DNA of 56,826 nucleotides from Rathayibacter tritici (GTDB lineage: Bacteria > Actinomycetota > Actinomycetes > Actinomycetales > Microbacteriaceae): assembly GCF_002932875.1 (NCBI RefSeq), contig NZ_PSWS01000007.1:1-56826 (forward strand), given 5' to 3'. Positions within the stretch are counted from its first letter, which is position 1. Each line of letters opens with the position of its first letter. Shown here piece by piece: positions 1 to 56,826 of the stretch. A program made the position numbers and the translations under genes. Under the pieces are notes generated by a model. That model saw nothing but the letters and a program-made list of their open reading frames with translations, was not told where the DNA came from and did not search any database.

Positions 1-90
1 CTCACCCCTCCCCGCGACAATCTGCCATATCCGACAGATCAGCTCCGTCAATTGCTCCGCATCCAGGCCTGTAGTAGAGTCGTACCGCAT
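1..90 (-). CDS. IS5-family transposase, N-terminal 30 codons (cut by window edge)
   Basis: The minus strand reads ATG at 90-88 and stays open to base 1, giving 30 residues that begin MRYDSTTGLDAEQLTELI. This matches the N-terminus at 56388 (MRYDSTTGLTSGQVTELV), which continues into a helix-turn-helix typical of IS5-family (DDE_Tnp_4 type) transposases. No catalytic DDE residues are visible because the rest lies off the window. The start codon sits in the 3' arm of a 13-bp hairpin. Family assignment rests on the similarity to the second copy and on that copy's HTH; whether this copy is intact is unknown. Confidence 0.75.
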   Translation of the reverse strand, partial: MRYDSTTGLDAEQLTELICRIWQIVAGRGE

Positions 91-154
91 CGGCTTCCCG
101 TTCCGAAAATAGCGAGCTTTGGAACTTCTATTCTCCCGAATGGGAAGCCGATGC
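87..154 (-). promoter_or_regulatory. Hairpin enclosing the transposase start codon (left copy)
   Basis: Plus-strand 87-99 and 142-154 are perfect 13-bp inverted repeats (core CATCGGCTTCCC / GGGAAGCCGATG) with a 42-base loop. Read on the minus strand, the 3' arm ends in the ATG of the transposase, so a transcript entering from outside the element could hide the start codon. The other two IS5-like ends in this window have an equivalent structure with different arm sequences. Confidence 0.7.
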
Positions 155-181
155 CTCGGAACGACACGCCCGAGTCAGACC

Positions 182-421
182 TTATGAATAACGCTCTAAG
201 ACGACCCACGAGAGCATCGGCATCCAGGGCGAAAGACGTGCGATCAGTTGATGACCCTGGCGGCGAAGCGACAGTTGAACCAGCACGAGCAGAATTCCTG
301 CGATGAGGACATAGAAAACATATCCGAAAGCGAGCACGCCTCCAATAAAAGGCGCAAGGACGAAGACGACAACGACAGTCACGGCACCGAGTCCGCAAAA
401 GCGAAGATAGACCTTCACCAC
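182..421 (-). pseudogene. Small two-TM membrane protein, C-terminus replaced by IS end
   Basis: A 79-codon reading frame starts at a GTG (421-419) preceded by a good ribosome binding site (GGAGGGG, about 5 bases upstream). The product has two hydrophobic stretches, about residues 10-25 and 31-50, followed by a basic segment (LRRQGHQL). Its last residues ERYS and the TAA stop are encoded by the terminal GAGCGTTATTCATAA of the IS5-like element, so the insertion truncated the gene. The original C-terminus and function are unknown. It lies next to a broken ATPase gene on the same strand, but I see no evidence that the two form a system. Confidence 0.55.
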
Positions 422-499
422 TGCCCCTCCTGCCGATTCAACTCATTATGCTAATGTCGGTCATATTATGTTGGAAGATTGCCCATTGAGCGGTCGCCC

Positions 500-1766
500 C
501 TACAAGGTAGGGACGCTTCCCCAAACCAGCGGGCTTGTCGTTGACGATGTACCCATGCACACTGAGAGTATACGTCCCCTCGCCCGGCTTCTTGAAGAAG
601 GCGAGTCGATGAGCTTTCCGGCTGTGACAGCAACCCCCAGCGTCCCTTCGGCCAGCGCGGTTGCGTAGCCCGGCAGATCGGTGAGGCGAGTCAACTGAGA
701 GGGATGTAGTCCATTCTCCAACTCTTCGAGGACAATGAGAACCCCGCCGATCGAACCTTCGTCACTCTGGTCCGGACGCGCGCCTACCGCGTTGTCCACA
801 TCGAGACCATGTTGAGACGAGAGTAAAGCAGTTGCAATGCCAATGAATCGCAACAACCCGTCACTCATCTGTCGCGCAGGCGTCCGCTCAGCCATCCCAC
901 CCGAGGACCCACGGACCTCCTCCAAAGCCAACATCACGTCGCCAAGATCCGACGAGACAAAAGAAATACCTTGAACTCGATCGTCGGCAATCCTGCTGAC
1001 TAAATCGGTGATCTCCTCAAAGGCCCCCCGATCAGTTCTTTCGAGATTCTGAAGAGCGGCCGACAAGTTCTCGCCGGTTCGCCGGAGGTCGACATCGCGC
1101 CCAGAAACGAAGTCCCGCATGAGATGAGGAACTGGGTCGAAGTGGAAGCCCCCCCCCCCCCCCCCGAAGGGCGACTAATACAGCGTCTGAACCCTTCAAC
1201 ACCGACTGCTCTGCAACGTCACTTCCACTCAACGCCAACGGGATCTGACTGATGATGAGACGGCTATCGCGAAACTTGTGTGGAGGATTCTTGCCTCGCT
1301 TACCGTTGTGAAGCTCCGCTTCGATGCCAGTACCGGCGCTGAGTGCACTCTTCGTTTCGACGAGGGGACCGAACGAGATCTTTCCGCTACTGACCGCCAC
1401 GCGGGGTCCCTGCAGGCGCTCCGAAATGATGCGCAAGTCGGGCCTTACTTCGATCTCCAGGTCGTAATCGTAGCGATCGGAGCCCAACTCGACCGAACAG
1501 CCCAGCTCAAAGCTGTTGGTCCCGTGAGGCGCACAACCGACAGACCCACCGCGGACCGCCCCACCCTCGCGCCTGCGACCGTCAAGGGCATCGACGAGGT
1601 CCTCGCCCTCGGCCAGACGAGCAAGAACCTCGAGCCCGTCGAGGGCATTAGATTTCCCGGAGCTGTTTCGGCCAGTGAGGAGTGTCGTGCCACCCAAAGG
1701 AAGCACGCTCCCCCGGAACGACTTGAACGCGCCCAAGCGGAGTTGAACTATCCGAGAGGTCACCAT
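500..1766 (-). pseudogene. AAA family ATPase, frameshifted at a poly-G tract
   Basis: The start is ATG at 1766 with GAGGG just upstream. The N-terminal part has a Walker A motif GRNSSGKSN (residues 32-40) after SRIVQLRLGAFKSFRG, as in SMC/RecF-like AAA ATPases. At 1149-1165 the coding strand carries 17 G residues and the frame changes. The next frame continues with FHFDPVPHLMRDFV, LRRTGENLSA and Walker B-like LIVLEELENGLHPS, ending at 500. Counting bases, a tract of 16 or 19 G would join the two frames. The segment that should hold the switch histidine after Walker B seems to be missing: ENGLHPSQ is followed at once by LTRLTDLPGYATALAEGTLG, which resembles the C-terminus of such proteins. Possible readings are decay, phase variation or a homopolymer sequencing error. 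A defence role is only a guess. Confidence 0.7.
1149..1165. repeat. 17-base C/G homopolymer inside the ATPase gene
   Basis: An uninterrupted run of 17 C on the plus strand (17 G in the coding direction) lies exactly at the point where the two ATPase reading frames part. It would encode polyglycine. Homopolymers of this length are prone to slippage during replication and to miscalling during sequencing. Confidence 0.9.
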
Positions 1767-1822
1767 TCCCTCAAGGTAGGGGAGTAACTGGTGCCGACGA
1801 CAGCTTCGAGGGCGGACCCCGC

Positions 1823-1839
1823 AGTGGGACGTTCCCACT
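1823..1839. promoter_or_regulatory. Palindrome upstream of the ATPase gene
   Basis: AGTGGGACGTTCCCACT is an inverted repeat with 7-bp arms and a 3-bp centre, lying 57 bp upstream of the ATPase start. It could be an operator; no cognate regulator is adjacent. The rest of 1767-1935 shows nothing I can assign. Confidence 0.3.
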
Positions 1840-1935
1840 ACTGCTGACCTACAAAGTGATCGTCGCATGACCCTTGGTCATCGGTCCGATCTCTTCGCTC
1901 TCGTTACAGCACTTGCTGCCCTCGACGGCACCACC

Positions 1936-3900
1936 TCAGCCCACGTGCACGCCCGGGCGGCGTTCGCGGCGCGCCTCGGCGCGGCGCAGGACCTCGCGGG
2001 TGACGGGGGCGACCTCGCCGGTGCCCGTGATGAGGAAGCGGAACATGTTCGAGAGGGGGCCGCCCTCGGTCCACTCGAAGTAGACGTCGGGGATGACGCC
2101 GGTCAGGTCGCGGATCTCGAGCAGCACGGTGGCAATGGTGTTCGGGATGTTGCCACTGGTCACCGTGAGCACGCGAAAGCCGTGGCAGACGCGCCCCTGC
2201 ACGATCAGGTCCTCCTCGAAGTCGGAGGAGTCCGTCGTGTGCACCTCCAGGAACAGCACCGGGCCGCGCATCGGCAGGTTGCTGTCGCGCTGCTCCTCCG
2301 CCAGCTTGTCGCGGTACTCCGCCTCGGATCCGTCGTCGGGTTCGTTGGCGAGGATGCGGATCACGCCGTAGTCGTCGGCGTCCGTGCTGAGGAAGTCGAT
2401 CGCGGCGGCGTCGAACACCACGGAGGTGGCGCGCAGCTGGAAGGAGCGGTGCACGCGCGAGACGAGCGAGACCGCCAGGATGCCGACGATGAACACCGCC
2501 GCGATCCGCACGCCGTCGGGCCGCTCCACCACGTTGACCACCGTCGTATAGACGAAGACGAGAGCGATCACCGCGAAGCCCACCGCTCGCTTGCGCTGGT
2601 TCTTGCGCTTGGCCGAGAGGAACACGGCGACGGACGCGGAGGTGATCAGCACGAGCACGCCGGTCGCGTAGGCCCCGCCCTGGGCGTCGACGTCGGCGCG
2701 GAAGAGGATCGTGATGACGAGGACGAGCGGACGCACGGCCCCGGCCCACTGCGGTGCCATGCCGTAGCGGGGCAGGTAGCGCGGCACGATGTTGAGCAGG
2801 CCGGCCAGAGCGGAGGCGCCCGCGAACCACAGGATGCAGATCGTCGCAATGTCGTAGACGGTGCCGAAGCCCTCGCCCAGGTACTCGTGCGCGAGGTAGG
2901 CCAGGGCGCGGCCGTTGGCCTCGCCGCCGGGTTGGAACTGCGCCTGCGGGATGAGCAGCGTGGTCACGAAGCTCGAGGTGATGAGGAACGCCGACATGGT
3001 GACGGCGGCGGTGATCAGCAGCCGTTTCGCTCCGCGGATACGGCCGACCGGAGCGTCCTCGGTGTCGCCCGCGTCGCCGCGGATCTGCGGCATGACCGCG
3101 ACTCCGGTCTCGAAGCCCGAGAGCCCGAGTGCGAGTTTGGGGAACACGATCAGGGCGATGCCGACCATGATCAGCGGATTCCCGTGCTGCGTCGTGAGCG
3201 CCGACCACCAGTCGCCGATGACGACGGGGTTCTCGGCCACGTGCCCGATCGCCACGGCGATCACGATCGCGTTGAGCAGGAGGAACACGGCCACGAGCAC
3301 GACCGCGATCGAGATCGCCTCGCGGAAGCCGCGGAGGAACACGATCCCCAGCAGAGCGATCAGGCCCAGCGTGAGCGGCACCTCCGCCCCGTGGAACCAC
3401 GCCGGGGCGAACGGGTTCTCGACCGCGTGCGCCGTCGCGTCGGCTGCCGAGAGGGTGATCGTGATCATGAAGTCGGTGGCCGCGAAGCCCAGCAGCACGA
3501 GCACGAAGAGCTTGCCGCCCCACCAGGGCAGCAGGCGCTCCAGCATCGCGATGGACCCCTCGCCGCGGAAGCTCTCGCGGGCGACGCGGCGGTACACGGG
3601 GAGCGCGCCCAGGAGCGTCAGCACCACCAGGACGATCGTCGCGAGCGGCGAGACCAGGCCCGCGGCGAGCGCCGCGATCGCCGGCTGGTAGCCGAGAGTG
3701 GAGAAGTAGTCGACGCCCGTGAGGCACATCACGCGCCACCAGGAGTGCGTCTTGGCCGTCGCCGCGTGCGGGCCGGGGTGGGCTCCGGAGTCGTCGCGCA
3801 GACCCTCGAGCAGCCACGCCTTCACCCCGCCCGCGCGCGCGGAGGAGAGAGGGGAGGGTTCGAGGGCGTCGGAGTCGCCCCGGACAACGGAAGAGGTCAC
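1936..3900 (-). CDS. APC superfamily amino-acid/cation permease with cytosolic C-terminal domain
   Basis: A 654-residue integral membrane protein starting at GTG 3900. About residues 55-470 form 11-12 hydrophobic segments with APC-superfamily features: an N-terminal [20 protein letters not shown] helix and [15 protein letters not shown] in the unwound-helix region. A soluble C-terminal domain of about 180 residues follows ([13 protein letters not shown] onwards). It differs from the KimA-like permease at 51.3 kb, although both pair an APC core with a soluble tail. The substrate is unknown; amino acid or potassium is possible. It stands alone, transcribed away from the unit at 4.0-4.5 kb. The ribosome binding site is weak, so the exact start is uncertain. 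Confidence 0.75.
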
Positions 3901-4000
3901 TGGACGTTTCTACTCGCCGTGAGCCGCTCCAGAGCCCGGAACGGGCGGATCCTCACACTTTCCTCACGGGTAATCGGCTGTGGAGGGAGGTCGGCGCGCA

Positions 4001-4360
4001 TCACACCTCGATGGTGGTGCCCGACGCGTCGATCAGGCTCACCCACACTTCGAGTCCGACGTCCTCGAACAGGTCGTTCCAGTCGCTCACCACCCGGTCG
4101 CAGAGGGCCGGGAAGAGGGGCCGGAGGTGGTGATCGCTGGTTGCGAAGGTGAGGACGACGTCGGGCGCGACGGCCGCCTGCACGGCCGACCGGTTGAACG
4201 AGATCGTGGTGCTCCGGTTCAACTCCACGATGATGTCGTTGTCGGGGATCTGCAGGATCTCCTTCGCCGCGGCGAACAGCAGGTCCATGACGGCGTCGCG
4301 GGCCTCGGTCATCCGCGCCTGGGATGTCTCGTTCTTGGGCAGGATGCGGATGTACGTCAT
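4001..4360 (-). CDS. Small alpha/beta protein, possibly tautomerase-like
   Basis: A 119-residue protein starting MTYIRILPKNETSQARMTEA. The ATG at 4360 overlaps the stop codon of the upstream 57-aa gene (ATGA), which supports this start over the longer reading frame. The layout of a short N-terminal strand, an amphipathic helix, a DNDIIVELNRSTTISF strand and a second similar half recalls 4-oxalocrotonate-tautomerase-like proteins. The residue after the initiator Met is Thr, not the catalytic Pro1 of that family, so it either lacks that chemistry or is something else. Function unassigned. Confidence 0.6.
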   Translation of the reverse strand: MTYIRILPKNETSQARMTEARDAVMDLLFAAAKEILQIPDNDIIVELNRSTTISFNRSAVQAAVAPDVVLTFATSDHHLRPLFPALCDRVVSDWNDLFEDVGLEVWVSLIDASGTTIEV

Positions 4361-4530
4361 GCGACGGACCGGCCCTCGTGGCGCGCCGCGAGATCCTGCG
4401 GCGGCCACGTCCCCGGGCAGTCACCCGCGACCAGGTGGGCGCCCTCGACCCGGGCGAGAGAGCTCAGCCGGAGCGCGGTCCCCTCCGCCACCTCGTCGGA
4501 TCTCGGGTCTTCGGACACTCGTGTCGACAT
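4357..4530 (-). CDS. 57-residue hypothetical protein coupled to the downstream gene
   Basis: ATG at 4530 opens a 57-codon frame (MSTRVSEDPRSDEVAEG...) preceded by GAGAGG about 7 bases upstream. Its TGA overlaps the next ATG by 4 bp, the coupling seen at several sure operon junctions in this window. The product is hydrophilic and contains GAHLVAGDCPGTWPP; no known family is recognised. It fills what would otherwise be a gap of about 320 bp. The coupling is the main support; a chance frame cannot be excluded. Confidence 0.5.
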   Translation of the reverse strand: MSTRVSEDPRSDEVAEGTALRLSSLARVEGAHLVAGDCPGTWPPQDLAARHEGRSVA

Positions 4531-4678
4531 CGGAGGCCTCTCGTCACGTCGTCGTGCCGGCGCGGGCCGGAGCAGGCGAGGGGCGGGGCGATGCCGTCCC
4601 GGAGCTTCCCCGCATGCGGTGGAGAGTGAAACACATCCGCTCCCGCTTCGACAACCGGCGGCGCGGTCCATGCGGCTG

Positions 4679-5275
4679 TCACCCGGTGGGGCATCCGAGC
4701 TGCGCGGCGACCGCGGTCATCGCCCGCAGTGCCTCCTCGTGCGTGGTGACGCGGTCGGCGACGATGTGGATCCCGTAACCGTCTTCGAGGGCGACGAAGG
4801 TCTGGGCGACGAGTTCCGATCCGAGGGCGGGAGTGAACGCGCCGTCCTCGATGCCGGTCGTCACGATGCTCAGGTACGTCGCGACCTGCCGGCGGTTGAG
4901 CTCCTGCATCAGTTCCTCGTGCAGGTCGGAGCTGCCGGCGAGGATGTCGAGTTCGAGGAGCAGTCGCATCAGCGCGTCGTCAGGGCCGGACGGCAGGCCG
5001 GAGCGGAACGCGACGTCGAGCTTGGCCCGCGGATCCGACTCGGCTGCGACGCGCGCATCGCGCTCGTCGCAGAAGCGGGTGACTCCGGCAGCGTGGGCCT
5101 CGACCAGGAGCGAGTCGAGATCCTCGTAGTAGTACAGGACGGCGCCACGGGTCAGGCCCGCCTGCTTGGCGACGTCGGTCAGCGAGAGCGAGCGCAGACC
5201 GCGTTCGAGTCCAGCGGCGTAGGTCGCCTCGATGAGGGAGTTCCGCCGCGCCGCCTGATCACGTTGACGAGCCAC
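4679..5275 (-). CDS. TetR family transcriptional regulator (BetI-like)
   Basis: A 198-residue protein with an N-terminal TetR helix-turn-helix at about residues 12-55 (LSLTDVAKQAGLTRGAVLYYYEDLDSLL) and an all-helical C-terminal ligand domain. It is transcribed divergently from a small membrane protein/SDR pair. A perfect 11-bp-arm inverted repeat at 5315-5342 lies between them, so it probably represses both itself and the divergent genes. The ligand is unknown. The genes it faces suggest control of an alcohol or oxoacid dehydrogenase pathway. Confidence 0.85.
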   Translation of the reverse strand: MARQRDQAARRNSLIEATYAAGLERGLRSLSLTDVAKQAGLTRGAVLYYYEDLDSLLVEAHAAGVTRFCDERDARVAAESDPRAKLDVAFRSGLPSGPDDALMRLLLELDILAGSSDLHEELMQELNRRQVATYLSIVTTGIEDGAFTPALGSELVAQTFVALEDGYGIHIVADRVTTHEEALRAMTAVAAQLGCPTG

Positions 5276-5314
5276 CTGTTGACAGTACCGGCGCGCCGTG
5301 CCACTGTCTCTCCT

Positions 5315-5342
5315 AATTCTTTGACGCTGATGTCAAAGAATT
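5315..5342. promoter_or_regulatory. TetR operator candidate
   Basis: AATTCTTTGAC, a 6-bp spacer GCTGAT, then GTCAAAGAATT form a perfect inverted repeat in the divergent promoter region. It starts 40 bp from the TetR start codon and ends 29 bp before the small membrane protein. Its size and AT content stand out against the GC-rich flanks. Confidence 0.75.
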
Positions 5343-5371
5343 ATCGCGCCCCGTCGAGAAGAAAGCCGCAC

Positions 5372-5575
5372 ATGTCCCAGACCCCTGTCACCCCCGCCCT
5401 GGGCGAGGCCCCGATCGGCCTCTTCGACTCCGCTCAGTGGGCCAGCCTCGGTGTCGCGGCGGGAATCGTCGTCGCCGGCTACGTCTACGACGCCCTGTAC
5501 CTCCGGCCTCGGAAGGGTACGCAGTTCCTCATGCTGGAGGCGCGCGACGACGCTTCGACCGAGTCCACCGGCTGA
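5372..5575 (+). CDS. Small single-TM membrane protein
   Basis: A 67-residue product (MSQTPVTPALGEAPIG...) with ATG at 5372 and a purine-rich binding site (GAGAAGAAAG) about 6 bases upstream. One hydrophobic segment, WASLGVAAGIVVAGYVYDALYL at about residues 24-45, is followed by a short charged tail. It is the first gene after the TetR operator, 51 bp before the SDR gene, so the two are probably co-transcribed. I do not recognise a family. It could be a membrane anchor or accessory peptide for the dehydrogenase system; that is inference. Confidence 0.6.
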   Translation: MSQTPVTPALGEAPIGLFDSAQWASLGVAAGIVVAGYVYDALYLRPRKGTQFLMLEARDDASTESTG

Positions 5576-5626
5576 CGACCGCCCGCGCACCTCGCAGCCC
5601 CGCCCCCACGTGAAGAGAGAGAACCC

Positions 5627-6406
5627 ATGACTGACTCAAGCGACATCGCCATCGTGACCGGAGCGGGAAGCGCCGAGGGGATCGGCGCCGCGACGGCACT
5701 CCTGCTCGGACGCGCCGGCATGCGCGTGGTCGTCACCTCGACGACCGAGCGCATCCAGGAGCGCGTCGCCGACCTGAGGAGGGCCGGCGTCGACGCCCAC
5801 GGGGTGGCGGCCGACCTGACGGGGCAGCTCGGGGTGGATGCGGTGCTCGACGCCGCGCGCCGCGCGTTCGGCGAGCCGACCGTCCTCGTCAACAACGCCG
5901 GCATGACCTCGGTGTCCACGGCCGACTCCCCCGCCGCGATCGACGACATCACCATCAACCAGTGGGCCATGTCCCTGGAGCGCAACCTCACCACCGCGCT
6001 GCGGATGACGCGGGCCGTGGTGCCCGCCATGAGAGCTGCCGGATACGGCCGCGTCGTGAACGTGTCGTCCCTCTCCGGAGCGGTCATGGCGTACTCCGGT
6101 GACGTCGCCTACCACGCCGCCAAGGCCGGGATGCTCGGGCTGACCAGGGGGGCCGCGGTCGATGTCGCCGCCGCCGGGATCACCGTCAACGCCGTCGCGC
6201 CCGGATGGATCGCCACGTCGTCCTCCAGCGAGCACGAGATCGCGATGGGGGCGGCGACCCCCGTGGGGCGTTCGGGGACGCCGGTGGAGGTCGCGGCCGC
6301 CGTGGCGTTCCTCGCCGGTCGCAGCGCGTCCTACATCACGGGACAGCTGCTCATCGTCGACGGAGCCAACTCCATCAACGAGGAACGCGGGGCTGCTGCT
6401 GAGTGA
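5627..6406 (+). CDS. SDR family oxidoreductase
   Basis: A 259-residue classical short-chain dehydrogenase/reductase. It has the nucleotide-binding TGAGSAEGIGAATA, the NNAG motif and the catalytic Ser148, Tyr162 and Lys166 (YHAAK). The C-terminal GQLLIVDGANSI is typical of 3-oxoacyl-reductase-like members. AGAGAGAG just upstream of ATG 5627 is the likely ribosome binding site. It follows the small membrane protein under the TetR operator. Its 3' end overlaps the convergent agmatine deiminase by 32 bp. The substrate cannot be read from the sequence. Confidence 0.9.
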   Translation: MTDSSDIAIVTGAGSAEGIGAATALLLGRAGMRVVVTSTTERIQERVADLRRAGVDAHGVAADLTGQLGVDAVLDAARRAFGEPTVLVNNAGMTSVSTADSPAAIDDITINQWAMSLERNLTTALRMTRAVVPAMRAAGYGRVVNVSSLSGAVMAYSGDVAYHAAKAGMLGLTRGAAVDVAAAGITVNAVAPGWIATSSSSEHEIAMGAATPVGRSGTPVEVAAAVAFLAGRSASYITGQLLIVDGANSINEERGAAAE

Positions 6407-7406
6407 TGCAGTGGATCCCGCCCCCGCGGTCGAAGATCGGGCGGGCGTCGATCGTCACGACGCGGCGACCGGGGTAGGCGTCGGCGATCATCTCCCGGGC
6501 ACGTGCGTCAGCGGCCTCATCACCGAAGCCGCACAGCACGACGCCGTCGTTGGTGACGAGGTGGTTGATGTAGCTCCAGTCCAGCCAGCCTCCGTCGTCG
6601 CGGAGCGCCGTGGGAGCGGGGATGCCGGTGATGGTCACCTTCCGGCCGCGGGCGGCGAAAGCGGACTCGAGCTCGGCGCGGATAAGCCGCGACACCTCGT
6701 AGTCGGGGTGGCCGGGGTCGGTCTGCTCGTGCAGGAGGACGTGCTCCGGCGTGGCGAAGGTGGCGACCATGTCGACGTGGCCCTTGGTGCCGAGGTCTTC
6801 GTAATCGCGGGTCAGGCCCCGCGAGAGCCAGATCGCGTCGGTTGCCCCGATGGTGCGGGCCATCTCCGTGTCGACGCGGCGACGGTCGGCGAAGGGGTTG
6901 CGGCGCGGGTCGAGCTGCACCGTCTCGGTGAGCAGAACGGTCCCGGTGCCGTCGACGTGGAGACCACCGCCTTCGGCCACGAGGAGGGAGTCGATGCGCT
7001 CGATGCCCCTGTGCTCAGCGACCAGGCGGGCGATGTCGGCCGACTTCTGCCACTCGGCCCAGTGGGGCGCTCCCCAACCATTGAAGATCCAGTCGACCGC
7101 GCCGAGGACTCCAGGCCGTTCGGAATCGACCACGAAAGTGGGGCCCATGTCGCGCATCCAGAACTCGTCGATGGGGGCCTCGATGATCTCGACCGTCGAG
7201 GCGAGCATGCGCCGGGCGCGGGTCATCTCGGTGGGGTCGACCATCATGGTCACCGGCTCGAACTCCTCGACCGCGTGAGCGACGTCGGTCCACGCGCGGT
7301 AGCCCTCCTCGCGGCCCTCGGCATCGTCGCCGAGGGTGATCCCTTCGCGAGGGAACGCCATCCAGGTGCGTTCGTGCGGGGCGGTTTCTGCGGGCATGCG
7401 CCACAT
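6375..7406 (-). CDS. aguA: Agmatine deiminase family protein
   Basis: A 343-residue guanidino-modifying (PPAD-like) enzyme. It carries FWMRDMGPTFV, EGGGLHVDGTGT, KGHVDMVATF and, at the C-terminus, GGGIHCITQQQP with the nucleophile Cys333. The family hydrolyses agmatine to N-carbamoylputrescine and ammonia in the cytosol. The start is supported by AAGGAG 8 bases upstream of ATG 7406. It is the last gene of a minus-strand operon after the amidase and the kinase/aminotransferase fusion, 29 bp downstream of the latter. Putrescine oxidase and GABA genes nearby fit agmatine-to-succinate catabolism, although no N-carbamoylputrescine amidase is obvious unless the amidase at 10.3 kb does that step. 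Confidence 0.88.
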   Translation of the reverse strand: MWRMPAETAPHERTWMAFPREGITLGDDAEGREEGYRAWTDVAHAVEEFEPVTMMVDPTEMTRARRMLASTVEIIEAPIDEFWMRDMGPTFVVDSERPGVLGAVDWIFNGWGAPHWAEWQKSADIARLVAEHRGIERIDSLLVAEGGGLHVDGTGTVLLTETVQLDPRRNPFADRRRVDTEMARTIGATDAIWLSRGLTRDYEDLGTKGHVDMVATFATPEHVLLHEQTDPGHPDYEVSRLIRAELESAFAARGRKVTITGIPAPTALRDDGGWLDWSYINHLVTNDGVVLCGFGDEAADARAREMIADAYPGRRVVTIDARPIFDRGGGIHCITQQQPRVPR

Positions 7407-7435
7407 GGCGTGCTCCTTTTCCGGGTCGGGGTGGG

Positions 7436-10297
7436 TCAGTAGCCGGTGGTGAGGGTGCGGTCGAGGGCGTCGACGAAGACGTCGGCCGAGGCGCGCGTGA
7501 TCACGAGAGGCGGCTTGATTTTGAGGACGTTCTGGTAGTCGCCGGTGGGTTGCATGATCACGCCGAGCTCGAGGAGACGGTCGCAGATCGCGGCTGTCTC
7601 CGTGGTCGCGGGCTGGAGTGTCTCGCGGTCGCGAACGAATTCGACGCCGAGGTACAGGCCCGCACCGTGCACGGTGCCGATGATGTCGTGCTTGCCGCGG
7701 AGCTCTTCGAGGCGCCCCTTGAGGTGGCGGCCGACGACGCGCGCGTTCTCCTGCAGCTCGTCCTGCTCGATGACGTCGAGCACGGCCATGCCGATGACGG
7801 CCGAGACCGGGGACCCGCCGGTGGAGGAGAAGAAGTACCCGCCGGTGCGGTAGCGGTCGGCGATCTCGCGGCTCGTGATGACGGCACCGAGTGGGTGCCC
7901 ACCGCCGATGGATTTGGCGACGGCGACGATGTCAGGCACGGCGCTCTGCTGCTGGAAGCCCCAGAACCACTCGCCGAGCCGGCCGTAGCCGACCTGCACC
8001 TCGTCGGCGATCGCGAGTCCGCCGTGGCGGCGGATCGCGGCGTACACCTCGGTGAGATACCCGTCGGGCAGGGCTACCCCGCCGGCGTTGCCGAAGAAGG
8101 TCTCCGCGATCATCCCCGCAAGAGGTCGACCGGCCGCCGCGAGTCCGTCGATGACCGCGACGGCTTCGGGCGCGTACTTCACGGCATCCGCCCCACGGTG
8201 CACCCCGCGGTAGGAGTTCGCAGCGTCGACGGTGTGCACCCAGTCGGGACGCGACGCAAGCGCGTTCGGGTTGTCGGCGATGGAGGTGGACACCGCGTCG
8301 CTGGCGTAGGTCCACCCGTGGTAGGCCTCGCGCATCGCGACGATGTCGGAGCGTCCGGTTGCCGCCAGGGCCAGGCGGATCGCGAGGTCGGTGGCCTCCG
8401 ACCCGGAGTTCACGAAGAACACGGTGTCGAAGCCGTCGGGCAGAGTCGCCGTGATCCGGTCGGCGTAGTCTGCGATCGCGCGGTAGTGGAAACGCGAGTT
8501 CGTGTTCAGCAGGTGCATCTGCCGCGAGCCGGCTTCGACCACGTGGGGATGAGCGTGACCCACCGAAGCGACGTTGTTGACCATGTCGAGGTAGACACGC
8601 CCGTCGACGTCGATCAGATGCTCGCGCCAGCCGCGCTCCATGCGCGGGGGCGCGGCGTAGTAGTGCTCCTGCACGTCTGCGAGCACGGCGTGCCGCCTCG
8701 CGAGCACGTCATCGGCCACGGGGGCGGCGGCCGGGATGCCGACGGCGGCACCCGGGTCTCCGGCGACCTCTCGCCACGCCGCGGCGAAAGCGGGAGTGAC
8801 GCGCTCCGGCGGGGTCATCCCGTCGACGCCGCGACGCAGAACCAGGCGCGTGCGAGCGGGCAGGACGACGGAGGCCGGGTCGATGTCCCCGGTGATCGTC
8901 ACCCTCTCCCCGCCGGAGGACCAGACCACGCTGTCGCCGTCGCGATGTGTGTCAGCGGAGGAGAGGGAGACGCTCTCCGCGAGCCAGACGGTCACACCGG
9001 TCGGCACCGAGTCGGAGGTCGAGGGCAGCGGGTTGGTCGTTCCGGTGAGCTGGGCTCGCCACGCGGGAACCGTCACCGTGGCCGCTCCCCGGTCGAGTGC
9101 GGCGAGGGCCGCCCCGTCGAGCGTCGAGGCGTCGAGCCACGCGCCCGCGTCGTTCAGCGGTGACTCGGTGGTCGCATCGAGCTCGACGTGCGGGGAGGCT
9201 CCTGCCAGGACACCCGCACCCGCCCACGTCGGCTCGTCTGCGGGCGGGCGGCCCAGAGCGGCTCGGGTGGCGGCGGTGATGACGGCGATCGGGACGGAGA
9301 CCGCTTGCACCAGGATGCGGAACTCGCGATCGAGTGCGACGGCGGCGTAGTCGTTCTCGTCGTCGAGGCGTACCTGGGCGCGACCGCTGAGGACAAGCAC
9401 AGCGCCCCGAAGGATGACGAGGGGCCAGAGCGCTGTGATCTCGTCATCGCCGAGCTCGCGCAGACGATCGAAGGCTCGGATGGCGGGCAGAGCGGTCTCG
9501 GGTGACGCACCGTCGTGGTGGAGCACGGAGGAGACGGTTGTCGCGATCTCGGCGACGCGCCACGAGGAGCACACATCGCCGAAGTCGATGACGGCGTCGG
9601 GCACGCGCGACCCGTCGGCACAGAGGACGTTGTCGTCGGTGACGTCGAAGTGCCCGGCCTGGAGGGGAAGCGCGTCCTGCACCGGCGCGAGGGCCGCGCG
9701 GGCAGCGTCGGCCGCACGCTGCACGATCGCGCGCACGTCGGTGTCGGGCTCGGCCGGGAGGAGGGTATCGATGACCCGACCTGAGTGTCGGAGGTCCCAC
9801 TGCAGCACCCGACCGCTCGCCGGGTGAGTGAAGTCGGCCAGTGACATGCTCACCGCGCCGGAGAGCGCACCCATCCCCTCGACCGCGGCCGGCGAGAGGT
9901 AGCCGGACCCCATGAGGGTCCGACCTGCGATGTTCTCGATCACGCGGGCGTGGATGCGCCCCTGCGTCGAGTCCCACCACGTCGACATCGCTCCGCGCGG
10001 CCCCTCGACCAGCTTCGGGATGCGAAGACCGGCGCTGTGCGCGGCCACGGTGGCGGCCGCGGCATCCTGCAGGTCGATCTCTGCCTCGCTGAACACCGGG
10101 TTGCTGAGCTTCAGGACGCCCAGGGGCTCCGTCGAGCCGCGGGGGAAGACGCGGAAGTTCTGATCCTGCTGGCTGCCGAGCGAGCGCAGGTCGACCGCGA
10201 CGCCGAACGTCTCGGCGAAGAGTCGCTGTACCTCGTCGTCACCGAGGGTAGGAGTGGGCAGGTCGACCTGCGTGAAGTAGTCGAAGACCTCGGTCAT
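7436..10297 (-). CDS. Fusion: aminoglycoside-phosphotransferase-fold kinase + class III aminotransferase
   Basis: A 953-residue protein starting at ATG 10297 (MTEVFDYFTQ) with GAGGAA 7 bases upstream. Residues about 1-330 are an APH/homoserine-kinase-like domain, with HFDVTDDN (about residue 216) and the metal site IDFGD (about 238). Residues about 330-500 form a linker with beta-rich character. From about 510 to the end is a PLP-dependent class III aminotransferase (GHAHPHVV, NSGSEATDLA, ADEVQVGYGR, PLP lysine near 795 in AKSIGGGHP). Similar kinase-aminotransferase fusions occur in actinobacteria and proteobacteria; a product phosphorylated and then transaminated or eliminated, as for phosphoethanolamine or phosphohydroxylysine lyases, is a plausible model. 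The substrate here is unknown. Confidence 0.85.
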   Translation of the reverse strand: MTEVFDYFTQVDLPTPTLGDDEVQRLFAETFGVAVDLRSLGSQQDQNFRVFPRGSTEPLGVLKLSNPVFSEAEIDLQDAAAATVAAHSAGLRIPKLVEGPRGAMSTWWDSTQGRIHARVIENIAGRTLMGSGYLSPAAVEGMGALSGAVSMSLADFTHPASGRVLQWDLRHSGRVIDTLLPAEPDTDVRAIVQRAADAARAALAPVQDALPLQAGHFDVTDDNVLCADGSRVPDAVIDFGDVCSSWRVAEIATTVSSVLHHDGASPETALPAIRAFDRLRELGDDEITALWPLVILRGAVLVLSGRAQVRLDDENDYAAVALDREFRILVQAVSVPIAVITAATRAALGRPPADEPTWAGAGVLAGASPHVELDATTESPLNDAGAWLDASTLDGAALAALDRGAATVTVPAWRAQLTGTTNPLPSTSDSVPTGVTVWLAESVSLSSADTHRDGDSVVWSSGGERVTITGDIDPASVVLPARTRLVLRRGVDGMTPPERVTPAFAAAWREVAGDPGAAVGIPAAAPVADDVLARRHAVLADVQEHYYAAPPRMERGWREHLIDVDGRVYLDMVNNVASVGHAHPHVVEAGSRQMHLLNTNSRFHYRAIADYADRITATLPDGFDTVFFVNSGSEATDLAIRLALAATGRSDIVAMREAYHGWTYASDAVSTSIADNPNALASRPDWVHTVDAANSYRGVHRGADAVKYAPEAVAVIDGLAAAGRPLAGMIAETFFGNAGGVALPDGYLTEVYAAIRRHGGLAIADEVQVGYGRLGEWFWGFQQQSAVPDIVAVAKSIGGGHPLGAVITSREIADRYRTGGYFFSSTGGSPVSAVIGMAVLDVIEQDELQENARVVGRHLKGRLEELRGKHDIIGTVHGAGLYLGVEFVRDRETLQPATTETAAICDRLLELGVIMQPTGDYQNVLKIKPPLVITRASADVFVDALDRTLTTGY

Positions 10298-10313
10298 GGC
10301 GGTTCCTCGGGTG

Positions 10314-12338
10314 TCAGAGGGGTGAAGCGGAGGGGGTGGCGAGGGTACCGGCGACAGCGCCGGCATCGTCCCGGACGACCACAACGACGAGCGGGCCGTA
10401 GGGGGCGACCCATGCGCTTGCCGCGGTCGAGTGGTCCGCGGTCGCGGTGTGGGCAGTGCCCCGCACGCGGTCGCCGTCGAGGTGCGTCTCCACACGCACG
10501 CCGTCGACGTACGCGGCATGATCCAGCGCCGACCCGCCGCTGACGCTCGCAGCGAAGCGCACGACGGTCTCGTCCTCGCCGACCTCGACGTCCAGGTCGG
10601 TGACGGCCACGCGGAGCTCGCCGTCACCGACCACCCGCGCAGACGCGAAGACGGTCTCATCGGGTAGTGCCGGGGTGCGCGGGGGCGTCGTGCGGCGGTC
10701 GCCGAGAGCGGCCACGGCTGAACCCAGCTGCACGAGCCGGGCGTCGCTGTACGCGGGGCCGGCGATGGTCAGACCCACCGGGATCCCGGTGTCGTCCATC
10801 GTGCCCATCGGGACGGTGACCGTCGGAATGCCGAGGTGGCGGGGCACGAGGTTGCCGTTAGACACCCAGACGCCGTTTCGCCAGGCGATGGCGGCCGAGT
10901 CGGGATTCACATCCGCATCGGCGGGGCCCACATCGGAGTGGGCGGGGAAGATCACCGCGTCGAAGCCCTGGGCCGTCAGCCACTCCTCGAAGTCGACGCG
11001 GCGCGTGTGCTCGAGACCGCGCAGACCTGCTTCCAGGCTCGGCACCTCGCGCCAGTCGGGTTCCCAGTCCTGCGCCCGGGCCACATAGTCGCCGATGTCG
11101 TAGGCGATGTCGTAGTGCCAGATGCCGTAGCGATCCGGGAGGGCGCCAGGAGGGTAGGGGAAGATGCGCGCGGCATCGGCGTCGGCGAGGCGGTTGAGCG
11201 CCGGGTCGCCGTTCTGGCGAAGGAAGGTGTCCATCGCCCACACCGCCAGGTCGCCCACCTCGTCATCGAGGAAGTCGCGGGTGACGAAGCCGCGGTCGAG
11301 GAAGTCCTCGTCCCCGGGATGCAGCTTCTCGTAGCGGTCGACGACAGGGAAGTCGGTCTCGATGACGTCGGCTCCCGCGGCCTCGAGGTCGGCGCGCAGG
11401 TCCGCCCACAAGCGCATGACGCTGTCGCGCGTGAGGATGGGCGAGGCATTGTCGGGGTCTGCGTTGATGTAGATGCGCGGGATCGCCATCCGAAGACCCG
11501 CGAGCGGGAGCGGCTCGAGCGCGGCGAAGGAGTCGGGGCGCACCGTCGACGGGCGCGGAAGGTCGATCCACGGCTGCGTGCGCCACAGGTCGCCTTCGGT
11601 CACCGGGTCGTCGACCACGACGGCGTCCAGCACGAAGCAGAGGTCAGCTACCGACCGGGTGTGCGGCACGACGACATCCATCGTCGGGACAAGCGGCCAG
11701 TTGCCTCGGACCGAGATGATCCCGCGCGAGGGGGTGTAGGCCACGAGGGCGTTGTGCGAGGCGGGAGCGCGACCGGATGACCACGTCTCCTCACCGAGCC
11801 CGAACGCTGCGAAGCTGGCGGCCGTGGCAGTGCCCGAGCCGTTCGACGAGCCCGAGCCGAACGCCGAGGTGAGGTAGTCACCGTTGTAGGGCGACTCTGC
11901 GCGTCCGTAGACGCCCCGTTGCATGCCGCCCGCGGCCATCGGGGGCATGTTCGTCAGACCCAGGAGCACCGCGCCGGCCGCGCGCAGCCGCTCGATTGCG
12001 AAGGCGTCGTCACCGGCCACCAGCTCGGCGAACGCGGGAGAGCCCGAGGCGACCGTCAACCCGGTGACGCGGTAGCTGTCCTTCGCGGTGAAGGGGATGC
12101 CGTCGAGCGGGCCGAGCACCTCGCCGCGGGCGCGGCGCTGATCTGCGGCGCGCGCCTCTGAGAAAGCCCGAGGGTTCAGGACCGATACGGCAGCCAGGCG
12201 GATGCCCGCCCGGTCATAGGCCGCGATGCGGTTGAGGTATCGCGCCACGAGCTCGACGCTGGTCGCTGTGCCGGAGTCGAGCGCGGCGCCCAGGCTGGAG
12301 ATGTCGGCATCGACAACGGTGAAGGCCCTAGAGGTCAT
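10314..12338 (-). CDS. Amidase (amidase signature family) with C-terminal beta domain
   Basis: A 674-residue protein if started at ATG 12338. The amidase-signature triad is visible: Lys86 in FTAKDSYRV, the cis Ser in GSGSSNGSG (about 164-165) and the nucleophile region ETWSSGRAP (about 187-188). A C-terminal extension of about 100 residues looks like a beta-sandwich, unusual for the family. No ribosome binding site precedes the ATG, but TATGTT ends 8 bases upstream, so the mRNA may be leaderless. It is the first gene of the operon with the kinase/aminotransferase (16 bp gap) and agmatine deiminase. Its promoter overlaps a TetR operator candidate. It may hydrolyse an amide entering this pathway. 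Alternative in-frame starts are at 12350 and 12368. Confidence 0.85.
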   Translation of the reverse strand: MTSRAFTVVDADISSLGAALDSGTATSVELVARYLNRIAAYDRAGIRLAAVSVLNPRAFSEARAADQRRARGEVLGPLDGIPFTAKDSYRVTGLTVASGSPAFAELVAGDDAFAIERLRAAGAVLLGLTNMPPMAAGGMQRGVYGRAESPYNGDYLTSAFGSGSSNGSGTATAASFAAFGLGEETWSSGRAPASHNALVAYTPSRGIISVRGNWPLVPTMDVVVPHTRSVADLCFVLDAVVVDDPVTEGDLWRTQPWIDLPRPSTVRPDSFAALEPLPLAGLRMAIPRIYINADPDNASPILTRDSVMRLWADLRADLEAAGADVIETDFPVVDRYEKLHPGDEDFLDRGFVTRDFLDDEVGDLAVWAMDTFLRQNGDPALNRLADADAARIFPYPPGALPDRYGIWHYDIAYDIGDYVARAQDWEPDWREVPSLEAGLRGLEHTRRVDFEEWLTAQGFDAVIFPAHSDVGPADADVNPDSAAIAWRNGVWVSNGNLVPRHLGIPTVTVPMGTMDDTGIPVGLTIAGPAYSDARLVQLGSAVAALGDRRTTPPRTPALPDETVFASARVVGDGELRVAVTDLDVEVGEDETVVRFAASVSGGSALDHAAYVDGVRVETHLDGDRVRGTAHTATADHSTAASAWVAPYGPLVVVVVRDDAGAVAGTLATPSASPL

Positions 12339-12343
12339 GGCCG

Positions 12344-12364
12344 TAAACATACACCGTTTGTTTA
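12344..12364. promoter_or_regulatory. TetR operator candidate over the amidase -10 region
   Basis: On the minus strand TAAACA, nine bases AACGGTGTA, then TGTTTA form a perfect inverted repeat. It overlaps the -10-like TATGTT of the amidase and lies 50 bp upstream of the TetR gene. A near copy precedes the MFS transporter at 13099. Confidence 0.75.
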
Positions 12365-12413
12365 GCATCGTGGCACGGGATCCCGGGGCTCCCGTCTAGG
12401 CTCGTACCGACCC

Positions 12414-13046
12414 TTGGAGGCTCCCATCGCTCGACCGCGCACACCGCTGCTCAGCCGCGATCTCATCGCGCGGACGGCTCTCGCGCTGGTCGACCGACAG
12501 GGCCCGGATGGAGCCAGCATCCGCCGCGTCGCCGCACGCCTTGGCGTCACTCCCGCATCCCTCTACAACCACGTCCCCAACCGGGCAGCGATGGTCGAGG
12601 ATGTCCGCGCGCTCGTCTCCGAACACATCGACTCGAAACCGCTGCGAGAGTTGCCGTGGGAAGAGGCGCTCCGCGCGTGGGCGCGCTCGTACCGGCGCGC
12701 CTTCGCCCGGCACGCACGGGCCGTACCGCTGTTGATGACCGAGCGGGTCTCAGCCCCCGTCCTCCTCGCGCAGTACGAGGACTTCGCGGCCGCCGCGGAC
12801 GTGGCCGGATGGGCGCCGCGCGATGTGATCCCGCTCTTGACGGCCTTCGAGTCGTTCATTCTGGGCAGTGTCCTTGACATGTCGGGGCCCGCAGTCGTGT
12901 TCGATCCCACCGGCCAGGAGGGCGAATTCCCTCGCTTTTCCGCGGCGTTCGAGACGCTCGCCGGCGAAGATCCCGCCGACCCGGTGGCCACACGCTCCTT
13001 CGAGCTGGGGCTCGACCTGCTCATCGCCTCGGCGCGGCCTCGCTGA
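12414..13046 (+). CDS. TetR family transcriptional regulator
   Basis: About 206-210 residues. The N-terminal HTH is clear (GASIRRVAARLGVTPASLYNHVPNRAAMVEDV), with a helical C-terminal domain (TetR_C type). The start is unusual: the reading frame opens at TTG 12414, but that TTG is itself next to the best Shine-Dalgarno (GGAGG, 12416-12420). The codon at the right distance downstream is ATC 12426, so an ATC start is possible. It lies between its two candidate operators (12344 and 13099) and probably controls the divergent amidase operon and the co-directional MFS/amidohydrolase pair. Confidence 0.85.
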   Translation: MEAPIARPRTPLLSRDLIARTALALVDRQGPDGASIRRVAARLGVTPASLYNHVPNRAAMVEDVRALVSEHIDSKPLRELPWEEALRAWARSYRRAFARHARAVPLLMTERVSAPVLLAQYEDFAAAADVAGWAPRDVIPLLTAFESFILGSVLDMSGPAVVFDPTGQEGEFPRFSAAFETLAGEDPADPVATRSFELGLDLLIASARPR

Positions 13047-13098
13047 TTCGACGTTTCTCGTCGTCGAGCACGTCGGCGCGGATATCTGTAGCCGCCGG

Positions 13099-13120
13099 TA
13101 AACAAACGCTGTATGGTTTG
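13099..13120. promoter_or_regulatory. Second TetR operator candidate, before the MFS gene
   Basis: TAAACAAACGCTGTATGG shares 16 of 17 leading bases with the minus-strand site at 12344-12364 (TAAACAAACGGTGTATG). It includes a -10-like TATGGT and lies about 150 bp upstream of the transporter start, leaving a long leader in which I see no other feature. Confidence 0.7.
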
Positions 13121-13266
13121 CCCACCCAGTGATCTTCTCGGGCAGACATGGACGACCGATCCGTGGTGCTGATCCGATTGTCGAGACCGGGCTTCTGAAC
13201 GGCCCATCCTCCACCCCCGTCAGGGCTTGGACCTGCGCGCCGGCGCTGATGCCGGAGAAACGAACG

Positions 13267-14493
13267 ATGATGACCGTCACTGACTCCATCCGTTTACCCC
13301 TGACACCGAGACGAGCGGTCTCCACGTTCGCGATGTCGATGCTGGGGTTACTGACAGCGAACCTGCTGCCGTTGATGTTGATCGCGCTCGAGCAGTCTCT
13401 GGGTATGACCATCACGCAGGCGGGTGGCGTGTTGACCGGCTCGCTGCTGGCCACAGCCATCGCCTGCACGGCAGCTACGCGGTTGGCGGAAGGCGCAGGT
13501 CGCGTCCGTGTCGCTCAGGTCGGTCTCGTCATCTCTGCCGTCGCCTTCAGCATCGCGGCCATCAGCCCCGGCGTCGTTGCCACTGTCACCGCGGTGATCG
13601 TCGGTGGCGCGGGTGTTGGCGGAGCTCTGGCGGCCAGCGGGGCAGCATTGGCGGCACTGAAGAACCCCAACCGCACGTCTGCAGTGAACGGGTTGGTGAA
13701 CCGCGCCGTGGTGACCGCGGTACTGGCGTTGATCCCCCTCATCGGAATTACGACAGGGAGCGCATTCGGGTGCGTCGCGGCCATCTCGGTCATTCTGCTG
13801 TTCACCGCACAGTGGCTTCCCCGCGCACCCCTTGCCACTACCCCTACCCTGGCGAGCGCGACCGTCGCGGAACCACAGAGCCGCGCAGTGACCATCGCCG
13901 GGATCGCGCTGCTGGCCATGTTCGCCCTCTGGGCGATCAGCGAAGACTCCGTCTGGGCGTTGGCGGGCACTATGGGCGCTGACCAGACCGGCCTCACCGA
14001 CGCAGGCCTCGGCGTCGTGCTCAGTATTTCCAGCGCTGGCGGCTTCGTGGCAGCACTGGCCCTGATGGTCGTCGGGGACACGCTCGGCCGTGCGGTCCCC
14101 CTAGCGGTATTGCTCGTCGCGGGCGGAGCATTGAAACTGACCGCCTCGCTCACCAGCGATCCGACGGCGTACACCATTGTTCTCATCGCGTGGAACACCG
14201 TGTACCTCGCTGCTTTCCTGCTCTTCATCGCCACGGCGGCAGCTCTTGACGCGAATGGGCGCTTCTCCGGCCCGTCAATCGGTGTCTACCTCTTCGGGTC
14301 CAGCTTCTCGCCCCTGGTCGGTGCGTGGCTGGCCGAATCGTTCGGGTATTCCGGCTTCGGCTGGGCTATCGCGATCACGAGCTGGGTTCTGATCGTCCCT
14401 GTCGTGATCATCGCCGCACTGTCCACCCGCATCGAGCGTCGCGATCGACAGCGAGAAGCGGCATCCGAGAACGAACGAGAGGTCGTCCGATGA
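13267..14493 (+). CDS. MFS transporter
   Basis: About 408 residues with 12 predicted hydrophobic segments and the short basic loops of the major facilitator superfamily; it begins MMTVTDSIRLPLTPRRAV. GGAGA lies about 9 bases upstream of ATG 13267 (ATG 13270 is also possible); the longer in-frame extension from 13129 is polar and unlikely to be translated. Its stop overlaps the amidohydrolase start (ATGA), so the two are coupled. A TetR operator candidate precedes it. It probably moves the substrate or product of the adjacent amide-hydrolysing enzymes, but no specificity can be read. Confidence 0.85.
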   Translation: MMTVTDSIRLPLTPRRAVSTFAMSMLGLLTANLLPLMLIALEQSLGMTITQAGGVLTGSLLATAIACTAATRLAEGAGRVRVAQVGLVISAVAFSIAAISPGVVATVTAVIVGGAGVGGALAASGAALAALKNPNRTSAVNGLVNRAVVTAVLALIPLIGITTGSAFGCVAAISVILLFTAQWLPRAPLATTPTLASATVAEPQSRAVTIAGIALLAMFALWAISEDSVWALAGTMGADQTGLTDAGLGVVLSISSAGGFVAALALMVVGDTLGRAVPLAVLLVAGGALKLTASLTSDPTAYTIVLIAWNTVYLAAFLLFIATAAALDANGRFSGPSIGVYLFGSSFSPLVGAWLAESFGYSGFGWAIAITSWVLIVPVVIIAALSTRIERRDRQREAASENEREVVR

Positions 14494-16115
14494 CCCGTCT
14501 GGCCCTCACCCGTGCACGCCTTCTCGACCTCGCAGGAGACCGGCCCACGTCATCTGAGGCCACCGTCCTTCTCGACGATGGTCGCATCGTCGAGGGGAAA
14601 GCCGACGCCATCGCTGCCGATACCCCCACGATCGACGTCGGCGGTCGGGTGGTCGTGCCCGGTTTCATCGACTCGCACGTGCACCTGGTCTGGACAGGAG
14701 AGAGCCTCGCGAATGTGCCGCTCACTGATGCAGCCGATCTCGCCGAGATCCAGCGCCGACTCGTCGTCGAGCGTGCCCGTCTCGGCGAGGATGCACGCAT
14801 CCTCCGGGGCAAAGGGTGGCTCTACGACGCACTCGACGGCGAGCCGACCGCAGCGATGATCGACGACGCCGTCTCTGACATCCCCGTGTTCCTCGACTCG
14901 AACGACATGCACTCGGTGTGGGTCAACACCGCCGCGCTGCGAGCGATGGGCGTCACTGCGACGACGCCGGATCCTCCAGCCGGTCGCATCTCGCGTCTGC
15001 CATCGGGGGAACCGGCAGGACTGCTTCTCGAGCGGGCAGCGCACGAGATCGGCTGGGCTCATCTCGCCCGGGCGACAACCGATGCAGACCGTGTCGAGTC
15101 CGCGAGACGGGCAGTGCACGCCTTCGCCGCCGCCGGCGTGACCTCCGTCGTCGACATGGGCATGGATCACGACGGCTGGCGCGCTCTGCAGACGCTCGCC
15201 GCCGAAGACGATGGCCGACTCCCCGTGCGGGTGGCCGCGCACTGGCTCGTCGCCGACGCCGGAAACGAGGACGCCAACCTCGCCCAGATCCACGACGCCG
15301 AACGTGCTCGCGCTGACACCACCGAGTGGCTCAGTGTGATCGGAATCAAGCTCGTCCTCGACGGTGTCATCGACGCGTGTACTGCGGCGATGCGGCACCC
15401 CTACTCATCCGGCTCGAACGCTGACCTCATGTGGGACGTCGACCGCCTGACCGCGGTCGCGGTCACGGCCGACGCGCTTGGATTGCGCCTCGCTCTCCAC
15501 GCCATCGGCGACCAGGCCAGTGATGTGGCGCTCGACATCCTCGAGCACGTCGTCGCAGTCAACGCGGACTGGGATCGGCGGCCCCGCATCGAGCACCTCG
15601 AAGTCGTGTCGGAGGGAACGCCCGCTCGCCTCGCTGCCCTCGGAGTCACTGCCTCGGTCCAGCCCGCGCACGCCGACCCTGCCATTCAATCGAACTGGCG
15701 GGCCCAGCTCGGCGACGAGCGCGTCGACGGCGGATACCCGTGGGCCTCCTTCAGCGATGCGGGCGCCCGGATCGCTTTCGGTACCGACGCCCCCACCGCT
15801 CCCCACGAAACTCTGCTGCATCTCTACGTCGCCACCACACGACGGTCCGTCCTCGAGCCCGACCTCCCCGCGAACACACCGCAGTCGGTCGTGACGCTCG
15901 GTGCAGCTCTTCGACACGCCACCAGCGACGCGGCGGCGTCCTACGGAGTCGATGGAGACGTCGGCCGCATCGTGCCCGGGTACGTCGCCGACCTCGCTGT
16001 CCTCGAGCTCGATCCGGCGCACCCGGACGGCCTGCTCGGCAACACCGTGGTCCTGACCCTCATGGCCGGGCGCGTCACCCACCGGAGCGACAGCTTGCCC
16101 CTCCCGGACCTCTAG
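14490..16115 (+). CDS. Metal-dependent amidohydrolase (YtcJ-like, Amidohydro_3)
   Basis: A 541-residue protein with the amidohydrolase hallmarks: GFIDSHVHLVW (metal-binding HxH), LALHAIGDQA, IEHLEVV and FGTDAPTAP (metal-binding Asp), plus a C-terminal beta segment (GRIVPGYVADLAVLEL). YtcJ-like enzymes hydrolyse N-substituted formamides and related amides or imides in the cytosol. Translation is coupled to the upstream transporter by a 4-bp overlap. With the amidase operon on the other side of the shared TetR gene it forms a two-armed regulon of C-N bond hydrolases. Confidence 0.87.
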   Translation: MTRLALTRARLLDLAGDRPTSSEATVLLDDGRIVEGKADAIAADTPTIDVGGRVVVPGFIDSHVHLVWTGESLANVPLTDAADLAEIQRRLVVERARLGEDARILRGKGWLYDALDGEPTAAMIDDAVSDIPVFLDSNDMHSVWVNTAALRAMGVTATTPDPPAGRISRLPSGEPAGLLLERAAHEIGWAHLARATTDADRVESARRAVHAFAAAGVTSVVDMGMDHDGWRALQTLAAEDDGRLPVRVAAHWLVADAGNEDANLAQIHDAERARADTTEWLSVIGIKLVLDGVIDACTAAMRHPYSSGSNADLMWDVDRLTAVAVTADALGLRLALHAIGDQASDVALDILEHVVAVNADWDRRPRIEHLEVVSEGTPARLAALGVTASVQPAHADPAIQSNWRAQLGDERVDGGYPWASFSDAGARIAFGTDAPTAPHETLLHLYVATTRRSVLEPDLPANTPQSVVTLGAALRHATSDAAASYGVDGDVGRIVPGYVADLAVLELDPAHPDGLLGNTVVLTLMAGRVTHRSDSLPLPDL

Positions 16116-16142
16116 GCCGCGCAGGGCCAGCCCCGTCAGCGC

Positions 16143-17522
16143 TCAGCGGATCCGGATGAGCTTCTTGTTGGCGAACTCCTCCATCGCGAACCGGCCCAGC
16201 TCGCGCCCCGAGCCGGAGCGCTTCACACCGCCGAACGGCAGCTCCGCGGAGTCGCCCAGCACCAGATTGATCCACACCATGCCGGCGTCGATGCCGTCTG
16301 CGACGCGCAGGGCCTGCTCCTGGTCGGTGGTGTAGACGTAGCTGCCGAGGCCGTATGGGGTGTCGTTCGCGAGCCGCACGGCGTCCTCCTCGGAGGCCGC
16401 GCGGTAGAGCACCGCGACGGGTCCGAAGAACTCCTCGTGGTGAGCATCCATCTCCTCGGTCACCTCGGCGAGCACGGCCGGCGGGAAGAAGTTGCCCGAG
16501 GGTGTCCCCGAGGCCAGCACAGTGGCGCCCTGCTTCTTCGCGCGCTCGAGCTGCTCGGTGAGGCGCTCGGTCGCGGCGGTCGAGGACAGCGGGCCCAGCA
16601 GGGTCCCTTCCGCCAGGGGATCGGCCGGCTGCGCCGCCGTGAAGAGGTCGGTGAACTTCGCGGCGAAGTCCTCGTAGAGCTCGTCGATCACGATGAAGCG
16701 CTTGGCTGCGTTGCAGGACTGGCCGTTGTTGTCGAGGCGGGCGTTCACCGCGTCCTGCACGGCGGCGTCGAGGTCGTCGGTGGACAGCAGGACGAACGGG
16801 TCGGAGCCGCCGAGCTCGAGCACGATCTTCTTCAGGTGCCGGCCGGCCAGCTCCGCGACGGCAGCACCGGCACGCTCCGAACCGGTGACCGAGACGCCCT
16901 GCACCCGCGGGTCGGCGATGATCGTGGCGACCTGCTCGATCGAGGCGTAGACGTGGCGGTAGACGCCGACCTGGACGTGCAGTCCGGCGGCGGCGTCGTC
17001 GAAGATCCGTTGAATGGCGGCGGACGACTCCGGGCACTGCGGAGCGTGCTTCAGCAGGATGCTGTTGCCCAGCACGATGTTCGGGCCGGCGAAGCGGGCG
17101 ACCTGGTAGTAGGGGAAGTTCCACGGCATGACGCCGAGCAGCACGCCGAGACCGGAGCGGCGGATGAAGGCCGAACCCGTGCCCTCCGCCAGTTCGATGT
17201 CCTCGTCGGCGAGGAAGGCCGCGCCGTTGTCGGCGTAGTACTGGTAGATGGCAGCGGCGAAATCGACCTCTCCGAGGGCCTGGTCGAGGGGTTTGCCCAT
17301 CTCGCGCACGGCGATCTCGGCGAGTTCTTCGCGGCGTTCGGTGTGCAGCGCGGCGACCCGCGCGATCAGAGCGGCCCGCTCGGCCGTGGACACGCGGCGC
17401 GCCCAGCTGTCGTAGGCCGCGGAGGTCGCGGAGATCGCGTCCTCCAGTTCGAGGTCGGAGAAGGTGGCGTAGTCGGCGTGGGTCCGCCCTGTCGCGGGAT
17501 CGATGACGATGTAGCTGCTCAT
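16143..17522 (-). CDS. gabD: NAD(P)-dependent (succinate-)semialdehyde dehydrogenase
   Basis: A 459-residue aldehyde dehydrogenase starting MSSYIVIDPATG at ATG 17522. Key residues are the general base Glu near 236 (LELGGSDPF) and the nucleophile Cys270 (NNGQSCNAAKRF). It overlaps the putrescine oxidase stop by 4 bp. Putrescine oxidase makes 4-aminobutanal, so this enzyme could oxidise 4-aminobutanal to GABA or succinate semialdehyde to succinate; length and sequence resemble the shorter GabD-like branch. A second aldehyde dehydrogenase lies at 23353, which makes a division of labour likely. The symbol is by family, not proven specificity. Confidence 0.85.
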   Translation of the reverse strand: MSSYIVIDPATGRTHADYATFSDLELEDAISATSAAYDSWARRVSTAERAALIARVAALHTERREELAEIAVREMGKPLDQALGEVDFAAAIYQYYADNGAAFLADEDIELAEGTGSAFIRRSGLGVLLGVMPWNFPYYQVARFAGPNIVLGNSILLKHAPQCPESSAAIQRIFDDAAAGLHVQVGVYRHVYASIEQVATIIADPRVQGVSVTGSERAGAAVAELAGRHLKKIVLELGGSDPFVLLSTDDLDAAVQDAVNARLDNNGQSCNAAKRFIVIDELYEDFAAKFTDLFTAAQPADPLAEGTLLGPLSSTAATERLTEQLERAKKQGATVLASGTPSGNFFPPAVLAEVTEEMDAHHEEFFGPVAVLYRAASEEDAVRLANDTPYGLGSYVYTTDQEQALRVADGIDAGMVWINLVLGDSAELPFGGVKRSGSGRELGRFAMEEFANKKLIRIR

Positions 17523-18934
17523 GAGATGTCTCCTGACTCGTGCTTCAGACCGGCAAGGGTCTCGGTGGCGAGCCGTCGTCCGACTCGGATCGCGCCGTCG
17601 ACGTGCTGGTAGCCCTCGGCGGCGAGGTCGCTGGTGCCGAAGCGCAGGGGTCCGACCGGCTCCAGCTGGAGTGCGCCGTAGCGCACGAGCCCGCCGAGGT
17701 CGAAGCTGGCGGCGTACGCGCCCTGCGTCCATTCCTCGGCGGCCCAGTCGCTCTCGAAATACACCACCGGAGTGAGGGCCTTCTGGCCGAAGTACGCCGC
17801 AAGTGACTCGAGGATCCGCTGCTTGCGCTCGGCGATCGGCAGGCGGAACAGCGCGTCCGCCTTCTCGTCGGAGACGAAGCCCACGAGAGTGCCACGGCTC
17901 TCCCCGTGGTTGGAGTTGTCGTAGGTCTCGTGGACCACCTGATAGGGGCTGAACGCGGTCGCCGACAGGCCGTCCTCGCGCCAGAACGGGGTCTCGTAGC
18001 TGGCGTGCACCTTGATGACGAGGCCGAGCGACTGGTGCTGCTGCATCTGCTGGCGCAGGCGCGGCAGGGTGGGCGCGTACTCGATGCGGTTCTGGAGGTT
18101 CGGCGGCACGGCGACGATGACGCGCTTCGCCGTGACGTGCAGGTCGTCGGTGAAGACCTCCACAGGTTCGCCCTCCCTCGCGCCGTCCGGCAGCGCGGCC
18201 GAGGACCAGCGGATGCGGCGCACCGGCTGCGAGAGCCGCACGTTCTCGAGCCCCAGCTTCTCCGCCAGCTTCAGCGGGACCTGCTGCAGTCCGCCGACGA
18301 CCCGCTTGTCGAGGATGAAGTCGGCATCGACGAGGTTGCTGAAGGATCCAGCGCTGGCGGCCATCAGCAGCGCCTGCAGCAGCGAGAACGCGTGAGCGGG
18401 CTTGGTGAGCATGGCGTCGGCGATGAAGAGGGCGACGTTCGCGCGTGCCTCGGCGTCGTCGCTCTGCTCCTCGAGCCAGGCCTGGAAAGAGATGCGGTCG
18501 AACTCGGACGCCCGCGGCTGCTCCCAGGGCGCGGCCGGGTCGGTCTGGGCGACGAGCTCGTCCAGGACGACGATGAGACGCTCGATCTCCGCCTCGGTGT
18601 GCTCGCTCGCGGGGAAGATGTCACCGGTGAAGCGCTTGGCCACGCCGTCGGCGCCGATGTAGATGCTCTCGCCCTCGCGGTAGCGCTGGTAGGTGTCCAG
18701 GCCCAGCTCGTCGAGAGTCTCGAGTAGCGCCGTCTGGTCGGGTGAGACCCACTGCCCGCCGAGCTCGAACATCTGGCCCTCGATGTGGTTCGTCCAGAGA
18801 CGGCCGCCGATGCGGTCACGCGCCTCGAGCACGATCACCGAGAGACCTGCGCTTCGCAGTGCTACGGCCGCTGTCAGTCCGGTCGCTCCGGCGCCGACGA
18901 TGACGACGTCGCAGTGATGCTGTTCCCGATTCAC
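17519..18934 (-). CDS. puo: FAD-dependent amine oxidase, putrescine-oxidase type
   Basis: A 471-residue flavin monoamine oxidase. The N-terminal dinucleotide-binding fold reads DVVIVGAGATGLTAA, followed by ARDRIGGRLWTN and FELGGQWVSPDQ; a C-terminal FAD motif precedes HVDGAIRVGRRLATETL. This arrangement and length match actinobacterial putrescine oxidases, which convert putrescine to 4-aminobutanal with H2O2 and ammonia. GTG 18934 is preferred because AAGGAA lies about 3-8 bases upstream; another GTG 27 bases earlier has no such site. It is 23 bp downstream of the PucR gene and coupled to the aldehyde dehydrogenase. Other monoamines remain possible substrates. Confidence 0.87.
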   Translation of the reverse strand: MNREQHHCDVVIVGAGATGLTAAVALRSAGLSVIVLEARDRIGGRLWTNHIEGQMFELGGQWVSPDQTALLETLDELGLDTYQRYREGESIYIGADGVAKRFTGDIFPASEHTEAEIERLIVVLDELVAQTDPAAPWEQPRASEFDRISFQAWLEEQSDDAEARANVALFIADAMLTKPAHAFSLLQALLMAASAGSFSNLVDADFILDKRVVGGLQQVPLKLAEKLGLENVRLSQPVRRIRWSSAALPDGAREGEPVEVFTDDLHVTAKRVIVAVPPNLQNRIEYAPTLPRLRQQMQQHQSLGLVIKVHASYETPFWREDGLSATAFSPYQVVHETYDNSNHGESRGTLVGFVSDEKADALFRLPIAERKQRILESLAAYFGQKALTPVVYFESDWAAEEWTQGAYAASFDLGGLVRYGALQLEPVGPLRFGTSDLAAEGYQHVDGAIRVGRRLATETLAGLKHESGDIS

Positions 18935-18957
18935 GATTCCTTGTTTCTCTTGGTTCT

Positions 18958-20442
18958 TCACGGTTGAGCGAGATCGAGTGCCACGAGCAGTGCCCACAGC
19001 TCCGCCCGGCCCCTGAACTCGTCCAGGGGCAACTCCAGCTCCTGCCCGAGAGCGGTCATGCGCTGCTTCAGGGTGTGCCGGTGCAGATTCAGGTCGCGGG
19101 CGGCTCGTTCCCACGAGGCGTCGTGGCGCAGCCACACTGCGGCTTCCCGCAGCAACGCGTGCCCGTCGTCGGAGCGAAGGAGTGCGGCCGTTTTCAGCCG
19201 GGCAAGCTCGGCGACGCGGTTCTCCGCGAGCAGTCCGAGTACGGACCCACGACTCAGATCATCGAACGAGCGGATCTCCCCTGCCCTCGCTCCGGTCAAG
19301 GCCGCGCGTGACTGCTTCGTCGCATCGGTGAGGTCGTCCCACTCGTTGACTGTCGCGATCCCCGCGCTCACTCGATCCTCGGTGATGCGATCGACGACCG
19401 CGCGGCGGCCGCTCCGGTCGGTGAGGACGAGGAGACCGTCGTCGGATTGGACCGCGAACAGGCGGACGCCGGGCGAGACGGACATCCGCTCCAGCGAGTC
19501 CCTCAGCGCGGAGGGGACGCCGTCGAGGGGGAGGGCGACGACGACCAACGGAGGGCTCGGCAGCTCGATCGAGTAGTGACCGAGCGCCTCCCCGACGGAG
19601 TCGATCCGCCCGTCCAGCAGCAGTCGGAGCAGGTGAGGGGCGATGGAGCGAAAGCCCAGGCGCTGATCCTCGGCGTGCTCGAGCGAGAGCTCCGTCAGGG
19701 CAGTCAGCAGCGTCTCGACGGACCTGTCCGCGGAGCCCTGAGCGCCGGGCCGGTAGATGACGGTCGCTCCGACCAGCGCCCCCGTGCGGCCGAGCGTGTT
19801 GACGACCCAGTGACCCGAATCGTCGCGCCCTTCGTCTCGAGCCCGGGTGCCGAGCTTCACCAGGGCCCGCGCCCGATCGCGGAGCGACTGCGGCGCGGCA
19901 CCGTGCACGACCAGACCCTCGGAGTCGAGCACCGCGACATCGCCCTGCAGCGCCTGCGCCGCCGTGGCCACCGCCGCGCGGAGTCCGCCGGAGCTCAGAA
20001 CGGCCTTCGAAACGGCCTCCTGCGCCTGCAGCACCCACTCAATCCGTCGCCTCGACTCAGCGGCGTGGCGATCGGCGATGAAGCGGCTGACCGCGATGAA
20101 CGGAGTCGCGTACGGCACTTCGATCAGTGCGAGGGCTGCGACTTCGCACGCATCGACGAGGAGACGCGGCGTCCCTGCTTCGACGACCTCGGTGCCGAAT
20201 CCGATCGCCACAGCTCCGGCGCGGTCCAGCCTGCGGACGTACGCGTCGAACGAGGAGCGATCGGTGAATGTCGCGAACTGGCGCCCGGTCGTGAGCAGCA
20301 GCTGCCCTGGTTCCAGGAACGGGCTGGGGTCGGCGAGGTCCGAGGAGTGGGACCAGCCGATCTCGAGTCCGTCGAATCCCGTCGTCAGCAGCGTGAGCCC
20401 GAGAGGCTCGTGCGCCACGAGGTCGCGGACGGTCACTGTCAT
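18958..20442 (-). CDS. PucR family transcriptional regulator
   Basis: A 494-residue regulator with the PucR layout: an N-terminal purine-catabolism-like domain (about 1-125; MTVTVRDLVAHEPLGL), a central GGDEF-like region, and a C-terminal helix-turn-helix (about 440-480; RDLNLHRHTLKQRMTALGQ). It is followed closely by putrescine oxidase and faces gabT across a 140-bp divergent region. Regulators of this kind activate amino-acid and polyamine catabolism genes in actinobacteria. Its effector may be GABA, putrescine or an aldehyde intermediate. The start has only a weak ribosome binding site. Confidence 0.87.
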   Translation of the reverse strand: MTVTVRDLVAHEPLGLTLLTTGFDGLEIGWSHSSDLADPSPFLEPGQLLLTTGRQFATFTDRSSFDAYVRRLDRAGAVAIGFGTEVVEAGTPRLLVDACEVAALALIEVPYATPFIAVSRFIADRHAAESRRRIEWVLQAQEAVSKAVLSSGGLRAAVATAAQALQGDVAVLDSEGLVVHGAAPQSLRDRARALVKLGTRARDEGRDDSGHWVVNTLGRTGALVGATVIYRPGAQGSADRSVETLLTALTELSLEHAEDQRLGFRSIAPHLLRLLLDGRIDSVGEALGHYSIELPSPPLVVVALPLDGVPSALRDSLERMSVSPGVRLFAVQSDDGLLVLTDRSGRRAVVDRITEDRVSAGIATVNEWDDLTDATKQSRAALTGARAGEIRSFDDLSRGSVLGLLAENRVAELARLKTAALLRSDDGHALLREAAVWLRHDASWERAARDLNLHRHTLKQRMTALGQELELPLDEFRGRAELWALLVALDLAQP

Positions 20443-20582
20443 GGGATCAGCTAAACGCACATCCTTCGGAAACGGTCTGCCGGGAAGGCATTCGTAGGCG
20501 GTGTCTCTGCCGTTCAGGCACGAGGTCGTCCGGGCCGATCGGCCTAGCGTGAGGGGCACTCGATCGATCAGGAGGACGTGGG
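20443..20582. promoter_or_regulatory. Divergent promoter region between PucR and gabT
   Basis: This 140-bp region must hold both promoters. Short symmetric elements are visible: CCTTC ... GAAGG around 20462-20484, and GCCGATCGGC at about 20537-20546. AGGAGG at 20570 serves gabT. No element clearly matches a known PucR box. Confidence 0.4.
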
Positions 20583-21941
20583 ATGACCGCACTGCCCGTA
20601 GCCGACACCACCGTCGGCGGCCCGACGCTCATCCAGAAGCGCGAACTCCTCACGGAGATCCCCGGCCCGCGCTCCCGCGAGCTCCACGCCCGTAAGACGG
20701 CCGCCGTCGCCGCGGGCGTGGGCGTCACGCTCCCGATCTACGTCGAGGCGGCGGGCGGCGGTGTCATCCGCGACGTCGACGGGAACACCCTGATCGACTT
20801 CGGCTCCGGCATCGCGGTCACCGGCGTCGGCAACTCGGCTCCCGCGGTCGTCGAGGCGGTGCAGCGGCAGGTCGCCGCTTTCACCCACACCTGCTTCACC
20901 GTCACCGGCTACGAGGGCTACGTCGAGGTCGCGGAGAAGCTCAACGCCCTCACCCCGGGGGATTTCGAGAAGCGCACCGCCCTGTTCAACTCCGGCGCCG
21001 AAGCGGTGGAGAACGCCGTCAAGATCGCGCGCCACCACACCGGCCGGCAGGCCGTCGTGGCGTTCGATCACGCCTACCACGGCCGCACGAACCTCACGAT
21101 GGCGCTCACGGCGAAGGCCATGCCCTACAAGTCCGGCTTCGGCCCGTTCGCGCCCGAGGTGTACCGGGCCCCCCTGTCCTACCCCTTCCGCGACGGCGGG
21201 GAGTCCGGTGCCGCGGCCGCCGCGCGCGCCGTCACGATGATCGAGAAGCAGATCGGCGCCGCGAACGTCGCCGCGCTCATCATCGAGCCCATCCAGGGCG
21301 AGGGCGGTTTCATCGTCCCGGCCCCCGGGTTCCTCCCGGCCCTGCTCGACTGGGCCCGCGCCCACGACATCGTGTTCATCGCCGACGAGGTGCAGACCGG
21401 CTTCGCCCGCACGGGGGCCCTGTTCGCCAGCGAGCACGAGGGCATCGACCCCGACCTCATCGTCACGGCCAAGGGCATCGCCGGCGGCCTTCCCCTCTCC
21501 GCCGTCACCGGCCGGGCGGACATCATGGACTCGGCTCACATCGGCGGGCTCGGCGGCACCTACGCCGGCAATCCCCTCGCCTGCGCCGCGGCACTCGCCA
21601 CGATCGAGACCTACGAGCGCGAGAACCTCATCGAGCGGGCGCGCGAGATCGAGGTCCTGTTCCGCGGGCGGCTGGAGGAGATGCGCCGCACGGACGCCCG
21701 CATCGGCGATATCCGCGGCCGAGGTGCCATGCTCGCGATCGAGCTGGTCGACCCTGTCACCGGCGACCCGGACGCCGCGCTCACCGGTCGCGTCGCTGCG
21801 GCTGCGCACGCCCACGGCCTCGTGCTCCTGACCTGCGGCACCTACGGCAACGTCATCCGCTTCCTTCCTCCGCTCGCGATCTCCGACGAGCTGGCGCACG
21901 ACGGACTCGACGTCCTGCGCGATGCCCTGGCGGCCGGCTGA
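20583..21941 (+). CDS. gabT: 4-aminobutyrate (GABA) aminotransferase
   Basis: A 452-residue class III PLP aminotransferase with the GabT pattern: GSGIAVTGVGNSAPAVV, LFNSGAEAVENAVKIAR, DEVQTGFARTG and the PLP lysine Lys297 (TAKGIAGGLPLSAV). It transfers the amino group of GABA to 2-oxoglutarate, giving succinate semialdehyde and glutamate. A strong AGGAGG lies 8 bases before ATG 20583. Its TGA overlaps the next ATG by one base, starting a tightly packed gabT-gdh-gabD operon divergent from PucR. Confidence 0.93.
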   Translation: MTALPVADTTVGGPTLIQKRELLTEIPGPRSRELHARKTAAVAAGVGVTLPIYVEAAGGGVIRDVDGNTLIDFGSGIAVTGVGNSAPAVVEAVQRQVAAFTHTCFTVTGYEGYVEVAEKLNALTPGDFEKRTALFNSGAEAVENAVKIARHHTGRQAVVAFDHAYHGRTNLTMALTAKAMPYKSGFGPFAPEVYRAPLSYPFRDGGESGAAAAARAVTMIEKQIGAANVAALIIEPIQGEGGFIVPAPGFLPALLDWARAHDIVFIADEVQTGFARTGALFASEHEGIDPDLIVTAKGIAGGLPLSAVTGRADIMDSAHIGGLGGTYAGNPLACAAALATIETYERENLIERAREIEVLFRGRLEEMRRTDARIGDIRGRGAMLAIELVDPVTGDPDAALTGRVAAAAHAHGLVLLTCGTYGNVIRFLPPLAISDELAHDGLDVLRDALAAG

Positions 21942-23356
21942 TGACGGCGTCACCGCAGCAGGTCGCGGCAGCCGCGACCCGCACCCGCGAGACGGCACCC
22001 TTTCCGGGGGCGCGCGGTGCCGGCCACCAGGCTCTGGCCGACGCCCGCGCTCAGCTCGCGGAGGCGGTCGCCTTCCACGGCTACGACGACGGCACCCACG
22101 CCATGCTCGCCGCGAGCCGGCGCGAGCTCACCGTCAGCATCCCGCTCCGACGCGACGACGGCACCATGGAGGTGCTGACCGGCTACCGGATCCAGCACAA
22201 CATCTCCCGCGGCCCCGCCAAGGGGGGACTGCGCTACAGCGCCTCCGTCGACGTCGACGAGGTGCGCGCGCTCGCCATGTGGATGACCTGGAAGTGCGCC
22301 CTGCTCGACGTGCCCTACGGCGGCGCCAAGGGTGGGATCGCGATCGACCCGCGCCGCTACTCCAGCGCCGAGCTGGAGCGGGTGACCCGGCGGTACACGA
22401 CCGAGATCCTGCCGATCATCGGCCCCCAGCACGACATCCCGGCCCCGGACATCGGCACCGATGAGCGGGTGATGGCGTGGATGATGGACACCTACTCCGT
22501 CAGCCAGGGCCACACCGTCCCCGGCGTTGTCACGGGCAAGCCCCTCAGCCTCGGCGGCTCGCTCGGCCGCGCGAGCGCCACCTCCCGCGGGGTCGTGCAC
22601 GTCGCCCTCGCGGCTCTGGACACCGCCGGGATCGACGTCTCCTCCTCTACGGCCGCGGTCCAGGGGTTCGGCAAGGTCGGCCGCGACGCCTCCCGGTTCC
22701 TGCACCAGGCCGGAGTCGCCGTCGTCGGTGTCTCCGACCAGTACGGCGCGGTGCACGCCCCGGCCGGGATCGACGTCGAGGCGCTCGGCCGCCATGTCGA
22801 CGCCACCGGCAGCGTCGTCGGATTCCCCGGTGCCGAGGCGCTCGAGAGCCTCGACCTGCTCGAGCTGGACGTCGATCTGCTCGTTCCCGCCGCGGTGGAG
22901 GGGGTCCTCCACGCCGAGAACGCCTCCCGAGTGCGAGCCCGCATCGTGGTCGAAGGCGCCAACGGCCCCACCACCCGCGATGCCGACCGCATCCTCGCCT
23001 CCGCGGGGGTGCTCGTCGTCCCCGACATCCTCGCCAACGCCGGCGGAGTGATCGTCTCGTACTTCGAATGGGTGCAGTCGAACCAGGCCTACCAGTGGAG
23101 CCTCGACGAGGTGGAGAGCCGTCTCGCGGAACGCATGCGGTCCGGATGGAACGACGTCACTGCGTTCGCCGCTCTCCACGACCTGACCCTGCGGGCGGCG
23201 GCCACTGCTCTGGCCGTCAAGCGCGTCACCGACGCCCACCGCCTCCGCGGCCTCTACCCCTGGGCCCTGCACCTCCTGTCCTGCCGCGGCCCCGCGACCG
23301 ACCGCCCTGCCCGACTCGCCAGCACCGACCGACCTCGAGGAAGATCACCACGATGA
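21941..23356 (+). CDS. Glu/Leu/Phe/Val dehydrogenase family protein
   Basis: A 471-residue amino-acid dehydrogenase. The catalytic lysine Lys130 lies in PYGGAKGGIAIDP, the PAPDIGTDERVMAWMMD motif follows, and the NAD-binding domain shows QGFGKVGRDASRF. Glutamate dehydrogenase activity would regenerate 2-oxoglutarate for gabT. The usual family end (HRLRGLYP) is followed by an extra tail of about 31 residues, rich in Arg and Pro, that runs into the next gene; it may be a late extension without function. It is coupled on both sides: TGATG with gabT and ATGA with gabD. Confidence 0.88.
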   Translation: MTASPQQVAAAATRTRETAPFPGARGAGHQALADARAQLAEAVAFHGYDDGTHAMLAASRRELTVSIPLRRDDGTMEVLTGYRIQHNISRGPAKGGLRYSASVDVDEVRALAMWMTWKCALLDVPYGGAKGGIAIDPRRYSSAELERVTRRYTTEILPIIGPQHDIPAPDIGTDERVMAWMMDTYSVSQGHTVPGVVTGKPLSLGGSLGRASATSRGVVHVALAALDTAGIDVSSSTAAVQGFGKVGRDASRFLHQAGVAVVGVSDQYGAVHAPAGIDVEALGRHVDATGSVVGFPGAEALESLDLLELDVDLLVPAAVEGVLHAENASRVRARIVVEGANGPTTRDADRILASAGVLVVPDILANAGGVIVSYFEWVQSNQAYQWSLDEVESRLAERMRSGWNDVTAFAALHDLTLRAAATALAVKRVTDAHRLRGLYPWALHLLSCRGPATDRPARLASTDRPRGRSPR

Positions 23357-24819
23357 CAGCCCTGACGGAGCGCGAGCTCCTCGACAGTGTCCCCGCCCGC
23401 CTCTTCATCGGCGGGGAGTGGGTGGATGCGTCCGGATCGAGAACGCTCCACGTCGCCGACCCGGCCACCGGGGCCCGCCTCGCCACGATCGCGGACGCGA
23501 GCCCGGCCGACGGGCTCCGGGCCCTCGACGCCGCCGTCGCCGCCCAGGAATCCTGGGCGAGAACGGCGCCTCGGGCGCGCGGTGAGATCCTGCGGCGCAC
23601 CTTCGATCTGCTGCAGCAGCGCCGCGACGCCGTGGCTCTCCTGATGACACTCGAGATGGGGAAGCCCCTCGCCGAGGCACAGGGCGAGGTCACCTACGGC
23701 GGCGAGTTCCTCCGCTGGTTCAGCGAGGAGGCCGTACGCATCTCCGGCCGGTTCGGCGACAACCCCGAGGGCACCGGGCGCATGGTGGTCTCGCAGCGAC
23801 CCGTCGGCCCGTCCTACCTCATCACCCCGTGGAACTTCCCCCTCGCGATGGCCACGCGGAAGATTGCGCCGGCGCTCGCCGCCGGGTGCACCGTCGTCGT
23901 GAAGCCGGCGGAGCTCACTCCTCTGACGACCCTGCTCCTGGCCGCCCTCCTCCAGGAGGCGGGCCTGCCCGCCGGGGTGCTCAACGTCATCACGACGTCC
24001 ACCTCGGCAGCCGTGTCGGAGCCGATTATCGCCGATCCCCGCCTGCGCAAGCTCTCCTTCACCGGGTCCACGCCGGTCGGTCGCGCGCTGATCACGCAGG
24101 CGTCCGAGAACGTGCTGCGCACCTCGATGGAGCTCGGTGGCAACGCCCCCTTCGTGGTGTTCGAGGACGCCGACCTGGACAAGGCCGTGACCGGCGCCCT
24201 CGCGGCCAAGTTCCGCAACACCGGCCAGGCCTGCACGGCCGCGAACCGCTTCATCGTCCACAGCTCGATCGCCGGCGAGTTCGCCGCGCGACTCGCCGAC
24301 GCGGTGTCGAGCATGCGCGTCGGCCGGGGCACCGAGGAGGGAGTCGCCATCGGGCCCCTGATCAACGACGAAGCGGTGCGGAAGGCCGACGCGCTCGTCC
24401 AGGACGCCCTCACCCGTGGCGCCACCCTCGTCACGGGCGGCCGCGCTCTGGAGGGCGCGGGGAGCTTCTACGAGCCCACCATCGTGACCGGAGTGCCGTC
24501 CGGCAGCGACATCCTCCGCGAGGAGATCTTCGGGCCCGTCGTCTCGATGGTGGAGTTCGATGACGAGGCCGAGGCCGTGAGCCTCGCGAACGACACGCAG
24601 TACGGCCTCGTCTCCTACGTCTTCACCGAGTCGCTCGCCCGGGGCGATCGCATGATCGACGCTCTCGACACCGGGATGATGGGCCTGAACGTGGGCGTGC
24701 TCTCCAACGCGGCCGCCCCGTTCGGCGGCGTCAAGCAGTCCGGCATCGGCCGCGAAGGCGGCGCGGAGGGCATCCACGAGTACCTGTCGACGAAGTACAC
24801 CCTCATCCCCAGCAGCTGA
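23353..24819 (+). CDS. gabD: NAD(P)-dependent succinate-semialdehyde dehydrogenase
   Basis: A 488-residue aldehyde dehydrogenase of the classical GabD type. General base Glu260 is in MELGGNAPFVVF and nucleophile Cys294 in NTGQACTAANRF; the C-terminus has FGGVKQSGIGREGG. It oxidises succinate semialdehyde from gabT to succinate, feeding the TCA cycle. ATG 23353 overlaps the upstream stop by 4 bp, with GAGGAAG upstream. It is longer and different in sequence from the aldehyde dehydrogenase at 16143, so the window holds two semialdehyde dehydrogenases. Confidence 0.92.
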   Translation: MTALTERELLDSVPARLFIGGEWVDASGSRTLHVADPATGARLATIADASPADGLRALDAAVAAQESWARTAPRARGEILRRTFDLLQQRRDAVALLMTLEMGKPLAEAQGEVTYGGEFLRWFSEEAVRISGRFGDNPEGTGRMVVSQRPVGPSYLITPWNFPLAMATRKIAPALAAGCTVVVKPAELTPLTTLLLAALLQEAGLPAGVLNVITTSTSAAVSEPIIADPRLRKLSFTGSTPVGRALITQASENVLRTSMELGGNAPFVVFEDADLDKAVTGALAAKFRNTGQACTAANRFIVHSSIAGEFAARLADAVSSMRVGRGTEEGVAIGPLINDEAVRKADALVQDALTRGATLVTGGRALEGAGSFYEPTIVTGVPSGSDILREEIFGPVVSMVEFDDEAEAVSLANDTQYGLVSYVFTESLARGDRMIDALDTGMMGLNVGVLSNAAAPFGGVKQSGIGREGGAEGIHEYLSTKYTLIPSS

Positions 24820-24863
24820 TCCCCGGGGAGTGCTCGCTCACCTCGCGTCCGTCGACTGCTCGC

Positions 24864-25478
24864 TCAGCTCCACGACTGGTCCATCACGTCGAACAACCGG
24901 TTCAGTGAACGCCGGATGTCGGTGGCCTGTGCCTTGGCCAGTTCTCCCCGGGTGAGGTTGTCGATCTCGAGACCGGCGAGCACCGCCATGACGAGTCCGG
25001 CGTCCTCCTCCGGAGTGAGAGCGCCGCGTGAGTGCAGCACGTCGGCCAGCTGAGCGTGGAGCGACTGCTTCCAGGCGCTCGACGCGCGGGCGAGCTCAGC
25101 ACGCCGCGTGGCCTCGATGAGGAACTCGTACTCGGCGACGATCGCATTGTCGGGGTTCTCGAGACCCTCGATGAGGAAGTCGGAGAGCACCCGCGCGAGG
25201 TCTGCCGCGGAACCGGCCGCTCCGATGGAGGAGATCGTGCGGATGACCCGGCGCAGCTCGCGCTGCGCGTGCAGGTCGAACGTCTCCTCGATCAATTGCT
25301 GCTTGTTGCCGAAGTAGTAGCTCACCGCGCCGAGGGGAAGCTCGGCCTCCGCGGCGAGGGTCCGCATGGAGAGGGCCGCCAGGCCGTCCCGCCCGATGAT
25401 GCGCAGTGCGGTCTCGAGGATCTTCTCCTTCCGTTCCGCGCCCTTCCGGCTCGGTGGGGCGATCACTCCTGCAGCCAT
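24864..25478 (-). CDS. TetR/AcrR family transcriptional regulator
   Basis: A 204-residue regulator with an N-terminal HTH (about 18-60; LSMRTLAAEAELPLGAVSYYFGNKQQL) and a helical C-terminal domain of the BetI/TetR_C_6 type. AAGGAGAT precedes ATG 25478. It converges on gabD (44 bp apart) and lies 133 bp downstream of the MBL hydrolase on the same strand, so it may be the last gene of the ABC-transporter operon or have its own promoter in that gap. It is a candidate regulator of the lactonase/ABC genes. Confidence 0.87.
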   Translation of the reverse strand: MAAGVIAPPSRKGAERKEKILETALRIIGRDGLAALSMRTLAAEAELPLGAVSYYFGNKQQLIEETFDLHAQRELRRVIRTISSIGAAGSAADLARVLSDFLIEGLENPDNAIVAEYEFLIEATRRAELARASSAWKQSLHAQLADVLHSRGALTPEEDAGLVMAVLAGLEIDNLTRGELAKAQATDIRRSLNRLFDVMDQSWS

Positions 25479-25611
25479 CAGATCTCCTTCCGGGCGCTGC
25501 GGATCCTCCCCGCGAAGCCCCCTCCGATTGTCTCAAGCGCGCCGTCGCCCTCCGGGAGCGCGAGCGCCACCTCGCCGACTCCGGCCCTCAGCGTCCACCG
25601 CGAGCCGGGCG

Positions 25612-26411
25612 TCAGCGGTGGCCCTCGGCTCCGTCGACGGTGGGCCAGCTGACCGGGCAGTGCCCGGCGATCAGCCTCGCGTCCTCCGCCGCGGCCAGCG
25701 CCGTCAACCGGTCGTGCGAGGTGCGCACGAGAGGCGCGTCCTCCGGGAGCGCGTGCGTTCCGACGACGCGGTCGAGATCGATGCCGGCCTGGAGATCGAT
25801 GGCGTCCATAGCGAACAGCCACGTGCCCGTCTGCGCCATCCGCACCCGGTAGGACATGTGCCCCGGGGTGTGGCCGGGAGTGGAGACCGCCTCGATGCCG
25901 GGGGCGAGGACCGCGTCTCCGTCGAGCACCCGCCAGGTCAGGCCGCCGAGGTCGTAGTCGTCCCGCAGGTAGGCATCCTCGCGGCCCGCCGCCGTCATCG
26001 CGAACTCGAGCTCGCGGCGCTGGACGCAGACCTCGACGCCCGCTCCGGCCAGATGCCGGAGCCCTCCGGAGTGGTCGAAGTGGAGGTGCGAGACGGCCGC
26101 GAGGACGATGTCGGCGGGCGTCAGGCCATGCGCGGCAAGGGCGTCCAGGAGCGGGTCGCCGTCGGTGGGGAAGACGGGCAGCCCTCCTGGCGCATACAGC
26201 TCGCGATCCGCGTCCGGGCCGCGGAACCGGCGCGCGTCGGTCCCGGTGTCGAGCAGGACCCAGCCGATCGAGCTCTTGATGAGGACGGCGCAGACGGGCT
26301 CGAGGAGGATCTCGTCGGACCCTCCCGCGATCGAGATCCACTCCGGGATCTCGTCCCAGGCCAGGGTCAGGCAGTACAGCTGCTCGCAGGTGCCCGAGGC
26401 GCCCACCGGGA

Positions 26412-26415
<4 letters not shown>
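25612..26415 (-). CDS. MBL-fold hydrolase, N-acyl homoserine/gamma-lactonase family
   Basis: A 267-residue metallo-beta-lactamase-fold protein with the two-metal motif [10 protein letters not shown] (His110, His112, Asp114, His115) and downstream [11 protein letters not shown]. The overall pattern is that of the AttM/AiiA lactonase group. The group opens gamma-butyrolactone or acyl-homoserine-lactone rings. Starting at GTG 26415 it overlaps the ABC ATPase stop (GTGA), so it is translated with the transporter. Next to gabD and gabT, a role in feeding gamma-hydroxybutyrate or a related lactone into the succinate semialdehyde route, as in Agrobacterium BlcC, is plausible. Quorum quenching is the alternative. 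Confidence 0.82.
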
Positions 26416-27215
<800 letters not shown>

Positions 27216-27222
27216 GGGGCCC

Positions 27223-28026
27223 TCACGCGGCTTCGACGGGTACGGGCTGCGGTGCGATCGTCCGGCGGCGGGTGCGCAGGCCGAACAGGCGCTTCCAGAG
27301 CGATTCCGCGGGCGGGAGGCCCGCGCGGGCGTTCAGCACGTTCTCGATCCAGGTCTGGACTGCTGTCCAGACCGTGGTGAGCGCCAGGTAGTAGAGGGCG
27401 ACGACCAGGTAGATCTCGAAGACCTTGAAGGTCGCCGCGCTCATGGTCGCGCCGGCCTGGAACATCTCCGCAACGCCGATGACAGAGAGGACGGAGGTCT
27501 GCTTCATCAGCCCATTGAAGGAGTTCCCGAGCGGCGGCACCATGATCCGGATCGCCTGCGGCACGATGATCCGGCGCATGGCGGCACCGGGGGTCATCCC
27601 CAGCGAGAGCGCCGCCTCGGTCTGTCCGCGATCCACCGACTCCAGTCCGGAGCGGACGATCTCGGAGATGTAGGCGCTCTCGTTGAGCATCAGGCCGACG
27701 ACCGCGGCCTGGACGGCGCCCTTCACCAGGACTCCGGCGAGGTCCTGATCCTCGAATCGGAACAGCCCGATCGCAGCGAAGCCGGTGTAGAGGATGACCA
27801 GCTGGACGAGCAGGGGCGTCCCGCGGATGATCCACACATAGAAGCTCGCGAAGAGCCTGAACGGGAGGATGCGGCTGCGACCGAGCAGCGCGATCCCCAG
27901 TCCCACCATCAGAGCGAGGACCATCGCCGTCACGGAGATCAGGATGGTGAGCGCGAGTCCGCTGAGGAACCGCGGACTGGGAGTGAGCAGGCTCTCCCAG
28001 AAATAGGACCAGTCGAAGGTCATCAT
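27223..28026 (-). CDS. Amino-acid ABC transporter permease
   Basis: A 267-residue membrane protein with about five hydrophobic segments and the HisM/GlnP family signature region ([15 protein letters not shown], then [18 protein letters not shown] as the EAA-like coupling loop). AAGGAG lies 6 bases before the start. It sits between the substrate-binding lipoprotein and the ATPase in one minus-strand operon. Uptake of an amino acid or polyamine-like ligand for the neighbouring catabolic genes is likely but unproven. Confidence 0.9.
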
Positions 28027-28074
28027 GTCTCCTTGCCGGGAGGAGGCGCTGCCGGACAGCGCCTCCTGAGGTGA

Positions 28075-28926
28075 TCAGGACGAAGCGTTCGCGATATCGA
28101 GAGCGTCGAAGCCCCACGTGTCGAGGATGCCTTTGTAGGTGCCGTCCTCCTGAAGTGCGGCGAAGGACGCTGCGAGCGCGTCGTGCAGGGCCGTGTTCGA
28201 CTTCAGCGATGCGGCGCCGATCGTGATCTCGCCCACGGTCTTACCGACAGGGATCAGCCGGCCCTCCGACTGCTTCGCGAAGTACGCGGCGCCCTCGGCG
28301 GTGTCGAGGTAGACGTCCTGCTGCCCCGCGATGACCTGCTGGAGCGCGTCCGCCGCCTTGTCCGTCAGTGTCACGTCGATGCCGGGCTTGCCGGCGGCGG
28401 TGCACGCCGCGGCCTGCTCGTCGAGCAGGCCGGCGCCGGTCGCGCCGTTGATGCCGATCGCCTTGGTGCCGCAGAGGGAGTCGTCGTATCCGTCGATGCC
28501 CGCGGGGTTGTCCTTCGCCACGACGATGCCGGAGCCGGAAAGGAGGTAGGGGACGAAGCTCGCGATCTCCTCGCGCTCGGGTTTGATGTAGAGCGACGAG
28601 ATGATCGTGTCGCACTGCTGCGCCTGCAGGGCCGGGATGAGTCCCGCGAACGACAACTCGCTGAACGCGATGTCGAGGTCCATCTGCTTGGCCATATCCT
28701 TCGCGAGGTCCACCTCGACGCCGACCGGCGTGCCGTCGGCCTCGGCGTACACGTTCGGCGGGGATTCGAGGTTGACGCACACGGTGAGAGTGCCGGGCTC
28801 GATCAACCCGAGCGCGTCACCTCCTCCGCTCTCTGCGTCGGAGCCACCGGCTGACGTGGCGCAGCCGGCGAGCAGCAGAGCAAGTGCTCCCATACCGGAC
28901 AGCGCGGCGAGTCGAGTGCGCATCAT
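28075..28926 (-). CDS. ABC transporter substrate-binding lipoprotein
   Basis: A 283-residue extracellular solute-binding protein (SBP_bac_3 type). It has a lipoprotein signal with lipobox LLLAGC and modified Cys22, then GTLTVCVNLESPP and PVGVEVDLAKDMAKQMD typical of amino-acid-binding components. GAGAGGAAG precedes the ATG. It is the first gene of the importer operon and diverges from a GntR regulator, with a 27-bp operator-like palindrome 50 bp upstream. The ligand class is probably a polar or gamma-glutamyl-type compound, judging from context. Confidence 0.9.
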   Translation of the reverse strand: MMRTRLAALSGMGALALLLAGCATSAGGSDAESGGGDALGLIEPGTLTVCVNLESPPNVYAEADGTPVGVEVDLAKDMAKQMDLDIAFSELSFAGLIPALQAQQCDTIISSLYIKPEREEIASFVPYLLSGSGIVVAKDNPAGIDGYDDSLCGTKAIGINGATGAGLLDEQAAACTAAGKPGIDVTLTDKAADALQQVIAGQQDVYLDTAEGAAYFAKQSEGRLIPVGKTVGEITIGAASLKSNTALHDALAASFAALQEDGTYKGILDTWGFDALDIANASS

Positions 28927-28975
28927 GTCGCTTCCTCTCGTGGTGCATCAGTTGAACGATCGTCCTAGACGGAGT

Positions 28976-29002
28976 TTGACAGTCGGTAGGACCAACCGTC
29001 AA
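28976..29002. promoter_or_regulatory. GntR/FadR-type operator candidate
   Basis: TTGACAGTCGGT, AGG, ACCAACCGTCAA is an imperfect inverted repeat (10 of 12 positions paired) whose core CGGTAGGACCAA resembles the TNGTnnnACNA boxes of FadR-subfamily GntR proteins. It lies between the divergent ABC operon and the GntR gene. Confidence 0.6.
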
Positions 29003-29033
29003 TGTGGACTCACACATCACGGAAGGGGATCTC

Positions 29034-29777
29034 ATGGAATGGTCTGCGCTCCGACGCTCACCCACCCTCTCCCTCCCGGACCAGCTCTCCCTCGACATCG
29101 AGCGGACGATCCTCGAGGGCTCGCTGAAGCCAGGTGAGCGCCTCCCCACCGAGCAGGCCCTCGCTCAGCAGCTCGGAGTGTCGCGCGTCTCGGTGCGACA
29201 GGCCCTGCACGAGCTGGAGCAGCGCGGGTTGATCGACCGCAAGCCGGGGCGCGGCACCACGGTCCGTGCCCCCTCCTCGCGGTCGGGAACGGCTGCGCAC
29301 TCCCTCGCTGCGATGATGACGACGACGAGACAGGGCACGGAACTCACCGAGATCATGGAACTGCGCACCCTCATCGAACCGCCCATCGCCGCTCTCGCCG
29401 CCGAGCGCGTCTCCCCTCGCGACAGCGAGCAACTGAAGACCCTCATCCACGAGATGGAGGCCGAGACCGACCTGGCCCGGTATTCCGAACTGGATCGACT
29501 GTTCCACCAGACGATTTCGGTCTACACCCACAACCCGCTCATGGCTCAGCTGACCGACCTCATCTCGACCCGGATCGCGCCCAGCCGGCGCAGCACCCTG
29601 CAGTCGGTCGCGCGGCTGCGCACCTCGAACGACGGACATCGCCGGATCTACGAGGCCATCGCTCAGAAGGACAGTGCACTCGCGGAGGAAGCCGCGCGTC
29701 AGCACGTCCGAACCGTGTTCGAGCAGATCCTGCTCGCCTCAGCCGAGCGCCCGGCCGTCTCGACGGACGAAGCATGA
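29034..29777 (+). CDS. FadR-type GntR transcriptional regulator (FCD domain)
   Basis: A 247-residue regulator. The winged HTH (about 18-75) contains LPTEQALAQQLGVSRVSVRQAL, and the C-terminal all-helical FCD-type domain has metal-site-like residues in LDRLFHQTISVYTHNPL. ATG 29034 is chosen over GTG 29004 because GGAAGGGGA lies just upstream. Its stop overlaps the gamma-glutamyltransferase start (ATGA). With the operator at 28976 it probably controls both the divergent importer operon and its own ggt operon. Confidence 0.88.
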   Translation: MEWSALRRSPTLSLPDQLSLDIERTILEGSLKPGERLPTEQALAQQLGVSRVSVRQALHELEQRGLIDRKPGRGTTVRAPSSRSGTAAHSLAAMMTTTRQGTELTEIMELRTLIEPPIAALAAERVSPRDSEQLKTLIHEMEAETDLARYSELDRLFHQTISVYTHNPLMAQLTDLISTRIAPSRRSTLQSVARLRTSNDGHRRIYEAIAQKDSALAEEAARQHVRTVFEQILLASAERPAVSTDEA

Positions 29778-31360
29778 GCGGGGCCGTATCGACGTCGCAC
29801 TACCTGGCGACCTCCGCCGGCGAGCGCGCACTACGCGCCGGCGGTTCCGCGGTCGACGCGGCCATTGCCGCCGCGGCGGCGCTGTGCGTCGTGTATCCGA
29901 ACAACGTCGCGCTCGGCGGCGACCTCGTCGCCCTCGTCCGCAGCCCCGACGGCCGCATCCGTTTCATCAACGCAACGGGGACCTCCGCGCGCGGAAGCAG
30001 TCTCGACACGATGCGCGCGCGCTACGAGAACCAGCTCCCCTCCCGCGGCATCGACACGGTCACCCTGCCCGGCGGCGTCGCCGGTTGGGGCGTGCTGCAC
30101 GACGCGGGCGCGCGACTCCCCCTGGGCGAGCTGCTCGAGCCCGCACGGACCTGGGCGGAGTCCGCTCCCGTCTCCCGCTCGGTCGGTGCGGCGATCCGCG
30201 TGGACCGCGATGCTCTGGCGGCCGACCCCGGTTGCGCCGCCCTCTTCCTCCCTGACGGCCGGGGCCTCGTCGAAGGCGACACTCTGCGCCAGCCGCAGCT
30301 CGCCCGCACGCTCGAGACCCTGCAGGAGCAGGGCACCTCGGCTTTCTACCGCGGCCCCCTCGCCGCGCGCTGGATCGCCGGACTGCGTGCGCTCGGCTCG
30401 GCGCTGACCGAGGACGACGCCGCCGAGTACCGCCCGACGGTCTCCGGAGCGCTCACACGACGCGTCTTCGGCCTCGACCTGCACACGGGCCGCCCCAATT
30501 CGCAGGGCTTCGCCTTCCTGCGCAACGCGGTGACCGCCGCGTCCGCAGCCTGGCCCGACCCGCTCGGCGCGGATGCGGGTCTGCTCGCGCGGACCTTCTA
30601 TGCGAGCAACAGCGTCCGCCGCCGATGGCTCTCCGACCCTGACACGGCCCATCACGACGCCGACGCGCTGATCGCGATGCCGGAGCCGGCGTCCCTGCCC
30701 GCGACCGCGATCGCGCCGGCGACGGGCGACACCGTCGGACTGGTCGCGGTCGACGACGACGGGTGGGCGGTTTCCCTCGTCCAGTCGGTGTTCTGGGCGT
30801 TCGGCGCGTGCGTCCTCGAGCCGGAGACGGGGATCCTGTTCCATAACCGCGGCACCTCGTTCTCCCTGGACCCGCGACATCCCGCCGCCTACGCCCCCTC
30901 GCGCCGACCACCGCACACGCTGATGCCCGTGCTGGTCGAGCGAAGCGGCGCTCTCGCCTACGCCGGTGCGACGATGGGCGGTCAGGCGCAGGCTCAGATC
31001 CATACGCACCTTCTTCTGCGCCTTGTCGCCGGATCCTCCGCACTCGAAGCGACTTCTGCACCGCGGTGGGTCGTCGGCATTCAGGACGATGGCGACGTGG
31101 AGGAGACCGTAACGATCGAAGCGGACGTTCCGCGCGCCGCCCGTGATGCTCTCGCCGATGCAGGTTTCCCGCTCCGTGTCGTCCCGCCCCGCGACGAGCT
31201 TCTTGGGCACAGCAACGTGATCGTGGCAACGGAGCAAGGGTGGGACGCCGCCAGCGACCCGAGATCGGACGGCTCGGCCGTTGTGGTGGTCGCGCCCGAG
31301 ATGGCGGCTGGCGCTGAGCAGTCCGGGCGCCGTCCGGAGGAGGCGCGAGCGGAGGAGTGA
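29774..31360 (+). CDS. ggt: Gamma-glutamyltransferase family protein
   Basis: A 528-residue Ntn-hydrolase proenzyme. The N-terminal GSAVDAAIAAAAALCVVYPNN and LPGGVAGWGVLHD match the large subunit, and the predicted self-cleavage nucleophile is Thr320 in GDTVGLVAVDDDG. There is no signal peptide, so it is probably cytosolic, unlike classical secreted GGT. It could release glutamate from gamma-glutamyl amides, for example gamma-glutamyl-GABA or gamma-glutamylated amines of polyamine catabolism, imported by the adjacent ABC system. It is translationally coupled to the GntR gene. Cephalosporin-acylase-like members share the fold, so specificity is open. Confidence 0.85.
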   Translation: MSGAVSTSHYLATSAGERALRAGGSAVDAAIAAAAALCVVYPNNVALGGDLVALVRSPDGRIRFINATGTSARGSSLDTMRARYENQLPSRGIDTVTLPGGVAGWGVLHDAGARLPLGELLEPARTWAESAPVSRSVGAAIRVDRDALAADPGCAALFLPDGRGLVEGDTLRQPQLARTLETLQEQGTSAFYRGPLAARWIAGLRALGSALTEDDAAEYRPTVSGALTRRVFGLDLHTGRPNSQGFAFLRNAVTAASAAWPDPLGADAGLLARTFYASNSVRRRWLSDPDTAHHDADALIAMPEPASLPATAIAPATGDTVGLVAVDDDGWAVSLVQSVFWAFGACVLEPETGILFHNRGTSFSLDPRHPAAYAPSRRPPHTLMPVLVERSGALAYAGATMGGQAQAQIHTHLLLRLVAGSSALEATSAPRWVVGIQDDGDVEETVTIEADVPRAARDALADAGFPLRVVPPRDELLGHSNVIVATEQGWDAASDPRSDGSAVVVVAPEMAAGAEQSGRRPEEARAEE

Positions 31361-31456
31361 TCGCGCGCATGACCGAGTCGCGGGCCGGGTGGCTGACCGC
31401 CGCTCCCAGCCCCGGGCGCAAGGATCGGGGACGTCCGCCACCGAGAGGAGCACCTC

Positions 31457-32083
31457 ATGACCACACCGCACCGCGCACTGATCCTCGTCGACGTGCAGCT
31501 GGAGTACTTCAGCGGTCCGCTCGAAATCCAGTACCCGCCGCACGCGCAGTCGCTGCCGCGGATCGCCGCCGCCCTCGACTCCGCCGCCGCAGCGGGCCTC
31601 CCGATCGCCGTCGTCCAGCACAGCGCAGGCGAGGGAGCACCGATTTTCGACCCGGCCGGCCCGTCCTTCGCGCTGCACCCGGAGATCGAGCGGCGCCGCT
31701 CCGACACCTGGAAGAGCGTGACGAAGCAGTTCGGCAGCGTCTTCGCGGGGACCGACCTGCTCGACTGGCTGCGCGAGCACGACGTCGACACGATCACCCT
31801 CGTCGGCTACATGACCAACAACTGCATCCTCGCCTCGGCCGCCGAAGCCCAGACGCACGGGCTCCGAGCGGAGGTCCTCTCTGACGCCACCGGTGCCGTC
31901 GCTCTCTCGAACGATGCCGGCTCGGTCGACGCCCACTCCCTGCACACCACGCTGATGGCGCTGCTCAACTCGAACTTCGCCGCCGTCGCCCCCGCCACCG
32001 TGTGGACCTCGGCGCTGAAGGGCGAGTACACCCTCCCCATGAGCACCCTCCCCGAGTCCGCCGTCGCCGGCGCCACCCGCTGA
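31457..32083 (+). CDS. Cysteine hydrolase (isochorismatase-like)
   Basis: A 208-residue isochorismatase-fold hydrolase with the triad visible as Asp12 (LILVDVQ), a Lys in TWKSVTKQFGS and Cys123 (GYMTNNCILAS). Proteins of this group hydrolyse small amides, for example nicotinamide-type substrates or N-carbamoyl compounds. GAGAGGAG precedes the ATG. It follows ggt by 96 bp on the same strand and ends at a long hairpin. An amide or carbamoyl hydrolysis step would fit the catabolic theme, such as the missing N-carbamoylputrescine step, but this is speculation. Confidence 0.85.
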   Translation: MTTPHRALILVDVQLEYFSGPLEIQYPPHAQSLPRIAAALDSAAAAGLPIAVVQHSAGEGAPIFDPAGPSFALHPEIERRRSDTWKSVTKQFGSVFAGTDLLDWLREHDVDTITLVGYMTNNCILASAAEAQTHGLRAEVLSDATGAVALSNDAGSVDAHSLHTTLMALLNSNFAAVAPATVWTSALKGEYTLPMSTLPESAVAGATR

Positions 32084-32089
32084 CCCCAC

Positions 32090-32156
32090 CTCCGCGAGAT
32101 GCCACTTGAGTGGGCGACACGCCGGTAGAGGCGTACCCAAGTGGCATCTCGCGGAG
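32090..32156. terminator. Perfect 19-bp inverted repeat between convergent genes
   Basis: CTCCGCGAGATGCCACTTG (32090-32108) and its exact reverse complement (32138-32156) flank a 29-base loop between the convergent cysteine hydrolase and rocD. There is no T-run, so it is not a textbook intrinsic terminator; it could end transcription both ways or be a dispersed REP/MITE-like element. The perfect arms suggest recent origin or selection. Confidence 0.6.
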
Positions 32157-32166
32157 CAGGGCCGGC

Positions 32167-33396
32167 TCAGCGCAGCGACGCGAGCACGGCCTCCAGCTCG
32201 TCGACGGCGAGGTCGATCTCAGCGGCGGTGACCACCAGCGGCGGCGCCAGCCGGATCGTCGAGCCGTGCGTGTCCTTGGCCAGCACTCCGCGGGCCATCA
32301 GGGCCTCGCAGACGGCGCGGCCCGTGGCGAGCTGCGGGTCGATGTCGATGCCGGCCCACAGTCCGGCGCCGCGGACGGCGACCACTCCTCGACCGATGAG
32401 CGCCTGGAGGCGCGCGTGCAGCTGGGCGCCGCGCTCGCGGGCGAGGGCCTGGTAGTGGCCGGTCGCGAGCATCTCGACGACCGCGAGGCCGACGGCGGCG
32501 GCGAGCGGGTTCCCGCCGAAGGTCGAACCGTGCTGGCCGGGCTGTAGGACGCCGAGCACGTCGGCATTCGCCACCACGGCGGACACCGGGACGATGCCGC
32601 CGCCGAGAGCCTTGCCGAGCAGGTAGACGTCCGGGATGACTCCAACCAGGTCGCAGGCGAAGGTCGCGCCGGTGCGGCCGAGGCCGGACTGGATCTCGTC
32701 CGCGATGAAGAGGACATTCCGCCGCGAGGTGATCTCGCGCACAGCCGGCAGGTAGTCGGCGGGCGGTACGACGATGCCCGCCTCACCCTGGATCGGCTCG
32801 ATCAGCACGGCCACGGTGTCCTCGTCGATCGCGGCCTCGAGGGCTGAGGCATCCCCGAATGGGACCGTGCGAAACCCGGGCGTGAACGGAGCGAAGCCGT
32901 CGCGCGCCTCCGCGTCGTCGCTGAACGAAATGATGGTGGTGGTGCGGCCGTGGAAGTTGCCTGCCGCGACGACGATGTTCGCCCGCCCCGGCGCAACGCC
33001 CTTGACCCGGTACCCCCAGGCGCGGGCGACCTTGATGCCCGACTCCACCGCCTCCGCGCCCGTGTTCATCGGCAGGACCATGTCCTTGCCGGCGAGCGCG
33101 GCGAGCGCCGCGACGAACGGGCCGAGGCGGTCGTTGTGGAATGCGCGGCTGGTGAGGGTGATGCGGCCGAGCTGCTCGCGGGCCGCCTCCAGGAGCACCG
33201 GGTGCGAGTGGCCGAAGTTCACGGCGGAGTAGGCGGCGAGGCAGTCGAGGTAGCGGCGGCCCTCGACGTCGATGATCCAGGCGCCCTCGCCGGTGGCCGC
33301 GACGACGGGCAGCGGGTGGTAGTTATGGGCGGCGTGCTCCTCCTCCGCGGCGATGAGGGCGGCGGAGCGTGCAGTGGTGGTGTCGGTGATGCTCAT
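32167..33396 (-). CDS. rocD: Ornithine--oxo-acid transaminase
   Basis: A 409-residue class III PLP aminotransferase of the ornithine aminotransferase type: NTGAEAVESGIKVARAWGY, ADEIQSGLGRTG and PLP lysine Lys262 (LLGKALGGGIVPVSAV). It converts ornithine and 2-oxoglutarate to glutamate semialdehyde and glutamate. AGGAGG precedes ATG 33396; the upstream in-frame extension is not needed. It lies 85 bp downstream of the DDAH-family gene on the same strand, a pairing seen in actinobacterial arginine catabolism. Confidence 0.92.
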   Translation of the reverse strand: MSITDTTTARSAALIAAEEEHAAHNYHPLPVVAATGEGAWIIDVEGRRYLDCLAAYSAVNFGHSHPVLLEAAREQLGRITLTSRAFHNDRLGPFVAALAALAGKDMVLPMNTGAEAVESGIKVARAWGYRVKGVAPGRANIVVAAGNFHGRTTTIISFSDDAEARDGFAPFTPGFRTVPFGDASALEAAIDEDTVAVLIEPIQGEAGIVVPPADYLPAVREITSRRNVLFIADEIQSGLGRTGATFACDLVGVIPDVYLLGKALGGGIVPVSAVVANADVLGVLQPGQHGSTFGGNPLAAAVGLAVVEMLATGHYQALARERGAQLHARLQALIGRGVVAVRGAGLWAGIDIDPQLATGRAVCEALMARGVLAKDTHGSTIRLAPPLVVTAAEIDLAVDELEAVLASLR

Positions 33397-33481
33397 GTCG
33401 TTCCTCCTGAGGGGACGATCGACTCTCCAGGAGTCAGTGGAGGGTGGGCCGGCGCTGCGCAGGGGCGGCACCGGCCGGGGG

Positions 33482-34318
33482 TCAGCGGCGCAGTTCGAGC
33501 GTGCAGCACTTCACGCCGCCGCCACCGAGCAGCAGCTCGGACAGGTCGACGCCGATCGGGTTGTACCCGCGCTCGCGCAGCTGGCGCTCGAAGCCCGTCG
33601 CGCGGGCGGCGATCACCACGTTCAGGCCGTCCGAGAAGGAGTTGAGGCCGAGGACGGAGGCGTCCTCCTCCGAGACGAGGATCGCGTCGGGGTAGAGCTC
33701 GCGGAGGGTGCGATTGCCCTCCTCGCTGAACGCGCTCGGGAGGTAGGCGATGGTCGCGTCATCGAGCACGGCGATCGCGGTATCGAGGTGGTAGAACGAC
33801 GGATTCACCAGCTCCAGCGTGACGACCTCGCGACCGAACACGCGGCCGACCTCGGCGTGCGAGTCGGAGGCGGAGCGGAAGCCGGTGCCCGCGAGGATCC
33901 GCTCTCCGACGAGGAGGAAGTCGCCCTCCCCCTCGTTGACCTCCTCCGGAACGCGGACGTCGAAGCCGGCCGAACGGAACCAGTCCATATAGGCCGGGCC
34001 CTCGGGCTGGCGCTCCGGGAAAGTGAAGGAGGCACCGTAGGCGATGCCGTCGATCACGAAGCCACCGTTGGCGGCGTAGACCATGTCCGGCAGGCCCGCC
34101 TCGGGCTCGATCAGCTCGATCGCGAAACCGAGGTCGACGTAGGTGTCGTAGAGGGTCTGCCACTGCCGGACGGCGAGGGAGGTGTCGGTGGGCACCTGCG
34201 GGTCCATCCACGGATTGATGCGGTAGACGACGGTGAAGTGCTCGGGGCGGCACATCAGGATCGTCTTCGCGACGGAGGTTCGGGCGGGTGCCTCGGGGAG
34301 CACGGCGGTATCGGTCAT
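33482..34318 (-). CDS. DDAH-family guanidino hydrolase
   Basis: A 278-residue pentein-fold (amidinotransferase/DDAH) protein. It shows NEGEGDFLLVGERILAG, NPSFYHLDTAI with the catalytic His, and the C-terminal nucleophile Cys271 or Cys272 in GGGGVKCCTLELRR. GGAGG lies just before ATG 34318. DDAH hydrolyses methylated arginine to citrulline; arginine dihydrolase-type relatives give ornithine directly. Because the next gene needs ornithine and no ornithine carbamoyltransferase is present here, an arginine-to-ornithine activity would complete the route. That is inference; the exact activity is unknown. Confidence 0.83.
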   Translation of the reverse strand: MTDTAVLPEAPARTSVAKTILMCRPEHFTVVYRINPWMDPQVPTDTSLAVRQWQTLYDTYVDLGFAIELIEPEAGLPDMVYAANGGFVIDGIAYGASFTFPERQPEGPAYMDWFRSAGFDVRVPEEVNEGEGDFLLVGERILAGTGFRSASDSHAEVGRVFGREVVTLELVNPSFYHLDTAIAVLDDATIAYLPSAFSEEGNRTLRELYPDAILVSEEDASVLGLNSFSDGLNVVIAARATGFERQLRERGYNPIGVDLSELLLGGGGVKCCTLELRR

Positions 34319-34690
34319 TCGAGTCCTCCTGCGAAAGGATGCGGATGAGCGGACCGGGTCCAGTGGCTCCGTGCCCCGGCGGGGTGCGAGCACGCTCCCG
34401 CCCAGTGTGACACGCCGCAATCCCTCACTCTCCGCCGTGGCACGCACACATCATGCGTCCACACCCCCTCTCACGCAGCGCCCCGCCCATCGAGGGAACC
34501 CCGGCCCGTCGAGGGAACCAGCTGGAGGGGGCTCCCTCGACGGTTCGAGGTTCCCCCAGCGACGCGCGCGCGGCGGAGGGCGATCGGAACCCAAAAAAGG
34601 GGGACTACGGACGTCCGCCAGCCGGTGGGACGATCCTTGCAGCCCGACGATCGTCGGCCTTCTCCCCGCGACGAAGCTGGATGCACACTC
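34319..34690. other. Intergenic region with CGAGGGAACC repeats
   Basis: This 372-bp divergent gap holds two direct copies of TCGAGGGAACC (34490-34500 and 34509-34519) and an 11-bp inverted repeat CCGTCGAGGGA / TCCCTCGACGG (34506-34516 with 34533-34543). A C-run/A-run/G-run element at 34589 follows, and then the leader of the surface protein gene. No credible reading frame is seen. Confidence 0.6.
34589..34610 (+). promoter_or_regulatory. CCC-A6-GGGGG element upstream of surface protein
   Basis: CCCAAAAAAGGGGGACTAC, about 100 bp before the start codon, can form a short C/G stem. A similar element, ACCCCCGGATGGGGGTTACT, precedes the CWB2 gene at 36941. The shared layout of a C-run, a 4-6 base loop, GGGGG and then a TAC-containing tail before two secreted protein genes suggests a common regulatory site. 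Confidence 0.4.
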
Positions 34691-36874
34691 ATGCGCACGA
34701 AGACCCTCAGCGTCTGGCTCCTGCTCGCTCTCCTCCTCTCCTTCTTCGTCGCCACTCCGGCTCAGGCCGCGGGGTCGCCGGCCGCGCCGACGAATGTGGT
34801 CGCGGCCGACAACAACTGCACGGATGCCGTCACAATTTCGTGGACGGCGCCGACTTCAGCGCCAGCTGGTTACCGGATCCACGTGTATGGCATCCATTCG
34901 AACTACTGGAACCAGGAGGACTACGGACACCCGTATTCGGTCAGCCTTCTCGAGGTCACCGGTCAGGCGACTGTCACGGTGGATGTGAAACGTTCCCCCG
35001 ATCCCTACTTTTTCCAGGTTGTGAGCGTCACCGACATGCGGGCGCCCTTCACTGGTGGAAGCGAAGGGACGCCGCTAGCGCCCTCGGCCTCTCAGAGTAC
35101 CTCGGCAGAGGGATCTTTCACCCACTTCTGGGACGTTCCCGCACCGACCGGTCTGACCGTCGCCGTGGATCCGGGGACTGCGCTTGCTACTGCGCGGTGG
35201 CAGCGACCATCGGCGAACGGCGAGGCCTGCAACTTCGACGGGTATCACTACATTCTCGACGACCTCTCGTCTCCTTACGATTACCATCCCTACGACGACT
35301 TCGACGGCTACCTCTCGCCAGCGGACAACTCGTTCACCTTCGAAGTTGCGTCCTCGGGCCGCTACAGCTTGTGCATCTGGGCCTCTTCTGAGGTCGAATG
35401 GTCTTACGACGCGGAACACGGCACCTATGCCGACTCCCCCGCGTCGTGCGCCACTTTCGGAGCCAATGTCTCGGCACCGAACGCACCCGACAGCCTCCGC
35501 GTGTCTTCCACCGGCACATCCATCACCATCGAGTGGGACGAGCCTTACTCCGTCGGCGGCACCGACATCACTGGCTACCGAGTAGCTCGCACCGGCACCG
35601 ACGCGTCCGGCAGCGGCCCCTGGTCGACCGTCGTTGCAGCCGATCGCCGCTCACAGACCTTCACGAATCTCCGACCAAACACCTCCTACACCTTCGCCGT
35701 CCAGGCGATCAACGCGGTCGGCAGCAGCCTGCCCGCCACCGCGACCGAGGTCGCGAACCCTTACTCCGCGCCATCCGTGCCCACAGGGGTGACTGGTTCA
35801 ACGAACGACACGGCGCGAACCGCCACGATCGCTTGGGCGCCGCCCGTCTCGGCCGGAAATCCGGGGATCACCGGCTACCGCGTCTCACGCAACGGCGTCG
35901 ACAACGCAGGGTCCGGCCCCTGGTCCACCGTGGTCGCGGGCTCTACGCGCTCCTTCACCTTCACCAACCTCGCGGCGAGCGGCACCTACACGCTCACTGT
36001 CGCCGCGGTCAACGCAGGAGGCGAGAGCCCGACCGGAGCGACCGTGGTCGCCCTGCGCGGCACCGCCCTCACCGCAGCGACGCCGACGATCACCGGCACT
36101 GCGAAGGTCGGGTCGACCCTGACGGCGAACGCCGGAACGTGGGGGCCGTCGCCCGTCGCCCTCGCCTACCAGTGGCGCGCGAACGGCACCGCGATCAGCG
36201 GAGCGACCGGCCGCACGTACCGACCGGTCCCGGCCGACGCAGGCACCGTGATCACGGTCGCCGTCGCGGGCTCCCAGTCGGGCTACGTCTCGACGACGCG
36301 GGTCTCCTCCGGAACCGCGGCCGTGACCGCGGGCACCCTCACCTCGGCGACACCCACGATCACCGGCACCGCGAAGGTCGGCTCCACCCTGACCGCGAAG
36401 CCCGGCACCTGGGGCCCCTCCCCCGTCACCCTCGCCTACCAGTGGAAGGCAAACGGGACCGCCCTGAGCGGAGCGACGGCCGCAACGTACACTCCGACCA
36501 GCGCGACGATCGGCAAGGCGATCACCGTGGCAGTCACGGGGTCGAAGTCTGGATACGCCGGCGCGTCGAAGACTTCCGCCGCCACGGGCGCGGTGGTCGC
36601 CGGCACCCTTTCCGCCGCGACTCCAAGCGTCACCGGCACCGCCAAGGTCGGCTCGACACTCACTGCCAAGCCCGGCACCTGGGGCCCTTCCCCCGTCACC
36701 CTCACCTACCAGTGGAAGGCGAACGGAACCGCCCTGAGCGGGGCGACGGCCGCCACCTACAGGCCGACCAGCGCCACGGTGGGGAAGACGATCACGGTGA
36801 CCGTCACGGGCAAGAAGACCGGCTATGCGACGGCGACGCGCTCCTCCGCCGCCACGGCAGCGGTCGCCACGTAG
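34691..36874 (+). CDS. Secreted protein with two Fn3 domains and three Ig-like repeats
   Basis: A 727-residue secreted protein. The signal peptide MRTKTLSVWLLLALLLSFFV...AQA is cleaved near residue 26. Residues about 30-260 are beta-rich, with a first Fn3-like fold (NVVAADNNCTDAVTISWTA). Two clearer fibronectin type III domains follow (about 262-350 and 360-452; ITGYRV in each). Then come three tandem repeats of about 90 residues from 458 (ATPTITGTAKVGSTLTA...GTWGPSPV). No LPXTG or membrane anchor is visible, so it is probably released or held non-covalently in the wall. Adhesion or polysaccharide binding is a reasonable guess. Confidence 0.82.
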   Translation: MRTKTLSVWLLLALLLSFFVATPAQAAGSPAAPTNVVAADNNCTDAVTISWTAPTSAPAGYRIHVYGIHSNYWNQEDYGHPYSVSLLEVTGQATVTVDVKRSPDPYFFQVVSVTDMRAPFTGGSEGTPLAPSASQSTSAEGSFTHFWDVPAPTGLTVAVDPGTALATARWQRPSANGEACNFDGYHYILDDLSSPYDYHPYDDFDGYLSPADNSFTFEVASSGRYSLCIWASSEVEWSYDAEHGTYADSPASCATFGANVSAPNAPDSLRVSSTGTSITIEWDEPYSVGGTDITGYRVARTGTDASGSGPWSTVVAADRRSQTFTNLRPNTSYTFAVQAINAVGSSLPATATEVANPYSAPSVPTGVTGSTNDTARTATIAWAPPVSAGNPGITGYRVSRNGVDNAGSGPWSTVVAGSTRSFTFTNLAASGTYTLTVAAVNAGGESPTGATVVALRGTALTAATPTITGTAKVGSTLTANAGTWGPSPVALAYQWRANGTAISGATGRTYRPVPADAGTVITVAVAGSQSGYVSTTRVSSGTAAVTAGTLTSATPTITGTAKVGSTLTAKPGTWGPSPVTLAYQWKANGTALSGATAATYTPTSATIGKAITVAVTGSKSGYAGASKTSAATGAVVAGTLSAATPSVTGTAKVGSTLTAKPGTWGPSPVTLTYQWKANGTALSGATAATYRPTSATVGKTITVTVTGKKTGYATATRSSAATAAVAT
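36061..36870 (+). repeat. Three tandem Ig-like coding repeats of about 270 bp
   Basis: Units begin near 36061, 36330 and 36603 and share blocks of near-identical DNA, for example GGCACCTGGGGCCC and CCTACCAGTGGAAGGC. Units 2 and 3 are the closest. The similarity at DNA level suggests recent duplication or gene conversion. Confidence 0.85.
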
Positions 36875-36940
36875 AAGGGACACCCGTCGGGGGGAGTCTG
36901 CTCGTGCGGACTTCCTCGGCGGGGTCACGAACCTCGTCAG

Positions 36941-36956
36941 ACCCCCGGATGGGGGT
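36941..36956 (+). promoter_or_regulatory. ACCCCC-GGAT-GGGGGT hairpin upstream of CWB2 gene
   Basis: A 6-bp perfect stem with a 4-base loop lies about 118 bp before the preferred start of the CWB2 protein and about 70 bp after the previous gene. It may be the terminator of that gene or, given its likeness to the element at 34589, a regulatory site shared by surface protein genes. Confidence 0.4.
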
Positions 36957-37058
36957 TACTCCCACCGATACTCAGCCCCCCGCCGGACCGTGGGCGGCGG
37001 CTAGCATTCAGACACCGTGTCCGCCGCGGCCTCCCGCGGACTCTGCGAAAGGCCCGCC

Positions 37059-38714
37059 GTGCCCGCACGCTCCCTCGCCGCGATCGGCGTCTCCGCTCTC
37101 CTGCTCGTCGGCCTCGCCGCCGGTCCCGCCGTCGCCGACCTCCCCGGCGCCAACGCTGTTCAGAAGGAGGCGGCCGACGCCGTCCTGTCCGGCACCGTCG
37201 CGCTCCGCGACGCCGACGAGGAGCATCCTGCCCCCGCTGATCCGCGCTTCGAGTTGCGCGTCCAGGACGCCGCCGGAGCGCAGGTGGCACTGGTCGAGAC
37301 CGGCCCCGACTTCTCCGTCGCCGTCCCGGGCGGCGAGCCCCTCACCCTCCGCGCGACCCTGATCGGCAGCGACGACTGGTACCCGACCTGGTACGGCGAC
37401 ACTCCGATCGCCGACTCCGCGAAGACGACCCAGGGGCCCGACGGGGACCTCACCATCACCCTCCCGCGCACCGCCGCGCTGTCCGGGTCGATCAGCGCCG
37501 ACGCGATCGCGGGCGTCTCCTCGTCCGCCTTCACCGTGCAGGCCTGGTGGGCCGACGGCGGGACGTACACGCGCCTCGCCTCCATCCCGGCCACGGGAGC
37601 CCCCGATGCCGCCCGCGCCTGGAGTACGGGCGAGCTCCCTCTGCCCGCCGGTGACTACCTCCTGCGCCTCGTCGAGCCGGGCTACCCCGCCTACGACGAC
37701 CAGTACTTCTCCCGCCTGGCCCGCCTCGACGAGCGCGCCGTCGTCTCCGTTCCCCCGGGCGGACGCAGCGACGTCGACTTCTTCCCGTCCGCCTACGCCT
37801 CCGACACCGCCCGGCTCGCCGGCACAGACCGCTACGCCACCGCGGTCGCGGTGACCGCCTCCGCGTTCACGGATGCGGCGCCTGTCGTCTACCTCGCCAG
37901 CGGAGCGAACTGGCCGGACGCGCTCAGTGCCGGTCCCGCCGCGGCCAAGCAGGGCGGTGCGCTCCTGCTCACCGATCCGAACGTCCTGCCCGACGTGGTG
38001 GCGGCCGAGCTGCGCCGCCTGGCACCGCAGCGGATCGTCGTGGTCGGCAGCTCCCTCTCCGTGAGCGACGCGGTGTTCGAGCAGGTCGCGGCCCTGGGGA
38101 TCCGGACCGACCGCATCGCGGGAACGGACCGCTACGACACCTCGCGCAGGATCGTCGAGGACGCCTTCCCGGCCGGCAGCTACCCGGACGTCTTCCTCGC
38201 CACGGGGACCAGCTTCCCGGACGCCCTCTCTGTCGCGCCGATCGCCGGCCGCCGCGAGGAGCCTGTACTGCTCGTCGACGGCGCCCGCTCGCGGCTCGAC
38301 CAGGCGACCCGCGACTCCCTCGCCCGCCTCGACCCCGTCGCCGCGCGCCTGCTGGGCGGTGCACCGTCGATCTCGACCGGAGTCGAAGCCGATCTGCGCG
38401 CCGCGAAGCTGGCTGACACGGTCTCCCGCATCGCGGGCGTCGACCGGCACGACACCAGCCGCCTGCTCAACGACGCCTTCCCGCCCTCCGACCTGACCGA
38501 CACCGTCTACCTGGCCACCGCGACCGGCTTCGCCGACGCCCTCGCCGTCGGCCCTGTCGCCGCGCGACAGGGCGCAGCGCTCTACCTCAGCGAGCCGACC
38601 TGCCTCCCGCGCACCACCCGTGTGAAGATGCAGAGCCACGACCTCGATCAGGTCCTCCTGCTCGGTAGCCCCCTGACGCTGTCGGCGCAGGTGCAATCGC
38701 TGACCGCCTGCTGA
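37059..38714 (+). CDS. Cell-wall-binding repeat 2 (CWB2) surface protein
   Basis: A 551-residue exported protein. GTG 37059 gives a clean signal peptide (VPARSLAAIGVSALLLVGLA...AVA) with GAAAGG 5-9 bases upstream, so it is preferred to GTG 37017. Residues about 40-240 are beta-rich and variable. Three CWB2 repeats follow from about 249, 349 and 457, each starting R(L/I)AGxDRxxT and containing an ATGxxFPDALSVAP-like motif. CWB2 triplets bind anionic wall polymers, anchoring the protein on the surface. The N-terminal region carries the unknown function. Confidence 0.9.
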   Translation: MPARSLAAIGVSALLLVGLAAGPAVADLPGANAVQKEAADAVLSGTVALRDADEEHPAPADPRFELRVQDAAGAQVALVETGPDFSVAVPGGEPLTLRATLIGSDDWYPTWYGDTPIADSAKTTQGPDGDLTITLPRTAALSGSISADAIAGVSSSAFTVQAWWADGGTYTRLASIPATGAPDAARAWSTGELPLPAGDYLLRLVEPGYPAYDDQYFSRLARLDERAVVSVPPGGRSDVDFFPSAYASDTARLAGTDRYATAVAVTASAFTDAAPVVYLASGANWPDALSAGPAAAKQGGALLLTDPNVLPDVVAAELRRLAPQRIVVVGSSLSVSDAVFEQVAALGIRTDRIAGTDRYDTSRRIVEDAFPAGSYPDVFLATGTSFPDALSVAPIAGRREEPVLLVDGARSRLDQATRDSLARLDPVAARLLGGAPSISTGVEADLRAAKLADTVSRIAGVDRHDTSRLLNDAFPPSDLTDTVYLATATGFADALAVGPVAARQGAALYLSEPTCLPRTTRVKMQSHDLDQVLLLGSPLTLSAQVQSLTAC

Positions 38715-38746
38715 GGCCCCGCCGTACCGCACGAGCCCGGAGTTCC

Positions 38747-39691
38747 ATGACCGACACGACCGACCGTCCCCTCCTCGTCGGCATCGAGACCGGGGGGACC
38801 AAGGTCGTGGCGGCGGTCGCAACGGCAGCCGACCCCGAGCGGATCCTCGCGACGACGACGTTGCCCACCCGCGGGCCCGACGAGACCCTCGCCGACCTGG
38901 CCGGGTTCGTCGGCGGTCACGCAGTCCCGGGCACCGTCGCCGCAATCGGCGTCGCCTCCTTCGGTCCGCTCGATATCGACCCCTCCTCCCCGACCTACGG
39001 CCACCTCACCTCCACCCCGAAGCTCGGCTGGGAGGGCACGGACGTGCTCGGCCCCCTCGGCGCGGCAGCGTCGGGCGCCCGGCTCGCACTCGTGACCGAC
39101 GTCAATGGAGCCGCACTGGGGGAGGCGCGCTGGGGAGTCGGAGTCGGCGATTTCGTCTACCTCACGGTCGGCACCGGAGTCGGCGGAGGCGTCATCGCGG
39201 GCGGGCGGCTCCTCGCCGGCAGCGGCTGGCCAGAGGTCGCGCATCTGCTGCCCCGACGACACCCCGAGGACGGCTTCGCGGGCACCTGCCCGTTCCACGG
39301 AGACTGCCTCGAAGGCCTGGTCGCCGGTCCTGCGATCTCGGCCCGCTGGGGCATGGACGGCTCCCGCCTCCGCGCCGAGCAGGCGGCCGCGAACCTCCGC
39401 TTCAGCTCCTACTACCTCGCGCAGCTCGTGACAACGCTCGCTTACGTCGCGGGCGTGCGGCTCGCGGTGGTGGGCGGAGGGGTGTCGAAGACGCCGGGGC
39501 TTGTCCCCGCGATCGAAGCCGAGGTCGAGCGGCTGATGGGCATGCCCGGAGCGACGGGGACGGCCGGCGGGCGGATCCGCGTCGTGCGCCCGGCACTCGG
39601 CGACGAGTCCGGCGTGCGTGGGGCGCTCTCACTGGCGGGGTCGCTGCTCGAGGGAGTTCCGCCCTTCTCGCAGGGGCACGCGACCCGGTGA
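38747..39691 (+). CDS. ROK family sugar kinase (fructokinase-like)
   Basis: A 314-residue ROK kinase. The ATP-binding GIETGGTKVVAAV, the catalytic DVNGAALGEARWG and TVGTGVGGGVIAGG are present, together with a zinc-binding segment EVAHLLPRRHPEDGFAGTCPFHGDCLEG. That combination is typical of bacterial fructokinases. GGAG lies 9 bases upstream of ATG 38747. It starts 32 bp after the CWB2 stop, but with a distinct job. The 19-bp repeat array follows its stop codon. Confidence 0.87.
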   Translation: MTDTTDRPLLVGIETGGTKVVAAVATAADPERILATTTLPTRGPDETLADLAGFVGGHAVPGTVAAIGVASFGPLDIDPSSPTYGHLTSTPKLGWEGTDVLGPLGAAASGARLALVTDVNGAALGEARWGVGVGDFVYLTVGTGVGGGVIAGGRLLAGSGWPEVAHLLPRRHPEDGFAGTCPFHGDCLEGLVAGPAISARWGMDGSRLRAEQAAANLRFSSYYLAQLVTTLAYVAGVRLAVVGGGVSKTPGLVPAIEAEVERLMGMPGATGTAGGRIRVVRPALGDESGVRGALSLAGSLLEGVPPFSQGHATR

Positions 39692-39742
39692 CGCGTCCGC
39701 TCGCGGGGTGGAGGGGTGTCGGCGTGACGTGAGCGGGGCGAG

Positions 39743-40024
39743 GTGCGATTCGCAGGGGATCGTGCGATTCGCAGGGGAAGGTGCGATTCGCAGGGGATCC
39801 GCGCACCATCGTCGATCCGTCCGCTTTCCTGCTTCTTCACGCGCACGATCCCCTGCATATCGCACGCGGTCCGCAGGAACACGTCCGATCCGCAGGAACA
39901 CGTCCGATCTGCAGGAACACGTCCGATCCGCAGGAACACGTCCGATCTGCAGGTTTTTCAGCGGGCGGACCCCTCGACGCCGCATGGAACGGTCGGCGCC
40001 GTCGAAATCCCCTGCGAATCGCAC
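39743..40024. repeat. Array of 19-bp tandem repeats (two subtypes) with inverted copies
   Basis: Three tandem copies of subtype A (unit GCAGGGGATCGTGCGATTC; 39743, 39762, 39781; exact 19-bp period) are followed by an inverted A copy at 39847-39865. Then come four tandem copies plus a fragment of subtype B (unit GCAGGAACACGTCCGATCC/T; 39872-39953), and another inverted A copy at 40008-40024. A and B agree at 13 of 19 positions (GCAGG....CGT.CGAT.C), so they look like one diverged family. The whole 39692-40145 gap has no credible gene. The function is unknown; units abut without spacers, so this is not CRISPR. Confidence 0.85.
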
Positions 40025-40145
40025 CAGCCGCGCCGAAGCCGCCACTCCTCCACAGCCGCCGGATCCCCCAACTCTCCCCCGATCAGCCCGGGCCCGCCCA
40101 CCGGCACCCGCGGACCGAGCACGCTCGTGACATGCAGCAGTCGAG

Positions 40146-40454
40146 TCAGTCCCCCGGAGCGTCGAGCTCCTCGAGCGCCCTCAGCGCCTCCCGCGCGCGG
40201 GCCAGTCGATCGGCCTCGGGCTCGTCCCACCAGATCGGTCCACGCTCACCGAGTCCGTGCTTCGCGAGACCCACCCGCCTCCGCGCCAGCGCCTCGGCTT
40301 CCGCGTCGTCGTGCATCCTCGCCGAGCGCACTGCTGAGCGGCCCCGTCCGAGATGCGAGATCAGCCCCGCGACCACATCCTTCGGAAGCGAGGGGTCGGT
40401 TCGCCGCCACCGCCGGCCCTTCACCACCAGCCAGCGCTCGTCGTCGTCAGTCAC
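40146..40454 (-). CDS. Conserved actinobacterial hypothetical protein (often labelled biopolymer transporter Tol)
   Basis: A 102-residue soluble basic protein starting MTDDDERWLVVKGRRWRRTD, with SHLGRGRSAVRSAR and VGLAKHGLGERGPIWW. I recognise the pattern from a widespread family of small actinobacterial proteins carried in databases under a doubtful Tol name; there is no membrane segment or transporter feature. GTG 40454 overlaps the upstream gene by 8 bp. It is the last gene of a four-gene operon with two glycosyltransferases. Function unknown. Confidence 0.72.
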   Translation of the reverse strand: MTDDDERWLVVKGRRWRRTDPSLPKDVVAGLISHLGRGRSAVRSARMHDDAEAEALARRRVGLAKHGLGERGPIWWDEPEADRLARAREALRALEELDAPGD

Positions 40455-41277
40455 CCCGTCCCCGCAGCCTCAGGTTCACGCCGTCACCAGTGCTCGTGAG
40501 GTCCACCTCGAGCGGCAGGAGGAGCGCCTCGATCCGCCCCGTGCGGGAGAGGAGCAGCAGGTCGTCGAGGAGGGCCCGCGAGCCGCCGACCAGCGTCGAG
40601 TCGACGTCGACCTCGCTCGCGAGATACCACGCCCGGTCCTCCGGCCAGAGGGCGAGCGGAGTCCGCGTGGAAAGCCCCGAGGCATCCGCGAAGCCCGAGA
40701 CGCGCGCCCAGCCAGTGTCTTCGAGAGCCCATACGTCCAGCGGCAGAAGAGGCCCGTCGCGCCCGGGCGGCCCTACTGTCCCCGCGGCGGCAATCTCGGG
40801 GTGCTCCCAGCCGGTCGGGCGGGTGTCGCTCCTCCACTCGGGCAACCAGTCCGATCCGCCCGAGCGGGACAATACGGTCGCCGACCCGCCGGTCAGCGTC
40901 CCGAACCTCGCCCAGAGGACGGCGAGGCAGTCCCCCGGAGTCGCCGTGTGCGCGGCGAGGGCCTCGGCGATCAGCGTGAGCTCGTCGAGCGGAAGAAGTC
41001 CGAGCCGGGGCGCCGAGCACTCGCCCAGGTGCTCGCCGACAAGCGGGTTCCACTGCGCCAGCGGATGCAGGTCGGTCCCCTCGCGTTCGGCGACCTCGCG
41101 CGAGCGCACACATGGGTCCCTGCCGGAAGGATGCAGGATCCGCACCGCCGCCTCGAACCGCGGCGGGACGATCCCGTCGAAACACCCGAGCGTGCCGAGA
41201 GCGTCCAGCACCCAGCCGGCCCGGGCGACGTCCTGCTCTGCGCGCAACGGCGCACCCCTCGGCGTCGGCTCGATCAT
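40447..41277 (-). CDS. Conserved hypothetical protein
   Basis: A 276-residue soluble protein (MIEPTPRGAPLRAEQDVARAGW...) with DGIVPPRFEAAVRILHPSG and DRAWYLASEVDVDSTLVGG. It begins 9 bp after the glycosyltransferase stop and overlaps the next gene, so it belongs to that operon. I do not assign a family; related proteins are common in Microbacteriaceae and other actinobacteria. There are no signal peptide, membrane segments or catalytic motifs that I can name. Confidence 0.75.
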   Translation of the reverse strand: MIEPTPRGAPLRAEQDVARAGWVLDALGTLGCFDGIVPPRFEAAVRILHPSGRDPCVRSREVAEREGTDLHPLAQWNPLVGEHLGECSAPRLGLLPLDELTLIAEALAAHTATPGDCLAVLWARFGTLTGGSATVLSRSGGSDWLPEWRSDTRPTGWEHPEIAAAGTVGPPGRDGPLLPLDVWALEDTGWARVSGFADASGLSTRTPLALWPEDRAWYLASEVDVDSTLVGGSRALLDDLLLLSRTGRIEALLLPLEVDLTSTGDGVNLRLRGRGD

Positions 41278-41286
41278 CGGCCCAGG

Positions 41287-42615
41287 CTAGCGCTGCACCG
41301 TCGCTCCGCTCAGGGCGGAGAGGGCGCGGTGCGGCCCCGTCTCTCCTGCGAGGCCGTCGGCGAGCTCCGCCAGTCGAGCGCGGACGGCAGCGTCGAGTGC
41401 GAGCATCTGCCGAGCAGCCTCGGCGAGCTCCGTCACAGTCGCCGCGTTCGGGTCGAGTACGGCGGCGAACCCGGCGTCCTCGAGCGCGGCGGCCCCCGCG
41501 AACTGGTCGGTCGAGAACGGCAGTACCACGAGCGGCACGCCGGCGGTCATCGCCTCGGTGACGCTGTTGTTGCCGCCGTGACTGATCGCGAGGTCGGCCC
41601 GGCGGAGCACAGCGACCTGCGGGAGGAAGCCGCGCACGAGCCAGCCCTCGGGGACCGATCCGAGGGCCGAGAACTCCGTCGCACCCGAGGCGAGCGCCAC
41701 CCGCACGGGCCGGCCCCCGACTTCAACCCCCGCCAGGGCTTCGACGACCCGGGCCAGCACGTCGTCACGCACCGAGAGGAAACTGCCGAAGCTCACGTAG
41801 ACGATCGGATCCCCGGACGCCGCGAGCCACTCCTCGACCTCCGCGTCTTCGGGTTCCTCGCGGACGGCGGAGCCGAGGAACGCGTGCGGCGGCAGCTGAG
41901 CGGTCCGAGCGGGGTCGTGGAGCTCGCTCGGGTAGTTCAGCAGCAGGACGTCGCCGCTCTCCGCGAAGGCGTCGGCACTGGGGGCCGCTCCCGGGTCGAG
42001 GGCGGCGAGAGCGCCGTTCCATTCGCCGGTGAAGGAGTCGCGCACCTGCTCGCAGAGTGCGCGCAGCGCACCGAGGTCGTCCGGGTCGGGAACGAAGGCG
42101 TCCGGCCAGACCGGAGGGAATCCGTAGACCTCTCCGGGCACGGTGAGCGCGCTGGGGTGACCGAGCACGACGTCCCCATAGGGCACGCGGAGGCCACGCA
42201 GCGCCACCCGCGCCGTAAAGGCGAGGTGATCGACCACGATCGCTCCGGGCTGTACCTCGTCGAGGATCACCCGCAGCCGCGCGGCGACTCCGGCCGGGTC
42301 CCAGAGCAGATCAGTGAGCCGCTCCCGCGCCTGGTAGGCGAGGGTGGGCACCATCCCGCGTCGTGTGGCGTCGAAGAAGCCGCGGAGGGACGCTCCCTCA
42401 TCAGGGGCCTGCTCCTCCGCGCGGATGGTACCCGGGTTCGACCCGCGCCCCAGCCGGAGCGCGATGTGCTCGAAGTCGAAGCTGTCCACGATCGAGCGCG
42501 TCGCGTCGCCCGTCGCCACGACGACGCGCTCGCCCGCCTCCTGCCACGCCGTGCCGAGGGTCGCCAGCGGCAGCAGGTGCGATGCGTAATCGGGACTGAT
42601 GATCAGCAGGGTCAC
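41287..42615 (-). CDS. GT1-family (MGT-like) glycosyltransferase
   Basis: A 442-residue GT-B glycosyltransferase starting at GTG 42615 (MTLLIISPDYASHLLPLATL), with overlap GTGA on the upstream gene. The C-terminal half has the UDP-glucuronosyltransferase-like signature YVSFGSFLS ... LPQVAVLRRADLAISHGGNNSVTEAM ... VVLPFSTDQF. Members transfer sugars to small hydrophobic acceptors or macrolides. With the HEAT/GT4 fusion upstream it suggests synthesis or modification of a glycolipid or secondary product; the acceptor is unknown. Confidence 0.87.
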   Translation of the reverse strand: MTLLIISPDYASHLLPLATLGTAWQEAGERVVVATGDATRSIVDSFDFEHIALRLGRGSNPGTIRAEEQAPDEGASLRGFFDATRRGMVPTLAYQARERLTDLLWDPAGVAARLRVILDEVQPGAIVVDHLAFTARVALRGLRVPYGDVVLGHPSALTVPGEVYGFPPVWPDAFVPDPDDLGALRALCEQVRDSFTGEWNGALAALDPGAAPSADAFAESGDVLLLNYPSELHDPARTAQLPPHAFLGSAVREEPEDAEVEEWLAASGDPIVYVSFGSFLSVRDDVLARVVEALAGVEVGGRPVRVALASGATEFSALGSVPEGWLVRGFLPQVAVLRRADLAISHGGNNSVTEAMTAGVPLVVLPFSTDQFAGAAALEDAGFAAVLDPNAATVTELAEAARQMLALDAAVRARLAELADGLAGETGPHRALSALSGATVQR

Positions 42616-44747
42616 GAGGCCCCCAGGACGAGCGGTGAGCGGAGGGGACGCTCCTGGTCCGCGGTCGCATGCGCGTAGACGCCGGCGAGGGCGTGCGCCA
42701 TCGCCTGCACCGTGTAGCGCTCGGCGACCATCGCGTGCCCGCGGGACGCCGCGCGTTCGCCGAGAGGCCCGCCCGCGAGATCGAGTGCGGCGGCAGCGCC
42801 GGCGGCGAGCGCCGCGGAGTCGGCGGTGTCGACCAGGAAGCCGGTCTCCCCTTCCTCGACGTAGGTCGCGGGCCCACCGGTGGCCGGAGCGACGACGACC
42901 AGGCCCGCGGAGAGCGCCTCGAGGAGGGCGATGCCGAACTCCTCCTTCACGCTCGCGCAGACGTACGCCCCACCCGCGGCCGAGAGACCGGGCCGGCCGT
43001 GTCGGATCGCGCCGAGCCACCGTGCGACCGTCCCGTTCGCGCGGTGGCCGGCCAGGAGCAGGCCGTCGGATGGGACGGCGGCGATGCGGTCGAGCTGCTC
43101 GCGTTCGTCGGGGCTCGGGTCGGCGAGGTCACCGCCGACGAGGAGCAGGTTGGCGCGGTCGCGGAGCGACGAATCGGCCGCCCACGCCTCGGCGAGCGCC
43201 GCCATCCCCTTCACCCGGTGCAGGCGCCCGACGCTGAGCAGCAGCGGGAGTCCGCGCCGGTCCTCGGGAAGCGTCGCCAGCAGCTCGTCGAGCGAGGCCA
43301 AATCGCCGCCCTCGTCCAGAGCGACTGTCTCACCGGCGGCGGAAGCGCGCGCCGCCGTCTCCCCGCGCTCGACGAGGCCGACGTCGATCCCCTCGGGGAC
43401 GATCGTGTGCCGCTCCGGATGCGCGGTGATGTCGACGCCGATCAGCTCTCGGATGGTCGCCGCCAGCTCATCGCGCGGGAAGAGCACTGTGTGCGCAGCG
43501 TCTGCGGCCAGGCGCTGCACGAGACGCACCCGGAACCAGAAATGCTCGGCGACGTCGCGCTCGCCGAAGTCTGCACGGGTGAGCGCGCCGGACGCGTCCA
43601 GCCCCGCCATCAGAGCGTGCGGGTCCGGAGCGAGGGTAAACACGACCGGGATCTCGAGCTCCCGCGCGACCGCGGCCGCCGCGAGAGACCCCACATCGGC
43701 CATACGCAGGTGCAGCACGTCGACCCGTCCCGCCGCTCGCAGGATCCGCCGGATGCCGCGCTCCGCCGCGATGCGACGGCTCCAGGTCTGGGGCATTGCG
43801 ACAGGCGACCCCACGAAGGGCACCGGAGCGAAGCCGTGGCCGGCGTCGGGCAGCTCGCCGAGTGCACGCTCCGCCTCAGCCGGGGTCCCGCGCGAGAGCG
43901 TGAGCACCCGGTCGATCCCCTCCTGCTCAACGAGCGAGTCGCCCAACCGCACGAGCAGTGTCGCGATGCCGCCGTTGTCGCCGGCGCCCACCCGGGTCAG
44001 GGTCCCGTCGATGTCAGCGTGGACGAAGAGCTGGGCGACCGTCGGCCCGGCCATCCCGGCGGAAGCGGGAGCGAGGTCGGTCAGAGCGAGTCGGGCAATC
44101 GACCCGATCGGCCCCTGCTCCTCCGCCAGGCGCGTGAGCAGGAGCTCGGCGTCGTCGGATCCGCGCTCGCCGAGCGCCTCCGTCGCAGCGGCTCGGGCCT
44201 GCGGTCCCTCCCTTCGATCTGCGGCCACGTGCACAAGGGTGCGCTCTGCGATCGCTCCCGGCACCAGCCCGAGCGTCTCAACGAACCGAGCTCGGGCGGA
44301 CGCCTCGAACTCGCCGAGCAGCGCTCCCTCGAGCGACACCGCGATGAGGTCGGGGGTCGAGGAGGCCCAGAGCAGGACCGTGCGCTGCGCGAGCATCCCC
44401 GAGAAACCGCCGTCGCGCACCAGGCGCAGCAGCGGACCGAGTGCGGCGGGCCGGGGCAGCCGCCCACCGAACGCCCAGGCCGCGTGCTCACGGAGGTACG
44501 GCCGCTCGTCCTCGAGCAGCATCAGCAGCGCGAGGTCGGCCTCCTCGTCGAAGACCTGGGCGAGCGAGTGGACAGCCGCGATCGCGGTGAGCTGATCGGA
44601 GGGGTCCAGGGCCGCGCGGGTGAGCAGGCGCACGGCGCGACCACCGCCGTCGCTCACCGCGGCGATCGTCAACTCGTCGGCCGACCGGATCGCCTCAAGC
44701 AGAGTGGGAGCGGCGCGCACGGCGTCAAGAGCGGTCTGCGTGGCCAT
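42612..44747 (-). CDS. HEAT-repeat/GT4 glycosyltransferase fusion
   Basis: A 711-residue protein. Residues about 1-225 are a run of HEAT-like helical repeats (LLTRAALDPSDQLTAIAAVHSLAQ, YLREHAAWAFGGRL, RAAATEALGERG). From about 235 a GT-B glycosyltransferase of the GT4 group follows, with LSVGRLHRVKGMAALAEAW, NLLLVGGDL and the donor site CASVKEEFGIALLEALSAGLV (about 615-640). HEAT modules usually mediate protein contacts; the fusion to a GT4 catalytic unit is uncommon in my knowledge. It is first in an operon with a GT1 enzyme. The donor and acceptor are unknown. Confidence 0.85.
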   Translation of the reverse strand: MATQTALDAVRAAPTLLEAIRSADELTIAAVSDGGGRAVRLLTRAALDPSDQLTAIAAVHSLAQVFDEEADLALLMLLEDERPYLREHAAWAFGGRLPRPAALGPLLRLVRDGGFSGMLAQRTVLLWASSTPDLIAVSLEGALLGEFEASARARFVETLGLVPGAIAERTLVHVAADRREGPQARAAATEALGERGSDDAELLLTRLAEEQGPIGSIARLALTDLAPASAGMAGPTVAQLFVHADIDGTLTRVGAGDNGGIATLLVRLGDSLVEQEGIDRVLTLSRGTPAEAERALGELPDAGHGFAPVPFVGSPVAMPQTWSRRIAAERGIRRILRAAGRVDVLHLRMADVGSLAAAAVARELEIPVVFTLAPDPHALMAGLDASGALTRADFGERDVAEHFWFRVRLVQRLAADAAHTVLFPRDELAATIRELIGVDITAHPERHTIVPEGIDVGLVERGETAARASAAGETVALDEGGDLASLDELLATLPEDRRGLPLLLSVGRLHRVKGMAALAEAWAADSSLRDRANLLLVGGDLADPSPDEREQLDRIAAVPSDGLLLAGHRANGTVARWLGAIRHGRPGLSAAGGAYVCASVKEEFGIALLEALSAGLVVVAPATGGPATYVEEGETGFLVDTADSAALAAGAAAALDLAGGPLGERAASRGHAMVAERYTVQAMAHALAGVYAHATADQERPLRSPLVLGAS

Positions 44748-44960
44748 GCTTCACCTGGTCTGTTGGAGCGGAGAGTGCTGTGGAGGATGGGGCGGAACGC
44801 CACTCCAGACCGCCCGAGCAGCCGCAGAGAAGCGGACCGGTATCGAGCATGCCGCCTGAGGAGCTGGGATTTCGCCTCTTGCGGCCGAACCCCTCCCGCG
44901 ATACGGCCGCCTGTCAAGGGGATGATGCTCGCAGTTCGTGTGCGCGATGCGGGAGATGCG

Positions 44961-45947
44961 TCAGCCGCGGGTCCACTCCAGGAGCCGCTCCAGCGGCCAG
45001 GTGGTCACAATCCGCTCCTCCGGCACCCCGAGGCGCTCTGCCCGCTCGGCGCCGTAGTCGAGCAGGCCGAGCTGGCCCGGCGCGTGCGCGTCGCTGTCGA
45101 TCGAGAACAGGCAGCCCGCCTCGAGGGCGAGCGCGATCAGCTCGTCCGGCGGATCCTCGCGCTCGGGTCGAGCGTTGATCTCGACCGCGGTCCCCTGATC
45201 GGCGCAGGCCCGGAACACGGCGCGGGCATCGAAGGTCGACGGCGGGCGGGTGCCGCGCTCACCCGCCACCAACCGTCCGGTGACGTGCCCCAGGACATCG
45301 GTCCGTGGGTCCGAGGCCGCCGCCACCAGCCGAGCCGTCATCTCGCTGGAGGGCAGCCGCAGCTTCGAGTGGGCGCTCGCGACAACCACGTCGAGCCGGC
45401 GCAGCAGGTCGTCGCTCTGATCCAGCGCCCCGTCCTCCAGCACGTCGACCTCGATACCGCTGAGCAGCCGCAGCGGCGCAGTGTCGAGCATCGCGAGATG
45501 CTGGAGCTGTTCCTCCAGCCGCTGCGCACTGAGACCGTGCGCGACCCGCAGCCGGGGAGAGTGATCAGTGAGTGCCAGATACTCGTGGCCGAGGGCGCGA
45601 GCCGCCTCCGCCATCGCAACAATGGGGGTCGCCCCGTCGGACCACTCGCTGTGACTGTGCAGGTCGCCGCGGAGCCGCCCTCGCAGCGCACTGGTGGGCG
45701 GCGGCGCGGAGGCGCGCAGCTCAGCGAGGTACTCGGGCACGCGGCCCGCCAGCGTCTGCTCGATCACGGAGAAGGTCGTGTCTCCAATCCCGGACTCCCT
45801 CCGCACCCGAGCGAGGTCGTCCCGCTCCTCGGGGGTCATGCCTTCCAGTACCGCGGCCGCGCGCCGAAACGCCTTCGCCCGATAGCGCGAGGCCCTCTCC
45901 CGCTCCAGCAGCGCCGCGATCTCCTCCAGTGCCGCGATGGGATCCAT
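44961..45947 (-). CDS. PHP-domain protein with helix-hairpin-helix N-terminus
   Basis: A 328-residue protein. The N-terminal 80 residues resemble the HhH region of family X DNA polymerases (IAALLERERASRYRAKAFRRAA). A PHP phosphoesterase domain follows, with metal-site motifs GDLHSHSEWSDG, LALTDHS, GIEVDVL, ASAHS, VEINARPE and SIDSDAHAP. The polymerase domain itself is absent. Such proteins are probably nucleotide or phosphate-ester hydrolases linked to DNA metabolism. It stands alone, with gaps of 213 bp and 187 bp around it in which I see nothing but the PadR-type palindromes on the right. Confidence 0.85.
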   Translation of the reverse strand: MDPIAALEEIAALLERERASRYRAKAFRRAAAVLEGMTPEERDDLARVRRESGIGDTTFSVIEQTLAGRVPEYLAELRASAPPPTSALRGRLRGDLHSHSEWSDGATPIVAMAEAARALGHEYLALTDHSPRLRVAHGLSAQRLEEQLQHLAMLDTAPLRLLSGIEVDVLEDGALDQSDDLLRRLDVVVASAHSKLRLPSSEMTARLVAAASDPRTDVLGHVTGRLVAGERGTRPPSTFDARAVFRACADQGTAVEINARPEREDPPDELIALALEAGCLFSIDSDAHAPGQLGLLDYGAERAERLGVPEERIVTTWPLERLLEWTRG

Positions 45948-46060
45948 GCCCTCGGTCTACCACGGCCAGGCCCAGCACTCATCCCCTCGACGACGCACGA
46001 GGGCACCCGACACCGCAGCCTGAGAACCGCCCGAGGCCTGTTGCGAGGCGTCCCGATCGA

Positions 46061-46097
46061 GATATATCGTGACAACACCAACTCGCGATGTATCGCG
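46061..46097. promoter_or_regulatory. PadR operator candidates
   Basis: GATATATC (46061-46068) and the 14-bp palindrome CGCGATGTATCGCG (46084-46097) lie 38-74 bp before the DUF4097 start. PadR proteins often bind ATAT/ATGT-containing palindromes before their own operon, and the PadR gene is the second gene here. Confidence 0.55.
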
Positions 46098-46134
46098 TTT
46101 CCGCAAGGCACCGCAGGTGCAGGAGGAGGAGCTC

Positions 46135-47034
46135 ATGTCCCTCGAGAAATGGCTCGTGCAGTCGGGCGAGACGAAGGTCATCGACCTCGACGTCGTCCGC
46201 TCGGTCAAGGTCGCCCTCGTCGGCGGCCAGGTCGACGTCATCGCCCACGACGAACCGACGGCGCGCGTGGAGGTCCACAGCGTCAACGGCCGCCCGCTCA
46301 AGGTCTCGATGGAGGGCGACCGCCTCGAGGTCGACCACATCCAGCTGCGCTGGGACACGATCGTGGACGTCGTGAAAGGCCTCGGCCGACGCGGCGATCG
46401 CGCCGATATCAGCCTGCTCGTCCCCCGCGGCATCGCCTTGGCGTTCGACACTGTGTCGGCCGACGGCCTGGTCTCCGGCCTGCACAGCGACGCACGCGTC
46501 TCGACGGTCGGCGGCGACATCGTCCTCGACGGCCTGCACGGCGACATCGAGGTGAACACCGTCCACGGCGAGCTCTCGGTCCGCAGCCACACCGGCCGGG
46601 TGACCGCCCGCACCGTCTCCGGCGACGTCACTGCGACCGGCGACCTCACTCGTTTCACCGTCGACGGCCTCTCGGGCAGCGTCTTCGTCGACGCCGAGGG
46701 CACCCCCGACCGGATCCAGGCCAACACCGTCAGCGGCGACCTCACCGTCCGCATCGACGAGGGCCTCGGCGCCCGCTACCGCATCAACACGGTCTCGGGC
46801 GCGCTCCAGCTCGACGGCTCCGTCGTCAAGGGCACCTTCGGCCGGGGCTACACCTCGACCACCGGCTCCCTGGACTCGGCGTGGGTCGACGTCGCCGCCA
46901 ACTCGGTCTCGGGCGATGTGAGCGTCGTCCGCCGATCGAAGACCACCGCCTCCGCTACGGTCGGCGAGGGCTGGGGCTCCCCCGAGTCCGGTCCCGCCGA
47001 CGGTCAGCGCCCGATGGACGGAGGCTCGCTGTGA
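46135..47034 (+). CDS. DUF4097 beta-strand repeat protein
   Basis: A 299-residue protein built of many short beta repeats with V(N/S)GD(V/L)-like turns (NTVSGDLTV, RTVSGDVTATG, TVGGDIVLDGLHGDIEV), the hallmark of DUF4097 beta-helix-like proteins. ATG 46135 is chosen because AGGAGGAG lies just before it; the longer frame from 46069 starts inside the palindromes. It overlaps the PadR gene (GTGA), a common pairing in actinobacteria. There is no signal peptide. It probably acts in an envelope-stress or sensing circuit with PadR; the molecular role is unknown. Confidence 0.85.
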   Translation: MSLEKWLVQSGETKVIDLDVVRSVKVALVGGQVDVIAHDEPTARVEVHSVNGRPLKVSMEGDRLEVDHIQLRWDTIVDVVKGLGRRGDRADISLLVPRGIALAFDTVSADGLVSGLHSDARVSTVGGDIVLDGLHGDIEVNTVHGELSVRSHTGRVTARTVSGDVTATGDLTRFTVDGLSGSVFVDAEGTPDRIQANTVSGDLTVRIDEGLGARYRINTVSGALQLDGSVVKGTFGRGYTSTTGSLDSAWVDVAANSVSGDVSVVRRSKTTASATVGEGWGSPESGPADGQRPMDGGSL

Positions 47035-47738
47035 GCCCCGTCTTCGCGCACGGCCGTCTGCGCCTCTACCTGCTCAACCTCCTCGCCGAATCGCCGCGCC
47101 ACGGCTACGAATTGATCCAGGCTCTCAGCGAGCGCTTCGGCGGCACCTACGCCCCCAGCGCCGGCACCGTTTACCCGCGCCTGGCGAAGCTCGAGGAGGA
47201 GGGACTCGTCACGAAGGAGGCGGACGGCCGCAAGACCGTCTACTCCATCACCGATGCGGGCCGCGCCGAGCTCGCCGCCCGCGCGACCGATCTGGGCGAC
47301 ATCGAGGAGGAACTCACCGACTCCGTCCGTCGGCTGGCCGACGAGGTACGACTCGGCGTCGCGGAGGCGATGAAGAGCCTCCGCGCCGACCTGGCCAGCG
47401 CCGCCCGCGACGCTCGGGAACCCGGTCGCCGTCCGGAGCGCTCCGCAGAGAAACAGCGCCCGCAGGACCCGGCGGCCGGCCCGAACGGCTCCGAGCACAC
47501 CGCCTCCGAGCACACCGCCTCCGGCGCGACCGGCTCCGAGCAGCCTGAGCCCGACGCGCGCACCGCCTCGCGCCTCGCTCTGCGCGACGCCGAAGTGCTG
47601 CTCACCGAGTTCCGCGACGAACTGCGCGCGCAGCTGCGCACCGCCTCCGCAACCGGCTCTGTGACCACCGCGAGCGTCGACGCTCTGCGCGCCGCGCTCG
47701 AGCAGGCGCGCGCCTCGGTCCGCTCCACCCTGGGCTGA
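47031..47738 (+). CDS. PadR family transcriptional regulator
   Basis: A 235-residue regulator with an N-terminal winged HTH (LLNLLAESPRHGYELIQAL ... PSAGTVYPRLAKLEEEGLV) and a long C-terminal extension with coiled-coil-like charged helices. A low-complexity stretch in the middle (SEHTASEHTASGATGSEQ) contains a small tandem duplication. GGAGG lies 7 bases before GTG 47031, which overlaps the upstream stop. It probably autoregulates the operon through the palindromes at 46061-46097. Confidence 0.88.
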   Translation: MSPVFAHGRLRLYLLNLLAESPRHGYELIQALSERFGGTYAPSAGTVYPRLAKLEEEGLVTKEADGRKTVYSITDAGRAELAARATDLGDIEEELTDSVRRLADEVRLGVAEAMKSLRADLASAARDAREPGRRPERSAEKQRPQDPAAGPNGSEHTASEHTASGATGSEQPEPDARTASRLALRDAEVLLTEFRDELRAQLRTASATGSVTTASVDALRAALEQARASVRSTLG

Positions 47739-47745
47739 CAGCGCG

Positions 47746-47777
47746 GTAGGCGGGGAACTCCCCAAGTCCCCGCCTAC
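47746..47777. terminator. Hairpin between convergent PadR and antiporter genes
   Basis: GTAGGCGGGGA (47746-47756) and TCCCCGCCTAC (47767-47777) are perfect 11-bp arms around a 10-base loop; the right arm includes the antiporter stop codon. There is no T-run. It probably acts as a bidirectional terminator for the convergent pair. Confidence 0.6.
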
Positions 47778-49345
47778 TGCCGCCCGACCGCCAGCGCCTC
47801 CTCCTCCACGTCGAGGAACGCCAGCGCACTCACCACCGCCGGCTCCTGGTACCGCCCCTGCGCGCGCGCACGCAGCACCGCCTCCCTCTCGGCTGCAATC
47901 ATCACGCGCCGGAGCCGGTTGTAGGCCTGCGGCAGCGGCTCCACGCCCTCGCCCTCCGGCGGATTCTGCAGCGCGTCGGCGAGGAACGTCGCATTCCGTC
48001 GCAGCCGGTCGAGCACCCGATCCTCGACCCCGTCCTGCGGCTCCTCGTCGAGCCGCGAGAGACCGGCCGCCTGCGCCTCCGCGAGCAGCATCTGCTTCTC
48101 CACGTGCTCCTGCATCTCGTTCGGAGCCGGCAGTTTCAGCGCTCGGACGAGCCGCGGAAGCGCGAGACCCTCGATGAGCGTCCCCGCCACCACGACGAAG
48201 GCGAGGAACTGCAGGAATGCGCGCTGCGGCGTCTCCTCGGGCAGGAGGAAAGCGGCCGCGAGCGTCACCACGCCGCGGATGCCCGCGAAGGACACACCGA
48301 TCGCGGTCGGCCAGGTCCACCCTCGCTGCCGCAATCGGTTCGGGCCGTGACGGAAGAGCAGCGTGGTCAGGCACATCCAGGCCACGCGGCTTCCGATCAG
48401 CGCCGCGAGTACGGCCGCGCCGATGCCGACCGTCTGCCAGACCCCGACCCCGGAGTCGGCCGTCGCCCGCACCACCGACGAGAGGCTGAGCCCGATGAAG
48501 AGGAACACCGCGTTCTCGAGCAGGAACTGGATCGTCCGCCAGTTGAGCGACTCCGCGATGCGCGCCTGCGCCGACTGGATGACCGGCGCCCGGTAGCCCA
48601 GGTAGAGGCCTGCGACCACGACCGCGAGCACCCCGGAACCGTGCAGCAGCTGCGCCGGGATGAACGCGACGTACGGCGTCACCAGCGAGAGGCTCGTGTC
48701 GAGGACGGACGACTGCACCTGCTTGCGCACGAAGCCGAGCAGCACGGCGATGCCGATGCCGACTCCGCCGCCCACAGCCACGGCCAGCACGAAGTCGAGC
48801 GCGATGCGCCCCGGCGTGACCGTGCTGACGATCGCCAGAAGGGCGGCGTTCAGCGCCACCAGCGCAGTCGCGTCGTTCAAGAGGCTCTCGCCCTCAAGCA
48901 CCGTGAGCATGCGCCGCGGCAGGCGGAGGCGTCCCGCGATGGCCGTGACCGCCACGGCGTCCGTGGGCGCCACGATCGCCCCGAACGCGAGGGCCGCGGC
49001 GAGCGTGATCGCCGGGACGACCATCCAGGCAACGGCGCCGACGACCGCGACCGTGAAGACGACGAGCCCGATTGACAGCAGGAGGATGCTGTCGCCACGC
49101 GCGCGGACATCGAGCACGGAGGTGCGGATCGCCGCCGCGTAGAGCAGCGGCGGCAGGATCCCGAACAGCACCACGTCCGGTTCGACCACCACCTCCGGGA
49201 TACCGGGGACGAAGGAGGCCAGAGCCCCGACGGCGACGAGCGCCACGGGAGCGGACCAGTTCACCCGCCCCGACAGTCCCGTGACCAGGACGGTCACGAC
49301 CACGAACGAGACGATCCAGACGATCGCGACGACGGGCTCCTGCAT
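47774..49345 (-). CDS. CPA1-type Na+/H+ antiporter
   Basis: A 523-residue cation/proton antiporter. About 12 hydrophobic segments include the CPA1 motifs FGAIVAPTDAVAV and LLNDATALVALNAAL, and IGVSFAGIRGVVTLAAAFLLP. A hydrophilic C-terminal tail of about 120 residues follows (NEMQEHVEKQMLLAEAQ). It exchanges Na+ or K+ for protons at the membrane. GGGAGGAGAG precedes the ATG. It is a single gene, convergent with PadR. Confidence 0.92.
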   Translation of the reverse strand: MQEPVVAIVWIVSFVVVTVLVTGLSGRVNWSAPVALVAVGALASFVPGIPEVVVEPDVVLFGILPPLLYAAAIRTSVLDVRARGDSILLLSIGLVVFTVAVVGAVAWMVVPAITLAAALAFGAIVAPTDAVAVTAIAGRLRLPRRMLTVLEGESLLNDATALVALNAALLAIVSTVTPGRIALDFVLAVAVGGGVGIGIAVLLGFVRKQVQSSVLDTSLSLVTPYVAFIPAQLLHGSGVLAVVVAGLYLGYRAPVIQSAQARIAESLNWRTIQFLLENAVFLFIGLSLSSVVRATADSGVGVWQTVGIGAAVLAALIGSRVAWMCLTTLLFRHGPNRLRQRGWTWPTAIGVSFAGIRGVVTLAAAFLLPEETPQRAFLQFLAFVVVAGTLIEGLALPRLVRALKLPAPNEMQEHVEKQMLLAEAQAAGLSRLDEEPQDGVEDRVLDRLRRNATFLADALQNPPEGEGVEPLPQAYNRLRRVMIAAEREAVLRARAQGRYQEPAVVSALAFLDVEEEALAVGRQ

Positions 49346-49420
49346 CGCGTCTCTCCTCCCGGGCGTCCTGGCGCCACGGCCCTAGTGTGGCCGTCCGGCG
49401 GGCCCGGCGACGAGCGTCAG

Positions 49421-50416
49421 TTACCGCCCGGCCTCGTGGATGTCGCGTGCTTTCGTGACCTTCGCCGGGTCCACTGGGTTCATCCCGAGCACGATCTTGC
49501 CCCGCGAGTGCCGCTTCTCGAGGTCGTCGAAGGCGTCCTGCACCTGATCGAAGGGGTAGAAGCCCGACACGAGCACCCGCAGCTTCTGCTCGGCGACCAG
49601 GCCGACCAGCTCGCCCAGGATCTCGGTGTCGCGCTGGGCCGTCTCGGCGTCGGGCCACACGGCGCGCAGCTCGATCTCCTTGCGGTCGTCGCTGGAGTGG
49701 AAGCGCCCCGCCGCGATGCCGAGCTCGTCGGCCAGGGCGTCGTTCTCTCCGCCGAAGTTATCGAGGAACACCGTGACTCCGTCGCGCGCCGCGGCGCGGA
49801 TGCGCTCGGCGATCCCATCGCCGTAGACCACCGGCTTCACGCCGATCTGGCGGAGGTAGTCGAAGTTCCGCTCGCCGCAGGTGCCGATCACGGATGCACC
49901 GCGCAGCTTCGCGAGCTGGATCTCGAGGCTGCCCACTCCTCCGGCCGCGGCGGAGACGACAACGGTGTCGTGGGGTCCGACGTGCGTGGCCTCGAGCGCG
50001 CGCCAGGCCGTCACTCCGGCGAGGAACAGTGCTCCGCCGACCTCCCAGCTCACGGAGGCGGGCTTGGCGACGAGGTTGCGGCGCGGCACCACGATGTGGG
50101 TGGCGTGCGAGCCGACGAGCGCGTGGCCGACCACATTACTGCGGAGTTTGAGATCGGTGACGCCCTGGCCCAGGGCGACGACGACCCCCGAGAAGTCGGT
50201 GCCCTGGCGCATCGGGAAGGCGGCGGAGTGGGCGGAGTCGAACCGGCCCTGTCGGATGAACGCCTCCATGTGGTTCACCCCGGCGGAGAGCACCTCTACG
50301 AGAACCTCGCCCGTTCCGGGCCTGGGCCGCTCGACCTCGGCGATCTCGAGGACATCCGCGTCGCCGAATCGGCGGTATTGGACGACGCGGGCGGCGGTGG
50401 GGCTCAGTCGGGACAT
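49421..50416 (-). CDS. Quinone-oxidoreductase-like medium-chain dehydrogenase
   Basis: About 331 residues from ATG 50416 (MSRLSPTAARVVQYRRFG; ATG 50437 is also possible). It has the zinc-independent MDR fold: GVNHMEAFIRQGR, GTDFSGVVVALG, VSAAAGGVGSLEIQLAKLRGA for NADPH binding, and a KIVLGMNP tail. Such NADPH:quinone or enone reductases protect against reactive carbonyls and oxidants. It lies 59 bp downstream of the zinc-ribbon gene on the same strand and near an OhrR-type regulator, which would fit an oxidative-stress unit. Confidence 0.85.
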   Translation of the reverse strand: MSRLSPTAARVVQYRRFGDADVLEIAEVERPRPGTGEVLVEVLSAGVNHMEAFIRQGRFDSAHSAAFPMRQGTDFSGVVVALGQGVTDLKLRSNVVGHALVGSHATHIVVPRRNLVAKPASVSWEVGGALFLAGVTAWRALEATHVGPHDTVVVSAAAGGVGSLEIQLAKLRGASVIGTCGERNFDYLRQIGVKPVVYGDGIAERIRAAARDGVTVFLDNFGGENDALADELGIAAGRFHSSDDRKEIELRAVWPDAETAQRDTEILGELVGLVAEQKLRVLVSGFYPFDQVQDAFDDLEKRHSRGKIVLGMNPVDPAKVTKARDIHEAGR

Positions 50417-50475
50417 GCGCTCATCATCCGCCCCCACCGCCCGAAGCTCCTGACCCCCGAACGGGGACGTGCGAC

Positions 50476-50688
50476 TCAGGAGGCGTCGCTCGGGCAGTAC
50501 AGCTGGGTCCGTGGTCCCGAGCGGTCGATCACATGCTCGGACATCGGTCGTCCGCAGAGCGGGCAGGCCCGGCCCGCCGACGCCTCCTGCTCGGGCTGGT
50601 TGTACGGGCCCAGCGGCGGCGGACCAAGCCAGGGGAACAGCCGCGCATTGAAGCGCTGGTAGAGGGAGCCGGTCTTTTTCCGCGTCAT
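50476..50688 (-). CDS. Small zinc-ribbon protein
   Basis: A 70-residue protein with RACPLCGRPMSEHVI ... LYCPSDAS, giving CPxC and a later Cys of a zinc ribbon. The N-terminus is basic (MTRKKTGSLYQRFNARLFPW). A -10-like TACACT lies six bases before the ATG on the minus strand, so the message may be leaderless, and this element overlaps the palindrome TTAGTGTACTAA. Divergent from the OhrR-type gene, it is probably repressed by it. The function is unknown; the family is widespread in actinobacteria. Confidence 0.8.
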   Translation of the reverse strand: MTRKKTGSLYQRFNARLFPWLGPPPLGPYNQPEQEASAGRACPLCGRPMSEHVIDRSGPRTQLYCPSDAS

Positions 50689-50692
50689 ATCC

Positions 50693-50704
50693 TTAGTGTA
50701 CTAA
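50693..50704. promoter_or_regulatory. MarR/OhrR operator candidate
   Basis: TTAGTGTACTAA has perfect 5-bp arms and lies between the divergent zinc-ribbon and MarR-family genes, over the -10 region of the former and 30 bp before the latter. Confidence 0.6.
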
Positions 50705-50733
50705 CCATCAGTGCGCGATGAGAGGATGTCGTT

Positions 50734-51174
50734 GTGGAACCCGACCCGCTCGCCCTCCAGAACCAGGTGTGCTTCTCCCTCGCCGTCGCGGCGCGCACCG
50801 TCATCGGCCTGTACCGACCCGTGCTCGAACCGCTCGGACTCACGCATCCGCAGTACCTCGTGATGCTCGCGCTCTGGGAGCGCAGCCCGCGCTCGCTCGC
50901 CGACCTCGGCTCCGCCCTGCACCTCGAACCGGCCACCCTCAGCCCGCTCGTGAAGCGCCTGGAGGCGAGCGGCCACCTCACCCGCGCGCGCAGCAGCGAT
51001 GACGAGCGCCGCCTCGACGTCGCACTGACCCCCTCCGGACGAGCGCTGCGCGAGCAGGCACTGCAGGTCCCCCCGCAGATCGTCGAGCGCCTCGACGTCC
51101 CTCTCGACGAGCTCACCGGGCTCCGCGACAGCCTCACCCGCATGATCGGAGCTGCCACCCGCGGCAGCCGCTAA
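50734..51174 (+). CDS. MarR family regulator, OhrR type
   Basis: A 146-residue regulator. The N-terminus LQNQVCFSLAVAARTVIGLYRP carries Cys13 at the position of the peroxide-sensing Cys of OhrR, and PQYLVMLALWE and the wing RSSDDERRLDVALT match the same group. OhrR derepresses its targets on organic hydroperoxide oxidation. No ohr gene is adjacent; the nearest divergent genes are the zinc-ribbon protein and the quinone oxidoreductase. AGAGGA lies about 8 bases before GTG 50734. Confidence 0.83.
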   Translation: MEPDPLALQNQVCFSLAVAARTVIGLYRPVLEPLGLTHPQYLVMLALWERSPRSLADLGSALHLEPATLSPLVKRLEASGHLTRARSSDDERRLDVALTPSGRALREQALQVPPQIVERLDVPLDELTGLRDSLTRMIGAATRGSR

Positions 51175-51310
51175 CCCCCTCTCGGGGCACCCGCGCCCAG
51201 CACCTCACCTGCCGCACATCACAGCACAGGGAAACTCCCGGTCACAGGGCGAGATCAGCCTCCGCTCGGCCCGCTCCCGGGCGTCGTGACTGCCCCCGTG
51301 CAACGGAGTA

Positions 51311-53461
51311 GTGTCGTCGCTCGTGACACACGAGGGTCCCCCGTCCGCCGCGGACGGATCACCGACCGACGCGACCGAGCTGCGCACCGCGAAGCACTTC
51401 TTCATCGGCGAGCCGCTCCCGAGCGACAAGCTCGAGGGGCAGCTGCTGCAGAAGCGGCTCGCGCTTCCCATCTTCGCCAGCGACCCGCTCTCCTCCGTGG
51501 CCTACGCGCCGCAGGAGCTGCTGATGATCCTGCTGCTCGGCGGGCTCTCCTTCCTCACCTTCGCGCCCTGGGTCGCCGCCTGCGTGGTCGTGCTGCTCGT
51601 CGTGGTGGTGCTGAGCTATCGCCAGCTGATTCGGGCCTACCCGTCCGGAGGCGGCGACTACGAGGTCGCCCGCACCAATCTGGGCGAAACGGCGGGCCTC
51701 ACGGTCGCGTCCGCACTGCTCGTGGACTACGTGCTTACCGTGGCCGTGTCGGTCGCCTCCGGAGTCGACAACATCATCTCGGCGGTCCCCGAGCTGGCGC
51801 CGTTGCGGGTCGAGCTGGCCATCCTCTTCGTGGTGCTGCTCGCGGCTGTGAACCTTCGCGGCGTCTCGGAGTCGAGCCGCGCCTTCGCGATCCCGACCTA
51901 CTTGTTCGTCGCGAGCGTCTTCGCGATGGTCGTGGTCGGCCTGATCCGCACTGTCGTCGGCGACACCCCGGTGGCGGAGTCGGCGGGCTTCACCGTGCAG
52001 GGCGAGCAGCTCACGCAGGCGGCCGTAGTGCTCCTGCTGCTGCGCTCCTTCGCCAGCGGCTGCGCGGCGCTCACCGGCGTCGAGGCGATCTCGAACGGGG
52101 TGCCCGCGTTCCGGGCGCCGAAAGTCAAGAACGCGCAGCGCACGCTCGTCGCGATGGGGACGATCGCGATCGTGCTCTTCGTCGGCCTCACCGCGCTCGC
52201 ACTGCTCTCCAACGTGCACTACGCCGAGAACGCCTGCCACCTCGTAGGCTTCGCCGACTGCGCCACCACTCCGCAGCGCTCGGTGATCGCGCAGGTGGCC
52301 GCGGCCACCTTCGGCAATAACACGATCCTGTTCTTCATCATCCAGGCGGCGACCGCCGCCGTCCTGCTCCTGGCCGCGAACACTGCCTTCAACGGCTTCC
52401 CGCTGCTGGGTTCGGTCCTGGCCCGCGACGGCTACGCGCCCAAGTCGCTGAACACGCGCGGCGACCGCCTGATCTACTCCAACGGAGTGATCATCCTGGC
52501 GCTCGTGGCCGCGATCATCCTGCTCGTCTACCAGGCCTCGCTCACGAGCCTCGTGCAGCTCTACATCATCGGCGTCTTCGTGTCGTTCACGCTCGGGCAG
52601 TCGGGCATGGTCAAGCACTGGATGCGGATGATCCGCAACGGCGAAGGCTCGCGCACCGTCTACACGAGCCTGGGTATCAACCTGTTCGGCGCGACTCTGA
52701 CCTTCGCGGTGCTTGTGGTCGTCACGATCACGAAGTTCACCCACGGGGCCTGGCTCGTCTACCTGGTGATGCCGATCCTCGGCTTCCTGATGGCCGGCGT
52801 CTACCGCTACTACCGCGACGTCGAGAAGGAGATCGAGGTCGACCCGACCACGACCTTCGGTGCGAACGGCGACCACGCGATCGTCCTCGTAGGCCGGATG
52901 AACAAGCCCACCCTGAAGGCGCTCGACTACGCCATCGCGGCGCGGCACGAGACGCTGGAAGCGGTGCACTCCTCCATCGACGACGCGCAGACCGCGCAGC
53001 TCAAGGCCGACTGGGCGCGAATGGACATCGAGGTGCCGCTGCGCTGCGTCGCTTCGCCCTATCGCGACATCTCCTATCCGCTCATCAAGTACATCAAGGC
53101 GCACCGCCTCGAGCACGGCTCCGAAATCACCACGGTCTACATGCCGCAGTACATCGTCGGGCACTGGTGGGAGGCGTTCCTGCACAACCACAAGTCGAGG
53201 CGGATCCGCCAGAAGCTGCTGCTCGTGCACGGAGTGACGGTGGCGCTGGTCCCGTGGCTGCTCGACTCCTCCGAGCTGATCTACGGGCGCCGCTCTCGGC
53301 CGATCCCCGGGCAGTCGCGTCGAGGCGAGCCGGTGCGACCGGTAACCCGTCGGCCGATCCCGCCCGCGTCATCGCTCCCGCAGGGCGCCGCCGGCGAGGG
53401 AGCCCCGCGCATCCCGCAGCGTCCGGCCGCGGCGAATCGTCCGCGCTCGAAGCGGCGCTGA
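51311..53461 (+). CDS. KimA-like APC permease (probable potassium importer)
   Basis: A 716-residue membrane protein (712 if GTG 51323 is used). A hydrophilic N-terminus ends in KLEGQLLQKRLALPIFASDP; LSSVAYAPQELLMILLLGG starts about 12 hydrophobic segments, with YPSGGGDYEVART and LRGVSESSRAFAIPTY. A cytosolic C-terminal domain follows (GDHAIVLVGRMNKPTLKALD). This matches KimA-type APC proteins, K+/H+ symporters inhibited by c-di-AMP in Bacillus. TAGTGT nine bases before GTG 51323 may be the -10 of a leaderless mRNA. A GC-rich terminator follows. Amino-acid transport is the alternative. Confidence 0.85.
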   Translation: MSSLVTHEGPPSAADGSPTDATELRTAKHFFIGEPLPSDKLEGQLLQKRLALPIFASDPLSSVAYAPQELLMILLLGGLSFLTFAPWVAACVVVLLVVVVLSYRQLIRAYPSGGGDYEVARTNLGETAGLTVASALLVDYVLTVAVSVASGVDNIISAVPELAPLRVELAILFVVLLAAVNLRGVSESSRAFAIPTYLFVASVFAMVVVGLIRTVVGDTPVAESAGFTVQGEQLTQAAVVLLLLRSFASGCAALTGVEAISNGVPAFRAPKVKNAQRTLVAMGTIAIVLFVGLTALALLSNVHYAENACHLVGFADCATTPQRSVIAQVAAATFGNNTILFFIIQAATAAVLLLAANTAFNGFPLLGSVLARDGYAPKSLNTRGDRLIYSNGVIILALVAAIILLVYQASLTSLVQLYIIGVFVSFTLGQSGMVKHWMRMIRNGEGSRTVYTSLGINLFGATLTFAVLVVVTITKFTHGAWLVYLVMPILGFLMAGVYRYYRDVEKEIEVDPTTTFGANGDHAIVLVGRMNKPTLKALDYAIAARHETLEAVHSSIDDAQTAQLKADWARMDIEVPLRCVASPYRDISYPLIKYIKAHRLEHGSEITTVYMPQYIVGHWWEAFLHNHKSRRIRQKLLLVHGVTVALVPWLLDSSELIYGRRSRPIPGQSRRGEPVRPVTRRPIPPASSLPQGAAGEGAPRIPQRPAAANRPRSKRR

Positions 53462-53482
53462 GCCCCCCATCAAACGGGTAGA

Positions 53483-53508
53483 GGGCCCGCGGCGTCAGCC
53501 GCGGGCCC
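53483..53508 (+). terminator. Terminator-like hairpin after the KimA-like gene
   Basis: GGGCCCGCGGC, loop GTCA, then GCCGCGGGCCC form a perfect 11-bp GC stem 22 bp after the stop codon. Only a short T stretch follows (GATTTCC). Confidence 0.8.
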
Positions 53509-53524
53509 CCGATTTCCCCTTGCT

Positions 53525-53575
53525 GCCTTCCCCCGAAGGCGGCCCGCCCCAACGGGCCGTGTCCGACGCTATCGG
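53525..53575. other. Three consecutive short hairpins; SRP-RNA-like stretch on minus strand
   Basis: GCCTTC-CCCC-GAAGGC (53525-53540), GGCCCG-CCCCAA-CGGGCC (53541-53558) and CCGA-CGCTA-TCGG (53563-53575) follow the terminator directly. On the minus strand GGAAGGCAGCAAGGGG matches the 3' side of the conserved domain of actinobacterial SRP RNA, but the partner 5' side (CAGG plus GCC before the GGAA loop) is absent and another hairpin takes its place. A degenerate or unrelated structured RNA is possible. Confidence 0.35.
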
Positions 53576-53643
53576 CAGGCTATGCACTCGCGCATCCTCC
53601 TCACGGCGGATGCCCGTGCTCCCTTCAGGGGACCGCTTCCGCC

Positions 53644-54272
53644 TCAACCGACGGCGCCGAGGCCGGTCAGCCACCAGACAGCGGCGACCGCGACCACCGC
53701 CCCTCCGCCTCCGGCCACGAGCAGGATCGACGCCCGCACCACCTGCGCACCGGAAGCGGCGTCGAGCGGGTCAACACCCGCCCCAGCGAGCACGATCCCT
53801 GCCTGCAGCACCGCGGCCGCGAGCTCGATCGCCGCCGCCGCGATCCGCGCGGACTGTCGGCCGTCCGGGTCCAGCGACCGCGGACGCCTGCCGACGTACC
53901 AGACCACGCGCCGATCCGGAGGCCGAGCAGCCGAGCACGCCGCTCGCGTACTGCGACCACCCGTAGCCGCGGAAGGGCCCGAGCTGCTGCTGCAGCACCG
54001 GAATCGCCGAGACGAGGAGGCCGCCTCGATGGGTGACGCCGTCCCACACCACGTGGCTGCCCGCTCCGATGACGACTCCGGCGGCCGAGCAGCAGGTCGA
54101 CCGTGACAACGCCCAGGAGGGAGTGGCTCGACTCGCGTGCGACACCGATCGGAAAATACATCCCAATGTCCGGCATCATCGCGCCGACCGCCACCGCGGC
54201 GGCGGGGATCCGACCGTTCGAGACCGCGAGCGCGACGACGGCATGGCTCAGCGTGAAAGGTATGACGCGCAC
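53644..54272 (-). pseudogene. DUF4184 family membrane protein, multiply frameshifted
   Basis: The coding signal moves through three frames on the minus strand. Frame one starts at 54272 (MRVIPFTLSHAVVALA ... AVGAMMPDIGMYFPIG ... SSHSLLGVVTVDLLLG). Near 54085 it shifts to VVIGAGSHVVWDGVTHRGG ... GYGWSQYASGVLG, and near 53930-53915 to VVWYVGRRPRSLD ... VVAVAAVWWLTGLGAVG, ending at 53644. The order matches DUF4184 (integral membrane, metal-dependent hydrolase-like proteins with SHxxWD). Each shift needs a gain or loss of one or two bases, so the gene is broken unless the sequence is wrong. No other gene explains this stretch. Confidence 0.65.
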
Positions 54273-54750
54273 GCTATCCCGGCGGCAGCACGACCGGCGC
54301 GGTCCGCGGCCGCGAAGAGTGCGTCACCGGTCCGAGCCGGGCCCCTGCGATTCCGACCGCCGCAGCCCCCGCTCGGGGGCGGTCGCCGCAGGCGAGACAT
54401 CCGCTTGCTCGTACGCCCCTCCCTACGCTCTCGACGCCGGCCTGCTTCGTCCGGCACGTCGGTACTCTCGGGAAGGTCAACAAGGCTTGCAGTGAAGCTA
54501 CCCTGCGAACCCCGGCGGGAGTCGAGGACTTCCCCCTGAGCGGCCATTCACGTGAATGATCCCATCCCGACAGGACAGAAGTACTCCACGTCCGCGATAA
54601 TTTACCGCGTCAGGTCCACGCTACGGTGGGGAGAGCCTGGTTCTGGCGATACTGATCACCTGGGCGTGAAGAGGACGTAATGGTGGACGGTATCACTAGA
54701 AAAGGTCCCGGTGTCTTGTGCTCCTCGGTGACACCGATTGACCTCTCATA
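54273..54750. other. Gap without a credible gene; one 14-bp palindrome
   Basis: Reading frames here are short, overlapping and rich in Arg/Pro, as expected of GC-rich non-coding DNA. A perfect palindrome CATTCACGTGAATG lies at 54545-54558 without an obvious dependent promoter. Base composition drops towards AT-richer after about 54540, marking the accessory tail of the window. Confidence 0.5.
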
Positions 54751-55128
54751 ATGAGGACAATAACCGCTAGAAGCTCTAGCATCTTGAACATCTTCTTCGA
54801 CGTCGTAGCGGCTGCGATCCTCGTCGGAACTGGTCTGAGCGGCGCCCCAGCTGCGACTTCCGCCGGGCCCGCGAACGCCGATGCCATTACGGTCTGCGAG
54901 GGCAGTTCGTTGTCGACACTCGATTCTTCTGGGGCACCTCTTCCGCAGGAACAGAGTGACGTTCTCGTGAGGCAGCTGCAAGGTCTGTGCGATGCCAGCG
55001 TCGGTACGAGTCGGGAGTTCGGTGAGGACACCTCCGACCGGCTCGACGCCGAGGCGAAGCAGAGCGACGGCTTCTCTGCGAACGTTGCAGCACAGATCAA
55101 CGCCGGGCCCGGTGTCATGGGAATCAGT
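54751..55128 (+). pseudogene. Secreted protein, 3' end replaced by an IS5-like end
   Basis: ATG 54751 opens a frame whose first 126 residues look like a real exported protein: a hydrophobic segment SSILNIFFDVVAAAILVG, a small-residue region APAATSAGPANADA suited to signal cleavage, then a hydrophilic body with two Cys (ITVCEGS, QGLCDAS). At about 55129 an IS5-family end (GAGGCTTATGCACAA) begins; the frame runs on into it by chance to 55278. The original C-terminus is lost and no family is recognised. It is near an immunity-like gene, but a toxin role cannot be claimed. Confidence 0.45.
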
Positions 55129-55188
55129 GAGGCTTATGCACAACCTGTTTGTGGGTTATCGATCGGAGCGTGTCGCTCACGAATGAAA

Positions 55189-55251
55189 CCGACCGATCCG
55201 CTTTACTCGAGAAATACTTCTGACGGAACTTCTCGCGAAGGAATCGGCCGG
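55189..55251 (+). promoter_or_regulatory. Hairpin enclosing the transposase start codon (middle copy)
   Basis: CCGACCGATCC (55189-55199) can pair with GGAATCGGCCGG (55240-55251) with two wobbles or bulges; the GTG start begins at 55251, the last base of the 3' arm. This is the weakest of the three pairings. Confidence 0.45.
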
Positions 55252-55390
55252 TGCGCACACAGACTACTACGGGAATGACCTCCGAGCAATGTGCTCTCCT
55301 CGCCGGACGAATCGAGAACGAGTTCATCTGGCGCAGACCTACCGGGCGCCCGCGGAAGCTTTCTTTCTCACGAGCACAGAATCTCGTCCT
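55251..55390 (+). pseudogene. IS5-family transposase N-terminal remnant
   Basis: About 46 residues from GTG 55251: TTGMTSEQCALLAGRIENEF then RRPTGRPRKLSFSRAQNLVLDF. This is the N-terminal pattern of IS5-family transposases (compare MRYDSTTGLTSGQVTELVARI at 56388). After LVLDF the frame no longer resembles a transposase, and no HTH or DDE region follows, so only the first tenth or so of the gene survives. Confidence 0.6.
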
Positions 55391-55519
55391 GGATTTCCGA
55401 CAGTCGTTCACAACTGGTCACGTTGGGCATCAGCTTCCTCTTCGGCTAGTCTTGGGCGCAGTATATAAATGCTCCAGAAAACGTAACGCGGCTCAAACCT
55501 CGCCCGAGCTTTCTTATAT

Positions 55520-56263
55520 CTACCTACGAGCGAGGATCTCGTGTTGGATCCGCAGACCGAGTTGCACCTCTTCCAGAGAGTTCGCGCCGAGCACGCGACC
55601 GTCGCCGATGCGGAACGATACCCCGTCTTTGAGCGGCTCATGCCGTACCCCGTCCGGAAGAAACTCGACGAACGAAGAGTCCGCCCGGTAGTTCAGCCAA
55701 CCCAGCTGCTCTTTCGTTTCTGAGTTACGCACTGCGCCACGGTAAGCCTGCTCGGTGACGAGCGCGCGATCAGGGTTCCACAAATCGATCATGTATCGAA
55801 ACACCTGCTCAGACACCACCGGGTCAAGCAACGGCGACGCAGAATCGGCCACCGTCAACGTCACGCTACTCGACAGGCGAGGACTTGTAGCTCCCGCAAA
55901 TATCGACACGTGCACGAAGTCACGCGTTTGTTGCCTTTCTGGCTCGGTCACAAGGTTAAAGCTCCAACCGACACTTGCCGTTGAATTCGCGGTGGGGCAC
56001 CCGTTATCATCAAGGTGCGTGAAGAAATGCTTAGGAGCATCCATATCCCAGCCGCGTTCGAGCATAAGCTCCTCAAGGTGCTGTAGATCAGCTCCGAGCG
56101 GTTTCTCGTCGTTCATTCGATCGCCGAGCACATGCCACGTTTCGAAGACGGGATGCAACTCTCGTAGCCCTTCAAGGAACTTTCGCACCTGGATTGTGAA
56201 CTGACCGAAGGTCAGTTCACGCGATTCCCAGAATGCGGCGAGATATGATTGAAACGTCGTCAT
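55520..56263 (-). CDS. Immunity-protein-like (possible Imm52 family)
   Basis: A 247-residue soluble acidic protein. Recognisable pieces are GLRELHPVFETWHVLGDR, a central WSFNLVTEPE and beta-rich VSIFAGATSPRLSSSVTLTV, and IDLWNPDRALVTEQAYRG ... QLGWLNYRA near the C-terminus. The order of these blocks resembles Imm52-type immunity proteins of polymorphic toxin systems. GAGGAA precedes ATG 56263. An IS5-like element starts only 20 bp upstream of the start codon, so its native promoter is probably lost. No intact toxin gene is adjacent. Base use is AT-richer than in the core genes, fitting acquired DNA. Family call from memory, moderate certainty. Confidence 0.55.
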   Translation of the reverse strand: MTTFQSYLAAFWESRELTFGQFTIQVRKFLEGLRELHPVFETWHVLGDRMNDEKPLGADLQHLEELMLERGWDMDAPKHFFTHLDDNGCPTANSTASVGWSFNLVTEPERQQTRDFVHVSIFAGATSPRLSSSVTLTVADSASPLLDPVVSEQVFRYMIDLWNPDRALVTEQAYRGAVRNSETKEQLGWLNYRADSSFVEFLPDGVRHEPLKDGVSFRIGDGRVLGANSLEEVQLGLRIQHEILARR

Positions 56264-56326
56264 GGTTCCTCGCTCTGGCTCAGAGCGTTATTCATAAGGT
56301 CTGTTTCGCGCGTGTCGCTGTGAAGA

Positions 56327-56390
56327 CATCGACTTCTCGCGGGAGAGAATGGAAGTTCCTACACACCATTCTTGAAGCGAGAAGTCGATG
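56327..56390 (+). promoter_or_regulatory. Hairpin enclosing the transposase start codon (right copy)
   Basis: CATCGACTTCTCGC (56327-56340) and GCGAGAAGTCGATG (56377-56390) are perfect 14-bp arms around a 36-base loop; the ATG 56388-56390 and the purine-rich sequence before it lie in the 3' arm. Compared with the left copy several arm bases differ on both sides so that pairing is kept. Confidence 0.75.
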
Positions 56391-56613
56391 CGCTATGACT
56401 CTACTACAGGTTTGACCTCTGGGCAGGTGACGGAGTTGGTGGCTCGGATATTTCAGGTCCTGTCCGGGCGTCCATCGTGGCCTGGCCGCCCCGCGCTTCT
56501 CAACCTGCGGGAGCAGGTCATCCTGACGTTGCTGCTGTTGCGACAGAACCTGAACCAAGCCGCCGTCGCGGACCTGCACGGCGTCTCCCACGCCACCGTC
56601 TCGCGGATCTACC
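56388..56613 (+). pseudogene. IS5-family transposase, truncated by IS3-like insertion
   Basis: About 75 residues: MRYDSTTGLTSGQVTELVAR, then LNLREQVILTLLLLRQNLNQ and a helix-turn-helix AAVADLHGVSHATVSRIY, as in the HTH_Tnp_4 region of IS5-family transposases. The frame then enters the IS3-like end and stops at 56654. The catalytic DDE part is absent, so this copy cannot make active transposase unless the remainder lies beyond the inserted element and is restored by excision. Confidence 0.8.
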
Positions 56614-56826
56614 TGAGGTGCCCCATTCTTTCTGGACCACCGCGGAATTGGTAGGATTACCGCGATGACCGAAAGGAAGGCCCGGGATGTCCAGTTCCCG
56701 TGGGAAGTATTCTCCGGAGTTCCGCGTGGAGGCAGTGCGCGAGGTGATTGATAGGTCGCGATCCGTCGCGGACGTCGCTCGAGAGCTCGGACTGGTTCCG
56801 CAGACCCTCACTAATTGGGTGGCTGC
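56614..56826 (+). mobile_element. IS3-family element, left end (continues off the right edge)
   Basis: TGAGGTGCCCCATTCTTTC marks the probable left inverted repeat (terminal TG, as in IS3-family ends), followed by a short leader and an orfA-like gene. The right end is outside the window. Confidence 0.65.
56687..56826 (+). CDS. IS3-family transposase OrfA, N-terminal part (cut by window edge)
   Basis: From ATG 56687, with GAAAGGAAGG upstream, the frame reads MSSSRGKYSPEFRVEAVREV then SVADVARELGLVPQTLTNWV, the typical helix-turn-helix of IS3-family OrfA (HTH_Tnp_1). It is open to the window end after 46 residues. OrfB, the DDE integrase part, would lie beyond. Confidence 0.82.
   Translation, partial: MSSSRGKYSPEFRVEAVREVIDRSRSVADVARELGLVPQTLTNWVA

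What the first reader, a model, noticed from the sequence alone, without database searches (positions are those of the whole stretch)
87..56390. Conserved start-codon hairpin in three IS5-family ends, with changes that keep pairing
At 87-154 (minus), 56327-56390 (plus) and, less perfectly, 55189-55251 (plus), the transposase start codon sits in the 3' arm of a hairpin about 105-120 bp inside the element end. The first two have perfect arms with different sequences: CATCGGCTTCCC/GGGAAGCCGATG against CATCGACTTCTCGC/GCGAGAAGTCGATG. Changes occur on both arms, which argues for selection on structure. IS10 and IS50 are known to use hairpins that hide the start in transcripts entering from outside. 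Here a -10-like TATTTT in the left copy's loop would let the element's own mRNA begin after the 5' arm and stay translatable. This would be a read-through-silencing device in an IS5 group.
Basis: partly seen in the sequence, partly recalled or inferred. Interest (0 to 1): 0.75.

Follow-up and report, generated by a model that had tools for sequence, protein, structure and literature searches.

The report
Hairpin hiding a transposase start codon
A family of small jumping genes in actinobacteria appears to hide the start signal of its own moving enzyme inside an RNA hairpin, whose pairing has been kept although its letters changed; the trick is known from other jumping genes, so this is a new and widespread example rather than a new principle.

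Summary
Both good hairpins lie where stated; the third copy is weak and decayed.

The feature is wider than three copies. Of 53 starts of relatives in several actinobacterial groups, 36 pair with their upstream region better than all but at most one of 300 shuffles. The start codon covaries with its partner: ATG faces U in 15 of 19, GTG faces C in 11 of 11, TTG faces A or G in 3 of 3. IS112-like copies lack the hairpin at their annotated start, and IS3-type controls from carrier genomes rarely show one (1 of 29 with z of 3 or more).

Best explanation: an RNA lock on transposase translation in any transcript carrying the 5' arm. The proposed promoter in the loop is not supported: TANNNT in 4 of 36 loops, 6.0 expected. 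Read-through silencing is therefore plausible, not shown. IS200 and ISPpu9 work alike; IS10 and IS50 too, as recalled.

The parts
88..153 (-). Start-codon hairpin of the left element; outer arms 153-142 and 99-88, start codon ATG at 90-88
180..196 (-). Terminal repeat of the left element, GAGCGTTATTCATAAGG read on the minus strand
   Evidence: relatives' two ends
1..90 (-). First 30 codons of the left element's transposase, cut by the window start
56327..56390 (+). Start-codon hairpin of the right element; outer arms 56327-56340 and 56377-56390, start codon ATG at 56388-56390
56283..56299 (+). Terminal repeat of the right element, GAGCGTTATTCATAAGG
   Evidence: relatives' two ends
56388..56618 (+). 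N-terminal 77 codons of the right element's transposase (HTH_Tnp_4), followed by sequence that looks like an IS3-type element
   Evidence: the IS3-type reading is from the sequence, not from a search
55188..55252 (+). Weak, decayed start-codon hairpin of the third element (subgroup VRTQ...)
   Evidence: not significant on its own
55129..55140 (+). Terminal repeat of the third element, GAGGCTTATGCA
   Evidence: same end in intact relatives
55251..55385 (+). Remnant of the third element's transposase start (GTG)

Best explanation
The leader of these IS5-type elements folds, as RNA, into a long hairpin whose 3' arm holds the ribosome-binding region, in most subgroups the start codon, and in some codons 2-3. 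A transcript that contains the 5' arm, above all one entering from a neighbouring gene, should therefore give little transposase, so that the element is not switched on by chance transcription where it lands. Shown here: the hairpin, its nearly constant place, its covariation including the start codon, its spread and its absence in some sister clades. Inferred: that it lowers translation, and that transcripts from outside are the main target. Not shown: where the element's own mRNA starts, and what opens the hairpin if that mRNA carries it.
For: Covariation in the window type: 92.5% of cells paired, 31 double-change cells against 10.7, score 0.372 against 0.208, 0 of 500 shuffles for each; RNAalifold finds the outer stem by itself, 5 of 12 pairs with double changes. 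36 of 53 starts pair with their upstream region better than all but at most one of 300 shuffles; in 35 of these 36 the 5' arm begins 61-72 bases before the start codon. Start codon and partner change together. Own leader beats other leaders: mean self score 40.2 against 24.6 in permutations, 0 of 20,000. 21 of 27 leaders fold better than all 200 shuffles. Opening the start region costs at least 3.9 kcal/mol more with the 5' arm than without in 26 of 30 leaders. Of 27 sense-strand matches of the covariance model in 7 whole genomes, 7 were read and lie at start codons of this family, and the other 20 lie at transposase starts found earlier. Control: IS3 OrfA starts, 1 of 29 with z of 3 or more, against 9 of 28 for PF13613-family starts.
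Against: No expression data. No shared promoter in the loop or by consensus scan in the two window copies. G-U against A-C counts do not single out the RNA strand (39 against 44 with even scoring). Two covariation measures are not above shuffles: pairs with a double change 7 against 5.7 (139 of 500 as high) and further pair types 16 against 18.9 (500 of 500), and shuffles do not correct for relatedness. The start codon itself is predicted less paired, or equal, with the 5' arm present in 8 of 30 leaders. Ten of 53 starts are not significant. In 7 of 53 the best helix stops short of the start codon.
Confidence: 0.55

Rival explanations
1. A general brake: the element's own mRNA also carries the hairpin, so transposase translation is low from every transcript, and breathing, a small RNA, translation from upstream or a host factor opens it now and then.
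For: No shared promoter was found inside the hairpin. IS200 and ISPpu9 leaders hide the ribosome site in the element's own transcript.
Against: No promoter was found upstream of the hairpin either: TANNNT in 8 of 36 leaders, 11.7 expected. The loop and inner stem are richer in A+T than the arms in the three groups profiled, which would also suit a promoter there.
Confidence: 0.35
2. A DNA-level inverted repeat, such as a binding site for the transposase or a host protein, that happens to overlap the start codon.
For: G-U and A-C cells are about equally frequent, so the RNA strand is not singled out; the element ends carry other conserved sequence.
Against: Arm letters differ widely between related elements while pairing stays, which does not suit a sequence-specific site; the arm follows the start codon's own changes.
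Confidence: 0.07
3. Chance pairing or mere sequence similarity of copies.
For: The third window copy alone is not significant; two covariation measures are not above shuffles.
Against: and folding of 21 of 27 leaders beyond all shuffles.
Confidence: 0.02

Closest known systems
IS200 (IS200/IS605 family) leader stem-loops
   Same: A stem-loop hides the ribosome-binding site of the transposase mRNA (passage of PMC12594629); a separate stem-loop terminates impinging transcripts (passage of PMC3196728).
   Different: Unrelated transposase type (recalled). Here the start codon itself is paired in most subgroups and covaries, and no significant second stem was found in the one group tested.
ISPpu9 transposase mRNA leader
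   Same: 5' leader structure thought to bury the ribosome site; weakening it raised expression 26-fold in a fusion (passages of PMC8450116).
   Different: Other IS family (recalled as IS110-type); opened by an antisense RNA there, while none was looked for here.
IS10 and IS50 read-through hairpins (IS4 family)
   Same: Recalled, no paper seen: a hairpin in transcripts from outside hides the transposase start, while the element's own mRNA begins inside the 5' arm.
   Different: In the elements here no promoter inside the hairpin could be shown.
IS1237 and ISLxx6 of Leifsonia xyli (IS5 family)
   Same: 899 bp, assigned to the IS427 group but with IS1031-like amino acids and, for ISLxx6, a three-base target; the authors suggest another group within IS5 (passages of PMC2516522). 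Window-type relatives L031, L033 and L009 are 895-898 bp.
   Different: The words hairpin, secondary structure and start codon do not occur in that paper. I could not fetch these elements, so kinship is untested.
IS112-like elements of Streptomyces (PF13613 family)
   Same: Same N-terminal domain family; they fall in the same tree.
   Different: No helix with z above 2 at the annotated start in L166 (IS112), L167, L005 or L007.

Membership tests
IS5 family (broad sense) | DDE_Tnp_4 catalytic domain with HTH_Tnp_4 above Pfam's gathering scores | tested here: met
   L009 and L013: 66.6 and 73.2 bits against 24.8, and 37.3 and 36.6 against 27; window right copy HTH_Tnp_4 31.1 against 27. That these domains mark IS5 is recalled.
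NCBIfam transpos_IS5_4 / transpos_IS5_3 | Score above the curated cut-off | tested here: not met
   69.7, 49.6 and 47.3 bits against 140 for transpos_IS5_4; about 30 against 110 for transpos_IS5_3. They are the two best matches, but below cut-off.
IS1031 group of IS5 (features recalled) | 3-bp target duplication, TNA target | tested here: inconclusive
   13 of 19 elements have equal 3-bp flanks; 6 of the 13 are TNA (L009, L011, L013, L033, L055, L069) and 7 are not. The group's definition is recalled.
Start-hiding leader hairpin of an insertion sequence | Ribosome site or start codon in a stem with the upstream leader, beyond chance | tested here: met
Start-hiding leader hairpin of an insertion sequence | Lower translation when the hairpin is present | not testable with these tools
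   Only predicted opening energies
IS10/IS50-type read-through protection | Own promoter inside the hairpin, so that own mRNA lacks the 5' arm | tested here: inconclusive
   No shared -10 motif in the loop; actinobacterial promoters are poorly caught by such motifs
Rfam family | Match above gathering score | tested here: not met
   0 matches in the window and loci L009, L013, L043, L143, L056

The most novel reading that the evidence does not exclude
A fast-changing, element-specific RNA lock that is an old control of a large actinobacterial IS5 lineage: every transcript is locked, and each subfamily's arms have been rewritten in step, start codon included, so that only a matching RNA or factor opens its own elements and not those of rival subfamilies in the same genome.
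Probability: 0.12. Interest if true: 0.8.

Novelty: new member of a known kind. Interest (0 to 1): 0.5.

Why it matters
It offers many natural repeats of one experiment: the letters of the lock change, the pairing stays, and the start codon follows. That makes it testable whether transposons keep such locks to guard against transcription from outside or to set their overall rate of movement, in a phylum from which our searches listed no paper on this kind of control.

Tried and rejected
A shared promoter in the loop: not above chance. Choice of strand by G-U against A-C counts: undecided. A second upstream hairpin in the Promicromonosporaceae-type leaders, as in IS200: z from -2.0 to +0.4 in 7 leaders, not convincing. 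IS112-like, two further Streptomyces clade members and one Deinococcus copy: no helix with z above 2 at the annotated start in 5 of 5 starts; one internal GTG of L166 has z 2.8. Searches without relatives: plasmid DNA, viral contigs, phages. Leifsonia IS1237 was looked for through relatives and not reached. Rfam: nothing. A first structure string was one column off; repeated correctly.

Selections: one search used 38 of the 53 starts. One search used 30 leaders. One search used 22 of the 53 plus 10 of the 22 PF13613-type starts, the ten picked because they showed a helix, which favours the result. One search used 26 plus 10 such leaders. In one search, 28 of 30 PF13613 loci and 29 of 30 control loci had a scorable start; the PF13613 loci had more candidate starts per locus, which favours them somewhat, and one of the nine high scores (L137) is not at the usual place. 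In the tree the hairpin labels are mine and include Rothia rows and the decayed L032, whose own tests were weak; two of the PF13613 proteins chosen (L128, L140) fell out by the script's length limit. The 53 starts hold near-identical copies.

Full report
Observation. The left region folds better than all 200 shuffles (z -5.1), the right better than 196 of 200 (z -2.7). The third copy is not significant and sits in a decayed gene of another subgroup.

What the elements are. Transposases of this type carry HTH_Tnp_4 and DDE_Tnp_4 domains, but score below the NCBIfam cut-offs for the named IS5 models. I looked at both ends of 19 relatives. For 16 the right end was found at a total length of 895-961 bp, one (L028) measures 771 bp, and in two (L039, L050) no right end was recognised. 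Equal 3-bp flanks, a likely target duplication, are seen in 13 of 19; 6 of these are TNA. The right window copy's first 75 residues are 95% identical to a copy in Rathayibacter tanaceti, and one 945-bp stretch of the window is 93% identical to genome G223 and 83% to the R. tanaceti genome. I infer that the window is from Rathayibacter or a close relative.

How common the close type is. In samples of whole genomes, matches were found in 4 of 299 of the R. tanaceti family at E 0.001 (one of the four, G019, is a weak match that does not look like a transposase start), 3 of 398 of the same family at E 1e-15, 6 of 347 in the order of Luteimicrobium at E 1e-30 and 2 of 394 in the class at E 1e-40; the query genomes themselves are among these. 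Eleven loci came from the genome collection and one plasmid record with two copies from a search with the short query.

Hairpins in relatives. I compared 53 element starts, near-identical and decayed copies included, with 300 dinucleotide shuffles of their upstream region. In 36 of 53 at most one shuffle pairs as well, in 43 of 53 at most five. One of the 36 (L064, Rothia type) owes its score to a helix elsewhere; in the other 35 the 5' arm starts 61-72 bases before the start codon. The ten without significance are the third window copy, L032, L022, L042, L027 and L025, and four Rothia-type starts. Folding the leader from -75 to +12, 21 of 27 beat all 200 shuffles; among five Rothia-type leaders two do (L003, L059), with the TTG start in a closing CAACGG/CCGTTG stem. 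The pairing includes at least part of the start codon in 46 of 53, weak ones included, and stops short of it in 7 of 53.

Covariation. In the window type (13 sequences), 92.5% of cells pair, and sliding partners by 1-3 columns gives 36-50%. Cells with change on both sides are 31 against 10.7 and the covariation score is 0.372 against 0.208, 0 of 500 shuffles for either. Two measures are not above shuffles: pairs with a double change (7 against 5.7, 139 of 500) and further pair types (16 against 18.9, 500 of 500). Shuffles do not correct for relatedness. Among 38 representatives, 33 have a partner for the first base of the start codon: ATG with U in 15 of 19 (the others face A three times, C once), GTG with C in 11 of 11, TTG with A or G in 3 of 3. 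Among 32 representatives each 3' region pairs best, or joint best, with its own leader in 20, and the mean self score of 40.2 exceeds all 20,000 permutations (mean 24.6); in most of the 12 other cases a near relative's leader scores higher, but L025, L141 and the third window copy rank only 12th, 8th and 8th.

Breadth and controls. In a class-wide PF13613 sample (55 of 246 genomes with a match), 9 of 28 scorable loci have a start with z of 3 or more and 3 of 28 with z of 4 or more, against 1 of 29 and 0 of 29 for IS3 OrfA starts from six carrier genomes. Eight of the nine lie 90-99 bases before the domain, with a helix over a ribosome-site-like stretch such as AGGAGC or AGGGG. IS112-like copies and a Deinococcus copy show no such helix at their annotated start. 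On a tree of 49 proteins the hairpin label, given by me, needs 3 changes, against 13.7 in shuffles, so it marks a few large clades. A covariance model of the window type gives 44 matches in 5 of 7 whole genomes: 27 on the sense strand, and 17 on the opposite strand of the same places. I read 7 of the 27, all at start codons of intact or decayed members; the other 20 coincide with transposase starts found before. Rfam has no match.

Mechanism. With the 5' arm present, opening the start region is predicted to cost 20.2 (right) and 28.7 (left) kcal/mol in the window copies, and 7.4 and 9.3 without it. The gain is at least 3.9 kcal/mol in 26 of 30 leaders; the exceptions are the third window copy and Rothia-type L003, L004 and L059. 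The start codon alone is predicted more paired with the arm in 22 of 30, less in 7 and equal in 1. The lock is thus well supported as a structure and inferred as a function. A promoter inside the hairpin is not supported as a shared feature, and none was recognised upstream either. Read-through silencing stays plausible because IS200 and ISPpu9 do related things and, as recalled, IS10 and IS50 do exactly that; but a general brake is a serious rival.

Literature. Eight searches listed no paper that, judged from title and the start of the abstract, describes such a hairpin in IS5-type elements of actinobacteria. Only openly licensed papers were searched, and not every hit was listed. I saw passages, not whole texts, of PMC8450116, PMC12594629, PMC3196728, PMC2516522, PMC12428005, PMC5006887, PMC2266710 and PMC13393415. 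Statements on IS10, IS50, IS1031 and the IS5 groups are recalled unless a passage is cited.

Noticed in passing
window 1149-1165: A run of 17 C inside an ORF on the minus strand (1032-1868); it could be a variable tract or an assembly slip.
   Followed up: no
window 56615-56826: The right element is broken after about 77 codons by sequence that looks like an IS3-type element (MTERKARDVQ... frame); a group-B copy in genome G223 (L050) appears to be broken by a similar sequence.
   Followed up: no
L192 and L195 (genome G632): A further arm variant, CATCGGCTGC/GCAGCCGATG, with a quite different loop, before a start reading MLYQSTT, near contig ends.
   Followed up: partly
left ends of the window-type and VRTQ-type elements, e.g. 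window 56300-56326: A stretch like GATTTGCGCGTGTCG follows the left repeat but not the right one, in two transposase subgroups; its role (promoter or binding site) is open.
   Followed up: partly
L001, L013, L014, L069, about 90-115 bases before the start codon: A second small inverted repeat (CTGACC...GGTCAG) in Promicromonosporaceae-type leaders; folding is not clearly better than shuffles.
   Followed up: partly
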